Shown here one piece after another: positions 1-64,000 of a stretch of 64,000 nucleotides of DNA. Every line of letters begins with the position of its first letter. Position 1 is the stretch's first letter. The translations under genes and the position numbers were made by a program. Source of the DNA: a virus; the IMG/VR virus record IMGVR_UViG_3300044713_000119, positions 1 through 64,000 of that record, one strand, 5' to 3'. A model generated the notes under the pieces. The model was not told the origin of the DNA and did not search any database. It saw only the letters and a list, made by a program, of their open reading frames with translations.

Positions 1-304
1 TTGGAACAAACGCTCTCACCATGCGTATTCCGTACATCTGCGCGACCGGAAGGAACAATTCGTCGACGCGCGCTACATCCTCGCGCGAAAGTGCGGTCGA
101 GGTTGCGGTACAGAGCTCCAGTTCTGCTTCCATGAACACCATGCTCACGATTCGGCCATCGACTTCTTTCACCAGGCTCGCCACCACCGGACGCTCCAGC
201 AAGTTCGGGAGATCAAGTTTCCTGCCGAGTCGAGCTTCCATTTCTCCGTGCAACGCTTTAACGGAGTCCACGTCTTTCTCTTCCATCCAGCGCCAGCCGT
301 TCAC
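1..304 (-). CDS. GNAT-like N-acetyltransferase, 3' end outside window
   Basis: This reading frame runs off the left edge, so its C-terminus is missing. I start it at a GTG that overlaps the stop of the upstream gene as GTGA, because the coupled start keeps the residues VNGWRW before the first ATG at 286. The visible part has the pattern of phage-encoded GNAT acetyltransferases: an acidic helix (MEEKDVDSVKALHGEMEARL), a short Gly-Arg-Lys-Leu-Asp-Leu-Pro turn, then strand V-D-G-R-I-V-S-M-V-F followed by an acidic strand. GNAT enzymes move an acetyl group from acetyl-CoA to an amine; substrate is unknown. It is the last gene visible of the late virion operon, a place where such genes often follow tail proteins. 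The acetyl-CoA loop is not in the window, so the call rests on the N-terminal half. Confidence 0.55.
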   Translation of the reverse strand, partial: MNGWRWMEEKDVDSVKALHGEMEARLGRKLDLPNLLERPVVASLVKEVDGRIVSMVFMEAELELCTATSTALSREDVARVDELFLPVAQMYGIRMVRAFVP

Positions 305-786
305 GCTGTCACCGGGTTCGCGATCTGCGCCTGATTCGAGTTCACGCCGTCATAGCTTGAGCGCAATCGCATATAAGTTCCAGGATTAAACGGTGCAACC
401 GGAATGTAAGTCTGCGTTGTCCATGGCAGCTTTGTGACTTGGCGTGCAAACGTCTGATAAGGCGAGAGTTCAATAAGGTGGTAGATGGGTCGCCGGTTCG
501 GGTTACCCGGCTTCTGGGTATCGAACTCTGGATTCGTAATTTCCACTGTGGCTGTGGTTCCGTTTAGCGTGGTCGAGAACTTCGCCTGCGGAGGTACGGT
601 TGAGATCACTGCTGGAGTCTGGGAGTTCACCGTACCACTGGCAGTTGTGTTCTTGAGATCATTCACTTGGTTTTGGAGAAAGAACAGGGTTTGCAGTAAT
701 TGCTGGCGATTTCCTCGCGAAGCGCCCTGGAAGTCGGGCTGAGGCCGGCTGTAGAGCTTTGTTGGAACCCTGTTTCTCAGTCCCAT
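301..786 (-). CDS. Hypothetical virion-associated protein
   Basis: A 161-residue protein not assigned to a family. The N-terminal third holds a Gln-rich helical stretch (residues about 18-45, LLQTLFFLQNQVNDL) that could form a coiled coil. The rest is rich in Thr, Pro and Val with alternating strand-like pattern, like a small beta-domain of a tail or neck protein. It starts five bases after the stop of the 1281-residue virion protein and has no Shine-Dalgarno, so translation is probably coupled to that gene. Its end overlaps the acetyltransferase start by four bases. Position at the end of the head-tail cluster suggests a virion part; that is inference. Confidence 0.7.
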   Translation of the reverse strand: MGLRNRVPTKLYSRPQPDFQGASRGNRQQLLQTLFFLQNQVNDLKNTTASGTVNSQTPAVISTVPPQAKFSTTLNGTTATVEITNPEFDTQKPGNPNRRPIYHLIELSPYQTFARQVTKLPWTTQTYIPVAPFNPGTYMRLRSSYDGVNSNQAQIANPVTA

Positions 787-790
787 AGGA

Positions 791-3700
791 TTACGGGTTC
801 GTCGTCACGGTTGTCGCGCTGGTAACTTCACGTGCGTCCTGCTTGATTTCCGTGTAGAGCACCAAAGCCTGTAGTTCGAACCAAGCGTCGGGAACAGCAT
901 CATTGCTGAATTCAGTCGTAACCAACTCGTTGTCTGGACCAAACACGGGCAGGCTAAGTTTCACGTCCGGCGATTCGAGTAGTGGTGTGCTGCGAAGCTT
1001 TCCATCTTGATTCGGATCATCTGTAACTTGCTGGAAGTAAAGATCACCCTTCCCGCGAGCGCGCAACAGGACTTGCTGGGTACGCAAAACCGCAAGTACT
1101 GGATTCTGGGTATAGGCCGGGCGATAGATGCTATCAATACCCATGGGAGTAATGACTCCCGCGACCACGCCGTCATCGTGGTAGACATCGGGAACTTCCA
1201 TCTGAACGATGGTGCCCTGATCATTCGGAGTGAATTGGCCGGGCGTGCCGGTGTAGAGCAACGTAAATTCGGTGTTTGGACTCCCACTGTAGGGGACGAA
1301 GGTAAACTGATTCAGCATCAAAAACGGCGAAACACCGAAATAAACGTTCCAGCCGAGTGCCGGTTCCGGGAGCGCCAGAGTAACTTCTGGGACGATCCAA
1401 CCGAGTACAGTGACTCCATCGCTCGCAATGACAGGCACGATGCCGGCATCAGCGGCACCGATTTCTGACCACGCAATCTCAGTGCCTCCAAGACCCACCA
1501 GAGCGACAGCGATGTAAAACCCTGAGTAGAGTGGCAAGGTTGGCGCTGGCTGAGTGTTGGGAACAAAGGTTCGTGTCAGTGCCCAGTCGGAAAAGAAAGC
1601 GTTGGTGACCGGGTTGGTGCCGAATAATACCTGTTTTTTATTGATTCGCGGATCGACTGGAGTGGCTAACGTGCGTTTGGCAATCTTCGCAATGGGACAC
1701 GGAATCTTCCATTCGGACCAGCGGCGACCGTGTGGATCGGGACGCATGTCGCCGGTGAGGGTAAGGAACAACGGTTCGTTCCAGCCCCGGAAGTAGTCCA
1801 CTACTTCGATATGAGAAATGTTGGTGGCACCGTCGAGCGGCACACCCATCAACACACGCTTGTTGTCATCGTCGACCACCACCCAGATCAGTTCTTCTAC
1901 ATCCCAGTTCACGCGGTCCCATGTGCCTTGTTTCTCAAAACCTACTGGGAGGCATTCCCCATTCTGATAGCGGCATGGGCCAATCTGGTGAGCGAAGGTG
2001 ATCAGGAAGTCAGGGCCAACGTCGGCGGCGCGCGGGCCAACGGGTGCCTTCCCGTACCAGCGTTGTGATACCTGCCACTGCGAGGGTACGAGCTCGCTTG
2101 GGGTAATAGCGTGGCCGCCGCTTTCTTTCAGCGACAACAATTCACCATTGATCATTTCGCGAAAACAAATCGTGAGTGCGCCATCGTTGTCCGAGACTGA
2201 AAGAATCCCATCTGGATTCTGGATGTTGGCGGCGTCTCCGATATTGGAAAACAAGTGCGTGCTCGAGTTGCCCGGAGTGTAGACCATGCGATTCAGTGTC
2301 TTACTGAAAAACACGTCCACCACCGGTGGCACACCTTCAGAAGTAAGCTGGCTGGTTACGTCTTCCGAATAAGAAAGAAAGTTATCATCAAAGTTCAGAA
2401 TGATGCCGATAGCTCCAAAGAGTTGGCCTGGTGTCCCTTGGGCGGCACCAGTCGAAGAGTTCAGAAAACTCACCGTGCCGCTATTGTCGACGCTGCTTTG
2501 AACCACAGAAGCGACTGGACTCACACCATCGAATGTGGCACCGCAGTTAACGATATTCAATCGCATGCCGGGGAAGATATTGGTGACATTGTCGACTTTG
2601 GCGATAAAGTGCATGCCGTCCGAGGAACGCATGATCGACGTCACATTCGGAGGATTAGCGAATTGTTGGCCAAGAGTTGCGGTCGGCAATTGTTCAAGTA
2701 CGTTCAAAATATACGGACCGGCTACGGGAGCGCCGCCGCCGCTCAAGTCCGCAACAATGGTCTTGCCAATCACGTTTACCGAAGCAACTAAGAACGGTCC
2801 AAAGACCGGATCACCCGGAACCCAAGTATCCCCAACCAAAGTGAAATAGTCACCAGCCGTCACTCCGCTGATGTCATTCAAGGCCAGCGTTGCACTCTGT
2901 GCCACGGAGAAGGTTACTACGGCTGGAGTACTAAACGGCTGTGGTGGGTCCGCTTCAGGGATAAAAGTAAACGGGCCGGCAGGTTGAGCTCCAGCAACCG
3001 ACAGAGCGACAATGTCCAAGGCATCATACATTCCGCCGGGGGGAACTACGGCAATTGGAGCAGGTCCGGCTGCTGCGCTATAAAGTCCTGCATTGGCTAC
3101 GGCGCCGGACATGGTTGCGCTTGTGTACTCGATATAACCAGCGGGGAAGATGGTGATACCGACGGCGGTGACGGTGACGGTTTCATCGAGCGAGGGTACT
3201 GCGGCACCGGCATTTGACATCCCAGAGGCAGTGAGTTGCTGCCCAACATAGACTTGGGTCGCATCCAACACATCGGCAATGACGGCACCGTTCGAGGCGC
3301 GAAAGAGGGTACTGAGTTGCACTTGCAACGGGCCTTGGAAGGGGACGGCAAACACCGCAGCAGGATCTTCTGGAGATTGGCTATCGTTCCCGTCGAGACG
3401 CAGGATAAAAGCTTGACGCAGCCCGGTTTCACCTACAAAGAATTGGTCGGTAAAGGCGGCCGTGGGTACGGTCGGAGGGGTGAAGGAACCGCTCCCAAGG
3501 TTGGAAATCACAACCGGCTGATTAGTTGCTGCGCCGCTGAAAAAGCGGCTGTATGTGGTCGGTGCGGCAGATCCATGAGAGACGGCAGCAACATAGACAT
3601 TCAGACAATTTGCTGCTGGCCAGTAAATCTGGGAATCGTTTAATCCCAGCACCGACGCAAGCCATGAGGGCATGCGTGGGCCACCGTAGAGCGGAGCATT

Positions 3701-4636
3701 CAAGCTTAGAGGGACGGTAGGCCCGGGGAGTTGACCCTGGGACTGGTATGCCAGCAGAAGCACGTCGTTGGTGACACTATTCTCGTAGATGATGGGATCG
3801 GACCACAGGCTTTCGCCCTTAGCGTTGAAGTAGGACACGCGGACATAGACGTCCTGGCCCGAGGGGATATTACCTAACGGCCCTTGTCCGAAGATGCTGA
3901 TTAACTGCGCGGGGTCTTCCGGTGGAGGAAGAAACGCTCCAATAAATGGCGAGTACTCAATCCAACCGCTGCGGCCAAACTGATCTTGAATCACGCAAGG
4001 GTTAGATCCGCCCCCGGGCAGAAAATATCCGTCATAGATGGGCCATGGCGGTTCTGAACTACTAGCAAAACCAGCAGTGATACAGCGAAACCAGCGTTTA
4101 GGATTCTGCGACGTTCTGACAATATCTCCAACGAAATAGTAGATTCCTGGGGCCCATTGAGACGCTACCGGGTTCTGGGAGATGGTTGCTGCCTGTCCAG
4201 TCGGGCCATCAATCACCATGGGCAAAGAAAGCGGCAGGATGAGGTTACTGAACGCCAAGTAGGCTCTGTTGTAGGCCAGAGAGTCTTGCATGTTAGCGTT
4301 CACTGGGGGCGGTAGCGGAAGATTCATCACCGGAACCAGCGCGCCGTCACCGGCGGGAGACTCTTGATAAAGAATGCCATTCGACGTAAATACCAAGCCC
4401 AATTGTTTCGCGTAAGGTCCTAAGACATTCAGGACATCGAGCCCGGTCACGGCAGAGGACAGACCTGCACCACTCCGCATGGTATTCAAGTGGCCATAGC
4501 GTGTTGCCACACTTTCGGCGCGGAATCTGTTGTCTTGGCAGACCAGGGCTACGCCGTTCGGCATCTGGGAAGAGTCGTCCCAGTCGACGTGTCCGCCAAG
4601 GCGCGCGACCACCCACGGTGTAGTTCCCTTGGGCAT
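791..4636 (-). CDS. Large virion structural protein (probable tail/hub protein)
   Basis: A 1281-residue protein without catalytic motifs. Near the N-terminus (residues about 27-46) the string ALVCQDNRFRAESVATRYG resembles the opening of large hub or tail proteins of some podovirus-like phages, where an Asn-x-Arg-Phe-Arg strand is followed by an aromatic-Gly repeat. The rest is Pro-, Gly- and Val-rich with many short beta-like repeats and Asn/Gly turns. It follows the adaptor-like gene and the 130-residue protein, and precedes a small coupled gene, so it sits where tail or hub genes are expected. It has no signal peptide, unlike the fibre-like proteins further upstream in the operon. The role as a tail or receptor-contact component is inferred from size, composition and location. 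Confidence 0.6.
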   Translation of the reverse strand: MPKGTTPWVVARLGGHVDWDDSSQMPNGVALVCQDNRFRAESVATRYGHLNTMRSGAGLSSAVTGLDVLNVLGPYAKQLGLVFTSNGILYQESPAGDGALVPVMNLPLPPPVNANMQDSLAYNRAYLAFSNLILPLSLPMVIDGPTGQAATISQNPVASQWAPGIYYFVGDIVRTSQNPKRWFRCITAGFASSSEPPWPIYDGYFLPGGGSNPCVIQDQFGRSGWIEYSPFIGAFLPPPEDPAQLISIFGQGPLGNIPSGQDVYVRVSYFNAKGESLWSDPIIYENSVTNDVLLLAYQSQGQLPGPTVPLSLNAPLYGGPRMPSWLASVLGLNDSQIYWPAANCLNVYVAAVSHGSAAPTTYSRFFSGAATNQPVVISNLGSGSFTPPTVPTAAFTDQFFVGETGLRQAFILRLDGNDSQSPEDPAAVFAVPFQGPLQVQLSTLFRASNGAVIADVLDATQVYVGQQLTASGMSNAGAAVPSLDETVTVTAVGITIFPAGYIEYTSATMSGAVANAGLYSAAAGPAPIAVVPPGGMYDALDIVALSVAGAQPAGPFTFIPEADPPQPFSTPAVVTFSVAQSATLALNDISGVTAGDYFTLVGDTWVPGDPVFGPFLVASVNVIGKTIVADLSGGGAPVAGPYILNVLEQLPTATLGQQFANPPNVTSIMRSSDGMHFIAKVDNVTNIFPGMRLNIVNCGATFDGVSPVASVVQSSVDNSGTVSFLNSSTGAAQGTPGQLFGAIGIILNFDDNFLSYSEDVTSQLTSEGVPPVVDVFFSKTLNRMVYTPGNSSTHLFSNIGDAANIQNPDGILSVSDNDGALTICFREMINGELLSLKESGGHAITPSELVPSQWQVSQRWYGKAPVGPRAADVGPDFLITFAHQIGPCRYQNGECLPVGFEKQGTWDRVNWDVEELIWVVVDDDNKRVLMGVPLDGATNISHIEVVDYFRGWNEPLFLTLTGDMRPDPHGRRWSEWKIPCPIAKIAKRTLATPVDPRINKKQVLFGTNPVTNAFFSDWALTRTFVPNTQPAPTLPLYSGFYIAVALVGLGGTEIAWSEIGAADAGIVPVIASDGVTVLGWIVPEVTLALPEPALGWNVYFGVSPFLMLNQFTFVPYSGSPNTEFTLLYTGTPGQFTPNDQGTIVQMEVPDVYHDDGVVAGVITPMGIDSIYRPAYTQNPVLAVLRTQQVLLRARGKGDLYFQQVTDDPNQDGKLRSTPLLESPDVKLSLPVFGPDNELVTTEFSNDAVPDAWFELQALVLYTEIKQDAREVTSATTVTTNP

Positions 4637-4653
4637 AGAGGCAAGGGAACGAC

Positions 4654-5046
4654 TTAGCCGCGCTTGTTACCTTGGCTGATGTCGAAGACGATATCCTGGC
4701 CGAGAACGTTGGCGGGATAGGCGCCGGCAAGCGCAGTGTCGCCGCTCGAGTAGACGTACAACTGGTAGTTTTTGAGCGTCGGCGCCGCTGCATTCTGAAT
4801 CAGCCGGAAACTGTAGCCGTCAGGACCTGTGACAAACTCGCAGTTATCGGTGGGTGGCAGTGCAGCGACGGAACCGGCTACGTTGGTCGGCTTTCCCTGC
4901 GGCCACTTGGCAGTGTTTACGATTGTGGTTAGATCAATGACTTCCGGGGCAGCGTAGTTACCGGTGACCTGAATGGCAATCCGCCGCGTGATATGGTTGC
5001 GGCTGATGTCGGGTTGTCGCACAAGCGTGATGCTCTTTACCGCCAT
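4654..5046 (-). CDS. Small virion-associated protein
   Basis: A 130-residue beta-rich protein of unknown family, preceded by a clear Shine-Dalgarno (GGAGG, eight bases before ATG). The pattern of alternating hydrophobic residues (IAIQVTG, YSFRLIQ, YQLYVYSS) suggests a compact beta-sandwich, as in capsid decoration or neck proteins. It lies between the adaptor-like gene and the large 1281-residue virion protein. I cannot name its function; head-tail completion or decoration are the simplest ideas from position. Confidence 0.7.
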   Translation of the reverse strand: MAVKSITLVRQPDISRNHITRRIAIQVTGNYAAPEVIDLTTIVNTAKWPQGKPTNVAGSVAALPPTDNCEFVTGPDGYSFRLIQNAAAPTLKNYQLYVYSSGDTALAGAYPANVLGQDIVFDISQGNKRG

Positions 5047-5072
5047 GGTATAACCTCCGTGAGATTAGAAAT

Positions 5073-5813
5073 TCAAGTTAAAGGGTTCCCGGGCACAAAA
5101 TAGCCTGGACCGCCATTCCACTGACTGCGCCGGCTGCCTAAGCGCTGCCGCTGACTCTGCTGGGATTTGACCTGGGTCGATTCAAACAATCCAACGGCCT
5201 GCGTGAGCCAGCCTTCGATGTCAGTTTTGAGTGTGTCCTGGCCGCCACGCTTTGAGAGAATCATGATCGAGATCCCGTAGGCCAAGATATTGACGACGCC
5301 GCGGACAGGTTGGTTAGGTGAGTCGGCATCGAGATCCACCGGAAGCGACTGGTAGCGCACGCGAATATCGGTATCCTGGGATGATGGGCTGATGTAGATC
5401 ACGCCACCACGCCACTCGTAACTGTCGATCCCGATTTCTTCTGAAGTGACTGGGACGCCCGGGAGTCCGGTTCCGGTGTCGGTGTCGTAAACTTTCTGGA
5501 CGTTTTCTACGGGCTGCCATTCAAGTTGAGTCTGGCCAGCCAAGCGCCATTCGAGCAATAGCGGCAGTTCAAGACAGGCGAGGGGTGCGCCTTCTTGCTG
5601 AAATGACGAAAGATCAGTGGTATTCGCCGGCACGTCGGGCAGAATAACGACTTCGGTCGAGAAATTCAGATCGAGGTTTTCAAACCGCTGCATGAGATCA
5701 TCGTTGACGATCTCAAGAAAGCGGCAAATATAGTCGGGGTTGGCAATATCATCGACACTGCCAACCCCGGAGAGCAACGTCTGTACCCGGCGAATGATGA
5801 GGTTAACGGACAT
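5073..5813 (-). CDS. Head-tail adaptor-like protein
   Basis: A 246-residue protein. The first 60 residues read as helices (IIRRVQTLLSGVG, YICRFLEIVNDDLMQRFEN), followed by a beta-rich middle (VVILPDVPANTTDLSSF, EWRGGVIYISP) and a C-terminal helical part that ends in a Gln/Arg-rich tail. This helix-bundle-plus-beta plan and length match the connector proteins that bind below the portal in short-tailed phages (P22 gp4 / T7 gp11 type). It starts directly after the stop of the 365-residue gene. It comes after the capsid gene in transcription order, where adaptors are expected. The assignment is from architecture and place, without a sequence match. Confidence 0.55.
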   Translation of the reverse strand: MSVNLIIRRVQTLLSGVGSVDDIANPDYICRFLEIVNDDLMQRFENLDLNFSTEVVILPDVPANTTDLSSFQQEGAPLACLELPLLLEWRLAGQTQLEWQPVENVQKVYDTDTGTGLPGVPVTSEEIGIDSYEWRGGVIYISPSSQDTDIRVRYQSLPVDLDADSPNQPVRGVVNILAYGISIMILSKRGGQDTLKTDIEGWLTQAVGLFESTQVKSQQSQRQRLGSRRSQWNGGPGYFVPGNPLT

Positions 5814-6911
5814 TTACTCGGTGTCGTCTTCTTTCGCTTTTCTGCGGCCGCCAGACTTTTTGTGTTCCTCGGTCGGCTCCTCAACCCCACCACTGGCAGC
5901 CAGCGCATCCCGCAACATCTCTGCGCGATGTTCATCTGCCGGCTTGACCATGGGATAGAGACCGAGTTCAACAAGCTGGTCTTTGGTCAACCGCCGCAAC
6001 GCCAGTTTCGCGCCCGGTGTGTCGACATCGATTAGCATGGCCTTGTAGGCTTCGTAGGGCTCGAAGATGTGCGTACACTGGCCGTTGGTGCATTTCATGG
6101 CTGAAGCTTTCGCTTCGTGGCCGCATTGCGGACACTCGCGCGGGGGCTGTGCAGCCATATTCTTTGGGGTATACCAGCCAGGCCACTTCTGGATGACGCC
6201 CCAGAATTTCAGCATTTCGCACATCTTGCGATCGTTGGGACCGATTTCCGAGCGGCTTTGCCCGGGCCGCTTCCCGCGGAGTTCGTTCGCATAGATCACG
6301 TCAATTGCGTCCATGCGCTGGCTGTAGTAAGCGAGCTGCGCGCGGTGAGCGCCGTCGATGGCTTCCTGCAAACCGATCGAGGTAACTGTGTCTGGACTTT
6401 GACCAAAGTCTCCTGGCAGCCACGCCTTCACGTCGGCCCCATCGTCGAGCAACTGATACGGTGGTAGGGTTCCCGAGTAGCAGAACAGTCCACCAACCCG
6501 GTTTCGCATCGAGTTATTGTGCTGGTACATGTAGTCGAGTGCGAGACTTACAGGCAGGACTTCTTCGTAGGTCTGGTCGCCGGATTCGTTCGGAACGTTC
6601 ACAATTTTGTAGTCGGTAAAGAGGTGGGAAGCGTAGCTCAGTTTGCGGCCTTCTGAGGTTGCCAACCGAATCGATTCTTCGTTGGTTGGGGGAAGGGCTG
6701 CGTTAATGCGCATGTCGGTATGGATCGCACCGGTAGCGCATAGTGACCACGGATGAAGGTTGACTAATGTGATCTGGTCCCACCGTGTATTACGCATTCT
6801 CATGCGCAAGCGGGCGATGCCGGAAAGTTCTTTGGCGCGGGTTGGACTAACCCAGCGATTGACTTCTGATGCTGCGTGTCCTTCGTCGTACATTCTTGCT
6901 GGTGATCCCAT
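5814..6911 (-). CDS. Virion-cluster protein with a zinc ribbon
   Basis: A 365-residue protein of unknown family with a good Shine-Dalgarno (AAAGGAA, seven bases before ATG). At residues about 250-275 it contains a four-cysteine ribbon (CPQCG, then CTNGQC) that should bind zinc. The C-terminus is a charged low-complexity tail (GGRRKAKEDDTE) and is likely disordered. The N-terminal two thirds are rich in Trp, Tyr and Met and may be helical. It lies between the 282-residue protein and the adaptor-like gene. The portal protein of this phage also has an inserted CxxC-CxxC ribbon. Packaging, connector or internal head roles are all possible. Confidence 0.7.
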   Translation of the reverse strand: MGSPARMYDEGHAASEVNRWVSPTRAKELSGIARLRMRMRNTRWDQITLVNLHPWSLCATGAIHTDMRINAALPPTNEESIRLATSEGRKLSYASHLFTDYKIVNVPNESGDQTYEEVLPVSLALDYMYQHNNSMRNRVGGLFCYSGTLPPYQLLDDGADVKAWLPGDFGQSPDTVTSIGLQEAIDGAHRAQLAYYSQRMDAIDVIYANELRGKRPGQSRSEIGPNDRKMCEMLKFWGVIQKWPGWYTPKNMAAQPPRECPQCGHEAKASAMKCTNGQCTHIFEPYEAYKAMLIDVDTPGAKLALRRLTKDQLVELGLYPMVKPADEHRAEMLRDALAASGGVEEPTEEHKKSGGRRKAKEDDTE

Positions 6912-6963
6912 ACGTTATTTCCTTTGGTTTAAGGTCCCCGGAAGTGCGAGACCGATTGACTAA

Positions 6964-7812
6964 CTAATTCCCAACATGCCCGCGGAGTCCTGCGCGTTCT
7001 GCGAGCTTCGTGCGCATCGCTCCAGCCGCAAGCGACGACCCCAAGTACGGCGCCATGGTGTCGCGAATCATCTGCTGGCGCATTTCTGATTTCTTCTCTT
7101 CGAGATGCCGCCAGCGCGCAGCAGTTTCGTTCATCCGAATTGCTCGTCGCGCTTCTTTGTCAGCGCCGTACTGCTTCATGTTTTCGGAGTCAAGAAACTG
7201 AATCATGTCCTCGAGTAGCGAGAGTGCAGGAATCTCCGGCCAGGACAGTTGCACAATCATCGGACCTTCGCGCGATCGCTCCACTCGCTCTGAGGCAAAC
7301 TCGTAATCACCACGTTCTGGATACGGTCCGTTGACGTTGTTGTTCGCATCGCCTTTCCAGAGAAACATCGAAGAGTTCCAATACTCTGGAGTACCAAAGT
7401 GCGATGCCGGTCTCCACATCTGAAGTATCCAACCTTCAATGGTTGGATAGCGCATGACTTTCTCAACACCGACAAAGGTGCGTGTTGGCTTCTTGGTGCT
7501 TGGCACTAACACCGGCGACTCCGCCCAAACCATCTTCGAGCGAGCTCCAGCCATGGACGGATGATTGAGCATGTGACACTTCTGGATGGTGCCGCCTTGG
7601 ACTAAGCCGCCTTGCTCTTCGACGGTAAGGTTGTCATCCCAAGTCAAATGCTCTCCGCCGCGAAGTGCGTAAACGTGTTGTGCGAGAGCAAGCCTGTAGC
7701 GAGGCTCTCCGTAGGGATTGAAGCCGGCTGCTTTACAGATTGCGTTGCGTAATGATTTCGGAGCCAGCCCCATGGGGGCTACATCATCGCGGAAATTCGA
7801 TTCTTTTTTCAT
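6964..7812 (-). CDS. Hypothetical late protein downstream of capsid gene
   Basis: A 282-residue protein I do not recognise. The first 60 residues include a helix with LRNAICKAAGFNPYGEPRY; the C-terminal third is a charged helix (ARRAIRMNETAARWRHLEEK) that may be a coiled coil. The start has no evident Shine-Dalgarno. It is separated from the capsid gene by a plus-strand homing endonuclease and two hairpins, so before that insertion it was probably the next gene after the capsid gene. It is likely a virion or head-completion protein by position only. Confidence 0.65.
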   Translation of the reverse strand: MKKESNFRDDVAPMGLAPKSLRNAICKAAGFNPYGEPRYRLALAQHVYALRGGEHLTWDDNLTVEEQGGLVQGGTIQKCHMLNHPSMAGARSKMVWAESPVLVPSTKKPTRTFVGVEKVMRYPTIEGWILQMWRPASHFGTPEYWNSSMFLWKGDANNNVNGPYPERGDYEFASERVERSREGPMIVQLSWPEIPALSLLEDMIQFLDSENMKQYGADKEARRAIRMNETAARWRHLEEKKSEMRQQMIRDTMAPYLGSSLAAGAMRTKLAERAGLRGHVGN

Positions 7813-7833
7813 GAGAAGAGAGGTAAAATAGAA

Positions 7834-7861
7834 AGGCGGCCGGCTCTGAACCGGTCCGCCT
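7834..7861. other. Hairpin in leader of the homing endonuclease
   Basis: The arms AGGCGGCCGG and CCGGTCCGCCT pair over ten base pairs with one bulged T and a seven-base loop. On the plus strand it lies 28 bases before the endonuclease start and could shape its leader RNA. On the minus strand it is followed by a T-rich stretch (TTTCTATTTTACC) just before the 282-residue gene, so it could also act as a weak leftward terminator. Confidence 0.6.
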
Positions 7862-7889
7862 CAACACCGTTCCTGAGAAAGAGGAGACG

Positions 7890-8741
7890 ATGCCTAGACC
7901 GAAGTTTATCAAAGAAACCCGCTACGAATACCTGAAAAGAGTCCTGTACGAGCCGTGGCCTGAAAACGATGGCTGCATGATCTGGCCGTGGAACCGAACC
8001 CGCTTCGGACACGGCACATTCCGGCTTCCTGACCGTACCGGCACCATGGCCCACCGCGAGGCGTACAAACTCTGGTATGGATCTTACCCAGAGCCGTGCG
8101 GGCGTCACGTTTGCCCGATCGAGCCGTGCCAGGCTTGTTTTCGGCCAAACCACATCATCCCGGGCACCATCCTCGAAAACAATCACGACATGATTGAGGC
8201 GGGTCGCCATCGCAACCAGTACACCGGTCCACTCCCAAAGCGAATGAAGTTTGCGCGTAACCATGGAAGGAAGACCGACAAGCGTCTGTATGACTGGCTG
8301 CTTGAAAAGATCGCAGAGCATGGCGACAAAGACGAATGCCTGCTCTGGGAGTGGTCTTGCAACACCGCTGGTATTCCAAACATCCGAGACCTTGATGGAA
8401 GGAAAGTTCTCGTCGCGAGACTCGTCTACAAGATCATTCACGGGCATTGGCCAGAGGGCTACGCACGTCTCATGTGCGAGCAGCGGCTTTGTTTCGCCCC
8501 GGTTCACATTGCTGACGTTCCGCAGCTGGACGTGCATATAGCTACAGCAAAGAAAGGTGGTCCACAGAGACGCGGCGCAAATAACGGCTCTGCTAAATTG
8601 ACAGAAGATAAAGTAAGAGAGATTAGGGCACTCTATGCTACCGGATACCATTCTCAGCAGAGCATTGCCGACAGGTTTGGGGTGTGGCAAACGGTCATCA
8701 GTGCAATCATAAGAAAAACCAAGTGGGGTCATATTGAGTGA
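7890..8741 (+). CDS. HNH homing endonuclease with duplicated HNH domain
   Basis: A 283-residue free-standing endonuclease coded against the surrounding late operon, with a strong Shine-Dalgarno (AGAGGAG). Residues about 29-105 form an HNH_3-type domain: CMIWPW, AHREAYKLWYG, then RHVCPIEPCQACFRPNH and a final ENNHDM. Residues about 150-225 look like a decayed second copy (CLLWEW, ARLVYKIIHG, RLMCEQRLCFAPVHI), in which the histidines of AHREAY and RHVC are gone. The C-terminal 55 residues (KLTEDKVREIRALYATGYHS and following) are the helix-turn-helix common at the end of phage HNH homing enzymes and likely give target specificity. Such enzymes nick or cut a site in phages lacking the gene and spread by repair. 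The stop codon lies inside a terminator hairpin that serves the facing capsid gene. Confidence 0.85.
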   Translation: MPRPKFIKETRYEYLKRVLYEPWPENDGCMIWPWNRTRFGHGTFRLPDRTGTMAHREAYKLWYGSYPEPCGRHVCPIEPCQACFRPNHIIPGTILENNHDMIEAGRHRNQYTGPLPKRMKFARNHGRKTDKRLYDWLLEKIAEHGDKDECLLWEWSCNTAGIPNIRDLDGRKVLVARLVYKIIHGHWPEGYARLMCEQRLCFAPVHIADVPQLDVHIATAKKGGPQRRGANNGSAKLTEDKVREIRALYATGYHSQQSIADRFGVWQTVISAIIRKTKWGHIE

Positions 8742-8749
8742 CCCCACTT
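8714..8749 (-). terminator. Rho-independent terminator after the capsid gene
   Basis: AAGTGGGGTCA and TGACCCCACTT form a perfect eleven-base-pair stem with a seven-base loop at 8721-8749. Read leftward, the stem is followed by GGTTTTTC, a proper U-tract. It lies 32 bases after the capsid-gene stop on the minus strand. The same bases encode the end of the plus-strand homing endonuclease, so the element is shared between the two facing genes. Confidence 0.8.
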
Positions 8750-8781
8750 CGTAAGTTTGAAATATGTTATCCATATGGTTA

Positions 8782-10053
8782 CTACGAACCATACACATAA
8801 CCAGCAGGCGAGGCACAGTCCGAAATCACGAGTTGGGCCACGGCATTTGAAATGTAAAAATTCAAGGGGTTTACGTGCGTACTGGCGAGTTGGGTAGTCG
8901 GTCTCCCCGTGTTGGGATCCATGTAACTGTAAACGCGTTGCCCGTTGATCATGAGCCAATACGGGTCTGCGAATTTCACGCGCCCGAACGAGTCAGGCTG
9001 CAACAGGAACCATGATGCCTGGTCCGCGTTGACGCCGCGCTTGATCGGGATTCCGTCCACGGTGATGCTGCCCTGGAAGAACAGGTCGAGACCTTTTGCC
9101 TCGCCCATGACCGGGTAGTACTGACGGTCGTAGCCGAGCTCTTTGTAGGAGTCGATCTGCGCATCGTGGGTATAGAAGAAAGAACCCTTCAGCGCTTTCT
9201 GGTTGAGACGGTTGTTCCGAATCGTCATGCCAAGCTGGAGAGCCGGCAGTGTGATTTGGGAGTTCCCGTTATCGAAGCCCGAAGCCTGAGTATAAGGATT
9301 CGAGCGCGGAATGCCGTGCAGGTTGGTGCCGGCTGCTGAGGAGGTGCTAACCATATAGCGCAAGCCGTTCACGCCAATGGGAGCGCCGTCAGTCAAGCCA
9401 CCGTAGCGAAGGATGTCATTCGCTGCGGCGCCCGGAACGTCAGCAGTGTTGTAGACGATGTTCTGCTGGCTGCCAATGAACTGGAAGCGGTTTTGAATGG
9501 TGATGGAACCACGCTTGATGTTGGTGGCAGGATTCACTACATCGACAGTCTGGCCTTGCTGCACCAAACGTGCGCCGAACGGAGTGACGTTCAGGGTGTA
9601 AGTCTTGGTCGCAGCCGAGACCGAGGAGACTGTTCCCAAGGTGCCCATGCCGTCAGTCTGGAGCAGAGCATCTGTCCACTGCTTTTCCATGTTCACAAGG
9701 CCATCAAGGGCGCGTGCGACTGCGTTCTCGATAGAGACCTTGTTATCCACGGCTCCGCCAACCAACGTTACTAACTCCGTCCAGTTAGTTGAAGAGGCAA
9801 TGCAAGACGGAGTTACCGCACCAGCCAGCCAGTCCGGAGAACTGCCGGCGGGAACCACATCACCGTCGAGGTTCATGTAGCGCGAATCACCAGGCAGAGC
9901 ATCTTCCATCACAATACGGAAGGCGCGTGGCGAAACTTGTTCGGCTCGCCCGTTGTTGAGTTGCGCATACAACTCATCGTCAGTGAGCCAGAGTTTGTCG
10001 ATCAAAGGGTCAACCCCTTCAATGTAGAGATTTGCAGTTGAGAAAATATCCAT
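8782..10053 (-). CDS. Major capsid protein (probable)
   Basis: A 423-residue protein with a good Shine-Dalgarno (GGAGG, eight bases before ATG). It follows portal and scaffold-like genes in order, is about the usual length of an HK97-fold capsid protein, and is the only gene in the block followed at once by a strong terminator, which fits high-level expression. The N-terminal 60 residues are helical and charged. The centre is rich in small residues with alternating strands (TKTYTLNVTP, GSITIQNRFQF), and a long segment at about residues 285-345 resembles the spine helix and P-domain region. No motif proves the fold; the call depends on gene order, length and composition. Confidence 0.7.
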   Translation of the reverse strand: MDIFSTANLYIEGVDPLIDKLWLTDDELYAQLNNGRAEQVSPRAFRIVMEDALPGDSRYMNLDGDVVPAGSSPDWLAGAVTPSCIASSTNWTELVTLVGGAVDNKVSIENAVARALDGLVNMEKQWTDALLQTDGMGTLGTVSSVSAATKTYTLNVTPFGARLVQQGQTVDVVNPATNIKRGSITIQNRFQFIGSQQNIVYNTADVPGAAANDILRYGGLTDGAPIGVNGLRYMVSTSSAAGTNLHGIPRSNPYTQASGFDNGNSQITLPALQLGMTIRNNRLNQKALKGSFFYTHDAQIDSYKELGYDRQYYPVMGEAKGLDLFFQGSITVDGIPIKRGVNADQASWFLLQPDSFGRVKFADPYWLMINGQRVYSYMDPNTGRPTTQLASTHVNPLNFYISNAVAQLVISDCASPAGYVYGS

Positions 10054-10103
10054 AAAGATGGCCTCCGTGAGAGGAAACGTCGATCAGACTTCTGGTTCGC
10101 TCC

Positions 10104-11657
10104 TCACGCAGTCCGAGCTTGCCGTAGCTTCACAACTTCAGTCATAAATTCCTGATTGAAGGTGGAAGTGATACGGCCGTCATGCTTCGCCAGTACGTTC
10201 TGGCGGGCCTGGGCTTGCAGTTGCTCTTCTGTGATGGCTTTGCCACCAGGAGCCGCTGCAGCCGAGACGCTCGAAGGATTCATCCGGTCACGGTTGATCT
10301 GCGTGTCAATGGTTTCATGCTTGGCTTTGTTGCGGTCAACCACGGCTCCGAACCCCGGAAGGACTTTCTCCGCGGCTATCGGAATACCGATTTCGAGGTA
10401 TTCGCGGTTGAGTGCGACGAGGTCTTTGCGAGCCTGTTCGGTTTGGCCACGATCAAAGTTGGCAAAATAGATGCTCTTCAGACGGTTGTACTCGCGGTTT
10501 CCAGCCAGCCATTTCGCGCACTCGCTGAAAATCTCCGAAGTAGCTTTCGTCTTGAGGGCATCATTTAGCCCCGTCATGTTTACGATTGCGCCGGCCATCG
10601 TGGATCCGACGGCAACGGTGTCATTAAGTACAGAACCTTCAAAAACCTTTTCGCCAGCTTCTTTCGTTTTCGCATCGCGTGCGCGCGAGTCTTTAAGTTC
10701 GCGGTCGGCAGCATCCAACCGTGCTTGAACCTCTGGGGAGACTGCAGCAGGCGCGCTGCCCGGCTTGCGGTAGCCGTTCTGGGCGAATTTCTGGATCTCT
10801 TGAGCCGCGTCGGCCAAGGCTTCGTAATAGCCTTTGTCTTCATCGCTTGTAGCCTGGGTAGCCAATTGGCGCAAAGTTTGTTCGCCTTGTGCGGTCCAGA
10901 ACTGCCCTGCCATGTCGATAAACCGCGTGACTGAGCCATCCGTTTGGAAGGCCTTGCCGTCCGCAGTCTTCAGCGGTTGACCGTCTTCACCAGTGATCGC
11001 ACTCAGTGGCAGTAGGCGATCCATGATGAAACTGTCGAACGTGGCCATATCCTTGATACCGAGGAAGCCGTCTTCGACGTCGTAGAAGTGAGCAGCGTTT
11101 TCCTGCATGTGTTTTGCGGCTGCGAGTGTTGGAGCAATCGCCTTGTACTGACTGGTTTCAGCCGCTAGGCGTGCGTTCGCAACCAGCGTGTCTTTGTCGA
11201 GTCCCTTCGCAGCCATTTGCGCAGCGAATGCAGGGTCTTCGTCAAAGGCTTTCGCAATCGTTTCGGCCGGCAGTGGGCCAATTTTGTCGAGCGGGTTCGG
11301 TGCAACTGCTTCCGGTTTTGCTGGCTCGCCAGGCTTTGGCTCTTCTACTTTTGCGGGCTCGCCCGGCTTGGGTTCTTCTGCCGCAACCGCTTCCGGCGGC
11401 TTCTCTTCCGGCTTCTTGCCAGCAAGAGCGGCTTCGAACTGGTTTTGAGGAACTTTCGCGAGCTCGTCGCGGAGTTTGTCAAGCTGACTCTTCGGCTCTG
11501 CGCTCGCCGGGGCTGCTGCCGCAGGCGCCGCAGGTGTTGATGGAGTTGCGGGAGTTGCTGGGGAAGATGGCGCGGAACTTGCACCGCTTCCTGGTGCTGA
11601 ACTTACCGATGGAGCAGACGTGCCTCCACTAGCCGGTGCTGCTGGTGTGTCTGGCAT
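10104..11657 (-). CDS. Scaffold-like protein, Ala/Pro/Glu-rich
   Basis: A 517-residue protein whose first 110 residues are nearly only Ala, Pro, Ser, Glu and Lys (PAAPAAAAPASAEPK, EEPKPGEPAKVEEPKPGEPA) and must be disordered. The remainder is helical and charged (LDAADRELKDSRARDAKTK), with a basic C-terminal end, a plan typical of scaffolding proteins that guide procapsid assembly and bind the coat protein through a basic C-terminal helix. It lies between portal and capsid genes, the standard scaffold position. Shine-Dalgarno AAGGAG is seven bases before ATG. The Pro-Lys-Pro-Gly-Glu-Pro-Ala stretch is a short tandem repeat and may vary in length between relatives. Confidence 0.65.
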   Translation of the reverse strand: MPDTPAAPASGGTSAPSVSSAPGSGASSAPSSPATPATPSTPAAPAAAAPASAEPKSQLDKLRDELAKVPQNQFEAALAGKKPEEKPPEAVAAEEPKPGEPAKVEEPKPGEPAKPEAVAPNPLDKIGPLPAETIAKAFDEDPAFAAQMAAKGLDKDTLVANARLAAETSQYKAIAPTLAAAKHMQENAAHFYDVEDGFLGIKDMATFDSFIMDRLLPLSAITGEDGQPLKTADGKAFQTDGSVTRFIDMAGQFWTAQGEQTLRQLATQATSDEDKGYYEALADAAQEIQKFAQNGYRKPGSAPAAVSPEVQARLDAADRELKDSRARDAKTKEAGEKVFEGSVLNDTVAVGSTMAGAIVNMTGLNDALKTKATSEIFSECAKWLAGNREYNRLKSIYFANFDRGQTEQARKDLVALNREYLEIGIPIAAEKVLPGFGAVVDRNKAKHETIDTQINRDRMNPSSVSAAAAPGGKAITEEQLQAQARQNVLAKHDGRITSTFNQEFMTEVVKLRQARTA

Positions 11658-11670
11658 GATAGTTCTCCTT

Positions 11671-11705
11671 AAAAAGTTCAGCAGAGCCCGTCATGCGCTC
11701 TGCTG
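11671..11705 (-). terminator. Terminator/attenuator between portal and scaffold genes
   Basis: CAGCAGAGC and GCTCTGCTG form a perfect nine-base-pair stem with a nine-base loop. On the minus strand the stem is followed three bases later by TTTTT, then by the Shine-Dalgarno of the scaffold gene. This is the form of an intrinsic terminator; since essential head genes follow, partial read-through (attenuation) or RNA processing is more likely than complete stop. Confidence 0.65.
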
Positions 11706-11711
11706 TGGTAT

Positions 11712-14162
11712 TTACTGTGCCGCTGGTTGCGCGGCTGGTGCCCCTGGAGGCGCACCTTGGCCCGGAGGTGGCATCCCACCAGGCGGCATTGCATTCTCTG
11801 CAGCAATCTCTTTCGTAAACTGCTTGGCCAGCGTGATGTAAAGAATCAAGTTCTGCCAGCCGTTCGGATTCTGCAATTTTTGCATGTAGTTCTTTTGCGC
11901 GTACCGGATGCAGGTTGGAATCGTCACACTCTCAAGGGTTGGCCCGTCGATGATTTTGTCAGGCTGAACGCTGGGGAATAGAATCGGCTGGCCGCTCGCT
12001 GGGTCTTGTCCGGGTGCCGGCTTTCCCTTCATCAACTGGACAATATCTTCGAGAACCTTTTCATGGGGCACAGCTTCCGGCAACTCCATGTCTGGAGGTC
12101 CGAGATAACCCATCACCAACCGGCGGTTTTCGAACGTGTCCAAAATCTCCATCACCAACGGGTTGGGTTCTTTGCCGCTCGCCATTCCCAGCAGTTCCTG
12201 CATCAGCGCACGTTGCTGGTCCCAATCGATCGGATAGTCCTGGTTCGCTTCTGGGCGGGCATCAGCTTCGCCGCGAAGGTCAGCCAACCGGATAGGCTCG
12301 TTCGCAAACTCCGGTGCGTCATCAGACTTCGTAACGTGGTACTCATCATCGGTTGCGTTGTCGGCAAATATTTGTACAGAGAGATTCGCGCGCGTGGTCC
12401 ACTCTTTCACCACAGCTTGAAAGTAGCCACCTTGGGCCGCCTGAGCGGTGTCTAGCGCCTGTTTCTGGCCTTTGGCGGTATCGACGCCTTTCTGCGCGCC
12501 GCCCCACATCTGGGGATTCACACCAACCAGCATTTGCACTAACTGAAGCAGTTCCTGCACCCACTGCGGAGCGCCGCTGTCCTGGTGGAAAGTTGGCTGG
12601 AACATGGCGTCTTCAAGCTTGAATCCGAGATCCTGATTGACTGGAAGCCCCATCAGCAGCCCGGGCGCGCAGTATTTCCCGTTCAAGCCTTCGCCTAAAA
12701 TCCGCTGGTTGTAGAAGATTGGCGGCGTCCCACAGCGGTCTTGGTACTGATTGATCGAGTTGATGCGGTCGTTAATCGAGTCCTGAAAGTCGAGTGCTGG
12801 TTCAACTGGCGCCGGCGGATACGCTCCTGCATCTTCTTCGGCACCACACCACGTCCAAACCTTTCGCATGATCGATTCTTCAATGTCGATCATATTATCG
12901 CCCTGGAAAACGCCTACACAGCCGTCTCCAATCACGTCCGCGAGCCGCTGTACGTCTTCCTTTTTCGCTTCGAGTGAGTAGATCGCATCCGGCTGGAACC
13001 AGACTCGGTGGTAGGTCAACTGGTCGGGTGCGCTGGTCAGCCCACGGCGGCTGCCTGGGGTGAGAGCACGGACTTGAGCAATGCGGCTAATGTCGGCGTC
13101 GCGTGCCGAAGTGTCGCTGTCGGAGCTTTGAATCAGATCCCAAGCGTCGGGATACATCCTCCGGAACGCGCCTTTGGTGATCAGGCAGGACAAGTCGCCA
13201 ATCGGGGTATTGTTGATCACTCCACCAGTCTGAGCACTGGCTTGGGGCATGACTTCGAAGTTCAGTACGTTCCAAGCGTTCCAGCGTACTTGGCCGTTTG
13301 GAACCTCACGCTGGCCGGTGACTACCGGCATTTTGATCGTCTTCGCCGGGTAAAAATTGGCTGAACCGAGCGGAGCGCCGCATCCGACGCACTTCACTCC
13401 ACCTTGAATCGATTGCACGTTTGCCGGGGTGCTCTGACCGCAGTTCGGACAGACGTAGCGGTTCGGAAGCACCGGTTGGCCTGCCCATCCCATAATCGGC
13501 TCGTAGTGGGTTCCAGTAAGGGCTTTATCCATCGACCAGTTGGATTGCACGAAGTACGAACCTGTCAGAAACAGGTAATCGAGACACAGTGCGAGAAAGC
13601 CTTTGTCTTGGTTGTCGCCGGCAATCTTCCGGTAGGCTCTCCCTCGGGCATGCGAGGCGCGGTTGTCGAGATCGCTTTCCGAGTCCCCTGGCCACCACTC
13701 AACCCGCGGAACGCCTGCGCCAAGATGGCTCGTCCAAACCCGCCGCAACCACTGGATGATGTTGGCTTTCTGCTGGTAAAGAACTGCTGCACTGTCTGAA
13801 GCTTGCTGGTTCCCGGTGCCAAAGTCTTGATCGTCGTCAAGCGCGTCGTAGTAGCAGCAGGAAAACGGATCCCAGGAAATGTACTGGTTGCCTTTGTTGT
13901 ACTCGATCGCGCGCAGAACCCTCATCAGTTTCATACGCCGCGCGAGCGCCCAGTCTTCGATCGATCGTGTCCAGATTTGCTTGAGGTTCGATTTGTAGGT
14001 CTGGAACTGGCGTGGATCTTTCTCACCGCGCCGCGCAAAGAATGCTGCAATACGCTCGTCTGGAGAGCCAAACGCAGGCGTCCGCGGTGAAGGCGGAACT
14101 TGAGTAGAGTTCGGCTGCATGGGCTCTTGCTGGCCCATCGGAGGCTGTAAAGCAGTTGCCAT
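11712..14162 (-). CDS. Portal protein (probable), with zinc ribbon insertion
   Basis: An 816-residue protein in the portal position before scaffold and capsid genes. Residues about 30-180 show the portal-like helical plan, with an interrupted Trp-rich stretch and an aspartate-rich segment (WWPGDSESDLDNRASHARGR). At about residues 240-275 a four-cysteine ribbon (CPNCGQST then CVGCGAP) is inserted, likely zinc-binding. The C-terminal 40 residues are Pro/Gly/Ala-rich. Portals form the dodecameric ring through which DNA enters and leaves the head. The length is toward the long end, as in P22-like portals with extended barrels. Its ATG stands nine bases after the stop of the 102-residue gene with no clear Shine-Dalgarno, suggesting coupling. 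Confidence 0.75.
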   Translation of the reverse strand: MATALQPPMGQQEPMQPNSTQVPPSPRTPAFGSPDERIAAFFARRGEKDPRQFQTYKSNLKQIWTRSIEDWALARRMKLMRVLRAIEYNKGNQYISWDPFSCCYYDALDDDQDFGTGNQQASDSAAVLYQQKANIIQWLRRVWTSHLGAGVPRVEWWPGDSESDLDNRASHARGRAYRKIAGDNQDKGFLALCLDYLFLTGSYFVQSNWSMDKALTGTHYEPIMGWAGQPVLPNRYVCPNCGQSTPANVQSIQGGVKCVGCGAPLGSANFYPAKTIKMPVVTGQREVPNGQVRWNAWNVLNFEVMPQASAQTGGVINNTPIGDLSCLITKGAFRRMYPDAWDLIQSSDSDTSARDADISRIAQVRALTPGSRRGLTSAPDQLTYHRVWFQPDAIYSLEAKKEDVQRLADVIGDGCVGVFQGDNMIDIEESIMRKVWTWCGAEEDAGAYPPAPVEPALDFQDSINDRINSINQYQDRCGTPPIFYNQRILGEGLNGKYCAPGLLMGLPVNQDLGFKLEDAMFQPTFHQDSGAPQWVQELLQLVQMLVGVNPQMWGGAQKGVDTAKGQKQALDTAQAAQGGYFQAVVKEWTTRANLSVQIFADNATDDEYHVTKSDDAPEFANEPIRLADLRGEADARPEANQDYPIDWDQQRALMQELLGMASGKEPNPLVMEILDTFENRRLVMGYLGPPDMELPEAVPHEKVLEDIVQLMKGKPAPGQDPASGQPILFPSVQPDKIIDGPTLESVTIPTCIRYAQKNYMQKLQNPNGWQNLILYITLAKQFTKEIAAENAMPPGGMPPPGQGAPPGAPAAQPAAQ

Positions 14163-14171
14163 TTGAGAGTC

Positions 14172-14480
14172 TTAGCGTTTACGACGAAGTGCAGAGGCGA
14201 GCGGGTTTTCCGGTTCAGTTTCGTCGCCGTCAGGCTCATTCATACCATCGCCGTCGGCGCCTTCGTGCGCAGCCATCAGCGAGCTGATATGCTTCATCGC
14301 ACCGTGGCGGCTGGTGGCAAGGTGTGGCATGGGTTGAGTCGGCATCGGCATGGCCATCTCGCCGCCGCCTTTCTTCCCGGCAGGCATGGGAGGTGGTTCA
14401 TGTTCTGCATGGATAGCGTAGCCATTCTGGGCGGGCTCGATCCGAATGCTGCGAAGCTTTCCCTTCTTCACTTCTCCCAT
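14172..14480 (-). CDS. Small Met/Pro/Gly-rich late protein
   Basis: A 102-residue protein. I place the start at 14480 because GGAGAG stands six to seven bases before this ATG and the longer open frame upstream is only the shadow of the neighbouring gene. The middle is low-complexity (PPPMPAGKKGGGEMAMPMP) and the end is acidic then basic (ENPLASALRRKR). A similar ending, PLASMARRRSK, occurs in the 64-residue protein at 22417-22611, and PLADMARR near the start of the 72-residue protein at 22871-23089, so this phage uses a shared short PLAxxARR motif in three small late proteins. Function unknown. Confidence 0.6.
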   Translation of the reverse strand: MGEVKKGKLRSIRIEPAQNGYAIHAEHEPPPMPAGKKGGGEMAMPMPTQPMPHLATSRHGAMKHISSLMAAHEGADGDGMNEPDGDETEPENPLASALRRKR

Positions 14481-14497
14481 AAATTTCTCTCCTTCTT

Positions 14498-14947
14498 TCA
14501 ACTGAGTGCCTGCTTGAGTTCTTCTGCGGCCGCATCGCGGGCCTTGAGTTCTTCGTCTGTTGGCTGTGTGCCAGGCCGCGAAGCCACGGGCTTGGGCATG
14601 GCGAGAATCGTGCGATTGAAATTGGTGACGTTCTCGCGCGTGACTTCTGCGGCAATCACACGAGGATTCCGGCTGCCAGTCTTTTTGGCTGCGCGCTGCC
14701 ATGGCGTAAGTGAACTATCGTCAATCTCCTCGACCTTGGGAGGTGCCGTGACCTGTGCTGGCGCATTCCTTACCCACTCTGGCCTTACTTCCATGTCGGG
14801 ATAAAGTGGTAGACCACTCGAGCGAAACGCAATCTGGTTGTGGAGTTGCTTGATCTCCAGTTCCATCGAAGCCATGCGCATCCTGGCGTCAGAAAGTGCC
14901 TGCTGCGCGTCCAGTAGGCGTGCGCGCGATACCCACGGCCAATTCAT
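14498..14947 (-). CDS. Hypothetical late protein with N-terminal coiled coil
   Basis: A 149-residue protein. Residues about 8-45 form a helix with heptad pattern (LDAQQALSDARMRMASMELE). The C-terminal part is charged and probably extended. Its ATG overlaps the stop of the exported 512-residue protein as TAATG, so translation is coupled. It sits just before the portal-associated small gene. Function unknown. Confidence 0.65.
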   Translation of the reverse strand: MNWPWVSRARLLDAQQALSDARMRMASMELEIKQLHNQIAFRSSGLPLYPDMEVRPEWVRNAPAQVTAPPKVEEIDDSSLTPWQRAAKKTGSRNPRVIAAEVTRENVTNFNRTILAMPKPVASRPGTQPTDEELKARDAAAEELKQALS

Positions 14948-16485
14948 TAGTTGACCCCGATCTTTCCACCTGCGCCGAGACCTGGACCCATGGTGGGACC
15001 TGGCTTTACTGTTACTCCGCCAATCAGCGGATGAGGGTAGGTGTACGGCGTGTAATTATTCGTGTAGATTCCGCAAGTACTCGGCTCCGTCGCACCTTGA
15101 CAGTAATCAATCGCCCCATTCAATGCTCCGCTAACCGAGTGCGCCGTGCCCTTGATGTAATTCGCCATTGTTCGTGTAGGCGTACAAGTATTCCCGCCTT
15201 GCGGCCCGTCCACGTTGACTGTCACCGAGTTGGTGCAACTGCCTCCGGTTGAGCAGCCCGCTTGCGACCCGTTATTCCAGAGCAGTAAGGGAATGCTGTT
15301 TATGGTCGAGCGCGTGCAACTACCTGCCGCGCATCCCGTGCCGATCTGTCCCGCACAGGGCCAGCCGGGGGCACTCGCGTCTCCCGCATTTCCATCGACG
15401 GCCTGACTGCCATCACAGGAAAGCATTGTCTGGTTGTTGCACTCGTATCCATAGCCACGGGTCTCGTCAACGTGGACGGTTTTATCGCCGTAGCCTTGAA
15501 TTGTGTTATTGAATATGACACCCGTTCCCGAGCCGAACCGCATCGGGTAATCACCGCCCGGACTCCCATCGGTATCATCGTAAGAGTTGTTATAGATTTC
15601 GTACTTGTGACCCTCGACTTCGCCGTTGTAGCAGAAACCTCCACCACCTCCACGTGTCCAGTGTCCGTAATGATACGTGGGGCCAGATACTGTGTTGTAG
15701 CGAAACACCATATGCTGACCGCCAGATTCCGCATCAGATACTGCTGCATTCTCAGCGGAGCCGGTATAAGTAAAGGTTGAGGTTTCTACATAAAGAGCAT
15801 TTTCCGTGCCCAAGCCGATAGCAGGCGTGCGCCAAGCATATTCACCTTCGTAGACAGTCGTGTTGCCCGGACTAGTCACGCATTCTGAATTAAGAAACTC
15901 GGCCTGTTCGAGAAAATTTCCGCCTTGCCATGTGACATTCCAGTGATCGAGGACGCCCCAGACTGGGCCATACTGGATCACGATATTCCCGCTAGAAGTG
16001 TAGTTGGCGGTGATGTGATCAACGCGAAAGAATCCCGCAAAGGAAGTCAGGTTGGGATTGCTGTTGTTGATATTGAGCAAGTCTCCGGTCGTGCTGCCAG
16101 TGAAAGTGAAGTTGGAAATTCTCCACGCTGCCGCCGTCGCTCCGGTATTCGACACGTTCACATCAAAAGCGTCGTTGGAAGTGTGAGTGATGGTCGTTGT
16201 TCCGCCGACCGACCCTAGGACTTCCACATTCTTGTTCGTCCACGACACTGGGCTACTCCATGAGCAGGAGCCGGACGGAACGTAGACCGCATCCCCGCCG
16301 AAAGCGTTGGGCGTGGTGACGCCGGTAGACCCTGTCCCCGATGCGGTGATGCAGGCTTGAACATCAGTTTGCCCGCAACTCGCAGCTAAGCGGCACGTCC
16401 CTGTCTCGCCATTGGTGCAACTGGTTACAGTACAGGCGGCGTGGGCCGAGACGCACAGTGCGAGTAGGATTAACCAGCGTTTCAT
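14947..16485 (-). CDS. Exported beta-helix protein (fibre or depolymerase type)
   Basis: A 512-residue protein starting at an ATG that overlaps the previous stop as ATGA; the open frame extends five codons upstream, but the coupled start puts the signal peptide at the N-terminus. MKRWLILLALCVSAHA is a Sec signal with predicted cleavage before ACTVTSC. The rest has many short strand-Asn-turn repeats (VDHITANYTSSGN, HWNVTWQGGN, FRYNTVSGPTYHYG, EIYNNSYDDTDG) that mark a right-handed parallel beta-helix, as in tailspikes and pectate-lyase-like enzymes. It contains an unusual number of cysteines (for example SCTRSTIN and CSTGGSCTNS), suitable for disulfides outside the cytoplasm. Virion spike or secreted polysaccharide-binding protein are both possible. 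Confidence 0.7.
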   Translation of the reverse strand: MKRWLILLALCVSAHAACTVTSCTNGETGTCRLAASCGQTDVQACITASGTGSTGVTTPNAFGGDAVYVPSGSCSWSSPVSWTNKNVEVLGSVGGTTTITHTSNDAFDVNVSNTGATAAAWRISNFTFTGSTTGDLLNINNSNPNLTSFAGFFRVDHITANYTSSGNIVIQYGPVWGVLDHWNVTWQGGNFLEQAEFLNSECVTSPGNTTVYEGEYAWRTPAIGLGTENALYVETSTFTYTGSAENAAVSDAESGGQHMVFRYNTVSGPTYHYGHWTRGGGGGFCYNGEVEGHKYEIYNNSYDDTDGSPGGDYPMRFGSGTGVIFNNTIQGYGDKTVHVDETRGYGYECNNQTMLSCDGSQAVDGNAGDASAPGWPCAGQIGTGCAAGSCTRSTINSIPLLLWNNGSQAGCSTGGSCTNSVTVNVDGPQGGNTCTPTRTMANYIKGTAHSVSGALNGAIDYCQGATEPSTCGIYTNNYTPYTYPHPLIGGVTVKPGPTMGPGLGAGGKIGVN

Positions 16486-17243
16486 TTGAACGTCCCGCAA
16501 AGAATCGCCGCTGCTGGCGTCGATGAACTGTAGGTAATCGGACAGTTCTGCGAACCGGAGGAAGATAAGACTTGGTACTCAGCCTCACTCTTGAAACTAC
16601 TCGACGACCCAACGATACCCCCAATGAGCGTAAAACTACTCCCCGCCGTAAAGGTGAAGTTGCCCGTGATGGAGCCTAACCCAAACGCTAAATCCGCTGA
16701 GCCCGTAGGATTGATCGTTGCCGTAACCGATGTTGACCCGGAGCCGACGGTCGCGTGCCCCGGTGTTCCGTCCACTGCTCCGGTTCCACCTGTGTAAGTG
16801 ATGCAGTCAATAATTGGTTGATTCTGCGTGGCCCCGGTGACGCTGAAGGTCGAGGTTGATGGCGAGTGAGTAATGGAGAACGAAGTAAATAACTGATAGT
16901 TGCCTGTTGTGTTCGTGTTGTCGAGATAATTGCTGCCGTCTGCGGTATAAGTGTTCGGCGTGCTTGCGTTGTCCGTGACGCTAAACGGTGTGTCCCCGCC
17001 ATCATTGAAATTACCTACTGCACACACGATATTTTCGCCCACACTAGGATTTACGCTCCAAGTGCAAGTCGGATTACTGAAGGTGTTTTGACCTACGCAT
17101 GTCTTTCCAGTGACGGTGATTCCTGACGCCGCTGTGCCGGGAAATACCGTGGTTTTAGGCAGGATTGTGGTCTTGGGTAGAACAGTCGCACCCTGTCCGA
17201 AGGCGAGAGAGCAGAGAAGCGGAATCCAAAGGAGGCGTCTCAT
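16482..17243 (-). CDS. Exported beta-rich protein, unknown function
   Basis: A 253-residue protein. The start at 17243 overlaps the stop of the giant fibre gene as TAATG, and places the signal sequence MRRLLWIPLLCSLAFGQ at the N-terminus; the seven extra codons upstream are not needed. The mature part is Ser/Thr/Gly-rich with paired cysteines (KTCVGQNTFSNPTCTW, CAVGNF, IDCITYTGG, QNCPITYSS). This resembles secreted adhesion-type beta-sandwich domains found in Acidobacteriota proteins. It is translationally coupled on both sides, so it is part of the exported fibre set from 22.4 to 14.9 kb. Confidence 0.65.
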   Translation of the reverse strand: MRRLLWIPLLCSLAFGQGATVLPKTTILPKTTVFPGTAASGITVTGKTCVGQNTFSNPTCTWSVNPSVGENIVCAVGNFNDGGDTPFSVTDNASTPNTYTADGSNYLDNTNTTGNYQLFTSFSITHSPSTSTFSVTGATQNQPIIDCITYTGGTGAVDGTPGHATVGSGSTSVTATINPTGSADLAFGLGSITGNFTFTAGSSFTLIGGIVGSSSSFKSEAEYQVLSSSGSQNCPITYSSSTPAAAILCGTFK

Positions 17244-20200
17244 TAGAACGGCCCTACTGTGCAATACGCCCCGCGATAAATAGTGAGCAAGTCGCCGACG
17301 GTTGGATCGATTACCTGAAGACTGACGACCGTTCCAGAAGCCGATGCGCCTTCAATCCAGGCGTCAATGTCATATGGCATCTTGGTAGCCGTAGCGCCCT
17401 GTGTCCAGGTTCCGCCGATGGTGATTGAGGAAGTCGTTGAAGCCGTATCCGTGGTTGATCCGCCAGCCGCAACCGCCGCCGCCGTAAAACCGCTATAAGA
17501 TGCGGTGACATTGGTCGCGCCGTTGGTCGCCGTGATCATGGCCCAGTTATTCGCTGGCGTGGCTGTGGTATCGGTGACAATAACGTGGCAATGGAAATGC
17601 CACGACTGTGCGCTCAGAGGCAGAGTAAGAGTAAGCGGCGTTCCGGTTGAGCCAACAATGGTCGCTGAGGTACATGAGGATACCGTGCCGCCCGTTCCGC
17701 AAGTCCAGTCCGCCGTCATAAAGACGCGGTTCGATGCGAAGTTGACAAACTCTGACGAGGTAACAAGTACGTTGTCCGTGATTGAGGACGCGGCAATCTT
17801 AGAGGTCGTGCCGGAAGCCTTTGGGATTACGTTAGCGCCGATGATGGACGCCTCGCCGACCGCGCATCCGAGGTTTACGGTCTGGTCGATGATATCTACG
17901 CAATGCAGGGTCGAGTCGTTATATTCTCCGTACTGAGTTGAGGTTCCAGTAAACGCCGTGCCCTCCGTGGCTGCCCAACCGCCCGAGCTACCGTTAGTAA
18001 GAGCCGCCCCGAATGCCCCGAAGTACCCTTCTCCGAGGTAGTCCACGCCGAAGATTTGGCCGCCGCCGTTGATATGCGCATCAATCAGGTTTCCTGCGAA
18101 TCCGTTCGGGCTGTTGATTCCAAACTCTGTGCCAGCAGTCGAGAGCGTAGTCGGGCCAGTGCCGTCGTTGATATAAACCAGCGGGAAGTTAGTGGTTGCC
18201 GAGCCAGCTGTGTATGGCGCTCCGGTCGCGTAAAGAGACGCCTGAGACGCTGTGCCCCCGTAGGACGTAAAGAGGGGCTCGGAAGTGGTAACAGTCGTTC
18301 CGTTGTCAGTGATGGTGCTATTTGCCACCAGCATATTACCGCTTGCGATGACGGCCTTTGGGAGCACGTTGGTCGTCAAGGCAGCCGCACTGTTTAGGAA
18401 AAGCGAATCAGCCCCGTTCACGTAACCGTGGTAGTTATTGTTGGTTGAATCGAAATCAATCGTGCCGGCAGCAGTAGCCGTGTTTCCTGCGGCCACTGGC
18501 ACCTTCAGTCCAGCGGTGCTGGTAATCGCAGAGAAATCCACCAGCCCGGAGGCACCGCCGGTCAGTGTGTGGGTAACATAAGTGAAATCGCCGTTGCCTG
18601 TAGCTGGGGCTGTGCCAGCGCCTCCGCCTACAACCAAGGCATGTGCAGCCAACAGAGCCGATGACGACTCCTGTGTTGTTGAACTGAAGTATGGAATCCC
18701 ACCAGAAACCACCGTCCCTGATACCACTAATGGGAACGATCCCCCAGGCGCGGTCCCGAGGACGGCAGTATTCATTTTGATCAGCGGCAACGTGGTCGAC
18801 GCCGTAAAGGTTGTACCATCTGGCAGCGTCCATGCCCCTGCAACTGCGGCTACGACGCCAACCGTTGCACCTTGCGCGCTGGTGCAAGTCGCTGTTCCAG
18901 CGCTATCGGTGATCTGACCGGCCGTACCGCCTGCGCAAACCGTGTGCCCGAGCGTAACCGCCCCCGAGGCATTGATGGGTACGAGACTCGGAGGGGAAAC
19001 GACGACGTTGTAGTTTGATCCAACAGTCTCAATGACGCCGACCCATGACGATGGCGACGCGCCACAGTTCTTTGTGGTCATGGCGGCCGAGAAGCATGCC
19101 AGATCCCATTGCGTCGACGTAGAAGCCGTCACATAGACATCGCCCCACAGAACTAGACCCTGAAGCCCTTGGGTTGCCCCGGTGCTGGCACCAGCCAACA
19201 ATTCCACACCGCCACCTTGGCTCGCCGCGTTGGTGGCGGCGTTGGTTCCGCCTTCGACTAATGCGCCGCCGCCTTGAGAACTAGCTCCACCCGCGCCGGT
19301 TTCATTGGCGCCCTGCAAGATAGCGGCTCCAAGCGCAGAGTTGGCACTGGCATTCGCGCCACCGCCGTAGGTAACAGCCTGAGTGCTAGTGACGTCGCTG
19401 ATTGCGCTACTGCTTTCAAGAAGAGCCGAGTTGACGGTGTTGCCGTTCGAATCAAATTTGGTGATGCGGTTGGTGTTGACGGTTCCGGTCGAGAGTTGCA
19501 GATTCGCGCCGTTGCCCTGCTCCCCGCTTACTCCCGAAATAGCAATCAAACCACCAGAGCTGATAGTTACCGGACTAGTCGCGCTCAACGCTCCGCCGCT
19601 CGTCGTCGTCGCACAGGTCGGACACGACAAGGTGTTGGTGCTGACACTCAACGGAGAACTGATCGTCGCCGTGAGATCGCTCAACGCTGGGCGGGTGGCC
19701 GTAAAGACCCCAGATGTTCCGACAGAAGCCAGCCACTCATGAGAACCGCCAGCATTCGCGACAACGGTTGTTCCAACCGTGCCAGCGCTCCCTTCGTCAT
19801 GCAGCCGGTTATCGGTCGAATCTACCCAAACGTTCTGTGTTCCTGAGGCCGGCGTGCTCGGCGCTGTAATCGCCGGGAATGTCATCCCGTTAAAGGCTGG
19901 GACGGTAGCAGATCCTGTGGCGAGGCCAGCGGCAATGATTGAGCCGGTAATATCGCCCGCTGTTCCGTTACCGACATCGACTACGCCGGCCGACCCGCGC
20001 GAAAGACCTGTGTCCGCAGTACCAGAACCGTTGGTCCACTGAATCGAGCCGGAGAGAAACTGATTCCGCCAGCGGAGACCAAGGCTGCCAAGATCGATCG
20101 ATGCATCAGCACCAGGAGTCAGCGAGGCATTTACGGCGACAGCAGAGAGGTTCGACAGAGCGGTGTTCGCGCCGCCGGCGCCAGAGTTTAACTGCTGAGT

Positions 20201-21637
20201 CCACGTGTTTGTGGAGGTGCAGTAGTACATGTTCTGTCCCGCGGTAGCATCCGTCGCGAAGTATTCTTCACCTTGAGTACAAGTAGCAGGGATGCTGGCC
20301 GCCCCGCCCTTTAGGGCCGGTTGCGTGTGGGTTGCACCGCCAAAGTTTACGACGCCCGTTCCAGTGACACCGACAAAGACGCCATTGCCACTGCCGTCGA
20401 CCGTGGAGTTCGTGCTTCCGAGTTCGAGTTTGCCCGTACCCTTAGGCAGCAGTTCAAGGTTGATGTTTGAGTCACTTCCGGTTCCGGCAATCTGGACCGT
20501 GGCTGGATTCGCGGTGGCGGCGTTTGTCACCGTTACGCTGTCGACCGCCGAAGCGGTTGCGCTCGAGAGTAAGAACGGATTCCCATTGCCATCGTTGATG
20601 GTAGTGATATTCGGGCTGGTGAGCGTCTTCCCGCTCATCGTCTGCGTGCCCGTAAGGTTTACAAGGGTATCCGAGCCAGTGGGAATCTTTACCGTCCCTG
20701 AGATCGCTCCGGTGACTGGCTCAAGTGTCAGAGTGCCGCTGGTTGCGTTACCAAAGGTCAGAGAACCAAGAGTGCCGGAAGCGCCAAGGGTAGGAGTCGC
20801 CGTGAAGGCGGGTGTCGCTCCTGCGAGCACCTGGCCCGCTGCGCCGGTGATTGAGATCGTACCTGTGGTGGTAATGGGTCCACCGGCAAGCGGAGCCGAG
20901 ACAGCTACGGAGGTTACGGTACCAGACCCACCCCCAGAGGACTGCTGGGTAAACGTATTCGTCGCAGTGCAGTAGTAGAGGTTTTGCCCTGCTGTGGCGC
21001 TTGTCGAGAAGTATAGTTCGCCAACCGCACAGGTAGCAGGGATGCTGCCGATCGCTCCGGTAACTACCGGAAGGCTATGGGTAACCCCGGACCAATCTTG
21101 TGTTCCGGTGGTCCAGGCATTCGACTGATCTTTGAAGACTGCACTGCTGATAATGCGATTTTTGGCAAGCGTGCCCGTCCAACCAAGTGTCAAGGCGTTC
21201 GAAGAGATGGAACCGGTCACGTTCGTATCGTTGACGACAGATGTGGGCACCGAGGTACCAAGGATGCCGCTGTCGGTTGGCTGGCCAGATCCATTCCAGC
21301 CAGCAAGATCGCCGTTGGTGGTCGGAGAGATCAGTTTTAACGTGGCGCTGTGGAAGTCCCAAGTGTTACCGCTTGCTGTAAACGTCCCAGCGTTCGAGTT
21401 CGTCGCCGCCGTGATACCGCTCCAAGCAGTCGCTCCGGTCGCACTCGCGGTCATGGTTACCACGCCGCCAGAGAACGTGCAGGTCAAGTTCGTGGAGCAG
21501 TTGATGGGCAGCCAGGTATTGAACGTGCCGATGGGCGTGCCAGCGCTTTGAACCTGTACAGTCAGTCCACCATGGCTTTGAGCGAACAATGGAGCGATTA
21601 GGCAGAACAAGACGATGGCAATACGTAAACGTTTCAT
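17243..21637 (-). CDS. Giant exported fibre-like protein
   Basis: A 1464-residue protein with signal peptide MKRLRIAIVLFCLIAPLFA followed by Gln-Ser. It is built of Thr/Ser/Gly/Ala-rich strands with little charge. A module with the pattern SIPATC-x4-E-x-YF-x-T-x-ATAGQN-x-YYC-x-TNT-x-TQQ occurs at about residues 196-231 and again at about 447-482; cysteines are conserved in both copies. The middle carries repeats of the ATSxxxxxxGSLTFGNATSG kind common in tail fibres, and the C-terminus (about residues 1350-1464) reads as a compact beta-sandwich. Size and composition say receptor-binding fibre, but a Sec signal is not expected on a virion fibre assembled in the cytoplasm. Its ATG overlaps the upstream stop as ATGA. 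Confidence 0.7.
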   Translation of the reverse strand: MKRLRIAIVLFCLIAPLFAQSHGGLTVQVQSAGTPIGTFNTWLPINCSTNLTCTFSGGVVTMTASATGATAWSGITAATNSNAGTFTASGNTWDFHSATLKLISPTTNGDLAGWNGSGQPTDSGILGTSVPTSVVNDTNVTGSISSNALTLGWTGTLAKNRIISSAVFKDQSNAWTTGTQDWSGVTHSLPVVTGAIGSIPATCAVGELYFSTSATAGQNLYYCTATNTFTQQSSGGGSGTVTSVAVSAPLAGGPITTTGTISITGAAGQVLAGATPAFTATPTLGASGTLGSLTFGNATSGTLTLEPVTGAISGTVKIPTGSDTLVNLTGTQTMSGKTLTSPNITTINDGNGNPFLLSSATASAVDSVTVTNAATANPATVQIAGTGSDSNINLELLPKGTGKLELGSTNSTVDGSGNGVFVGVTGTGVVNFGGATHTQPALKGGAASIPATCTQGEEYFATDATAGQNMYYCTSTNTWTQQLNSGAGGANTALSNLSAVAVNASLTPGADASIDLGSLGLRWRNQFLSGSIQWTNGSGTADTGLSRGSAGVVDVGNGTAGDITGSIIAAGLATGSATVPAFNGMTFPAITAPSTPASGTQNVWVDSTDNRLHDEGSAGTVGTTVVANAGGSHEWLASVGTSGVFTATRPALSDLTATISSPLSVSTNTLSCPTCATTTSGGALSATSPVTISSGGLIAISGVSGEQGNGANLQLSTGTVNTNRITKFDSNGNTVNSALLESSSAISDVTSTQAVTYGGGANASANSALGAAILQGANETGAGGASSQGGGALVEGGTNAATNAASQGGGVELLAGASTGATQGLQGLVLWGDVYVTASTSTQWDLACFSAAMTTKNCGASPSSWVGVIETVGSNYNVVVSPPSLVPINASGAVTLGHTVCAGGTAGQITDSAGTATCTSAQGATVGVVAAVAGAWTLPDGTTFTASTTLPLIKMNTAVLGTAPGGSFPLVVSGTVVSGGIPYFSSTTQESSSALLAAHALVVGGGAGTAPATGNGDFTYVTHTLTGGASGLVDFSAITSTAGLKVPVAAGNTATAAGTIDFDSTNNNYHGYVNGADSLFLNSAAALTTNVLPKAVIASGNMLVANSTITDNGTTVTTSEPLFTSYGGTASQASLYATGAPYTAGSATTNFPLVYINDGTGPTTLSTAGTEFGINSPNGFAGNLIDAHINGGGQIFGVDYLGEGYFGAFGAALTNGSSGGWAATEGTAFTGTSTQYGEYNDSTLHCVDIIDQTVNLGCAVGEASIIGANVIPKASGTTSKIAASSITDNVLVTSSEFVNFASNRVFMTADWTCGTGGTVSSCTSATIVGSTGTPLTLTLPLSAQSWHFHCHVIVTDTTATPANNWAMITATNGATNVTASYSGFTAAAVAAGGSTTDTASTTSSITIGGTWTQGATATKMPYDIDAWIEGASASGTVVSLQVIDPTVGDLLTIYRGAYCTVGPF
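20191..20300 (-). repeat. Fibre module, second copy in protein order
   Basis: These 110 bases code the SIPATC...AGQN...YYC...TQQ module and correspond to the 110 bases at 20941-21050, exactly 750 bases away. Exact shared stretches include GTAGCAGGGATGCTG (plus-strand reading). The even spacing shows an in-frame intragenic duplication. Confidence 0.75.
20941..21050 (-). repeat. Fibre module, first copy in protein order
   Basis: This is the partner of 20191-20300 within the 1464-residue fibre-like gene. The protein pattern is kept more strictly than the DNA, so the duplication is not recent or is under selection. Confidence 0.75.
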
Positions 21638-22035
21638 TGGGCGGAAACGACCTCCAGCGTCAAGTTGTAAGTAGCTCCGCGGTAGAGCACTGGAACATAG
21701 ACCGTTGCGTCCATTTCACCGTCGTTTGGAGCTAGAACCCCAAAGGCTTCGTGGGTAAAGCCGTTCTTGTCCTCAAAGCCATCGTAAAGATCGTCAAACT
21801 CAACCTCTTGGTCACCAACAAAATAAGAGGCTGCGCCGCCACAGCGCCACGGAAATACTGGTTTACAGGTCAAGTGAATCGTTACCCAGTCGCCATGGTG
21901 GACATCGATGGTCTGCTCGCTGGTGTCGGTTGTGGTCCACTGAATAACGGTGCTGATGTCGGCGCGAGGCACTTCCTGGGCAGCAAGAGAGAAGGCAAAT
22001 AAGAGACTCGCAACAAACGTGACTAACTGTGCCAT
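21634..22035 (-). CDS. Small exported protein, unknown function
   Basis: A 133-residue protein with signal sequence MAQLVTFVASLLFAFSLAA and likely cleavage before Gln-Glu-Val-Pro. The mature part is a beta-rich domain with many acidic residues (VGDQEVEFDDLYDGFEDKNG) and two cysteines (TCKPVFPWRCGG) that could form a disulfide. It overlaps the 129-residue gene by 13 bases and the giant fibre gene by four, so the three are one translational unit. Function unknown; it may assist or bind the fibre outside the cytoplasmic membrane. Confidence 0.7.
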   Translation of the reverse strand: MAQLVTFVASLLFAFSLAAQEVPRADISTVIQWTTTDTSEQTIDVHHGDWVTIHLTCKPVFPWRCGGAASYFVGDQEVEFDDLYDGFEDKNGFTHEAFGVLAPNDGEMDATVYVPVLYRGATYNLTLEVVSAQ

Positions 22036-22412
22036 TCCGATACTTGGACTTGAGTCGCTACGGCGGTAGCGCTCACGAGATTGCAGTACGTGGTACCCGA
22101 AATGTTCGCCGCGCCCGGGCTTGGACGGCTTTGGAATCCGAGCCCTTTGCCACCGCCCGGGCGGCCCATCGCATTCGAGTTCCCGAAACTGATAATCGCC
22201 GCTGGATTCACACCGATTTGATCCGTGAAACTGTCGTCGGGCAAGGTCATAATCAACCCTTGCGGAGCGAAGTTGCTCCCGGTGTAGTTGTCTTTGTCAG
22301 GCGGGCATTCAACGATTTCGACGTAGGGGCAGCCGTTGACGGTAAGAGGAATTGAGACCCGCGCGCCGCCGGAAGCGTTGATTGCGTAGATTGTACGTTT
22401 CGGTTCGCTCAT
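22023..22412 (-). CDS. Hypothetical late protein
   Basis: A 129-residue protein with Shine-Dalgarno AAGGAG about eleven bases before ATG. It is the first gene of the coupled exported-protein set but has no signal peptide itself. The sequence alternates short strands and Gly/Asn turns (YAINASGGARVSIPLTVNG, PAAIISFGNSNAMG), like a small virion beta-protein. Decoration, fibre-attachment or chaperone roles would fit the place; none is shown. Confidence 0.65.
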   Translation of the reverse strand: MSEPKRTIYAINASGGARVSIPLTVNGCPYVEIVECPPDKDNYTGSNFAPQGLIMTLPDDSFTDQIGVNPAAIISFGNSNAMGRPGGGKGLGFQSRPSPGAANISGTTYCNLVSATAVATQVQVSEWHS

Positions 22413-22416
22413 GGGA

Positions 22417-22611
22417 TTATTTACTCCTTCGGCGTGCCATCGAGGCTAAGGGGTGCTCAGGCTGGTATTCGGCGTCACCTTCTGCGGCTTTCTTTTTCTC
22501 ACTTAACATGATCGCAACGGCACGTTTCTGATCATGTACGATGGGACCGGATTGAGAGCCGCTGTGCAACTTGTTGTGTTTCCATTTATCCATCACCGCC
22601 GTCCAGGGCAT
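22417..22611 (-). CDS. Small basic protein of the DUF6496-like type
   Basis: A 64-residue protein. The pattern VMDKWKHNKLHSGSQSGP, then a KRAVAIML helix, matches the short phage and bacterial proteins with a K-x-G-x-L-H-S-G-S-x-x-G-P core followed by Q/K-A-[IV]-A-I helix. Function of that group is unknown to me. The C-terminus has the PLASMARRRSK motif shared with neighbours. The start may be at the first ATG or at M7; the first directly follows the upstream TAA. Confidence 0.6.
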   Translation of the reverse strand: MPWTAVMDKWKHNKLHSGSQSGPIVHDQKRAVAIMLSEKKKAAEGDAEYQPEHPLASMARRRSK

Positions 22612-22968
22612 TTAGCAGCACACCCCATTCAGAGCTTGCAGGATTGTCCTATCCAGTTCCCCCGCCAACTTGATGGAATAGGGCGTCATCTGGTTCAGGT
22701 GGTGAAGACTGAACAAAGCAAACATGGATTTCCCATCGCGAGTCGCACGCTGCGCAAACTGGATCAGCAGGTCTTTCACCGTCATGTGCTGAAAGAACTT
22801 CTCTCCTATCGGCCCGAGAAGACAGATATCGGCTTTCTTCTCGACACCCATCTGACGAAGTGCGGAGCTGCTAACGATGTTCGGCCACCCAAGCGAACCG
22901 GGCCCGCTTCCCGAGCGTCCCTGGTGCGTTGTACTCTTTGCTCGCGGCTTCAGGAACGGTTTCGCCAT
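22612..22968 (-). CDS. Hypothetical protein, start uncertain
   Basis: A 118-residue frame with two possible starts: 22968 (118 residues, overlapping the upstream gene by 98 bases) or 22851 (79 residues, MGVEKKADICLLGP). The conserved-looking part begins at the second. It contains two amphipathic helices (VKDLLIQFAQRATRDG, PYSIKLAGELDRTILQAL). Its stop TAA directly abuts the next ATG. No family recognised. Confidence 0.5.
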   Translation of the reverse strand: MAKPFLKPRAKSTTHQGRSGSGPGSLGWPNIVSSSALRQMGVEKKADICLLGPIGEKFFQHMTVKDLLIQFAQRATRDGKSMFALFSLHHLNQMTPYSIKLAGELDRTILQALNGVCC

Positions 22969-23089
22969 GCTCTTTCGCGTACTCCGTGAAGGAGCCTTTG
23001 GTGCCTTTTTCCTTCATTTCTGCGCCAGCAGTCTGCATCCAGTGCTTCTTTGTTGGCCTTCTGGCCATGTCTGCGAGTGGATGTTCCAT
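22871..23089 (-). CDS. Small basic protein, unknown function
   Basis: A 72-residue protein beginning MEHPLADMARRPTKKHW, then a charged helix (EMKEKGTKGSFTEYAKEHG) and a C-terminal KRARFAW. This resembles short phage proteins with a Gly-Ser-Phe-x-x-[FYW]-[AC]-K motif and an Arg-rich end; function unknown. Shares the PLAxMARR motif with two other small late proteins here. Confidence 0.55.
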   Translation of the reverse strand: MEHPLADMARRPTKKHWMQTAGAEMKEKGTKGSFTEYAKEHGETVPEAASKEYNAPGTLGKRARFAWVAEHR

Positions 23090-23506
23090 GGGAGTATTTT
23101 AGGGCCGCGCTTCGCTGCGGTGCCGACTCAAGTAGGTGGACACGTCACCAGACATTTCCCGAGGTCTCTGCACCCCGGCTCTAGGAAGATAACTGGATCG
23201 CGGCCGCATCCAGGTTTTCCCGCAGCAAGCTTCGTTCAAATCCACCACACTTCGCGGCGCATATCGTTCGCGTTGTCGTGAGGAGTAGCGAGAGGATGGC
23301 GCAAGTGAATCTCGGCGGTCGCTTGCAGGATCAGCACGCTGCCGAAGACGATCAGAAAGAGCAACGCTAACACCATCCGTGTTCGCTGGTAAAAATTCAC
23401 AGTCCTACAGGATGTTCCCGATTGCGAAAGGTGAGCGATATTGCTCAGACTTGGTTCTGCCAATTCCGCTTTAATACCCTCCATCCAGCCAGAAAGGAGT
23501 TGTGTC
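23090..23506 (-). other. Stretch without a secure gene; two weak minus-strand frames
   Basis: One minus-strand frame at 23236-23376 would encode a 46-residue single-span membrane peptide (MVLALLFLIVFGSVLILQA, then a basic tail); it is part of a longer open frame reaching 23508, where AAGGG precedes an ATG. Another at 23099-23241 gives an Arg-rich peptide. The 23236-23376 frame could be a lysis-related membrane peptide since it follows the lysozyme, but its start lies antisense to the start of the plus-strand gene at 23507. I could not choose between them. Confidence 0.35.
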
Positions 23507-23656
23507 ATGGTTACCCTTGCACAGCAGTACGGAGAACTTTATCTCCGGCTGAATGACTCGATTGCAACTGGCAAGCCGCGCTCAACGGCATGCCGCGAAG
23601 ACGACGAACGCCTGCTCGACCAACTGGAACAACGTATGGACCTGCGGCAAATCTGA
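23507..23656 (+). CDS. 49-residue plus-strand gene (moron-like)
   Basis: A small gene coded against the late operon. It has a very good Shine-Dalgarno (AAAGGAG, seven bases before ATG) and a strong intrinsic terminator eight bases after the stop, so it is an independent unit. The protein is helical and charged (QQYGELYLRLNDSIATG, then DDERLLDQLEQRMDLRQI), with no membrane segment or cysteine pairs. A TTTAAT -10-like box is seen about 30 bases upstream, without a clear -35. The layout fits a moron, a gene expressed alone from within a late block, often from the prophage. Function unknown. Confidence 0.65.
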   Translation: MVTLAQQYGELYLRLNDSIATGKPRSTACREDDERLLDQLEQRMDLRQI

Positions 23657-23663
23657 CCACTCT

Positions 23664-23700
23664 GCTCGGGGCTGTGGCGGAACACGGCTCCGAGCCTTTT
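23664..23700 (+). terminator. Rho-independent terminator of the 49-residue gene
   Basis: GCTCGGGGCTGTG pairs with CACGGCTCCGAGC over thirteen base pairs including two G-U pairs in RNA, around a six-base loop, followed by CTTTTC on the plus strand. No T-run follows on the minus side, so it is directional and does not obviously stop late leftward transcription. Confidence 0.8.
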
Positions 23701-24131
23701 CATTGCCAGACATCCGTTTCTAACTGGGTTGCCAGCCGATGAATCCGTGCAGGCTCTTCCTCGGCCGCCTTCGAGTTCAGAAGTTCCGCGGCCGCGCCCG
23801 TCCAATTGCCAGCCTGCGCATACGTAAGCATGTTCTTAAACTCTGCCAACCCTGTGATACCAAGGTTGAAGGCAAGATTCAAAAACGCTCCGAGTCGCAC
23901 CTGATCAAGCGCAGAAGTCCACGGGAACATTCTCGCCAATTCGGCGGACACTCGCGCAATATCGTTCGACAGCAACAAGTCTGCCTCGTCGCTGCTGATT
24001 CCGGTGTCAGTGAGATTCCTTCCCCAACCAATTGTGGTTTTGCCGATGGTGTCTGTGTAGGGCCAAAGCTTCAGTCCTTCGTCGCGCTTCAACTGCTCAA
24101 TAATGGTGGTCGGTGTCGTGATGGTCAACAT
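23700..24131 (-). CDS. T4-type lysozyme (glycoside hydrolase 24) endolysin
   Basis: A 143-residue muramidase that cuts the MurNAc-GlcNAc bond of peptidoglycan at lysis. The catalytic triad is visible with T4 lysozyme spacing: E18 in RDEGLKL, D27 in YTDTIG and T33 in KTTIGWGRNL. The central helices (LGAFLNLAFNLG) and the C-terminal Trp-x-Gly/Ala repeat fit the family. No signal peptide or SAR segment precedes the domain, so export should need a holin. The usual C-terminal Trp-x5-RR-x2-E motif is changed to EEEPARIHRLATQLE. It overlaps the zinc-knuckle gene upstream by seven bases. Confidence 0.9.
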   Translation of the reverse strand: MLTITTPTTIIEQLKRDEGLKLWPYTDTIGKTTIGWGRNLTDTGISSDEADLLLSNDIARVSAELARMFPWTSALDQVRLGAFLNLAFNLGITGLAEFKNMLTYAQAGNWTGAAAELLNSKAAEEEPARIHRLATQLETDVWQ

Positions 24132-24286
24132 CTCACCATGCCAGGCGGCGTTCGCGGCTCATTGAACCTCACCGGCGCCGGCTTCGTCTGTTTCGTCAGA
24201 TACTCCTCATAGCGCCGAAGCGGGCAATCGTACTTCCCATGGCCAGCCTCGCCACAGGTTCCGCATTTAGTGAAACGGTTGTTCAT
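24125..24286 (-). CDS. CCHC zinc-knuckle small protein
   Basis: A 53-residue protein. The start at 24286 overlaps the preceding stop as ATGA. Residues about 8-21 form CGTCGEAGHGKYDC, an exact Cys-x2-Cys-x4-His-x4-Cys zinc knuckle, the single-stranded nucleic-acid binding motif best known from retroviral nucleocapsid and some RNA-binding proteins. The remaining tail is Lys/Arg/Pro-rich. Zinc knuckles are uncommon in phage late genes. Possible roles are binding RNA or packaged DNA; lysis is not suggested by the sequence despite the neighbour. Confidence 0.7.
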   Translation of the reverse strand: MNNRFTKCGTCGEAGHGKYDCPLRRYEEYLTKQTKPAPVRFNEPRTPPGMVRC

Positions 24287-24576
24287 GCGGCACCTTTGTG
24301 AGTCGCTTGCCGATAGGAAGCGTCGATCTGCATTTGCAGAGTAGGGCTCATCAGCGAGAAATCTGTGTGCTCTTCTTCCCAATGACGCCGGCATTTGCCA
24401 GTCATACCCGCTGGGAATGGACAGGCTTTGACGACACAGCAGCCAAAAGTACCAAGGCCGCGTGCGTCGAACGTGGGTCGAATATCTGGACCCGCGGGGC
24501 GCTCGACCGCAAGAAATACCTGTTCCTCAGTTGACCACTCAAGCGGTTGCTCTGGCTCAACTGTCCGGACTCTCAT
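24283..24576 (-). CDS. Hypothetical protein, possible metal site
   Basis: A 97-residue protein starting at an ATG that overlaps the 30-residue gene as ATGA. The C-terminal half holds FGCCVVKACPFPAG followed by CRRHWEEEH, giving Cys and His residues that may hold a metal ion. N-terminal part is acidic (EPEQPLEWSTEEQ). No family recognised. Confidence 0.6.
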   Translation of the reverse strand: MRVRTVEPEQPLEWSTEEQVFLAVERPAGPDIRPTFDARGLGTFGCCVVKACPFPAGMTGKCRRHWEEEHTDFSLMSPTLQMQIDASYRQATHKGAA

Positions 24577-24665
24577 GCTCGATAGCCTTTTACGAGAATC
24601 ACAAGCAAGCCGACAGCTACGCCGACCAAGATCACCAGCCCAACGACTACGCCAACGATCCACAT
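24573..24665 (-). CDS. 30-residue glycine-zipper membrane peptide
   Basis: A tiny gene: MWIVGVVVGLVILVGVAVGL and then LVILVKGYRA. It is one long hydrophobic helix with Gly spaced every four to six residues, a basic C-terminus, and an ATGA overlap with the next gene. The coupled junction and placement between two real genes support translation. Such Gly-zipper peptides can oligomerise in membranes; holin or holin-modulator function is possible because the lysozyme is 0.45 kb downstream. Confidence 0.55.
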   Translation of the reverse strand: MWIVGVVVGLVILVGVAVGLLVILVKGYRA

Positions 24666-24677
24666 ACGCGGCAGAGG

Positions 24678-24935
24678 CTAGACGCCAGCCTGTGACTCGG
24701 CGCTCGCGATCTCGGTGTTTACCGCCCCCACGTTCGTTGCGGCGGTATTCATACCGGTAACGATAGCTTCGAGGGAGGCGATCTGTGCGGCCGTCAATCC
24801 GCCAGCATTGATGAACTGAGTCAAAAGCGCGACGCCGTTGGTGACGGCAGTTTGCAGCGCTGTGACCTGCGCTTGAAGGTTGGCAAGGGCCGTCTGTAAA
24901 TCGGTCAACGCCTGCGAAAAGGAAGTGCTAGACAT
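24678..24935 (-). CDS. Small coiled-coil late protein
   Basis: An 85-residue protein. The start at 24935 is chosen for its GGAG Shine-Dalgarno. Most of it is one heptad-repeat helix (ALTDLQTALANLQAQVTALQ), followed by Ala/Asn/Thr-rich helix. No charged tail or signal. This resembles short phage coiled-coil proteins near lysis or tail genes; function unknown. Confidence 0.65.
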   Translation of the reverse strand: MSSTSFSQALTDLQTALANLQAQVTALQTAVTNGVALLTQFINAGGLTAAQIASLEAIVTGMNTAATNVGAVNTEIASAESQAGV

Positions 24936-24995
24936 GATAAGTTTCTCCGTGTTCCTGAGTATTTTGCCGAAGATTGAGAATGGATTCCACACACG

Positions 24996-25745
24996 TTACG
25001 CGACCAGCTTCGGTAAATCTGCTTCGAGTGCTGCTAGATCAAAACCGCTGGGCGTGAGCTTCGTCGCCTGGTTCAGCCAGTCTTGGGTGATAACGGCGTA
25101 GCACTCCACTACTCGTTTCAAGAACCAGTTCCAAATCATCCCTTGCCGCTGTGCCCAAGAAATGCAGTTGGTCCCCTCGTGGCCATAGCCGAAATGGGGC
25201 ACCGAATGCCGGCCGAGCAGGGCGCCATCCTGCGGAGTGAGCGACCAGGGCTGGCCGGAATTGAACTGCTGCATATCGGTTTCATAGACTTCGATGCCCA
25301 CGTCTACTCCGCCGAAGATCCAGATCGCTCGCTTCACATCATCGAGGTTTGCAGCGTTGACGTTTCCCCAGCCAAGAATCTTGTGACCGGCGATGCCAGT
25401 CACGCGCCAATATTCTAAAACTGTGGGGATGTCGGCACCGTTGTCGTTCAACCCAGTCTTGGGATCGTACCCAGAGACCGCGCTATAGGCGGTGATCACA
25501 TCGTCCAGCGTCGGCACTACCATGGTTCCAGTGTGTGCGGTGACCAGCATCAGCATGTGCGCGATGGCTGCGCAGGTGCAGTCGCCAAGTTGGTCATTGG
25601 CAAAATACTCCCACATCCCTGCGGGCACTTTGTATTCTCGAAACACCTTGCCCGGAACCTGTTGGGGATCAGCGGGGCCCAGATACTGTGACAGGCTGAG
25701 CCCCTTTGCTGAACTTGCTTTCGGTGGTAGGCAGCCAAACTTCAC
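24996..25745 (-). CDS. Papain-like cysteine peptidase
   Basis: A 249-residue protein with the papain-fold order of active residues: an oxyanion Gln and nucleophile region at residues about 52-60 (QLGDCTCAA; either C56 or C58 is the nucleophile), a His strand at about 180-188 (RHSVPHFGYG), and the following polar-Trp strand (CISWAQRQGMIW). No signal peptide. Phages of this kind carry similar peptidases among late genes; they may cut cell wall peptides or other proteins. Papain-like enzymes next to a lysozyme suggest a second, peptide-cutting lysis enzyme, but a virion-maturation peptidase is equally open. Overlaps the lipoprotein gene by four bases. Confidence 0.65.
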   Translation of the reverse strand: MKFGCLPPKASSAKGLSLSQYLGPADPQQVPGKVFREYKVPAGMWEYFANDQLGDCTCAAIAHMLMLVTAHTGTMVVPTLDDVITAYSAVSGYDPKTGLNDNGADIPTVLEYWRVTGIAGHKILGWGNVNAANLDDVKRAIWIFGGVDVGIEVYETDMQQFNSGQPWSLTPQDGALLGRHSVPHFGYGHEGTNCISWAQRQGMIWNWFLKRVVECYAVITQDWLNQATKLTPSGFDLAALEADLPKLVA

Positions 25746-26356
25746 AGTTTGATCTGCTCCGCGGCCGCATCCACAGCCAAGTTGCCGGTTGGGAATGCCA
25801 GCAAGCGACTGAACGCCTTATTGAACTGGCCCTTATTCAGCGGCAACGTGTGTCCAGCAGCGTGAAACGCTTCCATGGTGCTCACACCCTGCAGCACAGG
25901 AATCAGAGCCTGTAAGGATTGCAGTTCCGCTTCGACCGCCCCGACGAGAGCCTCGGCCTTCGCTTGGACCGCAGGATCATCAATGTGCAGAGCCGGCAGA
26001 ACCTTCGCCCAGTTCTGAATCACAACTTCGATCGCGTCGTTGATCTGCGTGAGGATAGCGACTTTTCCAGCTGCGCCTAGAGCCGTGTTGTACTGATTGA
26101 TCAGCGGCAGGATGACGTTATTCAGGTCGTTAGTCGCTTCTTGTGAGGCTGACTGAATCGTTGAGAACACATCCGGCGAGATCGCCGCGCCTGCAGCGGT
26201 CAACACCAGAAGAATAGCGTTGATGGCCGGCCCAAGAGCCGCAATGATGCCGGTAGCTTCTGAGACCCACTGAATTGCGCAGCCCGCCAGGTTGAGCGCG
26301 AGCAGGAACAGAAAAGCGATAAAGCAAACTTTCTGACGTCGGGAGATTCTTTGCAT
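25742..26356 (-). CDS. Phage-encoded lipoprotein
   Basis: A 204-residue protein. I start at 26356, where AAGGAAA precedes the ATG and the N-terminus becomes MQRISRRQKVCFIAFLFLLA then LNLAGC, a type II signal with lipobox LAGC and lipidated Cys26. After it come a Gly/Ala-rich hydrophobic segment (IIAALGPAINAILLVLTAAG) and helices with charged faces (QINDAIEVVIQNWAKVL, AEALVGAVEAELQSLQ). The predicted product is anchored in the outer or inner membrane and helical. Phage lipoproteins include Rz1-type outer-membrane spanins and superinfection-exclusion proteins. It is too long for Rz1, and the location beside lysis genes leaves both ideas open. Confidence 0.7.
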   Translation of the reverse strand: MQRISRRQKVCFIAFLFLLALNLAGCAIQWVSEATGIIAALGPAINAILLVLTAAGAAISPDVFSTIQSASQEATNDLNNVILPLINQYNTALGAAGKVAILTQINDAIEVVIQNWAKVLPALHIDDPAVQAKAEALVGAVEAELQSLQALIPVLQGVSTMEAFHAAGHTLPLNKGQFNKAFSRLLAFPTGNLAVDAAAEQIKL

Positions 26357-26411
26357 GGTGTTTCCTTTTCGTACCAAAATGCCCGCAGTCTTGCCGGGGT
26401 TGCCGCCTATC

Positions 26412-26594
26412 TTACCACAACACAAACTTGAAAGCTTTGAACACTGGGACGACGGTGTACTTGCCCACCGCCTTGATTCCGCGAGCCGAGCGATGGACGG
26501 GATGCTTGACCGCTTTCACTGTCCAATGCGCGAGATCCTGCGCTGGAGCGAGAGTTGCGAAAGCTAAGATGATGCCGAGGCTGAGTTTCTTCAT
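26412..26594 (-). CDS. Small exported basic protein
   Basis: A 60-residue protein with Shine-Dalgarno GGAGG eleven bases before ATG and signal peptide MKKLSLGIILAFATLAPA, cleavage before Gln-Asp. The mature 40 residues are His/Lys/Arg-rich (HWTVKAVKHPVHRSARGIKA) and end in aromatic-hydrophobic FKAFKFVLW. A cationic secreted peptide from a late operon could disturb the envelope at lysis; that is speculation. Its Shine-Dalgarno lies in the tail of the preceding 44-residue gene. Confidence 0.65.
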   Translation of the reverse strand: MKKLSLGIILAFATLAPAQDLAHWTVKAVKHPVHRSARGIKAVGKYTVVPVFKAFKFVLW

Positions 26595-26598
26595 GGTT

Positions 26599-26733
26599 TC
26601 AATGTCCTCCGTTTCCATTCCCATTTCCATTACCAGTTTTGTGCCACCTAACAGCCAATGCGGCCAGAAGTGCAAGGCAAATTGAGTTGATCGCCTGCAC
26701 GATCTGACCTTGAACGCAGTCCGAAATCACCAT
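26599..26733 (-). CDS. 44-residue membrane peptide with (Gly-Asn) tail
   Basis: A tiny gene ending five bases before the next start. MVISDCVQGQIVQAINSICL leads into a hydrophobic helix (ICLALLAALAV), then RWHKT and an almost perfect Asn-Gly repeat (GNGNGNGNGG). One membrane span with a flexible tail suggests a small holin-region or spanin-like peptide. Support comes from tight packing between two likely genes; no Shine-Dalgarno is clear. Confidence 0.5.
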   Translation of the reverse strand: MVISDCVQGQIVQAINSICLALLAALAVRWHKTGNGNGNGNGGH

Positions 26734-26773
26734 GTGTTATCGCCAAGCGTTTGCTTCTGGCTTCACGCCTGGA

Positions 26774-27001
26774 TTATGTCCGGTCGTTCCTTTTGTGGCC
26801 AAATACCGCATCGCAACGGCCTTTGAGTTCACGGAATTGCCCAACATGCTCCGTGTGGTCTCTGCGTGCTTCGTTAATCGCATCCCAGAGCGCAGTTTGA
26901 GTCCTTCGTACACCAGAAAGCATAAAGCCAAGCACCACACTGCCGACACTCCCCGCAAGACCAATGACTCCGAGGAACCAAGCATCAGGACTAATCCCCA
27001 C
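26774..27001 (-). CDS. Single-span membrane protein with cytoplasmic helix
   Basis: A 75-residue protein. I use the GTG at 27001, eight bases after GGAGG, rather than the TTG at 27016. VGISPDAWFLGVIGLAGSVG enters a hydrophobic span (about residues 6-28), followed by a charged helix (RDHTEHVGQFRELKGRCDAVFG). This plan occurs in small phage membrane proteins near lysis genes. A second open frame (26737-27003) uses the ATG six to seven bases after the same GGAGG, but looks like a composition shadow. Confidence 0.6.
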   Translation of the reverse strand: MGISPDAWFLGVIGLAGSVGSVVLGFMLSGVRRTQTALWDAINEARRDHTEHVGQFRELKGRCDAVFGHKRNDRT

Positions 27002-27038
27002 ATCGATTACCTCCAAGGCCAGAGAATAGGTTAGATGC

Positions 27039-27263
27039 CTAGGCTGCGGGTGGCTTTTGCCCGTTGCGGTACCACGCGTACAGAAACCCAGCCGTGCCGA
27101 TCAGCACCTTGGCAGTCTCCGGGATCGCTTTGTACCAGCCAAGAACCAAGTCATGAAATGGCGAGTAGCCCATGTAGGCCGCAGCCAGACCTGTTCCAAT
27201 CAGGGCCACATAGTGCGTCAACTGCGTTTGGTTGTCCATCAACGCTTTCAGTTTTGCCAGCAT
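27039..27263 (-). CDS. Two-span membrane protein, holin candidate
   Basis: A 74-residue protein with Shine-Dalgarno AAAGGAG six bases before ATG; the start at 27263 replaces a longer frame. Two hydrophobic segments are present (YVALIGTGLAAAYMGYSP at about 19-36 and AKVLIGTAGFLYAWY at about 53-67), separated by FHDLVLGWYKAIPET, with a charged N-terminus and a short basic end. Length, two spans and position in the lysis region fit a class II holin, which would open the membrane for the lysozyme at 23700-24131. Holins have little sequence conservation, so this is inference. Confidence 0.6.
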   Translation of the reverse strand: MLAKLKALMDNQTQLTHYVALIGTGLAAAYMGYSPFHDLVLGWYKAIPETAKVLIGTAGFLYAWYRNGQKPPAA

Positions 27264-27378
27264 GATTGGCTCCTTTGAGAAAGTGTAGGTGCGTCCCGGG
27301 ATTAAGAACAGCCGCTCTGGCCCTCTACTCCCTGAGTTCAGACGCACCCTTATCCGCGGTCAAGCCGCGAAGTGACTG

Positions 27379-29034
27379 CTAGTTGACCAACTCAACGTGC
27401 AAGTCCAGCAACTGTGGCCCGGTGGTCTCAGCCGAAGAGGTCTGGAGGAACACAACAAATAGCGTGTCCTGGTCCAGCACGTCTGCAGTGATTGCTCCGG
27501 TTGCCTGCTCGGGTGCCGAGATGGCCACTGTGGTTCCTGCCTGCAAGCCATCAATCAACCAGCCGCTAGGCATAATGCTGCCCGTTGCGCCCGTAGCGTT
27601 TGTATCCAAGTTGCACTGGAAACTCACACTGTAGGCTGCGGTGGTCGTGGTATGGGTCTCAAGCAACGTGCAAAGCACGATCGGAGTTCCGGTAGTGAAG
27701 TCGGTCAAATCTCCGAGTTCCACCGCAATTTCCGGCGCGGTGCCACCGGTGGTTGGGGTGTACGCTGCCTTGCCTGTAATCCGCAAGGTCTGACCGATGT
27801 AGTTCAGTACGCCCGCAGGCAACTGGATGGTGCCAAGAACGCCCGACTGTCCAGCCGTCAGAGCCACGGTATGGATAAATGGTCCGTAGTTGGTCTCAAA
27901 GCCTGGCAAGCCAAGATGCGAGGTAGGAGTAAAAGCAAACGTGGTGTGGCTGATTGGATTCGGATTGTAGGCCGCTGCCACGCCGCCAGCCTGCGGAACC
28001 AATTGGCTGTGGACGTAAGGTGTTGGGAAGACTCCGTTCGATCCGACTTCACCATACGCGGTGTTGGTGATCGCGCAGGTTGGGTACGGAGTGAACGGAC
28101 TCAGCGTACAAGTCGAGGACGTCACTGGTATTCGGTAAGCCGTGGTTAGATAGGCAAGCCCGATGTACGGCAGCCAGCCTACACAGCCAGTTTCAGCCGC
28201 CGGCGCCGTGAAGTTAATCGCGAGCGAGCCTGCTGAGGTGTAGTGCGCGGTAGTCGAGGCTGCACTTTCCCCACCAAGTACATCCACGCAAGTGACAGCT
28301 ACGTACTGAGCGGCGTTGGTCCAGGTACCGACCGCCGTGCCATCGCAAACGGTAGTCGTGCCACCGCACGTCGCAGTCGCAACTCGAACCGCCGGCGTGG
28401 TCAGAGCTGTCAGTGTGCTGGGCTGGATGGTGAAATACATCGGCGTGGACGCCTGGCCGCGGAAGTACTCAATGGTCATCCACCCAGGCAAGCCGTTCGG
28501 AGCCTGGCCGGTGATGTTGGCTATGGTCAGACCTGAATCACCACTGGCTGTGACCATGGATTCACCGCGGGCATAAGCATCGTTCAAAGCTTCCATCAGC
28601 CCGTTGTCGCCACTGCCAAGTTGCACATTCGCAGAGTGCGCATTGGCAAACGTTGCGGTAAACCCGCAATTGATAGGGTTGACAGCGCTCGGACCAGCAG
28701 CCGAAGGAGCGGTAATGGCTGTTGGAGTAACTGATTCCGAGTTCGCGCCATCGTAGATTTGGATGGGCACATTGACCGCAAAGATCGAGCCCCAGGCGAT
28801 TGCTTTACCATCGCTACCAACTCGCGGATTGCAGTTGTTCAAGGTAACGCTCGTCGAGGTTGCGGTGACGGCATTGAGGGTCTTGTCAGTCCAATTCGCG
28901 TAACTGGACACAAGGATTCTGCCAGCCTGTTGTGTAGGGTAGCCAGGCTGGACGGGAATGGCCTGACCGAACGCGCCTGCCAGTGCACTCAGGGTGATGG
29001 CAAGCAAGGACACTAGCAAACTTGTTCGTTTCAT
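27379..29034 (-). CDS. Exported fibre-like protein
   Basis: A 551-residue protein. The start at 29034 has AAGGAG about ten bases upstream and exposes signal peptide MKRTSLLVSLLAITLSALAG, then AFG before Gln-Ala. The mature protein is Thr/Ala/Gly/Pro-rich with few charges and several cysteine pairs (for example CVGWLPY, CTLSPFTPYPTC). The C-terminal 170 residues (from about GFETNYGPFIHTVAL) alternate strands like a beta-sandwich carbohydrate-binding domain. It follows the 1450-residue fibre. Function as secreted adhesin or virion fibre is undecided because of the signal peptide. Confidence 0.65.
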   Translation of the reverse strand: MKRTSLLVSLLAITLSALAGAFGQAIPVQPGYPTQQAGRILVSSYANWTDKTLNAVTATSTSVTLNNCNPRVGSDGKAIAWGSIFAVNVPIQIYDGANSESVTPTAITAPSAAGPSAVNPINCGFTATFANAHSANVQLGSGDNGLMEALNDAYARGESMVTASGDSGLTIANITGQAPNGLPGWMTIEYFRGQASTPMYFTIQPSTLTALTTPAVRVATATCGGTTTVCDGTAVGTWTNAAQYVAVTCVDVLGGESAASTTAHYTSAGSLAINFTAPAAETGCVGWLPYIGLAYLTTAYRIPVTSSTCTLSPFTPYPTCAITNTAYGEVGSNGVFPTPYVHSQLVPQAGGVAAAYNPNPISHTTFAFTPTSHLGLPGFETNYGPFIHTVALTAGQSGVLGTIQLPAGVLNYIGQTLRITGKAAYTPTTGGTAPEIAVELGDLTDFTTGTPIVLCTLLETHTTTTAAYSVSFQCNLDTNATGATGSIMPSGWLIDGLQAGTTVAISAPEQATGAITADVLDQDTLFVVFLQTSSAETTGPQLLDLHVELVN

Positions 29035-29056
29035 ACTTTGGATTCTCCTTGGAGAG

Positions 29057-32000
29057 TTATTGGGTTTGAACGACTGAAACATGGACGTCGTAGCTCACTG
29101 CTCCACCGCTGCAGGTGCCAGTGGTTAAAGTTGTGGTGTAGGAAATGTTGGTCGAAGAAGTCGCAAACGCCGGCACTGTACCGCCGATATACCCCGCAGC
29201 TACCGATTGTGTCGTCCCCAGAGTCAACGCTGTCCCAGGGGTAAAAGACCGTGCGTTCGAGCCATCCGTCCAATTCAGTGTGATGTTGACGGTTCCTGAT
29301 CCACTTCCGCAGAGCCCACTTTGGTCAAGGTAGTAGGTTGCGAGGAAACTGCCCCCGCTGGACGGCACCGCCAACGTCTGAGTCGAGAGGTTACCTGTCT
29401 GCCCGAGCTTATTCGAGACCGCATACACCGGGGTAAGGCCGACACCCACGGTCGAAGTGCCGTTGTAACTGGTGGCTAATCCTCCTATAGAAAGCGTTCC
29501 GGCTAGCGCCATATTGCCGCTCGAGTTGAGTGTCGAGGTGGCGGAAGGTGTCTGAACGGCTTCTGTGCCGCCACCAGTCACAATAGCCGTGCTCGTGAGC
29601 GTGGCCGCGCCGGTAACCACATTCGCTTTCGCGATGCCGCAGTCTTTTCCGTCAACTCCGACTGCTCCGCTCAGGTTATCGACACAAAGCAGATGATTGG
29701 TGGTCGGCGTGCCAGTCTGATTGAACCCCATCAGCGGCTCGGCGCCGGCGTTGTTTGCGTTGACTGATGGCCAATGGTTCGTAGAATCTCCGTAGATGAG
29801 ATCGAAGCCTGCTTCACCGGAGGGAGCAACCATTTCGCCTAGACTCAGGCCGCCTTGAGTCTCAAACGGCAAAGTCGCGAGCACACCATTACTGCCTGGA
29901 CCGGTACCGACATAGCCCTGGGTGCCAAAGATGGCGTTATTGAAGGTCAGTCCAACTGCGTCAAACGATAGCGGCGCGTTGCCGGCACCGTTGGTAATCC
30001 AATAGTTGTTCCCAAAGCTTGAGTTCTGAATCGTCCACTGACACTGGCGGGGGCTACCTCCGCCGCAAGCTGTAGAGCCGGAGGCGTTGAGGATTCGCAA
30101 GCCATCCGTCAGCACGCTTTGGCAGTAGTAGCCTTGATTGTCGTGGAAGTTCAGGCCATCGACAACCAAGGTGTCCACCGCCTGCCCATTTCCAAGGTTG
30201 ATACTGATTCCGTAACCAGCATCGCAGATCCGATTATCGTTGATCTCGATCTTACCCAGCAGACTAGGAGTGCCCGCAGGAGCTCCGGTGGTCTTGAAGA
30301 ACACCAGAAATCCGCCACTGCCATTATTGATAACCGTACCGCTTGAGTTCACGTTGCAGAGATAGGCTTTGTTGTGGTGAGCGTGTCCACCCAAGCCGCC
30401 GACCGAGTAGCACTCCGAGGCCACGTTTTGAACTGTGTTGTTTGCGATCTCCCAATCGGTCGCGGACGGAGTAATCTGCATGCCATGGCAGCCTGTTGCG
30501 GCCGAGGTATTGTTCCCGGTGCATGCCATGTCAGTACCCAAGTGGTCGCCGCCGACAACATCGTTCTCGAGGATGTTGCCCGAGTACAGAATGTTTTGGG
30601 TCCAGGCAAAGTGCCCGAAGGAAATCAGATTCACCGCGTACTGCGTGTTCGCGGTATCGTTGTCATAGAACTTGTTGTTGATGATCTGCTTCAGCCCAGG
30701 GTAAGGTCCGTTGGCGTTCGCATTCTGCTGCAGAGCTTGAGCGGAGTTCTGAGTAAACGTGTTGTTTCGAATCGTATAGGTATCTGAGTTCGTCAGATTC
30801 AGCCCAGCGCCGCCGCAATTGTTTACAAAGTTGTCTTCGAAGATAAACCCGCTCGAGACCCCAGCTGTGGTTGTGGCCACACAGATCATGCCGCTACCTG
30901 TATCACCGGACGCCAGTCGGTTGCCGTTGAATGTCATCTTCCGGATGGCCACATTCTGGATCGTTGAAGAACTGGCGCCGACCGTCAGCAACGTGCCCGC
31001 GCCTGTCGGGGTCGTGGCATTGATAATCGTCTGCCCGTAAACCCCTTCAAACTCAACACCGGAGACGGTAACGCTCATCGTCGTCGAGCCCAAAGTGAAC
31101 GCGCCAGCGGGCCAAATATATTTCACGTTCGCCTTGTTTGCCGCGAAGTTCGTCGTTACCGTGTTGGCGGCAGGGAGGTTATGACCATCGCAAACTCCAC
31201 CACCAGAAGGAAGAGCTGCGGTGCAGGAGTTGTACTTCGCGAAAGCGTCAGCACCTGAGCAGGTGCTGACATCGAGAACCGCAGTCGTAGCTGTGACCGT
31301 CGACGAGCTCGCAGCGGTGACGAAGCCGCACTGCTGGAACGTCGGGAACGTCGAGTAGTTTTGAGCCTTGACGAAGGCTGTGGTCGCAACTGTGGTCGAA
31401 CTGTCGCCTGTGGCCGGAGTTGGCGCGGTCGGTGTACCGGTCAGTGCGGGAGAAGCCAATGGGGCCACATTCGAAGATCCGCCTGCGGCTGTCCCAATCA
31501 AGAAGCCGCCCTGAGAACTAAGCGGTTGGGCTGGACCCGAGGCTGTGCAATTCGTCAGCGGCGAGTTGATCAGTTGATACGTGCCTGAGCCGCCAATGCA
31601 CTGGCCACCATTGCCTGTAATAGAGCAGTTTTCAATGATCGTGTTCGAACCAGAAACGTTGATCCATGGGCTCGGAATTACGCTGGCACCGTTGATGAAG
31701 GTTGCCGCAGTACATTTCAGGTGAAAATTGTTGCCTGAGATGAAGATATCCGCGCCAGCAACGAGCGCAAGTTGCACCGAGTCGAGGTTGATCTGGATGT
31801 CGTTCTGGGTGATCGTCAGAACCGAACTGCCACCCGCGCCGGTAGTCTGAGTTCCCGTCTTCTCTGTTTCGTCGCAAACCCCTCCGGTAGCTCCGGTAAG
31901 CAGCTCGTTCATGCAAGTGCGGAAATCTACGAACGGATCGGAGGTTGTTGGGAGACCAAGCCCGGAGGAATTGATTCGACGCAGGTAAGGCGCTAGCTGC

Positions 32001-33409
32001 GCAATCTGCTGGCTAGCTGACCCTGTGTCGCTACTCACATTCCAATAGAGATTCTGGCCAGCTTGGAAGCGAATGCTGCCACTTGTGGCATTCGGCTCCG
32101 TACCTGGGGTCGCGCAACTGGTTGTACTCAAACCGCCAACCACCGTGTCGTAACACCACATCCCCTGGGGAAAATTAAGAATGCTTCGTTGGGTGACGGC
32201 CGTACCGTTGTTTTTGATCAGGTTGTACCCACCACCACCACCGCCGCCTGAGGCTGAAATCGAGACTGCGTTCCCCCCGGTCGGTGTCAGTGTGATGTTC
32301 GAACCAGCAATCAGGTTCAACCCGGTCTGGCCAGCATTGTTGATGCTATTCGTCTGAAAGACCAACGGACCATTAAGGTCGCTGTAATTTCCTGAAAACG
32401 CTACGTTCGCCAGCGCGCGCCAACTCTGATTCCCAACCAAAGCCGTCGAGCTCGAGGCAATGCCTGTTCCCAACTGCGCCGTTGGCACCAACCCCATCAC
32501 CAAACTGGCTTTCGCAGCCAGCCCGTTGTCCACATACTGCTTTGTCGCCGCCTGAAGCGCGCTCACCGGATCCGCAGCCAGCGTGATTGCACCCGTCATG
32601 GTGCCACCGGTTAGCGGCAGGAATCCAGTGACCGTCGTCGGAATGTACTGCGAGCCGTTGTACCCAAGAAACTGACCCGCCATGGGTGCGGTGCTGTTTA
32701 CAGCCACTCCCTGAATCGAGGTCGCGTTCCCACTTCCTCCGGCCGCGCCCGGGGTGTAGCAGAGCAGGGGCGTTGACCAGATCAGCGCTTGCCCGTTCGC
32801 CGGCGCCGTGGTACACACTGCAAAGCCTTGAATCTGAGTCGCATTCGCGCCGGTCGCTGTTAGACCTGTGACGGTGATACCGGAGAAATCAACTGTGCCG
32901 GGACCCTTCCATGAGAACGTTGTGCCAGCCGGTTGCATGATCTTCTGATTCTGGGTGGGATTCGAGAAAATCAGGCCAAAGCCTGGCGGCGGCGGAGTGC
33001 CTGGTCCGAGCGAGAACGGCTGCGCTGTGGCGAGGTTGAAGGTGCTGCCTGCGAGAATCTGGTAGTTTAGGTCCCCAACTAATGGAGTCTGCTGATCACT
33101 CCAAGCTGTTACATGCCAAAGGGTTGAATAGGAGTTCCCGCACGTGATTTCATCATTGCCGTAGATCGTAGCCGGCAAATCGCTTTGGCGCAGGACGATA
33201 TGCTTTTGGACGATCGATGCGGGGATGGTCGGAACCGAAGGAACGTTGAATCCACAGTAGTTCAGATCCAACGTGATGTAGGCGAACGGGAGCGGCTGGG
33301 TGTTCGGTCCGACAAACGTTGCTGTGACTGTAGCGGTGGCGAAGGCTGGAATAACTGAGGCAGTGGCAAGCAGAAGTAGAGCGAAGAGACGAACGAAGAA
33401 TTTACCCAT
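29057..33409 (-). CDS. Giant exported fibre-like protein with beta-helix
   Basis: A 1450-residue protein. I start at 33409, giving signal peptide MGKFFVRLFALLLLATASVI then PAFA; the 49-codon extension upstream lacks a start signal. Near residue 270 the string FLPLTGGTMTGAITLAADP with a following ATKQYVDNGLA is the classic phage tail-fibre repeat. Two modules of the form ATxIQGxAVxxTAPxxGQ occur just before it. Residues about 600-1180 contain Asn-ladder turns (NCSITGNGGQ, TIRNNTFTQNS, KIEINDNRICDAG) of a right-handed beta-helix, and the C-terminus is a beta-sandwich. So the domain content is that of a tailspike or fibre, yet the N-terminus says Sec export. Its ATG overlaps the stop of a weak 57-residue frame. 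Confidence 0.75.
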   Translation of the reverse strand: MGKFFVRLFALLLLATASVIPAFATATVTATFVGPNTQPLPFAYITLDLNYCGFNVPSVPTIPASIVQKHIVLRQSDLPATIYGNDEITCGNSYSTLWHVTAWSDQQTPLVGDLNYQILAGSTFNLATAQPFSLGPGTPPPPGFGLIFSNPTQNQKIMQPAGTTFSWKGPGTVDFSGITVTGLTATGANATQIQGFAVCTTAPANGQALIWSTPLLCYTPGAAGGSGNATSIQGVAVNSTAPMAGQFLGYNGSQYIPTTVTGFLPLTGGTMTGAITLAADPVSALQAATKQYVDNGLAAKASLVMGLVPTAQLGTGIASSSTALVGNQSWRALANVAFSGNYSDLNGPLVFQTNSINNAGQTGLNLIAGSNITLTPTGGNAVSISASGGGGGGGYNLIKNNGTAVTQRSILNFPQGMWCYDTVVGGLSTTSCATPGTEPNATSGSIRFQAGQNLYWNVSSDTGSASQQIAQLAPYLRRINSSGLGLPTTSDPFVDFRTCMNELLTGATGGVCDETEKTGTQTTGAGGSSVLTITQNDIQINLDSVQLALVAGADIFISGNNFHLKCTAATFINGASVIPSPWINVSGSNTIIENCSITGNGGQCIGGSGTYQLINSPLTNCTASGPAQPLSSQGGFLIGTAAGGSSNVAPLASPALTGTPTAPTPATGDSSTTVATTAFVKAQNYSTFPTFQQCGFVTAASSSTVTATTAVLDVSTCSGADAFAKYNSCTAALPSGGGVCDGHNLPAANTVTTNFAANKANVKYIWPAGAFTLGSTTMSVTVSGVEFEGVYGQTIINATTPTGAGTLLTVGASSSTIQNVAIRKMTFNGNRLASGDTGSGMICVATTTAGVSSGFIFEDNFVNNCGGAGLNLTNSDTYTIRNNTFTQNSAQALQQNANANGPYPGLKQIINNKFYDNDTANTQYAVNLISFGHFAWTQNILYSGNILENDVVGGDHLGTDMACTGNNTSAATGCHGMQITPSATDWEIANNTVQNVASECYSVGGLGGHAHHNKAYLCNVNSSGTVINNGSGGFLVFFKTTGAPAGTPSLLGKIEINDNRICDAGYGISINLGNGQAVDTLVVDGLNFHDNQGYYCQSVLTDGLRILNASGSTACGGGSPRQCQWTIQNSSFGNNYWITNGAGNAPLSFDAVGLTFNNAIFGTQGYVGTGPGSNGVLATLPFETQGGLSLGEMVAPSGEAGFDLIYGDSTNHWPSVNANNAGAEPLMGFNQTGTPTTNHLLCVDNLSGAVGVDGKDCGIAKANVVTGAATLTSTAIVTGGGTEAVQTPSATSTLNSSGNMALAGTLSIGGLATSYNGTSTVGVGLTPVYAVSNKLGQTGNLSTQTLAVPSSGGSFLATYYLDQSGLCGSGSGTVNITLNWTDGSNARSFTPGTALTLGTTQSVAAGYIGGTVPAFATSSTNISYTTTLTTGTCSGGAVSYDVHVSVVQTQ

Positions 33410-33575
33410 AGCGAACCCATGAGCCCAATAACCAAGACGGGAACCAACGTGACCGCAACAATCTACGCTGAATCCGCTGAGGGAAAAGTGACCCAAGCCT
33501 ATGGCTCTGCCACCAAAGGAACTGATCACCAGCGAAGAATCGCCAGCATGCTTCATTTCTCTGTGCGGCTGTCAT
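33402..33575 (-). CDS. Possible 57-residue coupled gene
   Basis: The frame starts in a TGATG junction with the 97-residue gene and stops eight bases inside the fibre gene, so it bridges them as coupled genes here usually do. The product (MTAAQRNEACWRFFAGDQFL and on) is rich in Arg, Trp, Phe and Ser and unlike any family I know. Unusual residue content makes me doubt it. If it is not a gene, 33410-33574 is leader of the fibre gene. Confidence 0.35.
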   Translation of the reverse strand: MTAAQRNEACWRFFAGDQFLWWQSHRLGSLFPQRIQRRLLRSRWFPSWLLGSWVRYG

Positions 33576-33868
33576 CAACTCAGCACCGGTCTTGTCGTAG
33601 GCATCTGCCAAACCAGAGGCCCGGCATAACCCGACTGCAAAAGTGCCCAGGCTGAGGTCATCGTGCCCGCAGCAATCATCTTTTCGCGACCACTGTCGGA
33701 ACTGTGACGGAACAGCGAACGCAGAACCGCGCCGCGGGCATGGTCATCTACATCCACCCAGTCGGCGTTACCCGCGGAGACTTCCCACTCAACGTAGTGG
33801 ATGTTCTTGCGAAGTAACGGACGATCTACAGCAGGATTGCTATGCTTTGCGAACAGGGGGGCACGCAT
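33575..33868 (-). CDS. First gene of the late block, hypothetical
   Basis: A 97-residue protein, the first coding region after the leftward promoter at 34068-34097. It has a strand-rich centre (NIHYVEWEVSAGNADWVDVD) and a C-terminal helix with small residues. The 190-base leader before it contains a nine-base-pair hairpin. No family recognised; as first gene of the late transcript it could be regulatory or structural. Confidence 0.6.
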   Translation of the reverse strand: MRAPLFAKHSNPAVDRPLLRKNIHYVEWEVSAGNADWVDVDDHARGAVLRSLFRHSSDSGREKMIAAGTMTSAWALLQSGYAGPLVWQMPTTRPVLS

Positions 33869-33980
33869 ATTTTCTGATGCTCGGCTTCGGCGCGCCGGCG
33901 GGCGGTATCTCTTGTGGCTGGATCAGCGCCCTAAGACCTGCAACGCTGTAGAACGAAGTTTACGCACGCACACGCAGAAG

Positions 33981-34009
33981 GAGGCTTGGAGCCTGACACC
34001 CCAAGCCTC
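33981..34009. other. Perfect hairpin in the late leader
   Basis: GAGGCTTGG and CCAAGCCTC form nine base pairs around an eleven-base loop. It lies about 50 bases downstream of the expected start of the leftward late transcript and has no T-run on either side, so it is a structured leader element rather than an obvious terminator. Confidence 0.6.
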
Positions 34010-34067
34010 TGGCCCGATCCACAAAGGTGGAGACTCACTTGATGCTTTTCCATGTACGTGTGCGCCA

Positions 34068-34097
34068 ATTATTCGCACAGTGAAAAACAATTGTCAA
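34068..34097 (-). promoter_or_regulatory. Leftward late promoter, near-consensus sigma-70 type
   Basis: On the minus strand, TTGACA at 34097-34092 (six of six) is followed after 18 bases by AATAAT at 34073-34068 (five of six). The start of transcription should be near 34061, about 190 bases before the first late gene at 33868. It is the strongest promoter-like sequence I see for the fibre, lysis and head genes. Confidence 0.7.
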
Positions 34098-34153
34098 TCA
34101 AAATCTTGTGTTGAAATCTCGGACGCCACTATTAGGTGGGTAGGTCAGAAGTA

Positions 34154-35245
34154 CTACAGGGTTTCTAGGGCTAGAATCCTCCGGCCGATCCACTTAATCA
34201 CTGAAACCGTCACGGCGTTACCAAGTGCCCTGTAACGCGCCGAATCTAATCCTTGGGGCAACACGGGATAGTCCACCCTTTCGGAAAGTTCTGAAGCGTC
34301 TCGCACTCCGTGGGAGTCAGACGGCGAACTGACATGCAGGAATCCGCCTTGAGCATCGTTGTCGTCGGCTCCTCCGCTGCCAAGGTGTCGCAGAGCGGTT
34401 GTGACGTAATTGGTGTTGTGCCCTTGTCCTGTTCCGCCGGGGTCAGAACGCAAGCAAAACGCCTTTTCTCCGGCATCATCTGCCCCTTTGCCAGCATGGA
34501 GCAATCGAGAGTGTCCGTCGTCTGCGTGTCGTCCCAATACGAGGTTGTCCGATCCGTCTCCTCTTGGGCTGCTGTGGCCGTGGTGTCCTGCGGGGGCACT
34601 GAGAGCGCTTGCGACAAGTCCAACGGGGTAGTCGCTCTTTCCCGAGCCGCCCTTGGCCCACGTTCCGTCGATAGGTGCGGTGACGATGTTGAAATCATCT
34701 TCTTGGTGCCTTCCGCTTGAGTTGCCAGTGACTCCAGTGCCGCTTGTAAGCGGGACGGCAACGTCCTGCCCCGCTTCTCGGCCCGTCGCAATATCCCCTT
34801 CGCCGCCCTCGGGCTCAAAAAGAACCTCTGGGGGACATGGCTTTCCAAAACGTCCGACAATGAACAAACGGCGGCGGCGCTGGGCGACTCCGAAAAACTG
34901 GCTGTCAAGCACGCGCCACGAAACCCCATACCCGCACTCGACCATAAGAACGCGGAGGACTTCTGCAAAGTCTCTTCCGTGGTTTGAACTGAGAAGTCCG
35001 GGAACATTCTCGAAGAGGAACCAAGTGGGTCGAAGCTCGCGCAGGATTCTTGCAAACTCGTAAAACAATCCTGTGCGTGCGCCCGCGAGTCCGGCCCGCT
35101 TTCCGGCAACCGAGGCATCTTGGCAAGGGACGCCGGCAGAGATGAGGTCAACCCACGGCAGGTAAGAATATCCGTCGCCCGCTGCGCCTTCTGGAAGTGT
35201 GTCTTTAGAACTGCCAGACAAAACGGTTCTCGCTCGACTTGCCAA
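34154..35245 (-). CDS. dcm: Cytosine-C5 DNA methyltransferase, frame B (catalytic and C-terminal motifs)
   Basis: A 363-codon open frame containing most C5-methyltransferase motifs: PCQ catalytic loop at residues 39-42 (SAGVPCQDASVAGKR), ENV at about 80-82 (FLFENVPGLL), the QRRRRLFIVG strand at about 122-131, and the terminal motif IX-X helix (ARYRALGNAVTVSVIKWIGR). The middle is Gly/Ser/Thr-rich, as in phage members with a variable target-recognition region. It lacks motif I (the AdoMet-binding FAGIGG), which lies in the overlapping frame A, and its only start is a TTG without a Shine-Dalgarno. So a functional enzyme needs a frame change from A to B, or the two frames come from an error or mutation. 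Substrate would be cytosine in phage DNA, for protection from restriction. Confidence 0.8.
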   Translation of the reverse strand: MASRARTVLSGSSKDTLPEGAAGDGYSYLPWVDLISAGVPCQDASVAGKRAGLAGARTGLFYEFARILRELRPTWFLFENVPGLLSSNHGRDFAEVLRVLMVECGYGVSWRVLDSQFFGVAQRRRRLFIVGRFGKPCPPEVLFEPEGGEGDIATGREAGQDVAVPLTSGTGVTGNSSGRHQEDDFNIVTAPIDGTWAKGGSGKSDYPVGLVASALSAPAGHHGHSSPRGDGSDNLVLGRHADDGHSRLLHAGKGADDAGEKAFCLRSDPGGTGQGHNTNYVTTALRHLGSGGADDNDAQGGFLHVSSPSDSHGVRDASELSERVDYPVLPQGLDSARYRALGNAVTVSVIKWIGRRILALETL

Positions 35246-35535
35246 GATGTCTCCATTCCTGCGGCTTCCAAGCCAAGATCAAATCCGCCGATGCCTGCGA
35301 AGAGGGAGCCGACTCTCATAGCGTCGAGTATGGGGCCATCATGTGCAGCCGGTACACTTCGGCAACCCGGTGAAGGCTTGAATTGAAACTCCATGGTTAT
35401 GGAGCGCTTCGCTTCGGGATCGGTATTCAGGTCAGAGACGTTCTTGAGCAATCGCGCGACTTCATGCTCAAAGAGCTCCGGCACCGCCCCTCCGCAGATG
35501 TTGCCGATATTGCACTCGATGGGACCATCGTGCAT
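34246..35535 (-). CDS. Cytosine-C5 methyltransferase, frame A (motif I) with overlapping phage domain
   Basis: A 429-codon frame with a good start (GGAGGA, six bases before ATG). Residues 1-54 resemble the front of another phage family (NIGNICGGAVPELFEHEVAR, DLNTDPEAKRSITMEF). Residues 74-123 carry C5 motif I and II (VGSLFAGIGGFDLGLEAAGM, QVEREPF). Then, where the catalytic loop should come, the frame instead reads a conserved-looking phage domain: SLSDVLES at 225-232 and LSPRAAKGILRRAEKRG at 240-256, followed by SYWDDTQTTDTLDCSMLAKG with MPEKRRFACVL. The end returns to methyltransferase sequence (RRLTPTECETLQNFPKGWT, 404-422). The two frames overlap by 1,000 bases. Frame A is one base ahead of frame B, so a minus-one shift moves A into B; CCCC at the end (TTGCCCCAAGG) is a plausible slip site. 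Confidence 0.75.
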   Translation of the reverse strand: MHDGPIECNIGNICGGAVPELFEHEVARLLKNVSDLNTDPEAKRSITMEFQFKPSPGCRSVPAAHDGPILDAMRVGSLFAGIGGFDLGLEAAGMETSWQVEREPFCLAVLKTHFQKAQRATDILTCRGLTSSLPASLAKMPRLPESGPDSRAHAQDCFTSLQESCASFDPLGSSSRMFPDFSVQTTEETLQKSSAFLWSSAGMGFRGACLTASFSESPSAAAVCSLSDVLESHVPQRFFLSPRAAKGILRRAEKRGRTLPSRLQAALESLATQAEGTKKMISTSSPHLSTERGPRAARERATTPLDLSQALSVPPQDTTATAAQEETDRTTSYWDDTQTTDTLDCSMLAKGQMMPEKRRFACVLTPAEQDKGTTPITSQPLCDTLAAEEPTTTMLKADSCMSVRRLTPTECETLQNFPKGWTIPCCPKD

Positions 35536-35683
35536 TAGAAATCCTCCAGACTTTCAACAGGAGCCGCCACTTTTCCAGTGTGGCAGCCCCTATTTTCCTT
35601 GCCTACCTGTGCTCTTCGTGAAATAGATGTACTCCCGTCAGAATCAGGAGTCAAGAAGAAAATGCTGTGCAAAAATAAATCTG

Positions 35684-35713
35684 TTGCTGTCGTGTATTCC
35701 TTGTGATATACAC
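35684..35713 (+). promoter_or_regulatory. Early promoter with overlapping inverted repeat
   Basis: TTGCTG at 35684-35689, a 17-base spacer and TATACA at 35707-35712 with an upstream TGn form a rightward promoter. GTGTAT (35692-35697) and ATACAC (35708-35713), ten bases apart, form an inverted repeat over the spacer and -10. The next ATG is at 35723, so the transcript would be almost leaderless. The repeat is a candidate operator of the ribbon-helix-helix protein it serves. Confidence 0.6.
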
Positions 35714-35722
35714 TGCTTCAGT

Positions 35723-35872
35723 ATGGCAACGAACCCTACAACGATTCGACTCCGAGCCGATGAAAAGCGGCTCCTGAAGCAACTCACCAAGCTCAAAGGA
35801 TTGTCCGCGACCGACGTCATTCGCCAGGCAATCCGCGAGTATGCCGCAAAACAACAAAAGAGGACTGCGTAG
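35723..35872 (+). CDS. Ribbon-helix-helix regulator
   Basis: A 49-residue protein: a beta strand (NPTTIRLRADE) followed by two helices (KRLLKQLTKLKGL, SATDVIRQAIREYAAKQQ), which is the whole Arc/CopG-type fold. The strand residues Thr-Ile-Arg-Leu-Arg should contact bases in the DNA groove as a dimer. It is the first gene of the early block, divergent from the methyltransferase, and directly follows a promoter with an inverted repeat, so auto-repression is likely. No Shine-Dalgarno is seen, in line with a nearly leaderless transcript. It could be the main early regulator of this phage. Confidence 0.8.
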   Translation: MATNPTTIRLRADEKRLLKQLTKLKGLSATDVIRQAIREYAAKQQKRTA

Positions 35873-35880
35873 GAGGCATC

Positions 35881-36057
35881 ATGGCCGCTGCTTCGTCACC
35901 TGTTTACGTTGAGCATTCTCGCGCTGTGTTATGCGCCGATTGCGGGGGGATCTCTGATGCGATTCTGAACTGCCCCTGTGGTTCTTCGGCTCTGGTAAAC
36001 CTGGCCAACATATTAGATCGAGTAGCAGATGAGGAAAGGACGGCGTTTGATGCCTGA
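35881..36057 (+). CDS. Small zinc-ribbon protein
   Basis: A 58-residue protein with a very strong Shine-Dalgarno (AGGAGG, four bases before ATG). Two cysteine pairs (CADCGG and CPCGS, spaced about ten residues) form a probable zinc ribbon, followed by an amphipathic helix (LANILDRVADEERTAF). It is first in a series of tiny Cys-rich early proteins. Function unknown. Confidence 0.65.
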   Translation: MAAASSPVYVEHSRAVLCADCGGISDAILNCPCGSSALVNLANILDRVADEERTAFDA

Positions 36058-36313
36058 GCCGCGTAATTGGAGTGACGGCAATCTGTGCTACGACCTCGCT
36101 TTGTACAATGAGCGATTATCCGAATTGTCTGCGGCTCAGTATATCGCAGTTCTTCACGCGACTACTAAATGCTTTTTCGGACCGTCGGCTCACTTGTACC
36201 ATGAATATCACGACGGGTTCACGCCATCTCGCATCCCAAAGATTATAAGGACTCCATGTGCTGAGGCGTCGATCACCATCGCTAAGATCGCGCCATGCAG
36301 GTCGCTGCCATGA
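36050..36313 (+). CDS. Hypothetical early protein
   Basis: An 87-residue frame starting at an ATG that overlaps the zinc-ribbon gene by eight bases. The N-terminal part is helical (LCYDLALYNERLSELSAAQY), and the tail is Pro/Ile/Ala-rich. No family recognised. The overlap at both ends (19 bases with the next gene) fits the packing of this block. Confidence 0.5.
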   Translation: MPEPRNWSDGNLCYDLALYNERLSELSAAQYIAVLHATTKCFFGPSAHLYHEYHDGFTPSRIPKIIRTPCAEASITIAKIAPCRSLP

Positions 36314-36519
36314 AGTGCTCTGGCCCATGTGGTCTCGACAAGCATCCACAACTCTTTCCAACATCACAAAGGAACCTTCCACCACAACGCGCTCGCATGT
36401 GCATGATGTGTCTCAGCCGCAAGCGTAAGCGGTTTATCGTGGCGCCTACCAAAGACCCATGGGCAGGGCGAAAGATGTGGAAGCAGACGAACCAAGCACT
36501 GTACGTAAAACACGCTTGA
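36295..36519 (+). CDS. Small basic zinc-binding protein
   Basis: A 74-residue protein (or 69 from the second ATG at 36310). MKCSGPCGLDKHPQLFPTSQ and RMCMMCLSRKRKRF contain two Cys pairs separated by about 25 residues, followed by a strongly basic region. This looks like a small zinc-finger nucleic-acid-binding protein of the kind found as accessory early genes. Its end overlaps the -35 box of the next promoter. Confidence 0.6.
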   Translation: MQVAAMKCSGPCGLDKHPQLFPTSQRNLPPQRARMCMMCLSRKRKRFIVAPTKDPWAGRKMWKQTNQALYVKHA

Positions 36520-36546
36520 CAACGTGTATGGCAGTCTGATATACAT
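36516..36546 (+). promoter_or_regulatory. Second early promoter with the same inverted repeat
   Basis: TTGACA at 36516-36521 (six of six), 18-base spacer and TATACA at 36540-36545 with an extended TGn element. GTGTAT (36524-36529) and ATACAT (36541-36546), eleven bases apart, repeat the symmetry seen at 35692-35713. This is the strongest rightward promoter in the window and drives the small-protein and recombination genes. Confidence 0.7.
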
Positions 36547-36565
36547 AGTGACGGAGGCAACAAAC

Positions 36566-36754
36566 ATGGCCAAGTTAGAGAAAGACCTGCTAGGGGAATT
36601 GCTCTTAGGAACCTTTGGGAATCTGCACAAAGGCGACACGATTACCCTGCTGACCGGCGAAACACCTGAAGAGATCAAAGCACGCATTGCGAAGTCTCTC
36701 AGTTCTTCCGCGACCGATCCCAACATGTTCTACCTTGAGCGGGAGGGACAATGA
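36566..36754 (+). CDS. Small early protein, first gene after second early promoter
   Basis: A 62-residue protein; start at 36566 is fixed by GGAGG eight bases upstream. It starts with an acidic-basic helix (MAKLEKDLLGELLLGTFGN), then a strand (GDTITLLTGETPEEIKARI). No family recognised. Being first after a strong early promoter, it should be highly expressed on infection; such proteins often act on host machinery. Confidence 0.65.
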   Translation: MAKLEKDLLGELLLGTFGNLHKGDTITLLTGETPEEIKARIAKSLSSSATDPNMFYLEREGQ

Positions 36755-36990
36755 CCGCCCTTCGCGAACGTCGCACTAGACTGGTCTTTGAAACAGATCA
36801 GGAAATGCGGCATCGTGGCAAACGCCGTCCTATCCTGGTCATGCCGCAACCTTGGTACTGCTCTGTGAGACTCAAAGGCACACGAGCAGTCTATGACATC
36901 GCCTGGGAAACGATCTTTATGCACGCTGCGCAACTGGTGGCGGATAAAGCGCGAGCCGAACGGAGAGCCGCGAGAAAGGCTGGACGCTAA
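36751..36990 (+). CDS. Small basic early protein
   Basis: A 79-residue protein, coupled to its neighbour by ATGA. The first half is a beta hairpin (RRPILVMPQPWYCSVRLKG), the second a basic helix (LVADKARAERRAARKAGR). Nucleic-acid binding is plausible from charge. Function unknown. Confidence 0.6.
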   Translation: MTALRERRTRLVFETDQEMRHRGKRRPILVMPQPWYCSVRLKGTRAVYDIAWETIFMHAAQLVADKARAERRAARKAGR

Positions 36991-37143
36991 ATGCCATCTC
37001 TTGAGCAGTGGGAGCAAGACCTACTTCGCAGAGAACGCGAGTGGGAACGTCCGAAGAAGATGCCATTCAATAAGTGGTTCCCGCTGATGTGTGTCGTGGC
37101 TGGAGCGATTTGGGGAGTGGTTCTGTGGTTCGTATTTCGATAA
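36991..37143 (+). CDS. 50-residue membrane protein
   Basis: A small gene starting at the base after the previous stop. The N-terminal half is a charged helix (SLEQWEQDLLRREREWERPK), followed by one membrane span (WFPLMCVVAGAIWGVVLWFV) and Phe-Arg. No Shine-Dalgarno apart from coupling. An early membrane peptide could alter host entry or exclusion; function unknown. Confidence 0.55.
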   Translation: MPSLEQWEQDLLRREREWERPKKMPFNKWFPLMCVVAGAIWGVVLWFVFR

Positions 37144-37161
37144 ACAAACGGAGGCAACACA

Positions 37162-38457
37162 ATGGCCGCAACAAATGTACTACAAGAAGTCGATCCCAAA
37201 CAGCAGTGGTTAGCCGACCGGAAGCACTTTATCGGCGGCTCGGAAATCTATCAACTCCTCAACGAACCTCAGTATGGTCAAGGTTGTGTGCGTGCTCTGG
37301 CCTACGACAAGTTGGATGTTCCGCCCGACTACCCGGACCAGATTGACAATCCGCTCCGGTCGCGCCTATTCAAGAGGGGCCACATCATGGAGCCTGTTGC
37401 GGCTGCACTGTATGCCGAGGAAACTGGCCGCAAACTGCGCAATGCTCCAATGGATGCAAACGGGTTACCGAAGGCCAAGATTCATCCTGAGTTTCCATGG
37501 GCAGGTGTCCATTACGACCGCTTGGTTCTCGCTGGCAGTGGAGGCGTAACCGAAACCGGTACCGCAGAAATCAAATCTCGCGGCAAGGGTCCATACCTGC
37601 AGATGCTCAAGTCTGGTTGTTTCCCAGGCGACGTGTTACAGACTCAGCACGGCATGTTCGTGAACCGTCACAACTGGGGCACGTTCATTGCGATCGGTTT
37701 ATTCGACTCACGTGGCGACGAAGACGGTATGGGCGCCCTGCCACTCAAACACTTCGACATGAAGCGCGACGAACTGATCATCGACGTAATCAAACACGCT
37801 GGCGAAAGGTTCGCGGAGACCGTGTTCGTAAAGCGCGAACTCCCCGACCGCCCGTTTGCCGGCGACGATGCCCGTTGTAAGGTCTGTGCGTGGCGCATGG
37901 AGTGCCGCGGGGAAGAACTGGACGCCGCCGAAGCCGCGCGGCTGAAAGCCATCAAGAAAGGCGACCGTGCCTTAGTCCAGATCGAGAACGCAGAACTAGC
38001 TCAACGGCTGGCGAGCCGGGATCTCACCAAGGCACAGCTTCGCACCATCACCAACCCAGACCCAAGCAAGAACTTCCCTGATCCTGGGGATCTTGACCGC
38101 GAAGAATCGCGCATCAAGGAACTGCTGGGAGAGAATGTGGCTGTCAATGTCGAAGGCTACGGCAAGGTCTATTACGACTGGCGTGCTGGCCGTACCACGA
38201 TGGAGATTGGCAAAGCGATGGAATACCTGAAAGACATCGCCAAGCAAGCCTCTGGTCTGGCCGTGGCCGCCGAAGTTTTATCCAATAAACCTGGCTGGAA
38301 CGAAGTCGAGTTTGCTGAGATGGTGGGCACACTGGCTCAGGCAGTCACGGTGCTCAAGAATGTAGAAGCGATGCCGGAGGTTGTCTCATCGAAGTTCTGT
38401 AAGGTCGGAGAACCTTACCGGATGCTGCAAACGTTTCCCAACAAGGTTTCTTCCTGA
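37162..38457 (+). CDS. YqaJ/lambda-exonuclease type recombination nuclease
   Basis: A 431-residue protein with Shine-Dalgarno GGAGG. The nuclease motifs are in order: FIGGSEI (23-29), RGHIMEPVAAALYAEETG with E77 and helix, D119 in WAGVHYDRL, the E-x-K pair E136/K138 in TAEIKSRGKG, and the Gln motif at about 160-163 (LQTQHG). This is the RecB-like fold of viral exonucleases that chew one strand from a double-strand end. C-terminal to it a Cys cluster (CKVCAWRMEC, about 238-247) resembles the Fe-S or zinc clusters of Cas4-like relatives. The next gene encodes the probable annealing partner. Together they would allow single-strand annealing recombination of phage DNA. Confidence 0.85.
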   Translation: MAATNVLQEVDPKQQWLADRKHFIGGSEIYQLLNEPQYGQGCVRALAYDKLDVPPDYPDQIDNPLRSRLFKRGHIMEPVAAALYAEETGRKLRNAPMDANGLPKAKIHPEFPWAGVHYDRLVLAGSGGVTETGTAEIKSRGKGPYLQMLKSGCFPGDVLQTQHGMFVNRHNWGTFIAIGLFDSRGDEDGMGALPLKHFDMKRDELIIDVIKHAGERFAETVFVKRELPDRPFAGDDARCKVCAWRMECRGEELDAAEAARLKAIKKGDRALVQIENAELAQRLASRDLTKAQLRTITNPDPSKNFPDPGDLDREESRIKELLGENVAVNVEGYGKVYYDWRAGRTTMEIGKAMEYLKDIAKQASGLAVAAEVLSNKPGWNEVEFAEMVGTLAQAVTVLKNVEAMPEVVSSKFCKVGEPYRMLQTFPNKVSS

Positions 38458-38498
38458 ACGCGCGACCATTGCTCTGGCGTGCCAACGGGAAGATGAGA

Positions 38499-38537
38499 AC
38501 CGGGCGGTTCAAGTGCAACCCAGACTTGCCGCCCGGT
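38499..38537. other. Strong hairpin between exonuclease and annealing-protein genes
   Basis: ACCGGGCGG pairs with CCGCCCGGT (nine base pairs), and inside it CAAGT pairs with ACTTG (five base pairs) past a two-base bulge, with a nine-base loop. No T-run follows, and the AGGAGG Shine-Dalgarno of the next gene lies 15 bases later. It is likely an RNA processing or stability element, not a terminator. Confidence 0.65.
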
Positions 38538-38565
38538 CGAAACACAAATCATAGGAGGCTTACAA

Positions 38566-39735
38566 ATGGCCACTCGAAGCATTCACACAACACCACTCGA
38601 AGATGACTTTCAGCAAGACGAAAGCCCCACCACAGAACTCGCCGTGCGCCGCGACGTGGCGCGAGTCGTTCAGGAAGTCCAGGGAGCAATCATCGTTGCG
38701 CAGCGCTTTCCGCGCAATGAAGACGAAGCCCGCGTCAAACTATTGCGCGCCTGCAAGCGTCCAACGTTTGCAGAAAACGCCGAGTATGAGTTTCCCCGCG
38801 GCGGCAATGATGTATCCGGGCCCAGCGTCCAGCTTGCACGCGAAGCTGCGCGAGTCTGGGGAAACATTCAATATGGTTTTGAGATCGTTTCCGAAGACGA
38901 AGTCTGGCGCTCGATTCGTGCCTACGCTTGGGATGTAGAGACAAACTCGAAACCGTTCCAAGAGGACCGCTTCAAGAAACTTATCTACCGGAAAGCGAAT
39001 GGTGGCCAGTGGGTAAAGCCGGATGAGCGCGACTTGCGGGAGCTCACCAACCGTCGGGCAGCCATCTGTTACCGCAACTGCATCCTGCAAGTCATTCCAA
39101 GCGACTTGATTCAGGAAGCGATCGAGCAGTCACGGATGACTCTACGCGACCGCGCCGCCGCAGATCCAGACGGCGAACGCAAACGTATCTTGGACGCCTT
39201 CGCTAACGACCTGAACGTGATGCCGAACTCAGTGGAGGCAATCCTTGGGCACTCTGTTACCGAGGCAAGCCCGGTCGAGATTGCTAAACTGCGAGCCATC
39301 TACAAATCGATCCGTGACGGCAACTCAACGCTAAACGACTACCTGCAATCGTCGGCACCAGGCCAGGACACCAGCCTTGCCGGCAAGAGTGCAGAAGTCA
39401 TCACTGGCATTCGGGACCGTTACACGAAGTCTCAGCAACCAGTCTCTGAGGGTTCGAAAGCAGCCGTAGGCCATACGGAAGCCTCCGCGAACCCTCAGAC
39501 GCCGTCGGCGCAACAGACCTCCCCCAAAGAGGAGCCAGCGCCGGCGGCAGAATTATCTCCAGCCGAGAAAGAACGCAAGAGCATGCTGGAAGCAGAAGCC
39601 GACCGGCAGAAACGAGCACTGGACGAGCACTTACGCTCCAAGAAGCACGGCGAGCACCCGGCCACGCCGCTCGCTTCTCCAGAAGGCATTTTTGATGATA
39701 ACGATGGAATAAATCGTGGCAGGAGATCCGAGTGA
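38566..39735 (+). CDS. Putative single-strand annealing protein
   Basis: A 389-residue protein with AGGAGG Shine-Dalgarno. The first 260 residues form the core: a stretch with GGNDVSGPSVQLAREAARVW, the strand-rich EIVSEDEVWRSIRAYAWDVE and a helical segment with RRAAICYRNCILQVIPSDL. The remaining 130 residues are a Pro/Ala/Glu/Lys-rich low-complexity tail. The core resembles the phage recombinase group encoded next to YqaJ-type exonucleases, which bind single-stranded DNA and anneal it. I recognise the type and the pairing, not a fixed motif. The disordered tail may recruit host SSB or the exonuclease. Confidence 0.6.
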   Translation: MATRSIHTTPLEDDFQQDESPTTELAVRRDVARVVQEVQGAIIVAQRFPRNEDEARVKLLRACKRPTFAENAEYEFPRGGNDVSGPSVQLAREAARVWGNIQYGFEIVSEDEVWRSIRAYAWDVETNSKPFQEDRFKKLIYRKANGGQWVKPDERDLRELTNRRAAICYRNCILQVIPSDLIQEAIEQSRMTLRDRAAADPDGERKRILDAFANDLNVMPNSVEAILGHSVTEASPVEIAKLRAIYKSIRDGNSTLNDYLQSSAPGQDTSLAGKSAEVITGIRDRYTKSQQPVSEGSKAAVGHTEASANPQTPSAQQTSPKEEPAPAAELSPAEKERKSMLEAEADRQKRALDEHLRSKKHGEHPATPLASPEGIFDDNDGINRGRRSE

Positions 39736-40385
39736 GTCTAACACGTAACGCGATCAGGGTTGGCCAGCAGTTCGGTAAGCTCACGGCCTGCTGGCCAGTC
39801 ATGCGTGTCAAATATGGCAAACAGTTGTGGCTGGTCATGTGCCGCTGCGGAGAAATGCGTGTTTGCCAATCAGATAATCTCAGGAGCGGGCACACCGCCT
39901 CTTGTGGCTGTCTTATTGCCGACCGTCGCAGCGCTTTGTCTAAGACTGAACGCCAGCGAACATACGCGAAACAGTGGGCTCTAAAACACAGATGCCGAGT
40001 GATTAGCGCTAGAACCAGATGGCATCGCCTGAATCCCAAAGCCCGTAGTGCCCACAAACTTGTCGAGTATGCTTTGAAATTGGGTGTTCTTGTGAAATCA
40101 GAGACGTGCGAGGGCTGTGGCGCAGCGAGCGAACTGGAAGGTCACCACCATAATGGATACGACAAACCATTAGAGGTACAGTGGCTCTGCTCGCCTTGTC
40201 ACGTCGCAACAATGAATCGCCCAAATGCACGGAAGCTGTACTGTAAACGACAGCATGAGTTTACTCCCGACAACACCTACACTGACCCAACCGGGAAACG
40301 GTATTGCAAGACGTGCGAGCGCATCAGGGCTCAACGTCGGCGGAAGCGTGGCGCCGAGGATGAAGTTAGACGCGGTGGCGAGTAG
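39732..40385 (+). CDS. HNH endonuclease-type protein with two zinc fingers
   Basis: A 217-residue protein starting with GTG in a GTGA overlap. Three Cys-rich parts are visible: an N-terminal finger (residues about 35-60, MCRCGEMRVC and SCGC), a central HNH-like core (about 115-155, CEGCGAASELEGHHHNGYDK, then LCSPCH), and a C-terminal finger (about 167-205, LYCKRQHEFTPDNTY, RYCKTCERIRAQRRRKR). The last part is the zinc-ribbon tail found in phage HNH enzymes. It may be a homing nuclease or a recombination-linked endonuclease; the position next to the annealing gene suggests either. Confidence 0.7.
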   Translation: MSLTRNAIRVGQQFGKLTACWPVMRVKYGKQLWLVMCRCGEMRVCQSDNLRSGHTASCGCLIADRRSALSKTERQRTYAKQWALKHRCRVISARTRWHRLNPKARSAHKLVEYALKLGVLVKSETCEGCGAASELEGHHHNGYDKPLEVQWLCSPCHVATMNRPNARKLYCKRQHEFTPDNTYTDPTGKRYCKTCERIRAQRRRKRGAEDEVRRGGE

Positions 40386-40457
40386 TTCAATCAAGCACAG
40401 GAAAGGAGGTACTGCTGGGACAACCTGCTTATTCAAAATGAGAGCTTGTTTCTTTAC

Positions 40458-40486
40458 CCTGCGCACTACCATGAGCGGTGCGCAGG
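40458..40486. other. Hairpin before a small early gene
   Basis: CCTGCGCAC and GTGCGCAGG form nine base pairs around an eleven-base loop, ending four bases before the GGAGG of the gene at 40504. It may affect ribosome access or RNA cutting. A second perfect AAAGGAGGT stands about 60 bases upstream without a clear ATG after it. Confidence 0.55.
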
Positions 40487-40503
40487 CATGGAGGCAAGAT
40501 CAG

Positions 40504-40665
40504 ATGGCAGAGAGCGTACCACTTGAATCGTGGAAACCAGATCATCCAGAGGGAACGCTCTACGCCTACGACCAGCAACGTAATCAAATCATCGCGAAGT
40601 TGCCGGACGGAACCTTGCTCCATTACGACCTAGATGACCCACACAAAGGAGACTCCGCACAATGA
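40504..40665 (+). CDS. Small early protein
   Basis: A 53-residue protein; the start at 40504 is fixed by GGAGG nine bases upstream. The sequence is a mixed beta hairpin (EGTLYAYDQQRNQIIAKLP, DGTLLHYDLDD), rich in Asp, Tyr and Gly. No family recognised. Confidence 0.6.
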   Translation: MAESVPLESWKPDHPEGTLYAYDQQRNQIIAKLPDGTLLHYDLDDPHKGDSAQ

Positions 40666-40886
40666 GCACAGTGATCGGCAAAGCAGTAGGAACCTTGCAA
40701 GTCGAACGTACAAGGCTGGTGAATCAGGTCCGCAATCTGGATCTGGCGATCTCAGCTATGCGACACTTGGGCAAGTTTGCAAGTGCCAACGGAAAGCCAC
40801 GAAGCCGGATGTCGAACGCTGCGCGCCGGCGGATTGCAGCCGCACAGCGAGCGCGGTGGTCAGCATGGCGAAAGAAACAGAAGTAA
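40662..40886 (+). CDS. Small basic protein with Ala/Arg-rich tail
   Basis: A 74-residue protein coupled to its neighbour by ATGA. The N-terminal helix is KAVGTLQVERTRLVNQVRNL. The C-terminus (MSNAARRRIAAAQRARWSAW plus RKKQK) has the Ala-Arg-Arg-[RK]-Ile-Ala-Ala-Ala-Gln-[KR]-Ala-Arg-Trp pattern seen at the ends of many acidobacterial and other soil bacterial proteins. It should bind DNA or RNA through charge. The shared tail supports an Acidobacteriota-like host. Confidence 0.65.
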   Translation: MSTVIGKAVGTLQVERTRLVNQVRNLDLAISAMRHLGKFASANGKPRSRMSNAARRRIAAAQRARWSAWRKKQK

Positions 40887-41143
40887 CTCAATCGGTCTTT
40901 GGCTCCCACTACGGACTTGGGACCAGGTCGTATGCCCGGTCCACGGAGAAGCGAGCCATGGACAAAGAACGTGCGACGGTGACGGCAAAGTACGAAGCGT
41001 CACCGCGGCAGGAGATTGTGATAGGACCGTTTTGCAGTTGCCGGGCATTTCGCTTTGGACACTCGCTCGACGCACACAGGAGTAAGTTGAAAAGCGAAAT
41101 GGACTGGCGTACACCCCAGGAAGTGAATCGGTATCCGTTATGA
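40865..41143 (+). CDS. Hypothetical early protein with CxC motif
   Basis: A 92-residue protein; I start at 40865, inside the last codons of the previous gene, because the long upstream frame is its shadow. The C-terminal part contains IVIGPFCSCRAFRFGHSLDA, with one CxC and a His-rich helix. It overlaps the next gene as ATGA. Function unknown. Confidence 0.5.
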   Translation: MAKETEVTQSVFGSHYGLGTRSYARSTEKRAMDKERATVTAKYEASPRQEIVIGPFCSCRAFRFGHSLDAHRSKLKSEMDWRTPQEVNRYPL

Positions 41144-41541
41144 ATAGCCGTCTTAAACCCGGTCAACTGTGCCCACTGCATAGAAGGCGGGATTGTTGCG
41201 GAAGAGAACCGCTCAAGCCGAAGCCTGCGAAATATCGGCAGAGTTGTGGAGTTACGTACTTTCCAGATGGTCGTGAAAAATGTACGCCTTCCGCTCTAAG
41301 GCGGCGAAAAGACGCTCTTCTCAAAGAATGGAACGAGTGTGGATTTTGCGGCGAAGCGTTTACAGACTACCGTGATGTGGATCTGTGTCACAAAATACCG
41401 AAAGGTGCCGGCGGATACAAACGCGATGATTCATGGGAGAACATTTTCCTCGGACATCGCTCGGAAAATATTGAGTGTGGCAGCCGAACGCTTGCTGATT
41501 ACCTTGCCTGGCGCAAGGAGAAAGGGCTACCGACACCATGA
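41140..41541 (+). CDS. Small HNH nuclease-like protein
   Basis: A 133-residue protein. The second half reads as an HNH core: CGFCGEAF with the first Cys pair, then DVDLCHKIPKGAGGYKRDD (the D-x-x-H-x-x-x-x-G part), then WENIFLGHRSENIECG with Asn and His. The N-terminal part has a further Cys group (LCPLHRRRDCCG). HNH folds cut DNA with one metal ion. This is the third HNH-type protein in the window; it could be a homing remnant or an early host-DNA nuclease. Confidence 0.6.
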   Translation: MNSRLKPGQLCPLHRRRDCCGREPLKPKPAKYRQSCGVTYFPDGREKCTPSALRRRKDALLKEWNECGFCGEAFTDYRDVDLCHKIPKGAGGYKRDDSWENIFLGHRSENIECGSRTLADYLAWRKEKGLPTP

Positions 41542-41556
41542 GCACACTTAGCGACC

Positions 41557-41790
41557 TTGGGCCACGCCGAGAAAGTTTGTATCGTACTGTTCTTGGTTAT
41601 AGCCTTTGGGCTTGGATATTTTATAGACCACCAGCCGGCACATGAGTTCACCCTCGACCACCCAGAGACCGTCTGTGTCGGGCTTGTGGACAAGAACGGT
41701 GCTGAGAGTGGCCCACAGTGTTTTACATACATCGGTGCGAAGGAAGCAGTTGGTTATGTGATCTACATGAATCCGACGGGGCACCCATGA
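41557..41790 (+). CDS. Small membrane-anchored protein
   Basis: A 77-residue protein. No ATG exists in frame before the membrane helix, so a TTG at 41557 is the best start. LGHAEKVCIVLFLVIAFGLG is an N-terminal anchor or uncleaved signal, followed by a polar domain with two cysteines (PETVCVGLVDKNG, GPQCFTYIG). The polar part likely faces the periplasm. An ATG at 41538 in another frame (35 residues) is an alternative upstream gene but looks weaker. Confidence 0.55.
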   Translation: MGHAEKVCIVLFLVIAFGLGYFIDHQPAHEFTLDHPETVCVGLVDKNGAESGPQCFTYIGAKEAVGYVIYMNPTGHP

Positions 41791-41972
41791 AGCCTGCTGA
41801 CAAAATCACGATGGCTCTCCTTGCTGCGAAACTGGCCAAGGAATCGCTGGAGTTGCTGACCATCGACTCTCAGGGCTTGGCGCGGCTCCAGTTTCGTCAG
41901 ATCGTTGCAGACCTGAAAGCCCTGGATGAGCACGTTAACGGAGTGACGGGTAGTCCGATGGTGCGACCATGA
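41787..41972 (+). CDS. Small helical early protein
   Basis: A 61-residue protein starting in an ATGA overlap. It is nearly all helix (MKPADKITMALLAAKLAKES, LQFRQIVADLKALDEHVNG). No family recognised. Confidence 0.6.
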   Translation: MKPADKITMALLAAKLAKESLELLTIDSQGLARLQFRQIVADLKALDEHVNGVTGSPMVRP

Positions 41973-42307
41973 TCCAACAAGCTCTCGACTTTCCCGATGA
42001 AACACAAGCAGGCATCCAGGCAGCCTATGACCACGCCAATAAGCAATGGCGTGCGACCGCCTACTGTGTCGTAGGAAAACTAGCGGCCGAGAGAAGCACA
42101 TTTACCTGTGACGACGTAGCCGCGGAGATGGACAAGTTCTATGCCCGGACTCACAACCTCAGAGCTCTCGGCCCGGTAATGATTCGCATTCGCAACGAGA
42201 AAATAGCAGAACCCACAGGAGAGTACGTCAACTCCGTGAGAAAGAACCAGCATCACTGCCCAATTAAAGTTTGGCGGTCGTTGGTGTGGAGGTTGAAGAA
42301 GCCGTGA
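41969..42307 (+). CDS. Winged-helix-like early protein
   Basis: A 112-residue protein coupled by ATGA and ending in a GTGA overlap with the methyltransferase. It has helices with THNLRALGPVMIRIRNEKIA followed by EPTGEYVNSVRKNQHHCP. This matches a common phage protein group in which a winged-helix DNA-binding domain carries the pattern ALGxVMxRAxxxGxIxPTGxYxxSxR, often near replication genes. Function in that group is not known to me. Confidence 0.6.
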   Translation: MIQQALDFPDETQAGIQAAYDHANKQWRATAYCVVGKLAAERSTFTCDDVAAEMDKFYARTHNLRALGPVMIRIRNEKIAEPTGEYVNSVRKNQHHCPIKVWRSLVWRLKKP

Positions 42308-43848
42308 AGGCGAGAATCCTGGTTGGCGACGTGCTGGAGAAACTGCGCACACTGGCTGATGAGTCCGTGCATTGTGTGGTCACGTCGCCGCCCTACTGGG
42401 GCCTGCGCAACTATGGGATTCCGGCAAGTATCTGGCCCGTCCAGCGAAGTCAAGGCGTTGTTCGCTGCAGCAACGGGGACCATCTCTGGGGCGACATGGT
42501 AACCGAGAACGCGACCAACCACACCGACAAACGTCGCTGGCAGCACACTCGCAACGGCCGAGACGAAGAACAGCCAAGCGATAAGCGTGTCGCGTGGCTG
42601 CGCACCGAAGTTCCACAGGGGCAATTCTGTTCTCTTTGCGGAGCATGGGCCGGCTGCTTCGGCCTTGAGCCCACTCCTGAACTCTACGTCGAACACTCGG
42701 TAACGATCTTCCGCGAGATACGCCGGGTACTCCGCAAAGACGGAAGTTTGTGGTTGAACCTTGGAGATTCCTACTCCAACGACACAAAGTGGGGAGGCAC
42801 CTCGGGAGGAAAGAACTATACAAGTGCGGCTGGAGGTTATCAAGGCCAGCGGGTGCGCCGCGGCAAGGACTGCGACCCCAAGCGTGGTCCGGCTGCTCCA
42901 GGACAACCATTTCAAGCGAACAATTCCGGCTTGAAACCAAAAGACCTGGTTGGAATGCCGTGGCGTGTCGCTTTTGCACTGCAGGCCGATGGCTGGTGGC
43001 TTCGCCAATGGATGCCATGGATCAAGAGAAATAGCATGCCTGAGAGTTGCGAGGACCGCCCCGGAACCTCAGTCGAAACGATGTTCCTACTCTCGCAGTC
43101 TGCCCGGTACTTCTACGATCACGAAGCGGTAAAGATGCCAGCAGCGGGAACGGCACACGACAGAGGCAATGGCGTCAATCCGAAAGCGCTGCATAATGCG
43201 ACCCGCAAGGACCGAGCGAAAGCAGACCACATGCGCGGTCCTACGGAAATGATGAACGGTATCCGCCCACGCCAGAATGATTCGTTCTCCGCTGCCGTGA
43301 ATGAGGTTGTGCTGGCGCGCGGTCGACGCCAGCACGATTGGTTCATAGACTCCTGGCAGGGGTTGCTTACTGACGATGCCGGCGAACCCTTGGCGCTGGT
43401 CGTGAATCCAGCACCATTCCCAGATGCGCACTTTGCCACCTTCCCGCCGGCGTTGGTTGAGCCCTGCATCCTAGCTGGGACCAGCGAGAAAGGTTGCTGC
43501 TTAGCCTGCGAAGCACCGTGGGAACGGATCGTAGAAAACAAGCCGATGGTGATTGACAGGAGTCCGAGGACGCATGAGATGGGGCGAACACGCACAAGCG
43601 GCACGATGGTTGAGCCGGCTAAAAGTATTACCGTTGGCTGGCAGCCCACATGTGACTGTGAAGGCCCACAAAAGACGGTTCCCTGTAAGGTGCTTGATCC
43701 CTTCGGCGGCTCTGGAACAACCGCCATGGTGGCCCTACGCTATCACCGAGACGCCATCCTGGTGGAGCTCAACCCAGGGTACGCCGCCATGGCGCAGCGT
43801 CGTATCAAGAACGACGCTCCCATGTTCAACGAGGTCACCACTGCATGA
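42304..43848 (+). CDS. Beta-class DNA methyltransferase (N4-cytosine or N6-adenine)
   Basis: A 514-residue protein; GTG start in a GTGA overlap. Motif IV is at residues about 27-32 (TSPPYWGLRNYG) and motif I is near the C-terminus (DPFGGSGTTAMVALRYHRDA), the IV-then-I order of beta-class enzymes. SPPY is seen in N4-cytosine and N6-adenine members, so the base cannot be told. Several inserted Cys groups (CSLCGAWAGC, GCCLACEAPW, CDCEG) form probable zinc knobs, typical of phage copies. Methylation of phage DNA would protect it from host restriction. With the cytosine-C5 locus at 34-35 kb the phage has two methyltransferases of different classes. Confidence 0.9.
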   Translation: MKARILVGDVLEKLRTLADESVHCVVTSPPYWGLRNYGIPASIWPVQRSQGVVRCSNGDHLWGDMVTENATNHTDKRRWQHTRNGRDEEQPSDKRVAWLRTEVPQGQFCSLCGAWAGCFGLEPTPELYVEHSVTIFREIRRVLRKDGSLWLNLGDSYSNDTKWGGTSGGKNYTSAAGGYQGQRVRRGKDCDPKRGPAAPGQPFQANNSGLKPKDLVGMPWRVAFALQADGWWLRQWMPWIKRNSMPESCEDRPGTSVETMFLLSQSARYFYDHEAVKMPAAGTAHDRGNGVNPKALHNATRKDRAKADHMRGPTEMMNGIRPRQNDSFSAAVNEVVLARGRRQHDWFIDSWQGLLTDDAGEPLALVVNPAPFPDAHFATFPPALVEPCILAGTSEKGCCLACEAPWERIVENKPMVIDRSPRTHEMGRTRTSGTMVEPAKSITVGWQPTCDCEGPQKTVPCKVLDPFGGSGTTAMVALRYHRDAILVELNPGYAAMAQRRIKNDAPMFNEVTTA

Positions 43849-44105
43849 GAGCCCACCTTCTCAGTTCTGAACTTCCAGCTCTCGAAGGCTCAGGCTATAC
43901 CATGCCCTGCGGAGCCAAGATCCAGAGAGCGAAGTTTGCTCTGATCTGGGATTCTCAAGTCATGGGAGAGCCAGCAGCGTTGTCAACGATGATGTTCTGC
44001 AAGAAGTGTGTGGTGGCTTTCGGAAACGAAGTGCTCCAAGGGACAGGCGCCGGAGCCAGGCGCTACTTGTTTGGGATCGTGGAAGCCACGTCGGATGAGG
44101 TATGA
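43845..44105 (+). CDS. Small hypothetical protein with Cys pairs
   Basis: An 86-residue protein coupled to the methyltransferase by ATGA. It contains YTMPCGAKI and FCKKCVVAFG, so a metal site is possible. Strand-helix-strand plan. Function unknown; the coupling suggests a link to DNA modification, without proof. Confidence 0.6.
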   Translation: MRAHLLSSELPALEGSGYTMPCGAKIQRAKFALIWDSQVMGEPAALSTMMFCKKCVVAFGNEVLQGTGAGARRYLFGIVEATSDEV

Positions 44106-44147
44106 ACCAAGTTTTACAACGCGGCGCAGATTTTCACAGTTGTTATT

Positions 44148-44175
44148 GTAACGTTTTGGTGGTTACAGTAACGTT
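44148..44175. repeat. Direct repeat GTAACGTT before the initiator gene
   Basis: GTAACGTT occurs at 44148-44155 and 44168-44175, twenty bases apart (start to start), with GTTACA (the same core inverted) at 44162-44167 between them. The last copy ends three bases before the initiator ATG. This is a candidate operator or part of an origin, and uses the same GTTACA core as the repeats inside the gene. Confidence 0.55.
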
Positions 44176-44178
44176 CTT

Positions 44179-45072
44179 ATGGCTGGATACGCGAAACTAT
44201 TCTCACGGATTCTTGACTCGACGGTTTGGCGCGAAGACAACGAAACACGGATTCTCTGGATCACCATGTTAGCCCTAGCGGACCAGGACGGGGTCGTCCA
44301 CTGCACCATCCCTGGGCTCGCTGACCGCGCGCGAATAACGCTCGATGAGTGTGAAAATGGACTCACACGCTTCCAGCGACCAGATAAATACTCTTGGAGT
44401 AAAGAGGAAGAGGGGCGGCGTATTAGGCCGGTTGAGGGTGGTTGGTTTCTTATAAACCATGCTAAATACAGGCAGTTAATGTCGAAGGAAGAACAGGCTG
44501 AAAAAACTCGCATCCGTGTTGAGCGTCATCGTGCAGCCAAGAAAGCGGCGTTACAAGCCGTTACACCTGTTACATCTAACGATTGTAACGATATAGCAGA
44601 AGCAGAAGCAGACTCACCTACACCTGCAAAAGAAGTCAAAGGCGCTCCGCCAACCGATCTACACCCTCTCCAGTACGCAACTCGGTTGATGGAGGAAATT
44701 AAAATGCCGGCCACCCAGACCAACCTTCGAACAGTGGCGGCAGCCATCAAGGCTTTAATGGGCGAGAAGTCTGGTGGTGCGGCCTACGAATTTTTGCTAG
44801 CGCAGGCCCTAGACGCGATCGATGAAGGTATCACTCTGGACAAATTCTGGTTTGAGGATTCGAGGTGGAAAGGAAGTTTCCGTGGCCAACCAACAAAAAC
44901 CGAAGAACGAATTAGTAAAAACCGAGCCGCAATCATCGAAGGACTCGGTCTTGGCAAGAATGCTGGATCTAGCTTCCCAGATGATGGGAAAACAATTGAT
45001 GCCGGAGGAGATCAGGCTTTGGCAAAAAGCTCTCACCCGCGAGACCCCGGCGGCAATCGAAGCAGCCTTTGA
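44179..45072 (+). CDS. Phage replication initiator-like protein
   Basis: A 297-residue protein. Residues 1-110 are the N-terminal domain shared by many phage replication proteins: YAKLFSRILDSTVWREDNET, then RILWITMLALADQDGVVHCT and a final GGWFLINHAKYRQ. This part is a winged-helix DNA-binding domain. The centre (about 120-160) is a variable linker whose DNA holds iteron-like repeats, and the second half is a helical domain similar in plan to DnaD/replisome-organiser C-terminal parts. It should bind the origin and recruit a helicase loader. The last 191 bases overlap the next gene in another frame. Confidence 0.7.
   Translation: MAGYAKLFSRILDSTVWREDNETRILWITMLALADQDGVVHCTIPGLADRARITLDECENGLTRFQRPDKYSWSKEEEGRRIRPVEGGWFLINHAKYRQLMSKEEQAEKTRIRVERHRAAKKAALQAVTPVTSNDCNDIAEAEADSPTPAKEVKGAPPTDLHPLQYATRLMEEIKMPATQTNLRTVAAAIKALMGEKSGGAAYEFLLAQALDAIDEGITLDKFWFEDSRWKGSFRGQPTKTEERISKNRAAIIEGLGLGKNAGSSFPDDGKTIDAGGDQALAKSSHPRDPGGNRSSL
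44550..44589. repeat. Iteron-like GTTACA repeats inside the initiator gene
   Basis: GTTACA occurs at 44550-44555, 44560-44565 and 44569-44574, spaced ten and nine bases, close to one helical turn, and TGTAAC (the inverse) follows at 44584-44589. Lambda-type origins lie inside the initiator gene as helical-phase repeats, so this is a candidate replication origin. Confidence 0.55.
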
Positions 45073-45274
45073 GCAGTTTCTGTTGGTTGGCAGTTACTTC
45101 CCTAAACCGGTGGAGATTTTGACGCTGATTCAGCAGGGGCGACACCAAGACGTTGAAGTGTACCGGGCACCCACCCAGGAGGAGATTGATCGACTCAAGG
45201 CGGACCAAGCCGGTTTCTTTGCGTCACCTGAGTACAAAGCCTTCATCAAACGCATGGATGGGAAAACACTGTGA
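44882..45274 (+). CDS. Replication-associated protein (helicase-loader candidate)
   Basis: A 130-residue protein. The GTG at 44882 has AAGGAAG upstream and the longer frame above it is only the end of the initiator read differently. The helical part SVLARMLDLASQMMGKQLMP, with AIEAAFEQFLLVGSYFPKP after it, resembles phage proteins with a short helical domain followed by a Tyr-Phe-Pro-Lys-Pro-x-E motif, which follow initiator genes. A DnaC-like ATPase is not present. It may link initiator and host helicase. It overlaps the initiator by 191 bases and the nuclease by four. Confidence 0.6.
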   Translation: MANQQKPKNELVKTEPQSSKDSVLARMLDLASQMMGKQLMPEEIRLWQKALTRETPAAIEAAFEQFLLVGSYFPKPVEILTLIQQGRHQDVEVYRAPTQEEIDRLKADQAGFFASPEYKAFIKRMDGKTL

Positions 45275-45627
45275 AAGAAGCCGATGTTCTGAAAACGATA
45301 TTGGGTGGCTTGGCAGCGAAGCGAATTTTTGCTATCAGGATGAACCAGGGCGTGTCGCGGGTAGGAAAGCGATACATTCCCTTCAATTCTGCCGGGCGTG
45401 GCACAGCGGACATCCTGGCGTTCCTGCGGCATGAAATATGGCCGCAGTCGAACACAGTGGCGTGGACCATCACCCCTCTCTGGCTGGAGGTTAAATCCGA
45501 CGCCGGCCGCCAGTCATCAGAGCAGAAGTCGTTTGAGGCCCATGTTCGGTCCCAAGGGCATGAGTACCTAGTGGCGAGATCGTGGGAAGACGTAGAGCAG
45601 TGTTTGGCGAAACTTGGCGAAGGCTAG
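45271..45627 (+). CDS. VRR-NUC domain nuclease
   Basis: A 118-residue protein, GTG start in a GTGA overlap. The VRR-NUC pattern is present: an N-terminal helix EADVLKTILGGLAAKR with Glu, then GRGTADILAF (Gly-x-x-Asp), the PLWLEVKSDAGRQSSEQ strand with E-x-K, and a final strand plus helix with HEYLVARSWEDVEQCL. This is a compact PD-(D/E)xK nuclease. Phage members are thought to cut branched DNA, as Holliday junction resolvases, before packaging. It closes the replication group. Confidence 0.8.
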   Translation: MKEADVLKTILGGLAAKRIFAIRMNQGVSRVGKRYIPFNSAGRGTADILAFLRHEIWPQSNTVAWTITPLWLEVKSDAGRQSSEQKSFEAHVRSQGHEYLVARSWEDVEQCLAKLGEG

Positions 45628-45632
45628 GAACG

Positions 45633-45644
45633 GGGTCGCTGCCC
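45633..45644 (+). repeat. Intergenic repeat GGGTCGCTGCCC, copy 1
   Basis: This twelve-base sequence recurs at 45874-45885. Both copies lie in short gaps just before a gene start, flanking the 69-residue gene. Confidence 0.6.
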
Positions 45645-45658
45645 TAGGGTAAGAAAAT

Positions 45659-45868
45659 ATGAAAGTCAGAAATCATGCGGACATTCCGACAGATACCGTG
45701 ATCGAGATGGCAAAGCTGCGCTATCTACTTTACGAGGCGATTGTGGAACTCGCATATGTGCAAGAGGCCGAAGATCACACCCAGTGTGCGTCTGCAAAAG
45801 GGAAACTGATCGTTGAGCGCGGTATGAAGCTGCTCGGCGTTGATGATCTGTCGAGGGAATATTTGTGA
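45659..45868 (+). CDS. Small helical accessory protein
   Basis: A 69-residue protein in a short gap-gene-gap unit between repeated intergenic sequences. It is one helical domain (EMAKLRYLLYEAIVELAYVQ, KLIVERGMKLLGVDDL). No Shine-Dalgarno stronger than AAGAAA. Function unknown; small helical proteins next to anti-defence candidates merit attention. Confidence 0.6.
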   Translation: MKVRNHADIPTDTVIEMAKLRYLLYEAIVELAYVQEAEDHTQCASAKGKLIVERGMKLLGVDDLSREYL

Positions 45869-45873
45869 TTCAA

Positions 45874-45900
45874 GGGTCGCTGCCCCAAGCAGCGAGAAAG
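45874..45900 (+). repeat. Intergenic repeat pair forming a hairpin
   Basis: GGGTCGCTGCCC (45874-45885) is followed by AGCAGCGAGAAAG (45888-45900); TCGCTGC and GCAGCGA pair as a seven-base stem around CCCAA. AGCAGCGAGAAAG is repeated at 46278-46290. The repeats bracket the gene at 45912-46277. Confidence 0.65.
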
Positions 45901-45911
45901 CAGGATGATTT

Positions 45912-46277
45912 ATGGCAGGAAGTCAGAGTGAGTTAATCGATAAATTGCAGGCCGAGAATGCCTATTTGCGGCAGCGGCTAGACATAAACCAAAAGGAAGA
46001 AGTGCGGGCCTATGCTCCATTAGAGAATCAAGCCGCGCAGTGCGCTGGACAGATGCAGTCGCCAGAGTCCGTCATCGACTTCCTTTTCACCTTCCACGAT
46101 GACCCGGACAAGACTCCGCACTATGTTGAGATTCGGGAATCGGCAAAGCAGTTCGCCAAGGTGGTCATACGGCACACTCCGTTCGGTGGGCCTGATCGCG
46201 TGACTGCCGTCCAGAAAATACGTGAGGCTGTCATGTTCGCCAATGCGTGCGTGGCCCTGAGTGGAAGAGGACTCTAG
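45912..46277 (+). CDS. Acb2/Tad1-like hairpin-domain protein (putative anti-defence)
   Basis: A 121-residue protein. Residues 1-45 are a charged helix (IDKLQAENAYLRQRLDINQK). Residues about 51-121 match the pattern of the small helical-hairpin domain of the Acb2 and Tad1 cyclic-nucleotide sponges: a short acidic-aromatic start (VIDFLFTFHDDPDKTPHYV), an Ile-Arg helix (EIRESAKQFAKVVIRHTP), a D-R turn and a long helix (AVQKIREAVMFANACVALS). Proteins of that group bind the signal molecules of CBASS and Thoeris immunity and stop them reaching their effectors. The likeness is by eye and covers the hairpin only. The N-terminal coiled coil could drive oligomerisation. It lies in an accessory region with repeated intergenic sequences. 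Confidence 0.55.
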   Translation: MAGSQSELIDKLQAENAYLRQRLDINQKEEVRAYAPLENQAAQCAGQMQSPESVIDFLFTFHDDPDKTPHYVEIRESAKQFAKVVIRHTPFGGPDRVTAVQKIREAVMFANACVALSGRGL

Positions 46278-46290
46278 AGCAGCGAGAAAG
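46278..46290 (+). repeat. Intergenic repeat AGCAGCGAGAAAG, second copy
   Basis: This is an exact copy of 45888-45900, directly after the Acb2-like stop. With the other copies it gives a repeat-gene-repeat layout for two consecutive accessory genes. Confidence 0.65.
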
Positions 46291-46351
46291 GTCAGTGTTG
46301 AGATGTGCCGCGGCAAGGGCTGGTGTAAACGCTGACGGACGCGGAGGCGGA

Positions 46352-46603
46352 ATGAAGCTAGTCGTCGTCGCACATTTGAGAACTGACGCTCGGAGAGCCA
46401 TGAGCTACGACATTGAATATATATTCGAGATTGCTAGGGATCGTGCGGAGGCTCAGGAGTTAGAGCGGTCTGGATGCGGGTATGCGTCGAAGGAATCCGC
46501 AGAACGTGCGCTCAGGTCGCCGGAAATCGACAATTTCTATCGCAACCAGTTAAAGGTTTGGAAAGTTAAAACTACGCACCAGTGCGGGCATTTACCAGAG
46601 TGA
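46352..46603 (+). CDS. Small acidic accessory protein
   Basis: An 83-residue frame from 46352 (GGAGG upstream) or 67 residues from 46400 (GGAG upstream). The second start gives MSYDIEYIFEIARDRAEAQE, with a Cys, a SAER helix and a His/Cys end (TTHQCGHLPE). TGACGCTCGGAGAG stands before the second start and again at 46601-46614 before the next gene. Function unknown. Confidence 0.55.
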   Translation: MKLVVVAHLRTDARRAMSYDIEYIFEIARDRAEAQELERSGCGYASKESAERALRSPEIDNFYRNQLKVWKVKTTHQCGHLPE

Positions 46604-46628
46604 CGCTCGGAGAGAGGGAGGACGGGGA

Positions 46629-46847
46629 ATGCAAGCCAACAAGCAACGAGATCGGGATTGTTTTCAGAAGGCACTGCAGCGCGACCAATTTACTTTTACG
46701 GTCGTCGAACAAGACATGAGCAGCCCAACAGTTATCTGCGAGTGGATCAAGCAAAACATCGAGACTTGTCCGGCAGAGAAACTTGAGCACGCATTGGCGG
46801 TCGCAATCAAGATGCGCGACTATCCGCGTAGAAAGCACGCTGATTGA
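46629..46847 (+). CDS. Small accessory protein
   Basis: A 72-residue protein after a GAGGACGGGG leader. It is helical with a central strand (FTFTVVEQDMSSPTVICEWI) and an acidic-basic C-terminal helix (EKLEHALAVAIKMRDYP). No family recognised. Confidence 0.6.
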   Translation: MQANKQRDRDCFQKALQRDQFTFTVVEQDMSSPTVICEWIKQNIETCPAEKLEHALAVAIKMRDYPRRKHAD

Positions 46848-46858
46848 GGGAGGTCAAG

Positions 46859-46993
46859 ATGGGGCATAGGGCAATTGATGGAGCAGTTGGAGGGCAAGGA
46901 GTGAGCACGGGGCATTGTAGGAAGCATAATCGCTACTGGGATTGGTGTCCAGCGTGTCGCGCTGCTATACGCTATATGTTGAGGAAGCCATGA
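46859..46993 (+). CDS. 44-residue zinc-finger-like peptide
   Basis: A small gene with a strong GGGAGG Shine-Dalgarno, ending in an ATGA overlap with the radical SAM gene. HCRKHNRYWDWCPACRAA gives Cys-x2-His plus Cys-x2-Cys, a compact metal site. The coupling suggests joint expression with the radical SAM enzyme; it might be its partner peptide, but there is no direct sign. Confidence 0.55.
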   Translation: MGHRAIDGAVGGQGVSTGHCRKHNRYWDWCPACRAAIRYMLRKP

Positions 46994-47892
46994 CCGAACC
47001 CAGGCAGGCGGACGCGGGCAAGGCGGAGGAGCGACGATTGGCGAGAGTATTTCCGCGAGTTACGAGAGCGACTCCCGACGATGACTTGGCGTTCTTTGGT
47101 CCGCCACCCGATTTATTCGGGATGCAGGTTGACGAGGTTCATGTTGACGTGACATTTACGGCGGATAAAACATGGGCTGAGATGCTGGCGGAACAGTGGC
47201 GACGTGTTGCGCCCACGAAAGTCGGCGGCGTTGCCTATGGCGATCGCGGGAACGAGTTCATTTCTGGGTGTTATATCAAGCAGGGCTACACATTCACGTC
47301 TCGCGGGTGTCCAGAACGCTGCTGGTATTGTTCGGTCTGGAAGCGTGATCCGGCAATCCGCCTCCTTCCAATTCAAGATGGATGGAATATCCTCGATGAT
47401 AATTTACTAGCCTGCCCTCGGGATCACTTCGAGGCAGTAATCGCCATGCTGTCTCGGCAGAAGCGCAGAGCCGAATTCACTGGCGGCCTACAAGCATCGC
47501 GTTTGATGGACTGGCACGTGGATGGATTCACGCGATTGAAGCCACGTCCGGTGTTTTTCTTCGCCTACGATGACCCCGACAGATGCAAGAAAAGTCCGCC
47601 AGAGGCCATGAGAGAAGCCGCACGGAAGATGTTGGCCGCTGGCTTTACCGCTGCATCGCATCGCCTGCGAACATTCGTTTTCATCGGATTTCCGCAAGAC
47701 ACGTTCGACAAGGCAGAGGCCCGCTTGCGGGAAATGTTAAACATCGGTTTCACTCCATACGCGATGCTCTGGCAGCCGGAAACACCAAGCGCGGAGAAAT
47801 GGCGACCAGCGCCGGAATGGAAGAAATTTCAGAGAGGGTGGGCACGACCTGCAATTATCCACGCGCAACGCGAGACCAGGAGGAGCGAATGA
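46990..47892 (+). CDS. Radical SAM enzyme
   Basis: A 300-residue protein; start at 46990 has GAGGAAG upstream. C107, C111 and C114 (SRGCPERCWYC) form the Cys-x3-Cys-x2-Cys motif that binds a 4Fe-4S cluster and S-adenosylmethionine. Around it the strands and helices of a TIM-barrel follow: VHVDVTFT, NILDDNLLACPRDHFEAVI, KRRAEFTGGLQASRL, PRPVFFFAYDDPD, LRTFVFIGFPQDTFDKAEAR. It belongs to the compact group close in form to MiaB/B12-type sequences without added domains, which I recall in uncultured phages. The reaction and substrate are unknown. DNA or tRNA base modification is a reasonable idea, since the phage also has two DNA methyltransferases. Confidence 0.85.
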   Translation: MTEPRQADAGKAEERRLARVFPRVTRATPDDDLAFFGPPPDLFGMQVDEVHVDVTFTADKTWAEMLAEQWRRVAPTKVGGVAYGDRGNEFISGCYIKQGYTFTSRGCPERCWYCSVWKRDPAIRLLPIQDGWNILDDNLLACPRDHFEAVIAMLSRQKRRAEFTGGLQASRLMDWHVDGFTRLKPRPVFFFAYDDPDRCKKSPPEAMREAARKMLAAGFTAASHRLRTFVFIGFPQDTFDKAEARLREMLNIGFTPYAMLWQPETPSAEKWRPAPEWKKFQRGWARPAIIHAQRETRRSE

Positions 47893-48176
47893 CGACTGAG
47901 GCAGACGCGGAACTGGTACGAGAGGCGCACGATTTCGTGGTGAAGTTCGTTAATGACCATGAGGCGATGGGCCTTCCGTGGCGAGAATTTGCGGTAGCTG
48001 TGGCCTCTTTCGCCGCCGAGGTCAGACAGAGAGAAACGACACGTGCAGCCGGGATTGCAGACAAGTGGGCATTGTCGCATTCTTGTAAACACCATACCGA
48101 CGATCCTTGCTGCCATGTTAGAACTGGTGCGGCAATCGCTTCGGCCATCCGCGCTGGAGAAGGAGAGACGAGATGA
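47889..48176 (+). CDS. Small accessory protein with Cys/His group
   Basis: A 95-residue protein, start in an ATGA overlap with AGGAG upstream. A helical first part (AELVREAHDFVVKFVNDHEA) is followed by RAAGIADKWALSHSCKHHTD, CCHVRTGAAIASAIR. The AIASAIR end is a common tail in small soil-bacterial and phage proteins. Function unknown. Confidence 0.6.
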   Translation: MTTEADAELVREAHDFVVKFVNDHEAMGLPWREFAVAVASFAAEVRQRETTRAAGIADKWALSHSCKHHTDDPCCHVRTGAAIASAIRAGEGETR

Positions 48177-48358
48177 TGGACTTACCATGCTCGGTGCGTA
48201 TCGTTCGAGAGAGGGTGGAAATAGTTAAAGGCCACAAGGATGCACCGAATGCCGTAATGGAATTTACGCGGGAACAGGCTGAGACGCTAGCGAAAGTTAT
48301 CCTCATCAAGCTCGGCAAGATGACCGTAGCAGCATTGGGAGGAGAAGATGAAGTGTAA
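48173..48358 (+). CDS. Small accessory protein
   Basis: A 61-residue protein, coupled by ATGA. Strand-helix plan (VRIVRERVEIVKGHKD, REQAETLAKVILIKLGKMTV), like a small dimeric domain. No family recognised. Confidence 0.6.
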   Translation: MMDLPCSVRIVRERVEIVKGHKDAPNAVMEFTREQAETLAKVILIKLGKMTVAALGGEDEV

Positions 48359-48722
48359 CGGGTGCGGCAAGACACAGGATAAGTTGGAACTTCCTGACGG
48401 TTGGCGAACGATTACAGAAGTCCTCGCCAATGGAACGGGTTCGATCTATATGCCACGCGGATATTTGTGTGAAGTTTGTAGTACAAAACCTTGGCAGTAT
48501 GACCCGTTCGATGCGATGGCATTCCTGCATGGCTATCAATTAGCGAAAGGGATGCAGCCAACAGAGTCAGACTTTCCGAAACTGCTCAAGGAATTTGAAA
48601 CGGCAGTAATCGCACTATGCTCCTATGGTTGTCAGATGAACGCGCCGAAAAGTCTATTCGATCACTTGGCATCGTTACAAACTAAGATGCTCGCATGTGT
48701 AGCCGAGAAAGGGACGCGATGA
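48348..48722 (+). CDS. Small protein with zinc ribbon
   Basis: A 124-residue protein with N-terminal MKCNGCGKTQDKLELPDGW and YLCEVCSTKPW, two Cys pairs about 35 residues apart that form a zinc ribbon of the Lys-Cys-x-x-Cys-Gly kind. The C-terminal half is helical (FPKLLKEFETAVIALCSYGC). It overlaps the previous gene by eleven bases. Function unknown. Confidence 0.65.
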   Translation: MKCNGCGKTQDKLELPDGWRTITEVLANGTGSIYMPRGYLCEVCSTKPWQYDPFDAMAFLHGYQLAKGMQPTESDFPKLLKEFETAVIALCSYGCQMNAPKSLFDHLASLQTKMLACVAEKGTR

Positions 48723-48865
48723 AGACCACCGGGACGGCAGACTGGAAGTTCATTCTTGCATGTGTAGGCTTCGCTGTACTCATCGGCGCACTGGCCTACG
48801 TGGATTACATCTTGTACATGGGCACGCTGTGGATTAAGGCGTGGCAGTTTTGGGGGCCGATATGA
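48719..48865 (+). CDS. 48-residue membrane peptide
   Basis: A small gene with ATGA overlaps on both sides. MKTTGTADWKFILACVGFAV starts a long hydrophobic helix that ends near DYILYMGTLWIK, so one or two spans are possible. The conserved coupling supports translation. Function unknown. Confidence 0.55.
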   Translation: MKTTGTADWKFILACVGFAVLIGALAYVDYILYMGTLWIKAWQFWGPI

Positions 48866-49059
48866 AAACAGAACGAGATAGAGCGATAGCTTTAGCCCAT
48901 CGGGTGCTTGACCGTGTTAATGCCGACCCAGATGATGATATGGCGGTACTGGCGCGGCAATTCTTACGCGCAATCGAATGCTACTTGCCGCCGCGTTCCG
49001 CCGAATGTGAACATGGCATTGATCCAGCGCAGACTTGCGCAGTGTGTGACCTGCCATGA
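48862..49059 (+). CDS. Small accessory protein
   Basis: A 65-residue protein; start at 48862 lies in an ATGA overlap. A helical start (KTERDRAIALAHRVLDRVNA) and a C-terminal Cys/His cluster (AECEHGIDPAQTCAVC) suggest a metal knob. Function unknown. Confidence 0.6.
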   Translation: MKTERDRAIALAHRVLDRVNADPDDDMAVLARQFLRAIECYLPPRSAECEHGIDPAQTCAVCDLP

Positions 49060-50555
49060 CCACCGGGACGGCAGAAGACCGCAAGGCGTTTGAAACATAC
49101 CGTGACATGCAGAACGTGTACGCCGTTTGGGAAACATTTCAAGCTGGACTCGCCTACGCACGCTCACAGGCCGCTCCGCCACGAGAGAATGTCAGGATTG
49201 GCCCTACACTCTCAACTCGTCGCTGGATGAAGCTTCCCAAGAATAGCGATTATCCAGACTTCGCAGAGCTTCACTTGGAAAACGACTGGTGTCCAAAAGG
49301 AGGTTGTACGCCTGCATCTCTTTGTGAAGTCAGCGAGGCTCTGCAAATATCCGTTAAGGAGGCCGCTCCGCCGCAGGAGCCGCTAGAGCGCAACCATGCT
49401 GCCCGCACAAAGCTGGAGATGAAGTTTTGGGCGGCAATGCACGCAGCCGGAATTAAAGACGAGTGGGATGCCCAAGAGCGAATCAGTATTTCTGATTTGA
49501 TTGAACTGATGCAATTCACCGCCGCTCCTCTCCCGGCACCCGCTCAGCAAGAGCCGCGATGCCCAACGTGTGGGAGTACGAGACGGCTAACCTTCTATTG
49601 CCGCTTTCGTCATGAATTCAAAGACGGAACATCGGAACACCACGATGAGTGTGAGACTTGTACTGACCCTTGGCACGCAGCCGGGAAGCCGGAGGAGCCG
49701 CACTGTCGCGTTAGTTGGTGTGTGCGCGGTTTGCATGAGGCTGGCGTTCATTCATCTATTCCGCTAAGCAAAGCCAAAAGTACAGAGCAGGAACTTTGGT
49801 TTCATGGCACCATCGAAGAGCATGTTGCCACAATCGAACGTGATTGGTTTTGTGAAGGTACATGGTTTGCCGCCCACATGGAAGATGCTGTCAAATTTGG
49901 CGGCCCTATCGTGTTCTCGGTTAAAGTACGCTTCCCCAAAGAGCGCGTTTATGATTGGCAGGTTTGTTGCGCGAACGCCATACCTCCAGCGGCAATCGTG
50001 TGGCGCAGCAATGTGACAGTCGTGAATACCAAGCCGGAGGAGCCGCAGTCTGCGAAACTGGGGAGTAGTGGCGAGTTCCCGTTGGAATCGCCGACAACAA
50101 AGCCGGGCCAAAGAGTGGTGGACTGGAGCCAATTGTCTGAGCCGCAGTCTGCAACAGAAGCCGCACAGGAGCCAGCCGTGGGCATTCAGAGCGCAAGAGA
50201 ACACGACGAGCGAGACGAGCAAATAGCGATTGATGTCATTAAGCAGCACAAAGTAACGCCTACCAGCGACCCTAACGTGGCCGTTGATCTGGATTCGTTT
50301 CTGGATATGCGCGAAGAACTTATCTGTGAACGCCGAGAGGCCGCGTCTCTTCGGGAGCGCGTAGCGGACTTAGAAGCCGCCGCAAAAGTGTTGCTCGACA
50401 AACTGGATGTAGTTCTACCAAAAGTGGATAACGCCATCACGCTTAACACGCTTCGGGCAGGCGTGCAAACTTATGACGGCCCGCAGATCGGCGATGACAT
50501 GAAACGATTGCGCGAATTGCTTGAGACGGCACCCGGTAGAGGGCAGGGGCAATGA
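49056..50555 (+). CDS. Mosaic accessory protein with ADP-ribosyltransferase-like segment
   Basis: A 499-residue protein made of parts. Residues about 1-160 are helical with Pro/Ala-rich linkers (AAPPQEPLER, PLPAPAQQEPRCPTCGS). A CPTCG-CETC ribbon follows (about 169-205). At about 245-330 the stretch LWFHGTIEEHVATIERDWFC, GTWFAAHMEDAVKFGG and VFSVKV has the His-Gly-Thr and aromatic-Phe-Ala layout of ADP-ribosyltransferase or RNA 2'-phosphotransferase folds. Residues about 370-499 are an acidic coiled coil (REAASLRERVADLEAAAKVL). The linkers repeat short PxxEP(Q/R) words. The gene may be a fusion of several small early proteins. Target and activity are unknown. Confidence 0.55.
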   Translation: MTTGTAEDRKAFETYRDMQNVYAVWETFQAGLAYARSQAAPPRENVRIGPTLSTRRWMKLPKNSDYPDFAELHLENDWCPKGGCTPASLCEVSEALQISVKEAAPPQEPLERNHAARTKLEMKFWAAMHAAGIKDEWDAQERISISDLIELMQFTAAPLPAPAQQEPRCPTCGSTRRLTFYCRFRHEFKDGTSEHHDECETCTDPWHAAGKPEEPHCRVSWCVRGLHEAGVHSSIPLSKAKSTEQELWFHGTIEEHVATIERDWFCEGTWFAAHMEDAVKFGGPIVFSVKVRFPKERVYDWQVCCANAIPPAAIVWRSNVTVVNTKPEEPQSAKLGSSGEFPLESPTTKPGQRVVDWSQLSEPQSATEAAQEPAVGIQSAREHDERDEQIAIDVIKQHKVTPTSDPNVAVDLDSFLDMREELICERREAASLRERVADLEAAAKVLLDKLDVVLPKVDNAITLNTLRAGVQTYDGPQIGDDMKRLRELLETAPGRGQGQ

Positions 50556-50680
50556 CGGAACGACAGTTGATAGCTTTGCGGAATCCGGCGATTGAGGCCG
50601 AGGATTGCGTTAACCAGATTTATCGGCGCATTTACGGCCACTGGTCAACACTTTTGACGCTCAACTCTGGCTTCGAGTGA
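50552..50680 (+). CDS. 42-residue accessory protein
   Basis: A tiny gene that starts in an ATGA overlap. It is helical and slightly basic (RNPAIEAEDCVNQIYRRIYG). Coupling is the main support. Function unknown. Confidence 0.5.
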   Translation: MTERQLIALRNPAIEAEDCVNQIYRRIYGHWSTLLTLNSGFE

Positions 50681-50704
50681 ATCGAGAACTTTGAGGGCTT
50701 GCCC

Positions 50705-50980
50705 GTGTGGCACGCAAGCGTAGCAAGAATCAATCGAACATTCGATGCAGTGGTTCCCGTGAGTCGTTGGGATGACCGCACTCGCAAGGAAGCTGTAGAG
50801 ATACAGTTAGGCTTGCTTCACGGCGTAGGCACGCGAACATGGGAACGTACTGAGGACGGCGATAGTGCAATTCACATGCGACGGCGGCTGAATCGGTCAG
50901 AGATTGTGATGCTCCACCAAGTAAACGCGGCGTGCCCCGTATTCACGCATGGCGAGGCATCGAAGATTCTACTTTTGTGA
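50705..50980 (+). CDS. Hypothetical accessory protein
   Basis: A 91-residue protein; GTG at 50705 with TGAGGG upstream, or TTG two codons earlier. VWHASVARINRT, then QLGLLHGVGTRTW, IHMRRRLNRSEI: the Trp-His-Ala-Ser and His-x-Arg-Arg-Arg-Leu-[SN] words occur in a group of small actinobacterial and proteobacterial proteins, function unknown to me. Confidence 0.6.
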   Translation: MWHASVARINRTFDAVVPVSRWDDRTRKEAVEIQLGLLHGVGTRTWERTEDGDSAIHMRRRLNRSEIVMLHQVNAACPVFTHGEASKILLL

Positions 50981-50992
50981 CGAGGTAAAACG

Positions 50993-51445
50993 ATGAAATT
51001 GTACGCTATGCTCTTGCTGATTGCGGCGACCGCACAATCGTCTTCGCAACATGCGATCATTACCTGCGCTAACGGTCAAAAGGTCGATGTCGCGTGGGAA
51101 GGAATAACCGTCTTCGATGCGTGCCGAGTATTTCAGGCGGTTTCGCGGGCTACCGTGCAAACTGCTACGACTGGCGAGATTCCGTACAGCACACATGCGC
51201 CCGCACCCGTCCCCGAGGATGTTCCGGCGATCCAGGTCACCGTGCCCATAGAGGAATGTTTCTTAACAATGGAAGGGTGCGCCATTCGAGACGCAAACGG
51301 TAAACGCTTTACCCGCGATGACTGGTACGCCAATCCCGACAAGTATCACTTCACCCGCCAATCATGCGCCGACAAGGCCCGCATTCTCATGCACGACGAG
51401 GCTGATCCGCCGAAATATTACTGCCATCGGGTACATTCTGAGTAG
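50993..51445 (+). CDS. Small exported early protein
   Basis: A 150-residue protein with signal peptide MKLYAMLLLIAATAQSSSQH and Shine-Dalgarno GAGGT. The mature part has four to five cysteines (ITCANGQ, DACRVF, EECFLTMEGC, QSCADK, YYCHRV), suited to disulfides in the periplasm. It is the only Sec-type protein in the early block. Early exported phage proteins can block later infections at the cell surface; that is a hypothesis. Confidence 0.65.
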   Translation: MKLYAMLLLIAATAQSSSQHAIITCANGQKVDVAWEGITVFDACRVFQAVSRATVQTATTGEIPYSTHAPAPVPEDVPAIQVTVPIEECFLTMEGCAIRDANGKRFTRDDWYANPDKYHFTRQSCADKARILMHDEADPPKYYCHRVHSE

Positions 51446-51463
51446 AGAGGAGCCGACTGAGCC

Positions 51464-51646
51464 ATGAGCGACCTAGGCGAATTGTTTGGCTATGACACTA
51501 CTGGGCACGATATTCTCGGCACCCATCAGGACGAGCAGAACAACTGTCCCGTGTGCGGAGTTTCGGCCTACCGCCACACCGCAGAAATGGAAGCGGAATG
51601 TATGCGGAAACTGTTCGAGGGGCGGGTCAGCGGAGCGGAGAAGTGA
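51464..51646 (+). CDS. Small zinc-site protein, last early gene
   Basis: A 60-residue protein with AGAGGAG upstream. NNCPVCGVSAYRHTAEMEAE and the following CMRKL give Cys-x2-Cys and further His/Cys, so a small zinc site is likely. Its stop is one base from the terL stop on the other strand, leaving no room for a terminator between the converging genes. Confidence 0.6.
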   Translation: MSDLGELFGYDTTGHDILGTHQDEQNNCPVCGVSAYRHTAEMEAECMRKLFEGRVSGAEK

Positions 51647-51647
51647 G

Positions 51648-53183
51648 CTACTTCTTACGACCTTGGATTCTTTGTCTTGCAGTGCTTCCCCAGAATTGAG
51701 GAGCTTCTTTAGATTTTTCTTCGCGAGTAATTTGATCACGAAAGAGCATCGCCGAAGTGGGATCCTGCTTGTAGAGTTTCTCCAGGCGTTCTTCGGCTCG
51801 GACGCTGGCCGGTGGCAACGAACCTTCTAGGTGCGAATATGTGGTATACCGGAACGCCTCCCAGGCATCGTCTTTCCCGGTTGGATCGAGTTTGATCTTG
51901 AGAACTTTTTCCGGTTCCTTGGGATCGTGAATGCGGGTCTCGATCGCCTGGCGCAGCAGTGTACAACTGTCGGAGATGATCAGTTTGCCGTTCTTCAGCA
52001 TGGTGTAGACCAGCATCGAGCCGCCCGCAATGTCGCTTTTAGCTTTGATAAATCCGAGCCCATGGCGCCCCAAAACATCGTTCATCTGGCCGGCTAGGGT
52101 ATGGTGGTCTCCGCGGTCGTTCCAGCAATCTGGAGAGAGGTACATCGCCTGAATCTTACGCGGCTGTGCTTGGCCTTCCTTGCGCTCCGCAAAGCGCTCG
52201 TAGACTTCTTGGGCAAATGTTCTGACGTCAGTCTTTTTCTCGGCGACGTACTCGTCCAGCGCGTAGCAGATGCCGCGCTCGTCCACGCAGCAAAGATACG
52301 CGACCGCATGGGACCCAGAGAAGCCATAGTCAGCCCCAATCCAATGCGAGAAATAGAATTTGTCGCCGATTGATTGCCGTGGCACTACCATGCGGTTCGG
52401 CTGCCAGATGTTGAAATACTGGCCTTTGAATGCTCGCCAGCACCCCTCGAGCAAAGCATCCGCTGTGGCCGCGTGCTGCATCCGCACGTTGCGTTCGTAG
52501 GCTTCACCCAAGAGATCGTGATCTGCCAGCCGGCTGAAGATAAACTGCGTGGTCATGCCATGCAGGCTATCGTTGTCGCTTGGCCAGGTTGCGTCGTTGT
52601 AGATTTGTCCAGGGAACCGAACCGGTGGCTGGCAGTGCGGACACACGCCACCTAGAAACATCTTCATGTGCCAATCCATGTGGGGACCGCCCGGGTTGGT
52701 TCCCATGCGCACACGGAGGAATAGCGAGGGGTCGGTAGAGCGCAGGCGGGTGATCAGGTAGCGGACCTGATGCTCACTGTGGAATGTCGACTCATCCCAG
52801 AGTTCTACGCTGTAACTTTGAGACTGATGCGAGTAAACGTCATCGTCAGTTTCGCAAAACGCAAACTGAAAGGTCGAGCCCCATGGCCAGCGCCAAGTGT
52901 GCGTGTTGCCGTTGAACGTCGCTCCAGTTTGCGAGAACAGTTCACGCGACATCCGAATTGCTTCTGTATGCTCTGGCATCGATCGCCGGAACATGATCGT
53001 GTGACAATTTGAATTGTCGTACTCCGTCGCACCGTCGACCAACATCGTCGAAGTTTTTAGGCTACCGACGGACCCTCCCCCTAGCAGAAATTCAGCCTTA
53101 GAATTTAGCCAGGCGTCCTGGGCTTCACTTCCCGGCAGGAAGTTCAGCAGGTTCGGCCGGACGTCGGTCACCAACTGTCGCAT
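51648..53183 (-). CDS. terL: Terminase large subunit
   Basis: A 511-residue packaging motor. Residues about 36-47 (GGGSVGSLKTST) are a changed Walker A in which the usual Gly-Lys-Ser/Thr is Leu-Lys-Thr, a form found in some phage terminases. Walker B with catalytic Glu is VELWDEST (about 128-135), followed by the coupling motif region RVRMGTNPGG. The C-terminal nuclease has GADYGFSG with the first Asp and later MYLSPDCWNDRG. It translocates DNA into the head and cuts concatemers. It overlaps terS by 59 bases. The C-terminus ends in QRIQGRKK. Confidence 0.9.
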   Translation of the reverse strand: MRQLVTDVRPNLLNFLPGSEAQDAWLNSKAEFLLGGGSVGSLKTSTMLVDGATEYDNSNCHTIMFRRSMPEHTEAIRMSRELFSQTGATFNGNTHTWRWPWGSTFQFAFCETDDDVYSHQSQSYSVELWDESTFHSEHQVRYLITRLRSTDPSLFLRVRMGTNPGGPHMDWHMKMFLGGVCPHCQPPVRFPGQIYNDATWPSDNDSLHGMTTQFIFSRLADHDLLGEAYERNVRMQHAATADALLEGCWRAFKGQYFNIWQPNRMVVPRQSIGDKFYFSHWIGADYGFSGSHAVAYLCCVDERGICYALDEYVAEKKTDVRTFAQEVYERFAERKEGQAQPRKIQAMYLSPDCWNDRGDHHTLAGQMNDVLGRHGLGFIKAKSDIAGGSMLVYTMLKNGKLIISDSCTLLRQAIETRIHDPKEPEKVLKIKLDPTGKDDAWEAFRYTTYSHLEGSLPPASVRAEERLEKLYKQDPTSAMLFRDQITREEKSKEAPQFWGSTARQRIQGRKK

Positions 53184-53748
53184 TTTGTTCTGTTATCTCC
53201 TTGAGAGTTTGCTTTCGCCAGGATGGGATGAAGGCGCGGGTCTGAGCGGTATTCAAAGCTTGCACTGCAGCCGTCGCGCTGGCGTTGGCGATGTTTGTGT
53301 TCTGTGTTGGCTGGATGGCGCCGATAGCTTTATAGCCGACTTCGAACCAGTCAGCGGCCGCGCCGGCATTGATTTTCTTCGGAGCTACGACTTTTCGTGT
53401 GACAGCAATAAAGTGCTTGTCCAAAAATTCCCGGCGCAGGGTAATACTCTGTGTGGCTTTGTCTAAAGCGTCCTTCTTGAGTTCTTCGCGAAATTCCTCC
53501 ACTTGGGCGTCGATCAGTTTCGACACGGCTCGTCTGCGGTACATCCAGTTTGTCGCTTGGTAGAGATGGAGTCCCAGTTCTTCGCAGCACTGCCGCAGGG
53601 GTACACCTTGGGCGCGGAGGGCGCAGAACTGCATTTGAATGCCGTCCAAGGCAATGCGTGGGGGCTTCCCTACCCCGGTGGGAGGCAGGTGCTTATACTT
53701 TCTTGGGGGGACGGCAGGAGCAGGACTGTGGGCCTTCTTTGCGCCCAT
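53125..53748 (-). CDS. terS: Terminase small subunit (probable)
   Basis: A 207-residue protein directly before terL, which is the usual order. Residues about 38-70 (MQFCALRAQGVPLRQCCEEL, then HLYQATNWMYRRR) form a helix-turn-helix as in small terminases that recognise the packaging site. The middle is a charged helical oligomerisation region (VEEFREELKKDALDKATQS), and the C-terminal part is low-complexity and basic. Start ATG has weak upstream signal. No family signature proves it, but order and fold plan do. Confidence 0.75.
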   Translation of the reverse strand: MGAKKAHSPAPAVPPRKYKHLPPTGVGKPPRIALDGIQMQFCALRAQGVPLRQCCEELGLHLYQATNWMYRRRAVSKLIDAQVEEFREELKKDALDKATQSITLRREFLDKHFIAVTRKVVAPKKINAGAAADWFEVGYKAIGAIQPTQNTNIANASATAAVQALNTAQTRAFIPSWRKQTLKEITEQNATVGDRRPAEPAELPAGK

Positions 53749-53787
53749 GGTTTATTTTTCCGGCTTAGCTTGCCCGGAAGCCTTTCT

Positions 53788-53814
53788 GCCTCAGTCCAGG
53801 TGTGCGACTGAGGC
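53788..53814. other. Hairpin between endonuclease and terS genes
   Basis: GCCTCAGTC and GACTGAGGC form a perfect nine-base-pair stem with a nine-base loop, starting five bases past the endonuclease stop on the minus strand. There is no T-run. The other homing endonuclease in the window (7890-8741) also has hairpins at its borders. Confidence 0.65.
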
Positions 53815-53819
53815 GTCTG

Positions 53820-54668
53820 TTAACTTGCTACGAGGTAGCGCTGTCCGGTTCGACATGCTTGGACGTAAGTATTCCAACGATCAAACTTTCTGGCGCATCT
53901 GATGCGTGCCGTCTTACCATCGTAGAGCCACATCCCGAGTTTGATTGCAGCTTCTTTTCCGAGACTTAATTGCCAGGCGTGACGTTGGGGCTGAACCGAT
54001 GCGCACTGACCTATCCCAACGTGGTCACGCAGAACATTTAGCAACGACTGGACAAACTCTTGGCTGTTGGAAGTGTAATGAAACGTCATACGATGGTGGC
54101 CCTTGCTGAAGGCTGGTACGTTCCAGCAACCGTCACTGTCCAGAAGTCCACGAACGAAATCACGCAAGACTTCGACGGGAACATCGGGCCACGCCATCGT
54201 AGCAGCCTTCACTCCAGACAGTCCGAAGTGCTCACGCAATTCGCCGGTGACAACGACGGAATTGATGCGAATAACAAATGCCTCGCCAAAAGCATTCTTG
54301 TCATGGGATATCTTTAGGCAGCCTCCGAAGATGCGATTCACCTTTTCGATGATGTCCCGGTCTCCGGTGGTGATCACGGTTCTATAACCGGTGCGGCTAA
54401 CGCTGCCGTCTCCAAAGATCAACTCCAGCACCCACGCCTTCTCTGGAGTGAGCGGGAACAGCGTAAGGCAGTCCCTTCCGTGACCGACGCCAAGCCGGAT
54501 AGCTGTTCCGCGCGCTGTTGACTTGAATGGCACCGCATGCGCATTTAATGCGCGGTAAACCCATGACTGGGATTTGCACCACGCGAATGCGTTCATCATC
54601 GCCGTGGGCGTGACGCCAAGGCCGTACAGCCAGCAAGCGACCATCTCGCGTTTAAGGCTAAGTTCCAT
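53820..54668 (-). CDS. LAGLIDADG homing endonuclease
   Basis: A 282-residue protein. The two LAGLIDADG helices are at about residues 79-91 (WVLELIFGDGSV) and 170-182 (FVRGLLDSDGCW), each with the acidic residue that holds metal at the cut. The two half-domains follow (TTGDRDIIEKVNRIF; FHYTSNSQEFVQSLLNVL), so it is a single-chain, two-motif enzyme. The N-terminal 60 residues add a helix-turn-helix (CWLYGLGVTPTAMMNAFAW). It starts directly after the giant protein's stop and precedes terS; homing genes close to terminases are common because the flanks are conserved. The target is probably in terS, terL or the giant gene of related phages. Confidence 0.85.
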   Translation of the reverse strand: MELSLKREMVACWLYGLGVTPTAMMNAFAWCKSQSWVYRALNAHAVPFKSTARGTAIRLGVGHGRDCLTLFPLTPEKAWVLELIFGDGSVSRTGYRTVITTGDRDIIEKVNRIFGGCLKISHDKNAFGEAFVIRINSVVVTGELREHFGLSGVKAATMAWPDVPVEVLRDFVRGLLDSDGCWNVPAFSKGHHRMTFHYTSNSQEFVQSLLNVLRDHVGIGQCASVQPQRHAWQLSLGKEAAIKLGMWLYDGKTARIRCARKFDRWNTYVQACRTGQRYLVAS

Positions 54669-54672
54669 TGGA

Positions 54673-57600
54673 TCAACGATGCAATCGCTTGCTCAGGGCC
54701 GCAATGTGAGCCATCCTAGTAATCCGCTCAAGTTCTGCTCGCTCTTTCGGGGTAGCTACGTCATTTACTTTTCCCAATTCCTTCTCATCAAATCCGTGGA
54801 CAGCATCTTGCAACGGTGTGAGGCGAGCCCGTTTCCTTAATACTTCCGCCTGCTTCGCAGTAAACTCTCCCTTGGTTCTCGCCGCGCTGAGCGGTCCAGA
54901 ATCGCCTTTGCGCAACGCATCCAGAATATCACGCCGATCGACCCATTCTGCCATCTGGTCTGGATCTGCTGCGGCGGTCCCCATCTTTCCTTGGCGGATG
55001 TCGCCAGCTATTTTCTCGGCTCTGCTCTTCGGGAAGCTAACCCCGGCCTGCCCCCACCAAAACCTATGTTTCGCGGTATCCGATTGGGCAGCCCTGTACC
55101 CTTGGCCAACCTGTCCCGCCTGGTCGATCAGGTATTCGCGGAACTGGCGCCCGATCGTGGACCAACTTGCGTGGGGATCGTAGATGGCACGGCGGCGTCC
55201 GAAGTCAAAGTTCAAGATGCCTTCGATCAATGCCCGTGTGAGGATGTTTGGCGTGAGTACACTGCTGGCGAACTGGCCAACGGACATTTCCCCACGGGCC
55301 ACTTGGCCCAGATGATCAACCAGACCGTATATGCCGCTCCGGGTAGCCTTGGCCTTTTCGTCGCCCGTAAGCTTCTTTACCGCATAGTCAGCCAGCATTC
55401 CGTACATTACGTAGGTCATCAGCACGGTCATGCCGAGCATTGTCCAAGCACGGGCGGCTTCTGCGCCTTTGCCGCCGGCACCAGGCGGCGGCTCATGTAA
55501 TCCAAACATACCCTTGGCCATTTCTGGGAACACTCTCATCTGGCTTACGTGGTAAGGCGAGAACATCCACAATTCGCGACTCTGAAGAATCTTCGCTAGT
55601 TTTGCGCTGTTCAGTACTCGCGTCGGAATACGATAATCCGGCAGGTAGCGTGCGGTCTCGCGCACCCCGTCGCGGAGATCCATGCCCTCTGCTTCCTTCA
55701 TGAAGGAAGATTGCAGGAAAAATAGATCATTCGTCATCCACGCGATGTCAGTCACCAGTTTCTTGTAGGGACCAAGGACAGGAACCTGTTTGAGATCAAG
55801 ACCAAGCATTTCGGCAATCCGCGCCGCGTGTTGATTGCCCTCTTTCGCTTGCGCTGCGAAACTTTCAAAGAAAGACTCAGCCATCTTCTGCATCGTCGCT
55901 TGGTGCGACATTAGCGGTCCGCCGACTGATACGCCGCGTCGATAGTCGGCATTTTGTTTCCAGACTGCGGCTACCGCCTTGTTGCCAGCTTTCGCCATCT
56001 TCACCCACTTCCAGGGGCGTAAGATATTGGGTGATTGCTCCATCGTCCAATTCGCCAAGATATTTTTTGGGTGAACGAGTGGGTTCAAAAGCATCATTGC
56101 GCGCATCACGGAACCGATCTGATCGAAAGCCGACGGGCCCGTAGTTTGGAGTTTGTCGTTGTACCAATCGAACACTTCAGCAACGTGGCTGTCCCAGTAA
56201 TAACCTTTTGCCTGCGGCAGATTACTCGCACGGAATCCTTCGGGCGGCGGACCGTCGGTGCGTTTGATTCCCAAACCCTCGCCAACCAGCTTAGGCATTT
56301 CGGTATTTACAAACCGCATCGCATCGACGGCCTTTGATAATTGGAGATGGGACAGAAGGACCGAAGCCAGTGCGTTCTTGTGGTATTCAAGGTCAGTGTG
56401 TTTCTCGATTTCCTTCGTGGTCGCTTGTGTCAACTTCCATGTTCGACCGTCGGAACCTTCAAACTCCTGGCCGGGATGGGGATTGCTCAATGCCCCCATA
56501 TTTTCCGGCTGCCCATTTTTCCATGCCGTCACTTGGCCGTTCTTCACCGAAACCACCCGCCGACCACTTGGCTGCTCATCCAGCCTGCCCTGTGCTGACA
56601 GCGGCTCTGCTGCGAACATCACACGCCCCTTGGTCTGCGGAGCGCTTTGCGAGAGCATGTTCTTCGGCATGAAGCTACGTGCGCCGCTCACGATACGATC
56701 CATGGGACCGTTCTTGCCTTTAACCTCCCGGTGAATGTAGCCCGCTGGCGCCGAGGCTGCTAGGGCTTCGTCTGAGAGTCCGCCGTCCTTCAGTTCCTGA
56801 TAGAGTTTCGAATCCTCATCCATGATAGGAAGGATTGTGTCGTCAAGGAGCTCGTCTTGTTTGGGAGTGAGCGGGTTGTTCTCTGGATCTTCGCGGTGGT
56901 GGTAAATCTGTTCGTAGTCGGTAGCAGCGCTCTTGCCAAGGTCTTCTCCGATGCGCTGGGCTGTTTCGAGTGCCTCCAGTGAGCGGGCAGCATGACGCCC
57001 TTCCAGTTCATAGAAACCGTGCTGCAACTCCTTGGCGCGCTGGTTGATGGCTATCGTGCTTTTGAGGTAGCTCTTTACCACTCCAGCAGCGTCTTTGGCT
57101 ACTTCTCCGATCCTTCCGGGTTCGAGTTCGCCTTTCTCGCCACTGAAAAGATTCTCTTGGCCTTTCGGCGCGACAGCAGTGGAAGGCTTTTCTCCCGGCC
57201 GTGGTCCGATGATTTCTCCAAGGTCTCCCGCACCAAACAATCGCGGCTGTTCCTCGCGTTCTTCGCCACCAGTTAGCGCGAATGGCTCCTCTGGTTCAGC
57301 GGCAGACTTACTAACTTTCTCCAACTGGCTTTGATACACCAGTCCAGATTGCTCTTTACCCTTCGCTCCCGCGCGGAACACACGCATCACCGGCTCAGCA
57401 TCTCCAAACATACTGAGTTGTTCGCCGGCAGGTTCCGAGCGGAAGCCTTTTGACTTCGCCCACTCTGCAAGTTCTTCGTCAGTTAGCCCTGGGGTTGCGG
57501 CTGCAAAGGCAGGAGTTCTTTCAGGAGTGCCAGTCCCTTGCCCGAGTTCTGATCTTGTAAGGTCAGGCTCAGTGCCTGGCGCTCTACCTCTTTCAAGTTC

Positions 57601-60600
57601 GCCTCGGTTGGTTCCTGTTTGAACTGTTCCGCTGCTGCCCGTAGTTTCTTTTCCCGATCCTGCGCGAATAGTGTCTTCGATGATCTTCCGCGCGACTGCG
57701 CGGCGCTCGGGTTCGTCGGCTGTGATTCCATACTGTTCTCTGAGTTGCTTGGCATAGTCAAGGACTCCTAAAGCATCGTTCAGTGGTTTGATGCCGCTCT
57801 GCTCTACTAGCGCTTCAAAATATGCTTTGGTGGCCGATTCTACATCAGCATCGCTTTCCCCGGTTTCTTGTCCGGTAACGAGATCAATAGCAACTTCGGC
57901 GGCTACTCCGTCCGGGGTAGGGTTGATTCCTGCGTGGCGCATAGTTGCGGCGACGTTCTGCCCGATACGACGGAACGAGACATTCTGGGCTACGCGGTCA
58001 ACCGGGACACCTTTCTCTAGATTACCGCCCCCTGGACGGCGCTGCATGGCTGCGTGGAGGAGTTCTTCTTCAACTACATCGGCTTCGCGGGCCGGGTCGA
58101 GATCGGCGCGAACAACTGTCAGACCATCATTAGAATCTGAGACCTGCACCATGGCGTGCGACAACTCGGTCAGCCGCTTGGCTGCTTCCGTCATCCCTTT
58201 ACGTTCCATGTCATCAGCGTAGGCTGCTACGCGGTCAGCATAGTACCCGACATTTCCGGGTGCGAGGCTCACGCCGCCGAAGCGCACACCTACTGCGCGG
58301 TGCAGGATCATCATCGCTTCAGGACTGAGCCGGAGGTAGCCGGGCAATCCGCCTTTTGGCTGAACGATGTCAAACGTCGCTTTGCTGGCATCGCCGGGCT
58401 GGATAGGTCCAGTGGCAGGACGAAATAGCGGCTGGCCTTCATAGAGGACAGACTGCTTCATCTCAGGAGTGATTTCGATGGAGTGAACTGTGGGCCGATT
58501 CTTTTCCACGTAGGGATGGCCAGAAGGATACTTCTCGTACTCAGAGGGTGGCATGTCAGCCAACGGGATGACGCTGGTTCCGATCTTCGCACCGAATTTC
58601 TTGCCGTACTTTGAGAGGAAGTTAGGAATAGCGCGGTCGTAGAGAGCATCAGCCCACTTGCCGCCGACCTTGAGGTCTTGGCCTTCGAGTTCGTGCCACT
58701 TGCTTGTGACGCCTTCACCGTATTTGATCTGCCTCGGCGCGCCGTTGACAAGTTTCTCGGCTGCGTCTTTGCCGATGTAATCAGCCAGTTGCTCCTTTGG
58801 AACGACTTTATCAACCGCGCGGTTTCCCTCTTTGTCGAAAGCAATCAGGCGGTTCGTATCCGCTTCCCACTCGACTTTACTGACCTGCTTCGAGAGATCA
58901 TACCGCTCCGCTGTCTGCGCTCCAGTGACCCAAGCCAGTTTGTCGTAACCGCCCTCTGCTGCTTTCCTTAACATGGTCTTCATCGCCAGTTCGTGCCAGT
59001 CTTTCGGGAACGGGTGCGCAGGAACTTTTCCTGCTTCCGTGCGCTGTGCGTCTGCATACATCGCGTTCGCGTCCTGGTAATTGTGGATGGCAGTGAGTTC
59101 GTCTGGCTTTGCGAGTTCAGCACCGCTGAGCTGATGGCGCATTAAGTCCATCGCGCCATCTTTTGTGGGAGCACCCATCATCACATGGTTAAACCGGTCA
59201 ACGATGAGCCAGCGCCGTTCTGGCGGATTGGTGGTAGCTTCTTGCAGTTTGTAGGGAACGATGTGCTGGCCGTCTTCTCGGACGTACATGCCGACCGTGT
59301 TGAGATGAAGCCCATGATCCACCAGAGTTTTCTCTGCGGCAATCGCCTTTTGCCTTGCGTCGACGAGTTCTAGCCCACCGGCATAACCCGAGCGTTTGCC
59401 TTTTTGCGCCCAGTCACTCTGTACTTCTTCCACCAGTAGAATCGGCTTCCCATCGGCATCAGTGCGCTCGTCAAATCTTACGTGTGCGAGGATGTTGCGC
59501 TCTTCGAAGTGAGATGACTTGAACTGAGACGCGCCCTGCTTGTCTCGCAGTTTCTGCATCTCACGCTGAGCGTCTTGGAATTTAAGTTCAACATCTCCGG
59601 GGACGGGCAGACCAGCGCCAAGGAACGATTCGCGCATCCTTTCTGCCTGCTGGAACCGTTGGCCAGCCTCGCGCATGGCTGCACCACCTTGGGCATCCGT
59701 TGGCAGCGTGAGCAGCACTTCTGTGTAGTTCTTCTTTGGGCCAGGGAGAGTGTACGAGACATACTTTGTTTCGCCGGTGCCACGCCGCACTAGACCGCCC
59801 GCATTATCCGAAACCATTTCAGAAATGCCAGACTTGCTAATCTCTCTGATTCCCACCAAGTTCGCCATGATGTACTTCAGCACATCAGCTTTCTTTACAT
59901 GGAACTTATTCCCCAGAAAGTCATCCAGCCCCATCCATTTGATCTCGTCTTCTTTCACTCCTGCATTGCGTAACGTGGAAAGCATGGAGGAACCAGTACC
60001 AGAGTTCGGAAGTTTCTCAAAGGCAACGCGAGCGGCTTTCTGGTAGAACGGCGGAGCTAGGCGTTCTTTGGTTTCTTCTGGAGAGAAGAGGTTAGTTGCT
60101 GGTGCTCCTTCAGGTCGTTCAGCACTTCGTCCTTCTGTTTGGCCGAGAGTTTTGGATACTTCGGCCCTGATCCGTTGGTAGACATCGGATTTGACTGCTG
60201 TGCCATTGTCACCATCTGCAAGTCGTGCGGCCGCTTCGTCCAACACTGTCGAGATAGGCCCACCACGACTGCTGAGTTTATTATAAACCTCTTCTGCCTG
60301 AGCAGCACCAGAAGATATTTCTCTCGACTTCTCTACGTCGATTTTGTTGCCGGCGCGGGCCAGTTCCGTGGCGCGGCCTTCTTTCGCAACAAACCCGAAT
60401 AGCTTCTTGTCCTTCGCCAGTTGCGATTTGATGTAGTCGGAGATTTCGGCTTTTTCTAAGGCCAGCGAACGGGTAATCTGCTGTGAGCCAAACAGGTCCG
60501 CAGTGGTCTCTTCGGCTTTGCCTGAGCCTTTCACCAACCGAATCAGTTCTGAAAGCACTCCGTCTGAGACTTTCGCGCCACCACGTTCTTTGCGCTCTAC

Positions 60601-63600
60601 CAGCGATAGGATAGCTTTCTGCTCGGCGTGATCATCTGTCGCTTCGCCAATCGCCACAGCGCGTCCGATACGTACGTCGCCAGCCACTACTTTCGAGAAG
60701 ATGGCGAGATCGAGTTTTGATAGTGCCAGGCCATCGGCTGCGGTCTTCTCACCGAGCGAGATTCCTTTTGCCTTGAAATCTTCAACCGTGGTTCCCGTAT
60801 CCCGCAGAAACTTCGCTGCGTCAATGGCTGTACCGCGGCCTTCGGCAATGTTCTGCATCGCGCCGATCGCTCTCGCGGCGGTCGCATCCGAAGCAACGAT
60901 GTGACGTACTGTGACTGTCTTCTGGCCGGTTCGCTTCGCGAGTTCGTACCGATGATGTCCGTTGACCGTATAAAACTTTCCATCAGTTGGATCGCGCCAG
61001 ACGGAGATCACGTTCGCCAGGTCTGGGTTGTAGACTTTCGTGTCTTTAAGGAGAGTGCTTACGCCTTCGGCATCGGTGGAGAGTTTGTACTGGAATTTGT
61101 GAGGAGCAACGTGGAGATCCCGCGTGGCCATCTCGCCCACTTTGCCAGGAGCGACTTCACCTCGGGCAAGTGGCGGCTTTTCTGCGCGAACCTGTTGCCC
61201 AATATCTGGTCCTGTTTCTATCGAGTGATCAAAGCCATGTTGGGTTATTTCACGGCGCGGCGGGAAAACACCTTCGGGCTTCTTGCCTTCGAGCTTCACT
61301 TCCTCCTGTTTGCCGTCGCGGTCCGTGATCGAGATTGAGTTGACTGGAAACTTGGCACCATGGGTAAGACTCATTCCCACATAGCGGCCTGCGGCTTCTG
61401 GTTTCACATACGCGATCGTTGCGTGGGGCTTGTACTCCCCAAAGTCTGATTTCTTGAAGTCGCCATGCTTCTCCAGTTCTTTGTTGATCTCATGGAGTTG
61501 GGGTGCATTCACCGGCGCCTGGATTACTGCTGCGCCTTCGGAGTGCTCTGTTGGTTCAAACTTCTCTGTGCGCCCAAGGCTCGCTTCGAAGGGTTTCAAC
61601 GAGGCGATGTAAGTTTTCAGTTCTTCGAGCTTGTCGTCGTCTGCGGCCTTCAGTCCGTACTTCACCGTCAGATGATTTCCGCCAACGTCTTTTCCTTTGC
61701 CGGCGAGATCGGATTCCGAGACACGTCCCCTAGCGGCTTCTAGAGCGTGGTGAGCTTCCGACTCTGCGGGGATGTTGACCTGGGTGGAACGATACTTGAA
61801 CTCTTTTTCACCTTCGGCAACTGGCTTTGCCACTTCCTCAACCTTCGAGGGACCAGCAACTGATTCACTAGCACGCTCAGGTAGTACCGCAGATTCACTC
61901 TCAAACTTCCTGTCAAAGTCGTACGCCTCCTGTAAGGGTTTTGTTCCTGGCTTCCAGCTCTTCGCATCCCCTGGCCACACGCGGCCGTTGTAGGAGACGT
62001 GGCCAACCAGTTTTCCCTGCGGGTCGAAAATCTCACCCGAGCCTTCACCCATGGCTTCGCCGCCGAGGTCGTACTTATCGCGGTAAAGTTGTAGCGCCGC
62101 AGACGCCTGCTCGGCGGATTCTACCCCCACCTTCAACGAGGGGGCACCTTCACCGCTCAGGGTGATGTAGTGCTTTCCCGCTTTCGCCGGCACCAACGCC
62201 ATCTGTTTCTTTTTTAACTCCTCGGCAGCTTCCGGTCCCAACACTTCTTGCGGCTGCGCAGTAAACGATTTTACAGTCTCCAAATAGCGTTTCGGGACTG
62301 TGACCGAAGACGCCTCGCTCTGCATCCAAGGGAGTTTTGTCGGTTTCTCAAACTTCACTCTGAGCGTTACTGGTCCACCGCGATCTGAGAGATCAGAGAA
62401 GTGAGTGACAGTGGCAGGAACAGAACCTACTTGGACGGAGGAGCCTTTGGAGAAAGTTGAAGGCTGCGGAGCTTGCGTGCCGACAGAAAGATTCCGTCCC
62501 TCGCCAGTCCCCGCGACAACTCCCGTTTGTTGTCCAGCATCGCCAGCGACTCCCGCAAGGTCTCGTTCTGTAGGATGAATTGCTCCGTGCTCTCCGACCG
62601 TGACAGGATTCTCGGTCGCTTGGTTAGCCTCTGTAGCTTGCGACCCACGAATCGGTTCACCTGTTCCATTGAGCACTTCAGCGCGGTTAGCATGTTCGGA
62701 TTCTACTGGAATCGGCTCTGAGGAAACAATCTTTGTTTCGTCACTCGGAATGTCTTCTACTTTCGTGATCTCCGGTCGGCTAAGTTCTTCTGCGCGCTCC
62801 CGGGCACTGACACGTTTTCCCGCCGGCGCTGGCTTCGCAGCCTCTTTTGCCGCTGTCTCCACCGCCTTCTGAGCTTCCTGAGCAGCAGCGTCTTGCCTCG
62901 AGACTTCATCGTTTAAAACCCTCTGGGCGACGGTATTTGCCTGGTCAGCGTTTTTGATCAGTTCAAGTTTGCCGTCGACCACCATGCGCCCCTGCTTTAA
63001 GAGCACATTGGCTAACGTCTGGTGAGCCTCCAGCATCCCTTGAGCACGTAAGGGGGGCGGAAGCTTGGCAAGTGCGTGCCCAACGCCTTGTATGGTCTCC
63101 TGAGAGATATGGCCGGCTTGGACATCTGGCGGAGGCGGTGGGCCCGTCGGTGGGGCTGGTGGAGGCGGTTCGACTGCGGGAAGCCCACGAACCACTCTGG
63201 CAGCCTGGGTGCTGCTTCTGGCAGCGGCAGCCATCGACGCGCCTGCATCTCCTTCGATGGTGGGAGGTTCTAAGGCTGGTGCTCGAGATCCACCATTACG
63301 GGGAATACTGACACTGCCTTCGAATGGACCTACCCGGGCCCGGGCGGCAAAGGCTTCTGGGGTGACGGCACCGGCGATACCTACTCTTCCCTCAAGTGCG
63401 CTGGCAGCGCCGCGGGTGCCTTCTGGACCAGATTCAAGGCCGCCGCGAACTCCAAGCAGTCCGCCGGCTACGCTTGGCGCCCAGAATGCCAACTCCTGCG
63501 CTAGAGCTTTGGTTCCCTCGGAGACTTTCAGCGCATCGGCCGCTTTGCCAGCACCGTAGCGCGCCGCGAGACCGGTTCCGACACCGGCAATGGCTGGCAG

Positions 63601-64000
63601 GCTTACCGCCGCTTCGGGCGCTGCCGCAATCGCGAATGGCGTCAGTGCTTGGCCGGTGCCGCCTACAACGTCAGCAATCCCTTTTGCGCGCGTGTCCCAA
63701 GACGGCTCTGGTTGCGTCGGCAGCGGAACAGCCGCGTTGAATCCTCGCGCCGCCCTCGCGCCGCCCTCCGCCACCATGCGGCGGAACGTGCCTTCGGCTG
63801 CAGTATCTTCCGGGGTTGGATTCAGTTCAGGACGTCGCAGGTCTGGCTGCGGCGTGACAACCGGAGCAAGATTGCCAGGGGAGAGCGCAGGCGTAGGAAC
63901 TGGAGTAATCTGGTTGCCCACCGGCGGGGGTGCTAACCGTTCTGCCTTCTGGCGAGCGAACAGGCGAAACGGCGCACCGGCAGTACGCTCTTCTTCTTGG
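54673..64000 (-). CDS. Giant polyvalent virion-type protein, 5' end outside window
   Basis: At least 3,108 residues; the frame stays open to the window edge, with coding-like sequence before the GTG at 63921 (numbering here counts from that GTG). The N-terminal 700 residues are Pro/Ala/Glu-rich with a hydrophobic segment near 90. At about 715-860 a 2H phosphoesterase-like domain has both motifs (NHLTVKYGL and YKPHATIAYV). At about 930-1100 a ParB/sulfiredoxin-like domain has NGHHRYELAKR. Around 1500 is VEEVQSDWAQKGKRSG, a phage large-polyvalent-associated domain. Near 1955 VEEELLHAAMQR resembles a zincin helix. The last 800 residues are helical with a hydrophobic span near 2834 (MLGMTVLMTYVMYGMLADY). 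Such proteins are thought to be injected with phage DNA and act in the host cell early. Confidence 0.8.
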   Translation of the reverse strand, partial: QEEERTAGAPFRLFARQKAERLAPPPVGNQITPVPTPALSPGNLAPVVTPQPDLRRPELNPTPEDTAAEGTFRRMVAEGGARAARGFNAAVPLPTQPEPSWDTRAKGIADVVGGTGQALTPFAIAAAPEAAVSLPAIAGVGTGLAARYGAGKAADALKVSEGTKALAQELAFWAPSVAGGLLGVRGGLESGPEGTRGAASALEGRVGIAGAVTPEAFAARARVGPFEGSVSIPRNGGSRAPALEPPTIEGDAGASMAAAARSSTQAARVVRGLPAVEPPPPAPPTGPPPPPDVQAGHISQETIQGVGHALAKLPPPLRAQGMLEAHQTLANVLLKQGRMVVDGKLELIKNADQANTVAQRVLNDEVSRQDAAAQEAQKAVETAAKEAAKPAPAGKRVSARERAEELSRPEITKVEDIPSDETKIVSSEPIPVESEHANRAEVLNGTGEPIRGSQATEANQATENPVTVGEHGAIHPTERDLAGVAGDAGQQTGVVAGTGEGRNLSVGTQAPQPSTFSKGSSVQVGSVPATVTHFSDLSDRGGPVTLRVKFEKPTKLPWMQSEASSVTVPKRYLETVKSFTAQPQEVLGPEAAEELKKKQMALVPAKAGKHYITLSGEGAPSLKVGVESAEQASAALQLYRDKYDLGGEAMGEGSGEIFDPQGKLVGHVSYNGRVWPGDAKSWKPGTKPLQEAYDFDRKFESESAVLPERASESVAGPSKVEEVAKPVAEGEKEFKYRSTQVNIPAESEAHHALEAARGRVSESDLAGKGKDVGGNHLTVKYGLKAADDDKLEELKTYIASLKPFEASLGRTEKFEPTEHSEGAAVIQAPVNAPQLHEINKELEKHGDFKKSDFGEYKPHATIAYVKPEAAGRYVGMSLTHGAKFPVNSISITDRDGKQEEVKLEGKKPEGVFPPRREITQHGFDHSIETGPDIGQQVRAEKPPLARGEVAPGKVGEMATRDLHVAPHKFQYKLSTDAEGVSTLLKDTKVYNPDLANVISVWRDPTDGKFYTVNGHHRYELAKRTGQKTVTVRHIVASDATAARAIGAMQNIAEGRGTAIDAAKFLRDTGTTVEDFKAKGISLGEKTAADGLALSKLDLAIFSKVVAGDVRIGRAVAIGEATDDHAEQKAILSLVERKERGGAKVSDGVLSELIRLVKGSGKAEETTADLFGSQQITRSLALEKAEISDYIKSQLAKDKKLFGFVAKEGRATELARAGNKIDVEKSREISSGAAQAEEVYNKLSSRGGPISTVLDEAAARLADGDNGTAVKSDVYQRIRAEVSKTLGQTEGRSAERPEGAPATNLFSPEETKERLAPPFYQKAARVAFEKLPNSGTGSSMLSTLRNAGVKEDEIKWMGLDDFLGNKFHVKKADVLKYIMANLVGIREISKSGISEMVSDNAGGLVRRGTGETKYVSYTLPGPKKNYTEVLLTLPTDAQGGAAMREAGQRFQQAERMRESFLGAGLPVPGDVELKFQDAQREMQKLRDKQGASQFKSSHFEERNILAHVRFDERTDADGKPILLVEEVQSDWAQKGKRSGYAGGLELVDARQKAIAAEKTLVDHGLHLNTVGMYVREDGQHIVPYKLQEATTNPPERRWLIVDRFNHVMMGAPTKDGAMDLMRHQLSGAELAKPDELTAIHNYQDANAMYADAQRTEAGKVPAHPFPKDWHELAMKTMLRKAAEGGYDKLAWVTGAQTAERYDLSKQVSKVEWEADTNRLIAFDKEGNRAVDKVVPKEQLADYIGKDAAEKLVNGAPRQIKYGEGVTSKWHELEGQDLKVGGKWADALYDRAIPNFLSKYGKKFGAKIGTSVIPLADMPPSEYEKYPSGHPYVEKNRPTVHSIEITPEMKQSVLYEGQPLFRPATGPIQPGDASKATFDIVQPKGGLPGYLRLSPEAMMILHRAVGVRFGGVSLAPGNVGYYADRVAAYADDMERKGMTEAAKRLTELSHAMVQVSDSNDGLTVVRADLDPAREADVVEEELLHAAMQRRPGGGNLEKGVPVDRVAQNVSFRRIGQNVAATMRHAGINPTPDGVAAEVAIDLVTGQETGESDADVESATKAYFEALVEQSGIKPLNDALGVLDYAKQLREQYGITADEPERRAVARKIIEDTIRAGSGKETTGSSGTVQTGTNRGELERGRAPGTEPDLTRSELGQGTGTPERTPAFAAATPGLTDEELAEWAKSKGFRSEPAGEQLSMFGDAEPVMRVFRAGAKGKEQSGLVYQSQLEKVSKSAAEPEEPFALTGGEEREEQPRLFGAGDLGEIIGPRPGEKPSTAVAPKGQENLFSGEKGELEPGRIGEVAKDAAGVVKSYLKSTIAINQRAKELQHGFYELEGRHAARSLEALETAQRIGEDLGKSAATDYEQIYHHREDPENNPLTPKQDELLDDTILPIMDEDSKLYQELKDGGLSDEALAASAPAGYIHREVKGKNGPMDRIVSGARSFMPKNMLSQSAPQTKGRVMFAAEPLSAQGRLDEQPSGRRVVSVKNGQVTAWKNGQPENMGALSNPHPGQEFEGSDGRTWKLTQATTKEIEKHTDLEYHKNALASVLLSHLQLSKAVDAMRFVNTEMPKLVGEGLGIKRTDGPPPEGFRASNLPQAKGYYWDSHVAEVFDWYNDKLQTTGPSAFDQIGSVMRAMMLLNPLVHPKNILANWTMEQSPNILRPWKWVKMAKAGNKAVAAVWKQNADYRRGVSVGGPLMSHQATMQKMAESFFESFAAQAKEGNQHAARIAEMLGLDLKQVPVLGPYKKLVTDIAWMTNDLFFLQSSFMKEAEGMDLRDGVRETARYLPDYRIPTRVLNSAKLAKILQSRELWMFSPYHVSQMRVFPEMAKGMFGLHEPPPGAGGKGAEAARAWTMLGMTVLMTYVMYGMLADYAVKKLTGDEKAKATRSGIYGLVDHLGQVARGEMSVGQFASSVLTPNILTRALIEGILNFDFGRRRAIYDPHASWSTIGRQFREYLIDQAGQVGQGYRAAQSDTAKHRFWWGQAGVSFPKSRAEKIAGDIRQGKMGTAAADPDQMAEWVDRRDILDALRKGDSGPLSAARTKGEFTAKQAEVLRKRARLTPLQDAVHGFDEKELGKVNDVATPKERAELERITRMAHIAALSKRLHR

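Follow-up and report, generated by a model that had tools for sequence, protein, structure and literature searches.

Tail fibres of the textbook phages are made in the cytoplasm and added to the particle before lysis. Virion proteins whose Sec signal is cleaved before assembly are found in the filamentous phages, as pIII and pVIII. Phages also encode exported lipoproteins that act in superinfection exclusion, such as T5 Llp and TP-J34 Ltp, which are small single proteins. Phages of Porphyromonas gingivalis encode secreted proteins of unknown function that follow the Q-rule (PMC10367356), this rule, published for Bacteroidetes, being that most signal peptidase I (SPI) substrates have Gln at position +1 (PMC5837995). 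No description of an exported tailed-phage fibre was found in the open-licence papers searched.

The window analysed here comprises bases 1-64000 of a 66,691-base IMG/VR virus record from an uncultured tailed phage. Its structural genes are on the minus strand, with a fibre block at 14947-33409 that has the plus-strand early genes on one side and the rest of the structural genes on the other. Nearly nothing besides the terminase matches known families. The terminase large subunit (TerL) has approximately 24-28% identity to that of HMO-2011-like podoviruses (Pelagibacter HTVC115P, Roseobacter CRP phages), which places the phage near this group. A first-pass annotation claimed that eight late genes and one early gene begin with secretory signals, one being that of a lipoprotein. 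All nine starts are confirmed as opening Sec-signal frames (late 16485, 17243, 21637, 22035, 26356, 26594, 29034 and 33409, and early 50993), with one lipobox among them. The genes concerned, and those compared with them, are:

14947-16485, minus strand: third gene of the fibre cassette, a 512-aa Cys-rich, probably beta-helical protein; signal MKRWLILLALCVSAHA-A
16482-17243, minus strand: second gene of the cassette, a 253-aa protein; signal MRRLLWIPLLCSLAFG-Q, 6 mature Cys
17243-21637, minus strand: giant fibre, 1464 aa; signal MKRLRIAIVLFCLIAPLFA-Q, 18 mature Cys, D[LF]T[YF]xTHT fibre module
21634-22035, minus strand: predicted secreted protein, 133 aa; signal MAQLVTFVASLLFAFSLA-AQ, 2 mature Cys
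24996-25745, minus strand: papain-like peptidase-related protein, signal-free; PHROG 19005, E 5e-27
25742-26356, minus strand: predicted lipoprotein; lipobox LAGC
26412-26594, minus strand: small predicted secreted protein; signal MKKLSLGIILAFATLAPA-QD, Shine-Dalgarno GGAGG
27039-27347, minus strand: small neighbouring protein with one hydrophobic segment, a holin-like candidate from its size and segment
27379-29034, minus strand: appendage-like protein, 551 aa; signal MKRTSLLVSLLAITLSALAGAFG-Q, 10 mature Cys, Shine-Dalgarno-like AGGAG before 29034
29057-33409, minus strand: giant fibre-like protein, 1450 aa from Met33409; Sec signal MGKFFVRLFALLLLATASVIPAFA-TA, approximately 30 mature Cys
50993-51445, plus strand: early-strand predicted secreted protein, 150 aa; signal MKLYAMLLLIAATA-QSSS, 6 mature Cys
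51648-53183, minus strand: TerL; no signal
54673-63921, minus strand: giant protein, 3181 aa in the full record; no signal and no Cys after residue 30, in contrast to the fibres

The nine N-termini have a positively charged n-region (22035 excepted), an unbroken hydrophobic core and a cleavage site of SPI or SPII type, the SPI sites having small residues at -3 and -1. The signal at 22035 is weaker, because its MAQLV has no Lys or Arg before the core. In the lipoprotein, LAGC follows the core and matches the lipobox pattern [LVI][ASTVIG][GAS]C. It had also been proposed that the signals mostly end in Ala or Gly before Gln, and this is true for 16482-17243, 17243-21637, 26412-26594, 27379-29034 and 50993. 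A rule-based predictor gives a score of at least 5.5 to 9 of 69 called genes and to 3 of 287 alternative-frame ORFs; at 6 or above there are six called genes and no alternative-frame ORF. A further, weaker candidate is 23236-23508. Stop/start overlaps with the upstream gene back the starts at 16482/16485, 17243/17243, 21634/21637 and 22023/22035, and Shine-Dalgarno-like motifs precede 21637, 26594 and 29034. The least certain start is 33409, which has no clear Shine-Dalgarno. Signals are absent from the capsid- and tail-side genes at 301-14162, from TerL and from the 3181-aa protein.

Searching IMG/VR with 17243-21637 identified one relative (G001), a 73.6-kb myovirus-type record with a tail sheath, a baseplate wedge and no fewer than five appendage genes that bear signals; the contig ends apparently divide its giant fibre, whose signal is on the N-terminal half. 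Searches with 11712-14162, 27379-29082 and TerL gave no relatives in IMG/VR. A scan of IMG/VR with a DNA pattern for D[LF]T[YF][AV]THT matched 16 contigs, of which five were dropped, four being tail-sheath-like as judged from sequence and one a chance match. This left 11 phages, G001 included, making 12 with the window. The giant module-bearing fibre starts with a signal in all 12, usually followed by one or two more signal-bearing appendage genes. A strict signal rule missed four obvious cases (G006_21114, G006_15791, G008_21428 and G010_9062), which were recognised on inspection. The signal sequence differs in each of the 12 phages, with cleavage motifs kept and a lipobox in some. The hydrophobic N-terminus, whose conservation in relatives had been suggested as a check on export, is thus retained throughout, and signal-bearing fibres are not peculiar to the window phage, being found in at least 11 others with different backbones.

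These backbones are diverse. The window and G011 are HMO-2011-like and share the 3-kilo-residue protein (54673-63921 is 31% identical to G011_21889). A second podovirus-type group comprises G003, G004, G005 and G010, with similarity in terminase, portal or major head; G001 and G007 form a myovirus-type pair, and the others are the 103-kb phage G006 together with G002, G008 and G009. The modules of 17243-21637 are shared with the eleven other phages, mostly at 46-69% identity, and across unrelated backbones the fibre modules are mostly 46-71% identical, which implies transfer from phage to phage. A giant fibre, then a smaller signal protein, then a Cys-rich appendage is the gene order in the window as well as in G001, G008, G010 and G011, and G009 has it with one extra gene; counterparts of 16482-17243 occupy the same position in G001, G008, G009, G010 and G011, and 14947-16485 is 26% identical to G008_19285. 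That unrelated backbones share the modules speaks for a common selective pressure, which may lie in a single host clade.

Searches of Pfam, PHROGs, NCBIfam and PADLOC with the signal proteins gave almost no matches. The protein at 29057-33409 weakly matches PHROG 2332 (phage hyaluronidase, E = 1.8e-4), and its C-terminal modules are common to G005, G007 and G011. No homology to known fibres or spikes was found for 17243-21637 in the family libraries or INPHARED, and 27379-29034 has no family matches. The AlphaFold models of 14947-16485 (pLDDT 37) and 16482-17243 (pLDDT 39) are unreliable. The claim that three of the proteins are giant or beta-helical with tail-fibre repeats stands by motif for 17243-21637 and 29057-33409, and the beta-helix of 14947-16485 is no more than suggestive. 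For the name portal given to 11712-14162 there is no family support. Elsewhere in the window, 34246-35535 is C5 cytosine methyltransferase-like with an N-terminus matching PHROG 997 (replication terminator), 53820-54668, near the terminase genes, is a LAGLIDADG-like protein and possible homing endonuclease, and in the giant at 54673-63921 residues 750-871 form a domain that resembles 2'-5' RNA ligases (E 4e-11) and, less strongly, the anti-CBASS protein Acb1.

The peptidase-related protein at 24996-25745 is probably a neighbour or member of a lysis module, and its family is also found in G003, G009, Komagataeibacter phages and MW202816. No family was found for the holin-like candidate at 27039-27347. 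The lipoprotein has relatives in G001 (62848-63636) and G006 (52780-53385). The small signal proteins at 25742-26594, lying in this probable lysis module, may be of an ordinary kind. It is worth adding that early or isolated small secreted proteins also occur outside the fibre block, at 50993-51445 in the window and at 55618-56043 and 62476-62763 in G001.

Fibres usually are synthesised in the cytoplasm without a signal and have few cysteines; these traits are not strictly defining, and the signal proteins of the window and its relatives depart from them. On other IMG/VR contigs, none of 73 TQTLTNKTLT-repeat fibre ORFs with the N-terminus present has a signal, and most have 0-3 Cys. The same is true of signals in 17 fibres, spikes or neighbouring appendages from named records, including those of the Bacteroides phages B40-8 and crAss001 and of Cellulophaga phi38:1 (0/17).

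Proteins that fold in an oxidising compartment have paired cysteines. Of 40 curated signal proteins, 37 have an even number of cysteines in the mature chain and 3 an odd number (p = 1e-8), the split being 12:0 for the giants and 25:3 for the others; the giants are partly dependent through their shared modules, and the non-giants alone give p = 1e-5. Automatic signal calls give 32:6 (p = 1e-5). Because a looser signal rule brings in false positives, counts are given under both rules: with a fixed offset and the looser rule, the ratio is 47:16, or 43:9 for proteins with at least 4 Cys. Non-signal genes of the same phages are split 89 even to 88 odd, and the Cys density of the signal proteins is approximately twice theirs. 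The even counts suggest, independently of the signals themselves, that export is real, and the pairing suggests that the fibres fold outside the cell interior.

Gln is found at +1 in 29 of 40 phage signals with curated sites, a count that is partly circular. When the predictor takes no account of +1, Gln stands at that position in 18 of 48 phage signals (38%), in 10 of 36 from a Granulicella (Acidobacteriota) plasmid (28%) and in none of 6 from E. coli. This would fit, without proving, an Acidobacteriota-like or Bacteroidota host. No relative, and with it no host or prophage copy, came up in two scans of bacterial and archaeal genomes, and plasmids yielded none either.

Several observations connect the signal proteins to the virion. 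In G001, two signal genes (3415-6654 and 6633-7325) take up the fibre slot, with the baseplate-wedge gene on one side and a PHROG 587 structural gene on the other; in G007, a 2354-aa signal fibre comes after the wedge, PHROG 587 and a tail-fibre-like gene; and in the window the late signal genes stand in one minus-strand block together with structural genes. Directly behind its 23-aa signal, G008_28558 carries an anchor domain that shares 42-50% identity with podovirus tailspike N-termini; in the tailspikes of Xanthomonas PBR31, Pseudoalteromonas H6/1, Rhodoferax P26218 and others this domain begins at residue 1. Compared with these signal-free tailspikes, the anchor of G008_28558 has an added Cys pair in a hairpin, VYCAGTSTPCPTY. 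The anchor profile had no match to the N-terminus of 29057-33409, and only a hint of one to G008_22892 and G004_26615. Among the functions that the first-pass annotation had proposed, the tail-operon position and the anchor domain behind one signal favour attachment.

Some fibre-like proteins of the relatives have no signal. G010_17877 (17877-19850) carries a fibre domain that occurs without one: a 240-residue domain is common (31%) to this protein and to the signal-bearing G001 fibre at 3415-6654, and so may serve on both sides of the inner membrane. G001 1746-2495 and G007 7432-8448 are related signal-free proteins (45% over 108 aa) located between the baseplate genes and the exported fibre, the G007 protein matching tail-fibre PHROGs; they are candidate docking adaptors for exported fibres. 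Within the baseplate operon of G001, 6633-7325 is a probable lipoprotein with a tail-fibre-like NWGTLLNANFDMLD motif. No signal-free fibre was recognised in the window. A tail-fibre-like protein without a signal is encoded by G007 as well, so receptor binding might not fall mainly to the signal proteins.

The proposal that the phage exports fibre-like proteins is strongly supported by the signals kept in 12 of 12 phages, the signal-free controls and the paired mature cysteines. Their joining of the virion is our inference from gene position and the anchor domain. Our main reading, to which we give a probability of about 0.6, is that the fibres are Sec-exported, disulphide-bonded in the periplasm, and added to virions once the inner membrane opens at lysis. 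The host Sec pathway would export the appendage proteins of the late fibre cassette; signal peptidase I would trim them, often exposing Gln; and they would presumably fold in the periplasm with disulphide bonds. Opening of the inner membrane by the holin would bring the fibres together with particles assembled in the cytoplasm, and docking before or as the outer membrane breaks would yield virions with fibres matured outside the cytoplasm. In P22, finished tailspikes attach separately to particles, which makes late docking chemically reasonable. Against this reading, fibres released by lysis could diffuse off before docking; the negative anchor result for 29057-33409, the signal-free tail-fibre-like protein of G007 and the signal-free G010_17877 count against it too. 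The broader proposition, of a host-clade-wide pool of exported disulphide-bonded fibres that are swapped among unrelated tailed phages, so that the receptor-binding parts of the virion are matured in the periplasm and added at lysis as a second route of tailed-phage morphogenesis, stands in our judgement at even odds.

Signals and Cys pairing suit any exported protein, and the fibres might be exported and yet never join the virion, secreted or surface-held copies serving to cover receptors, prevent superinfection, trap rivals or alter the host surface. There are phage-encoded precedents in the superinfection lipoproteins and the P. gingivalis Q-rule proteins (PMC10367356), and a lipoprotein family accompanies several of these phages. 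We consider this possible but unlikely: the genes are in late tail operons, interleaved with baseplate genes, one protein (G008_28558) retains a virion-anchor domain, and several large proteins per phage exceed what masking needs, with other fibre candidates not recognised. Compatible with the main reading is a narrower form of it, in which the fibres join the virion and the proteins at 26412-26594, 25742-26356, 21634-22035 and 50993-51445 are ordinary lysis, envelope or superinfection factors. Lysis modules usually include lipoproteins and small secreted proteins, and the 25742-27347 group adjoins peptidase-like and holin-like genes; there are however no spanin or lysis family matches, and we judge the chances of this form to be balanced.

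That the N-termini are not working signals, but mis-called starts, leaders that recombination has left behind from a host, or hydrophobic peptides by which cytoplasmic fibres dock, is very improbable. Sequence cannot prove a start codon, least of all at 33409. However, the signal persists in every one of the 12 phages while its sequence changes and its cleavage motifs or lipobox remain, the Cys parity is unexpected for cytoplasmic proteins, and the control fibres have no such traits. Soil bacteria such as Acidobacteriota have many large secreted proteins, and the contigs could be bacterial adhesin islands or degraded prophage with host adhesins; this is scarcely credible, as genes for terminase, portal, major head, sheath and baseplate are present on the contigs and the signal genes sit within their operons.

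If whole soil-phage groups export their fibres, then folding, disulphide chemistry, the timing of assembly and the evolution of host range need a second model. Export as read here makes a direct prediction for which ordinary proteomics suffices, namely oxidised, signal-trimmed fibres on virions. A signal together with an even Cys count would serve as a metagenome marker for such fibres, which are unnamed in every family library tested.

Of the known systems, the HMO-2011-like podoviruses resemble the window phage in TerL, which is the sole match found; the two giant fibres have none in INPHARED. The tail fibres and tailspikes of Caudoviricetes (Xanthomonas PBR31 tail spike, lambda-like side tail fibres) have in common with the present proteins a late tail-operon position and giant repeat-built chains, and the relative G008_28558 shares their N-terminal anchor domain; the difference is that here a Sec signal stands in front and there are many paired cysteines, whereas the control fibres are signal-free and mostly Cys-poor. 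By description, filamentous phages extrude at the membrane, whereas the phages here are tailed, have dsDNA and encode a terminase, a baseplate and giant fibres. The P. gingivalis phage proteins (PMC10367356) likewise have host-style signals exposing Gln, but belong to Nixviridae with a Bacteroidetes host and are not described as fibres, and the Bacteroidota phages tested here have signal-free fibres. T5 Llp and TP-J34 Ltp are also phage-encoded and exported, and by description the lipoprotein at 25742-26356 could be one of this kind; they are small, in contrast to the giant fibre-repeat proteins found here.
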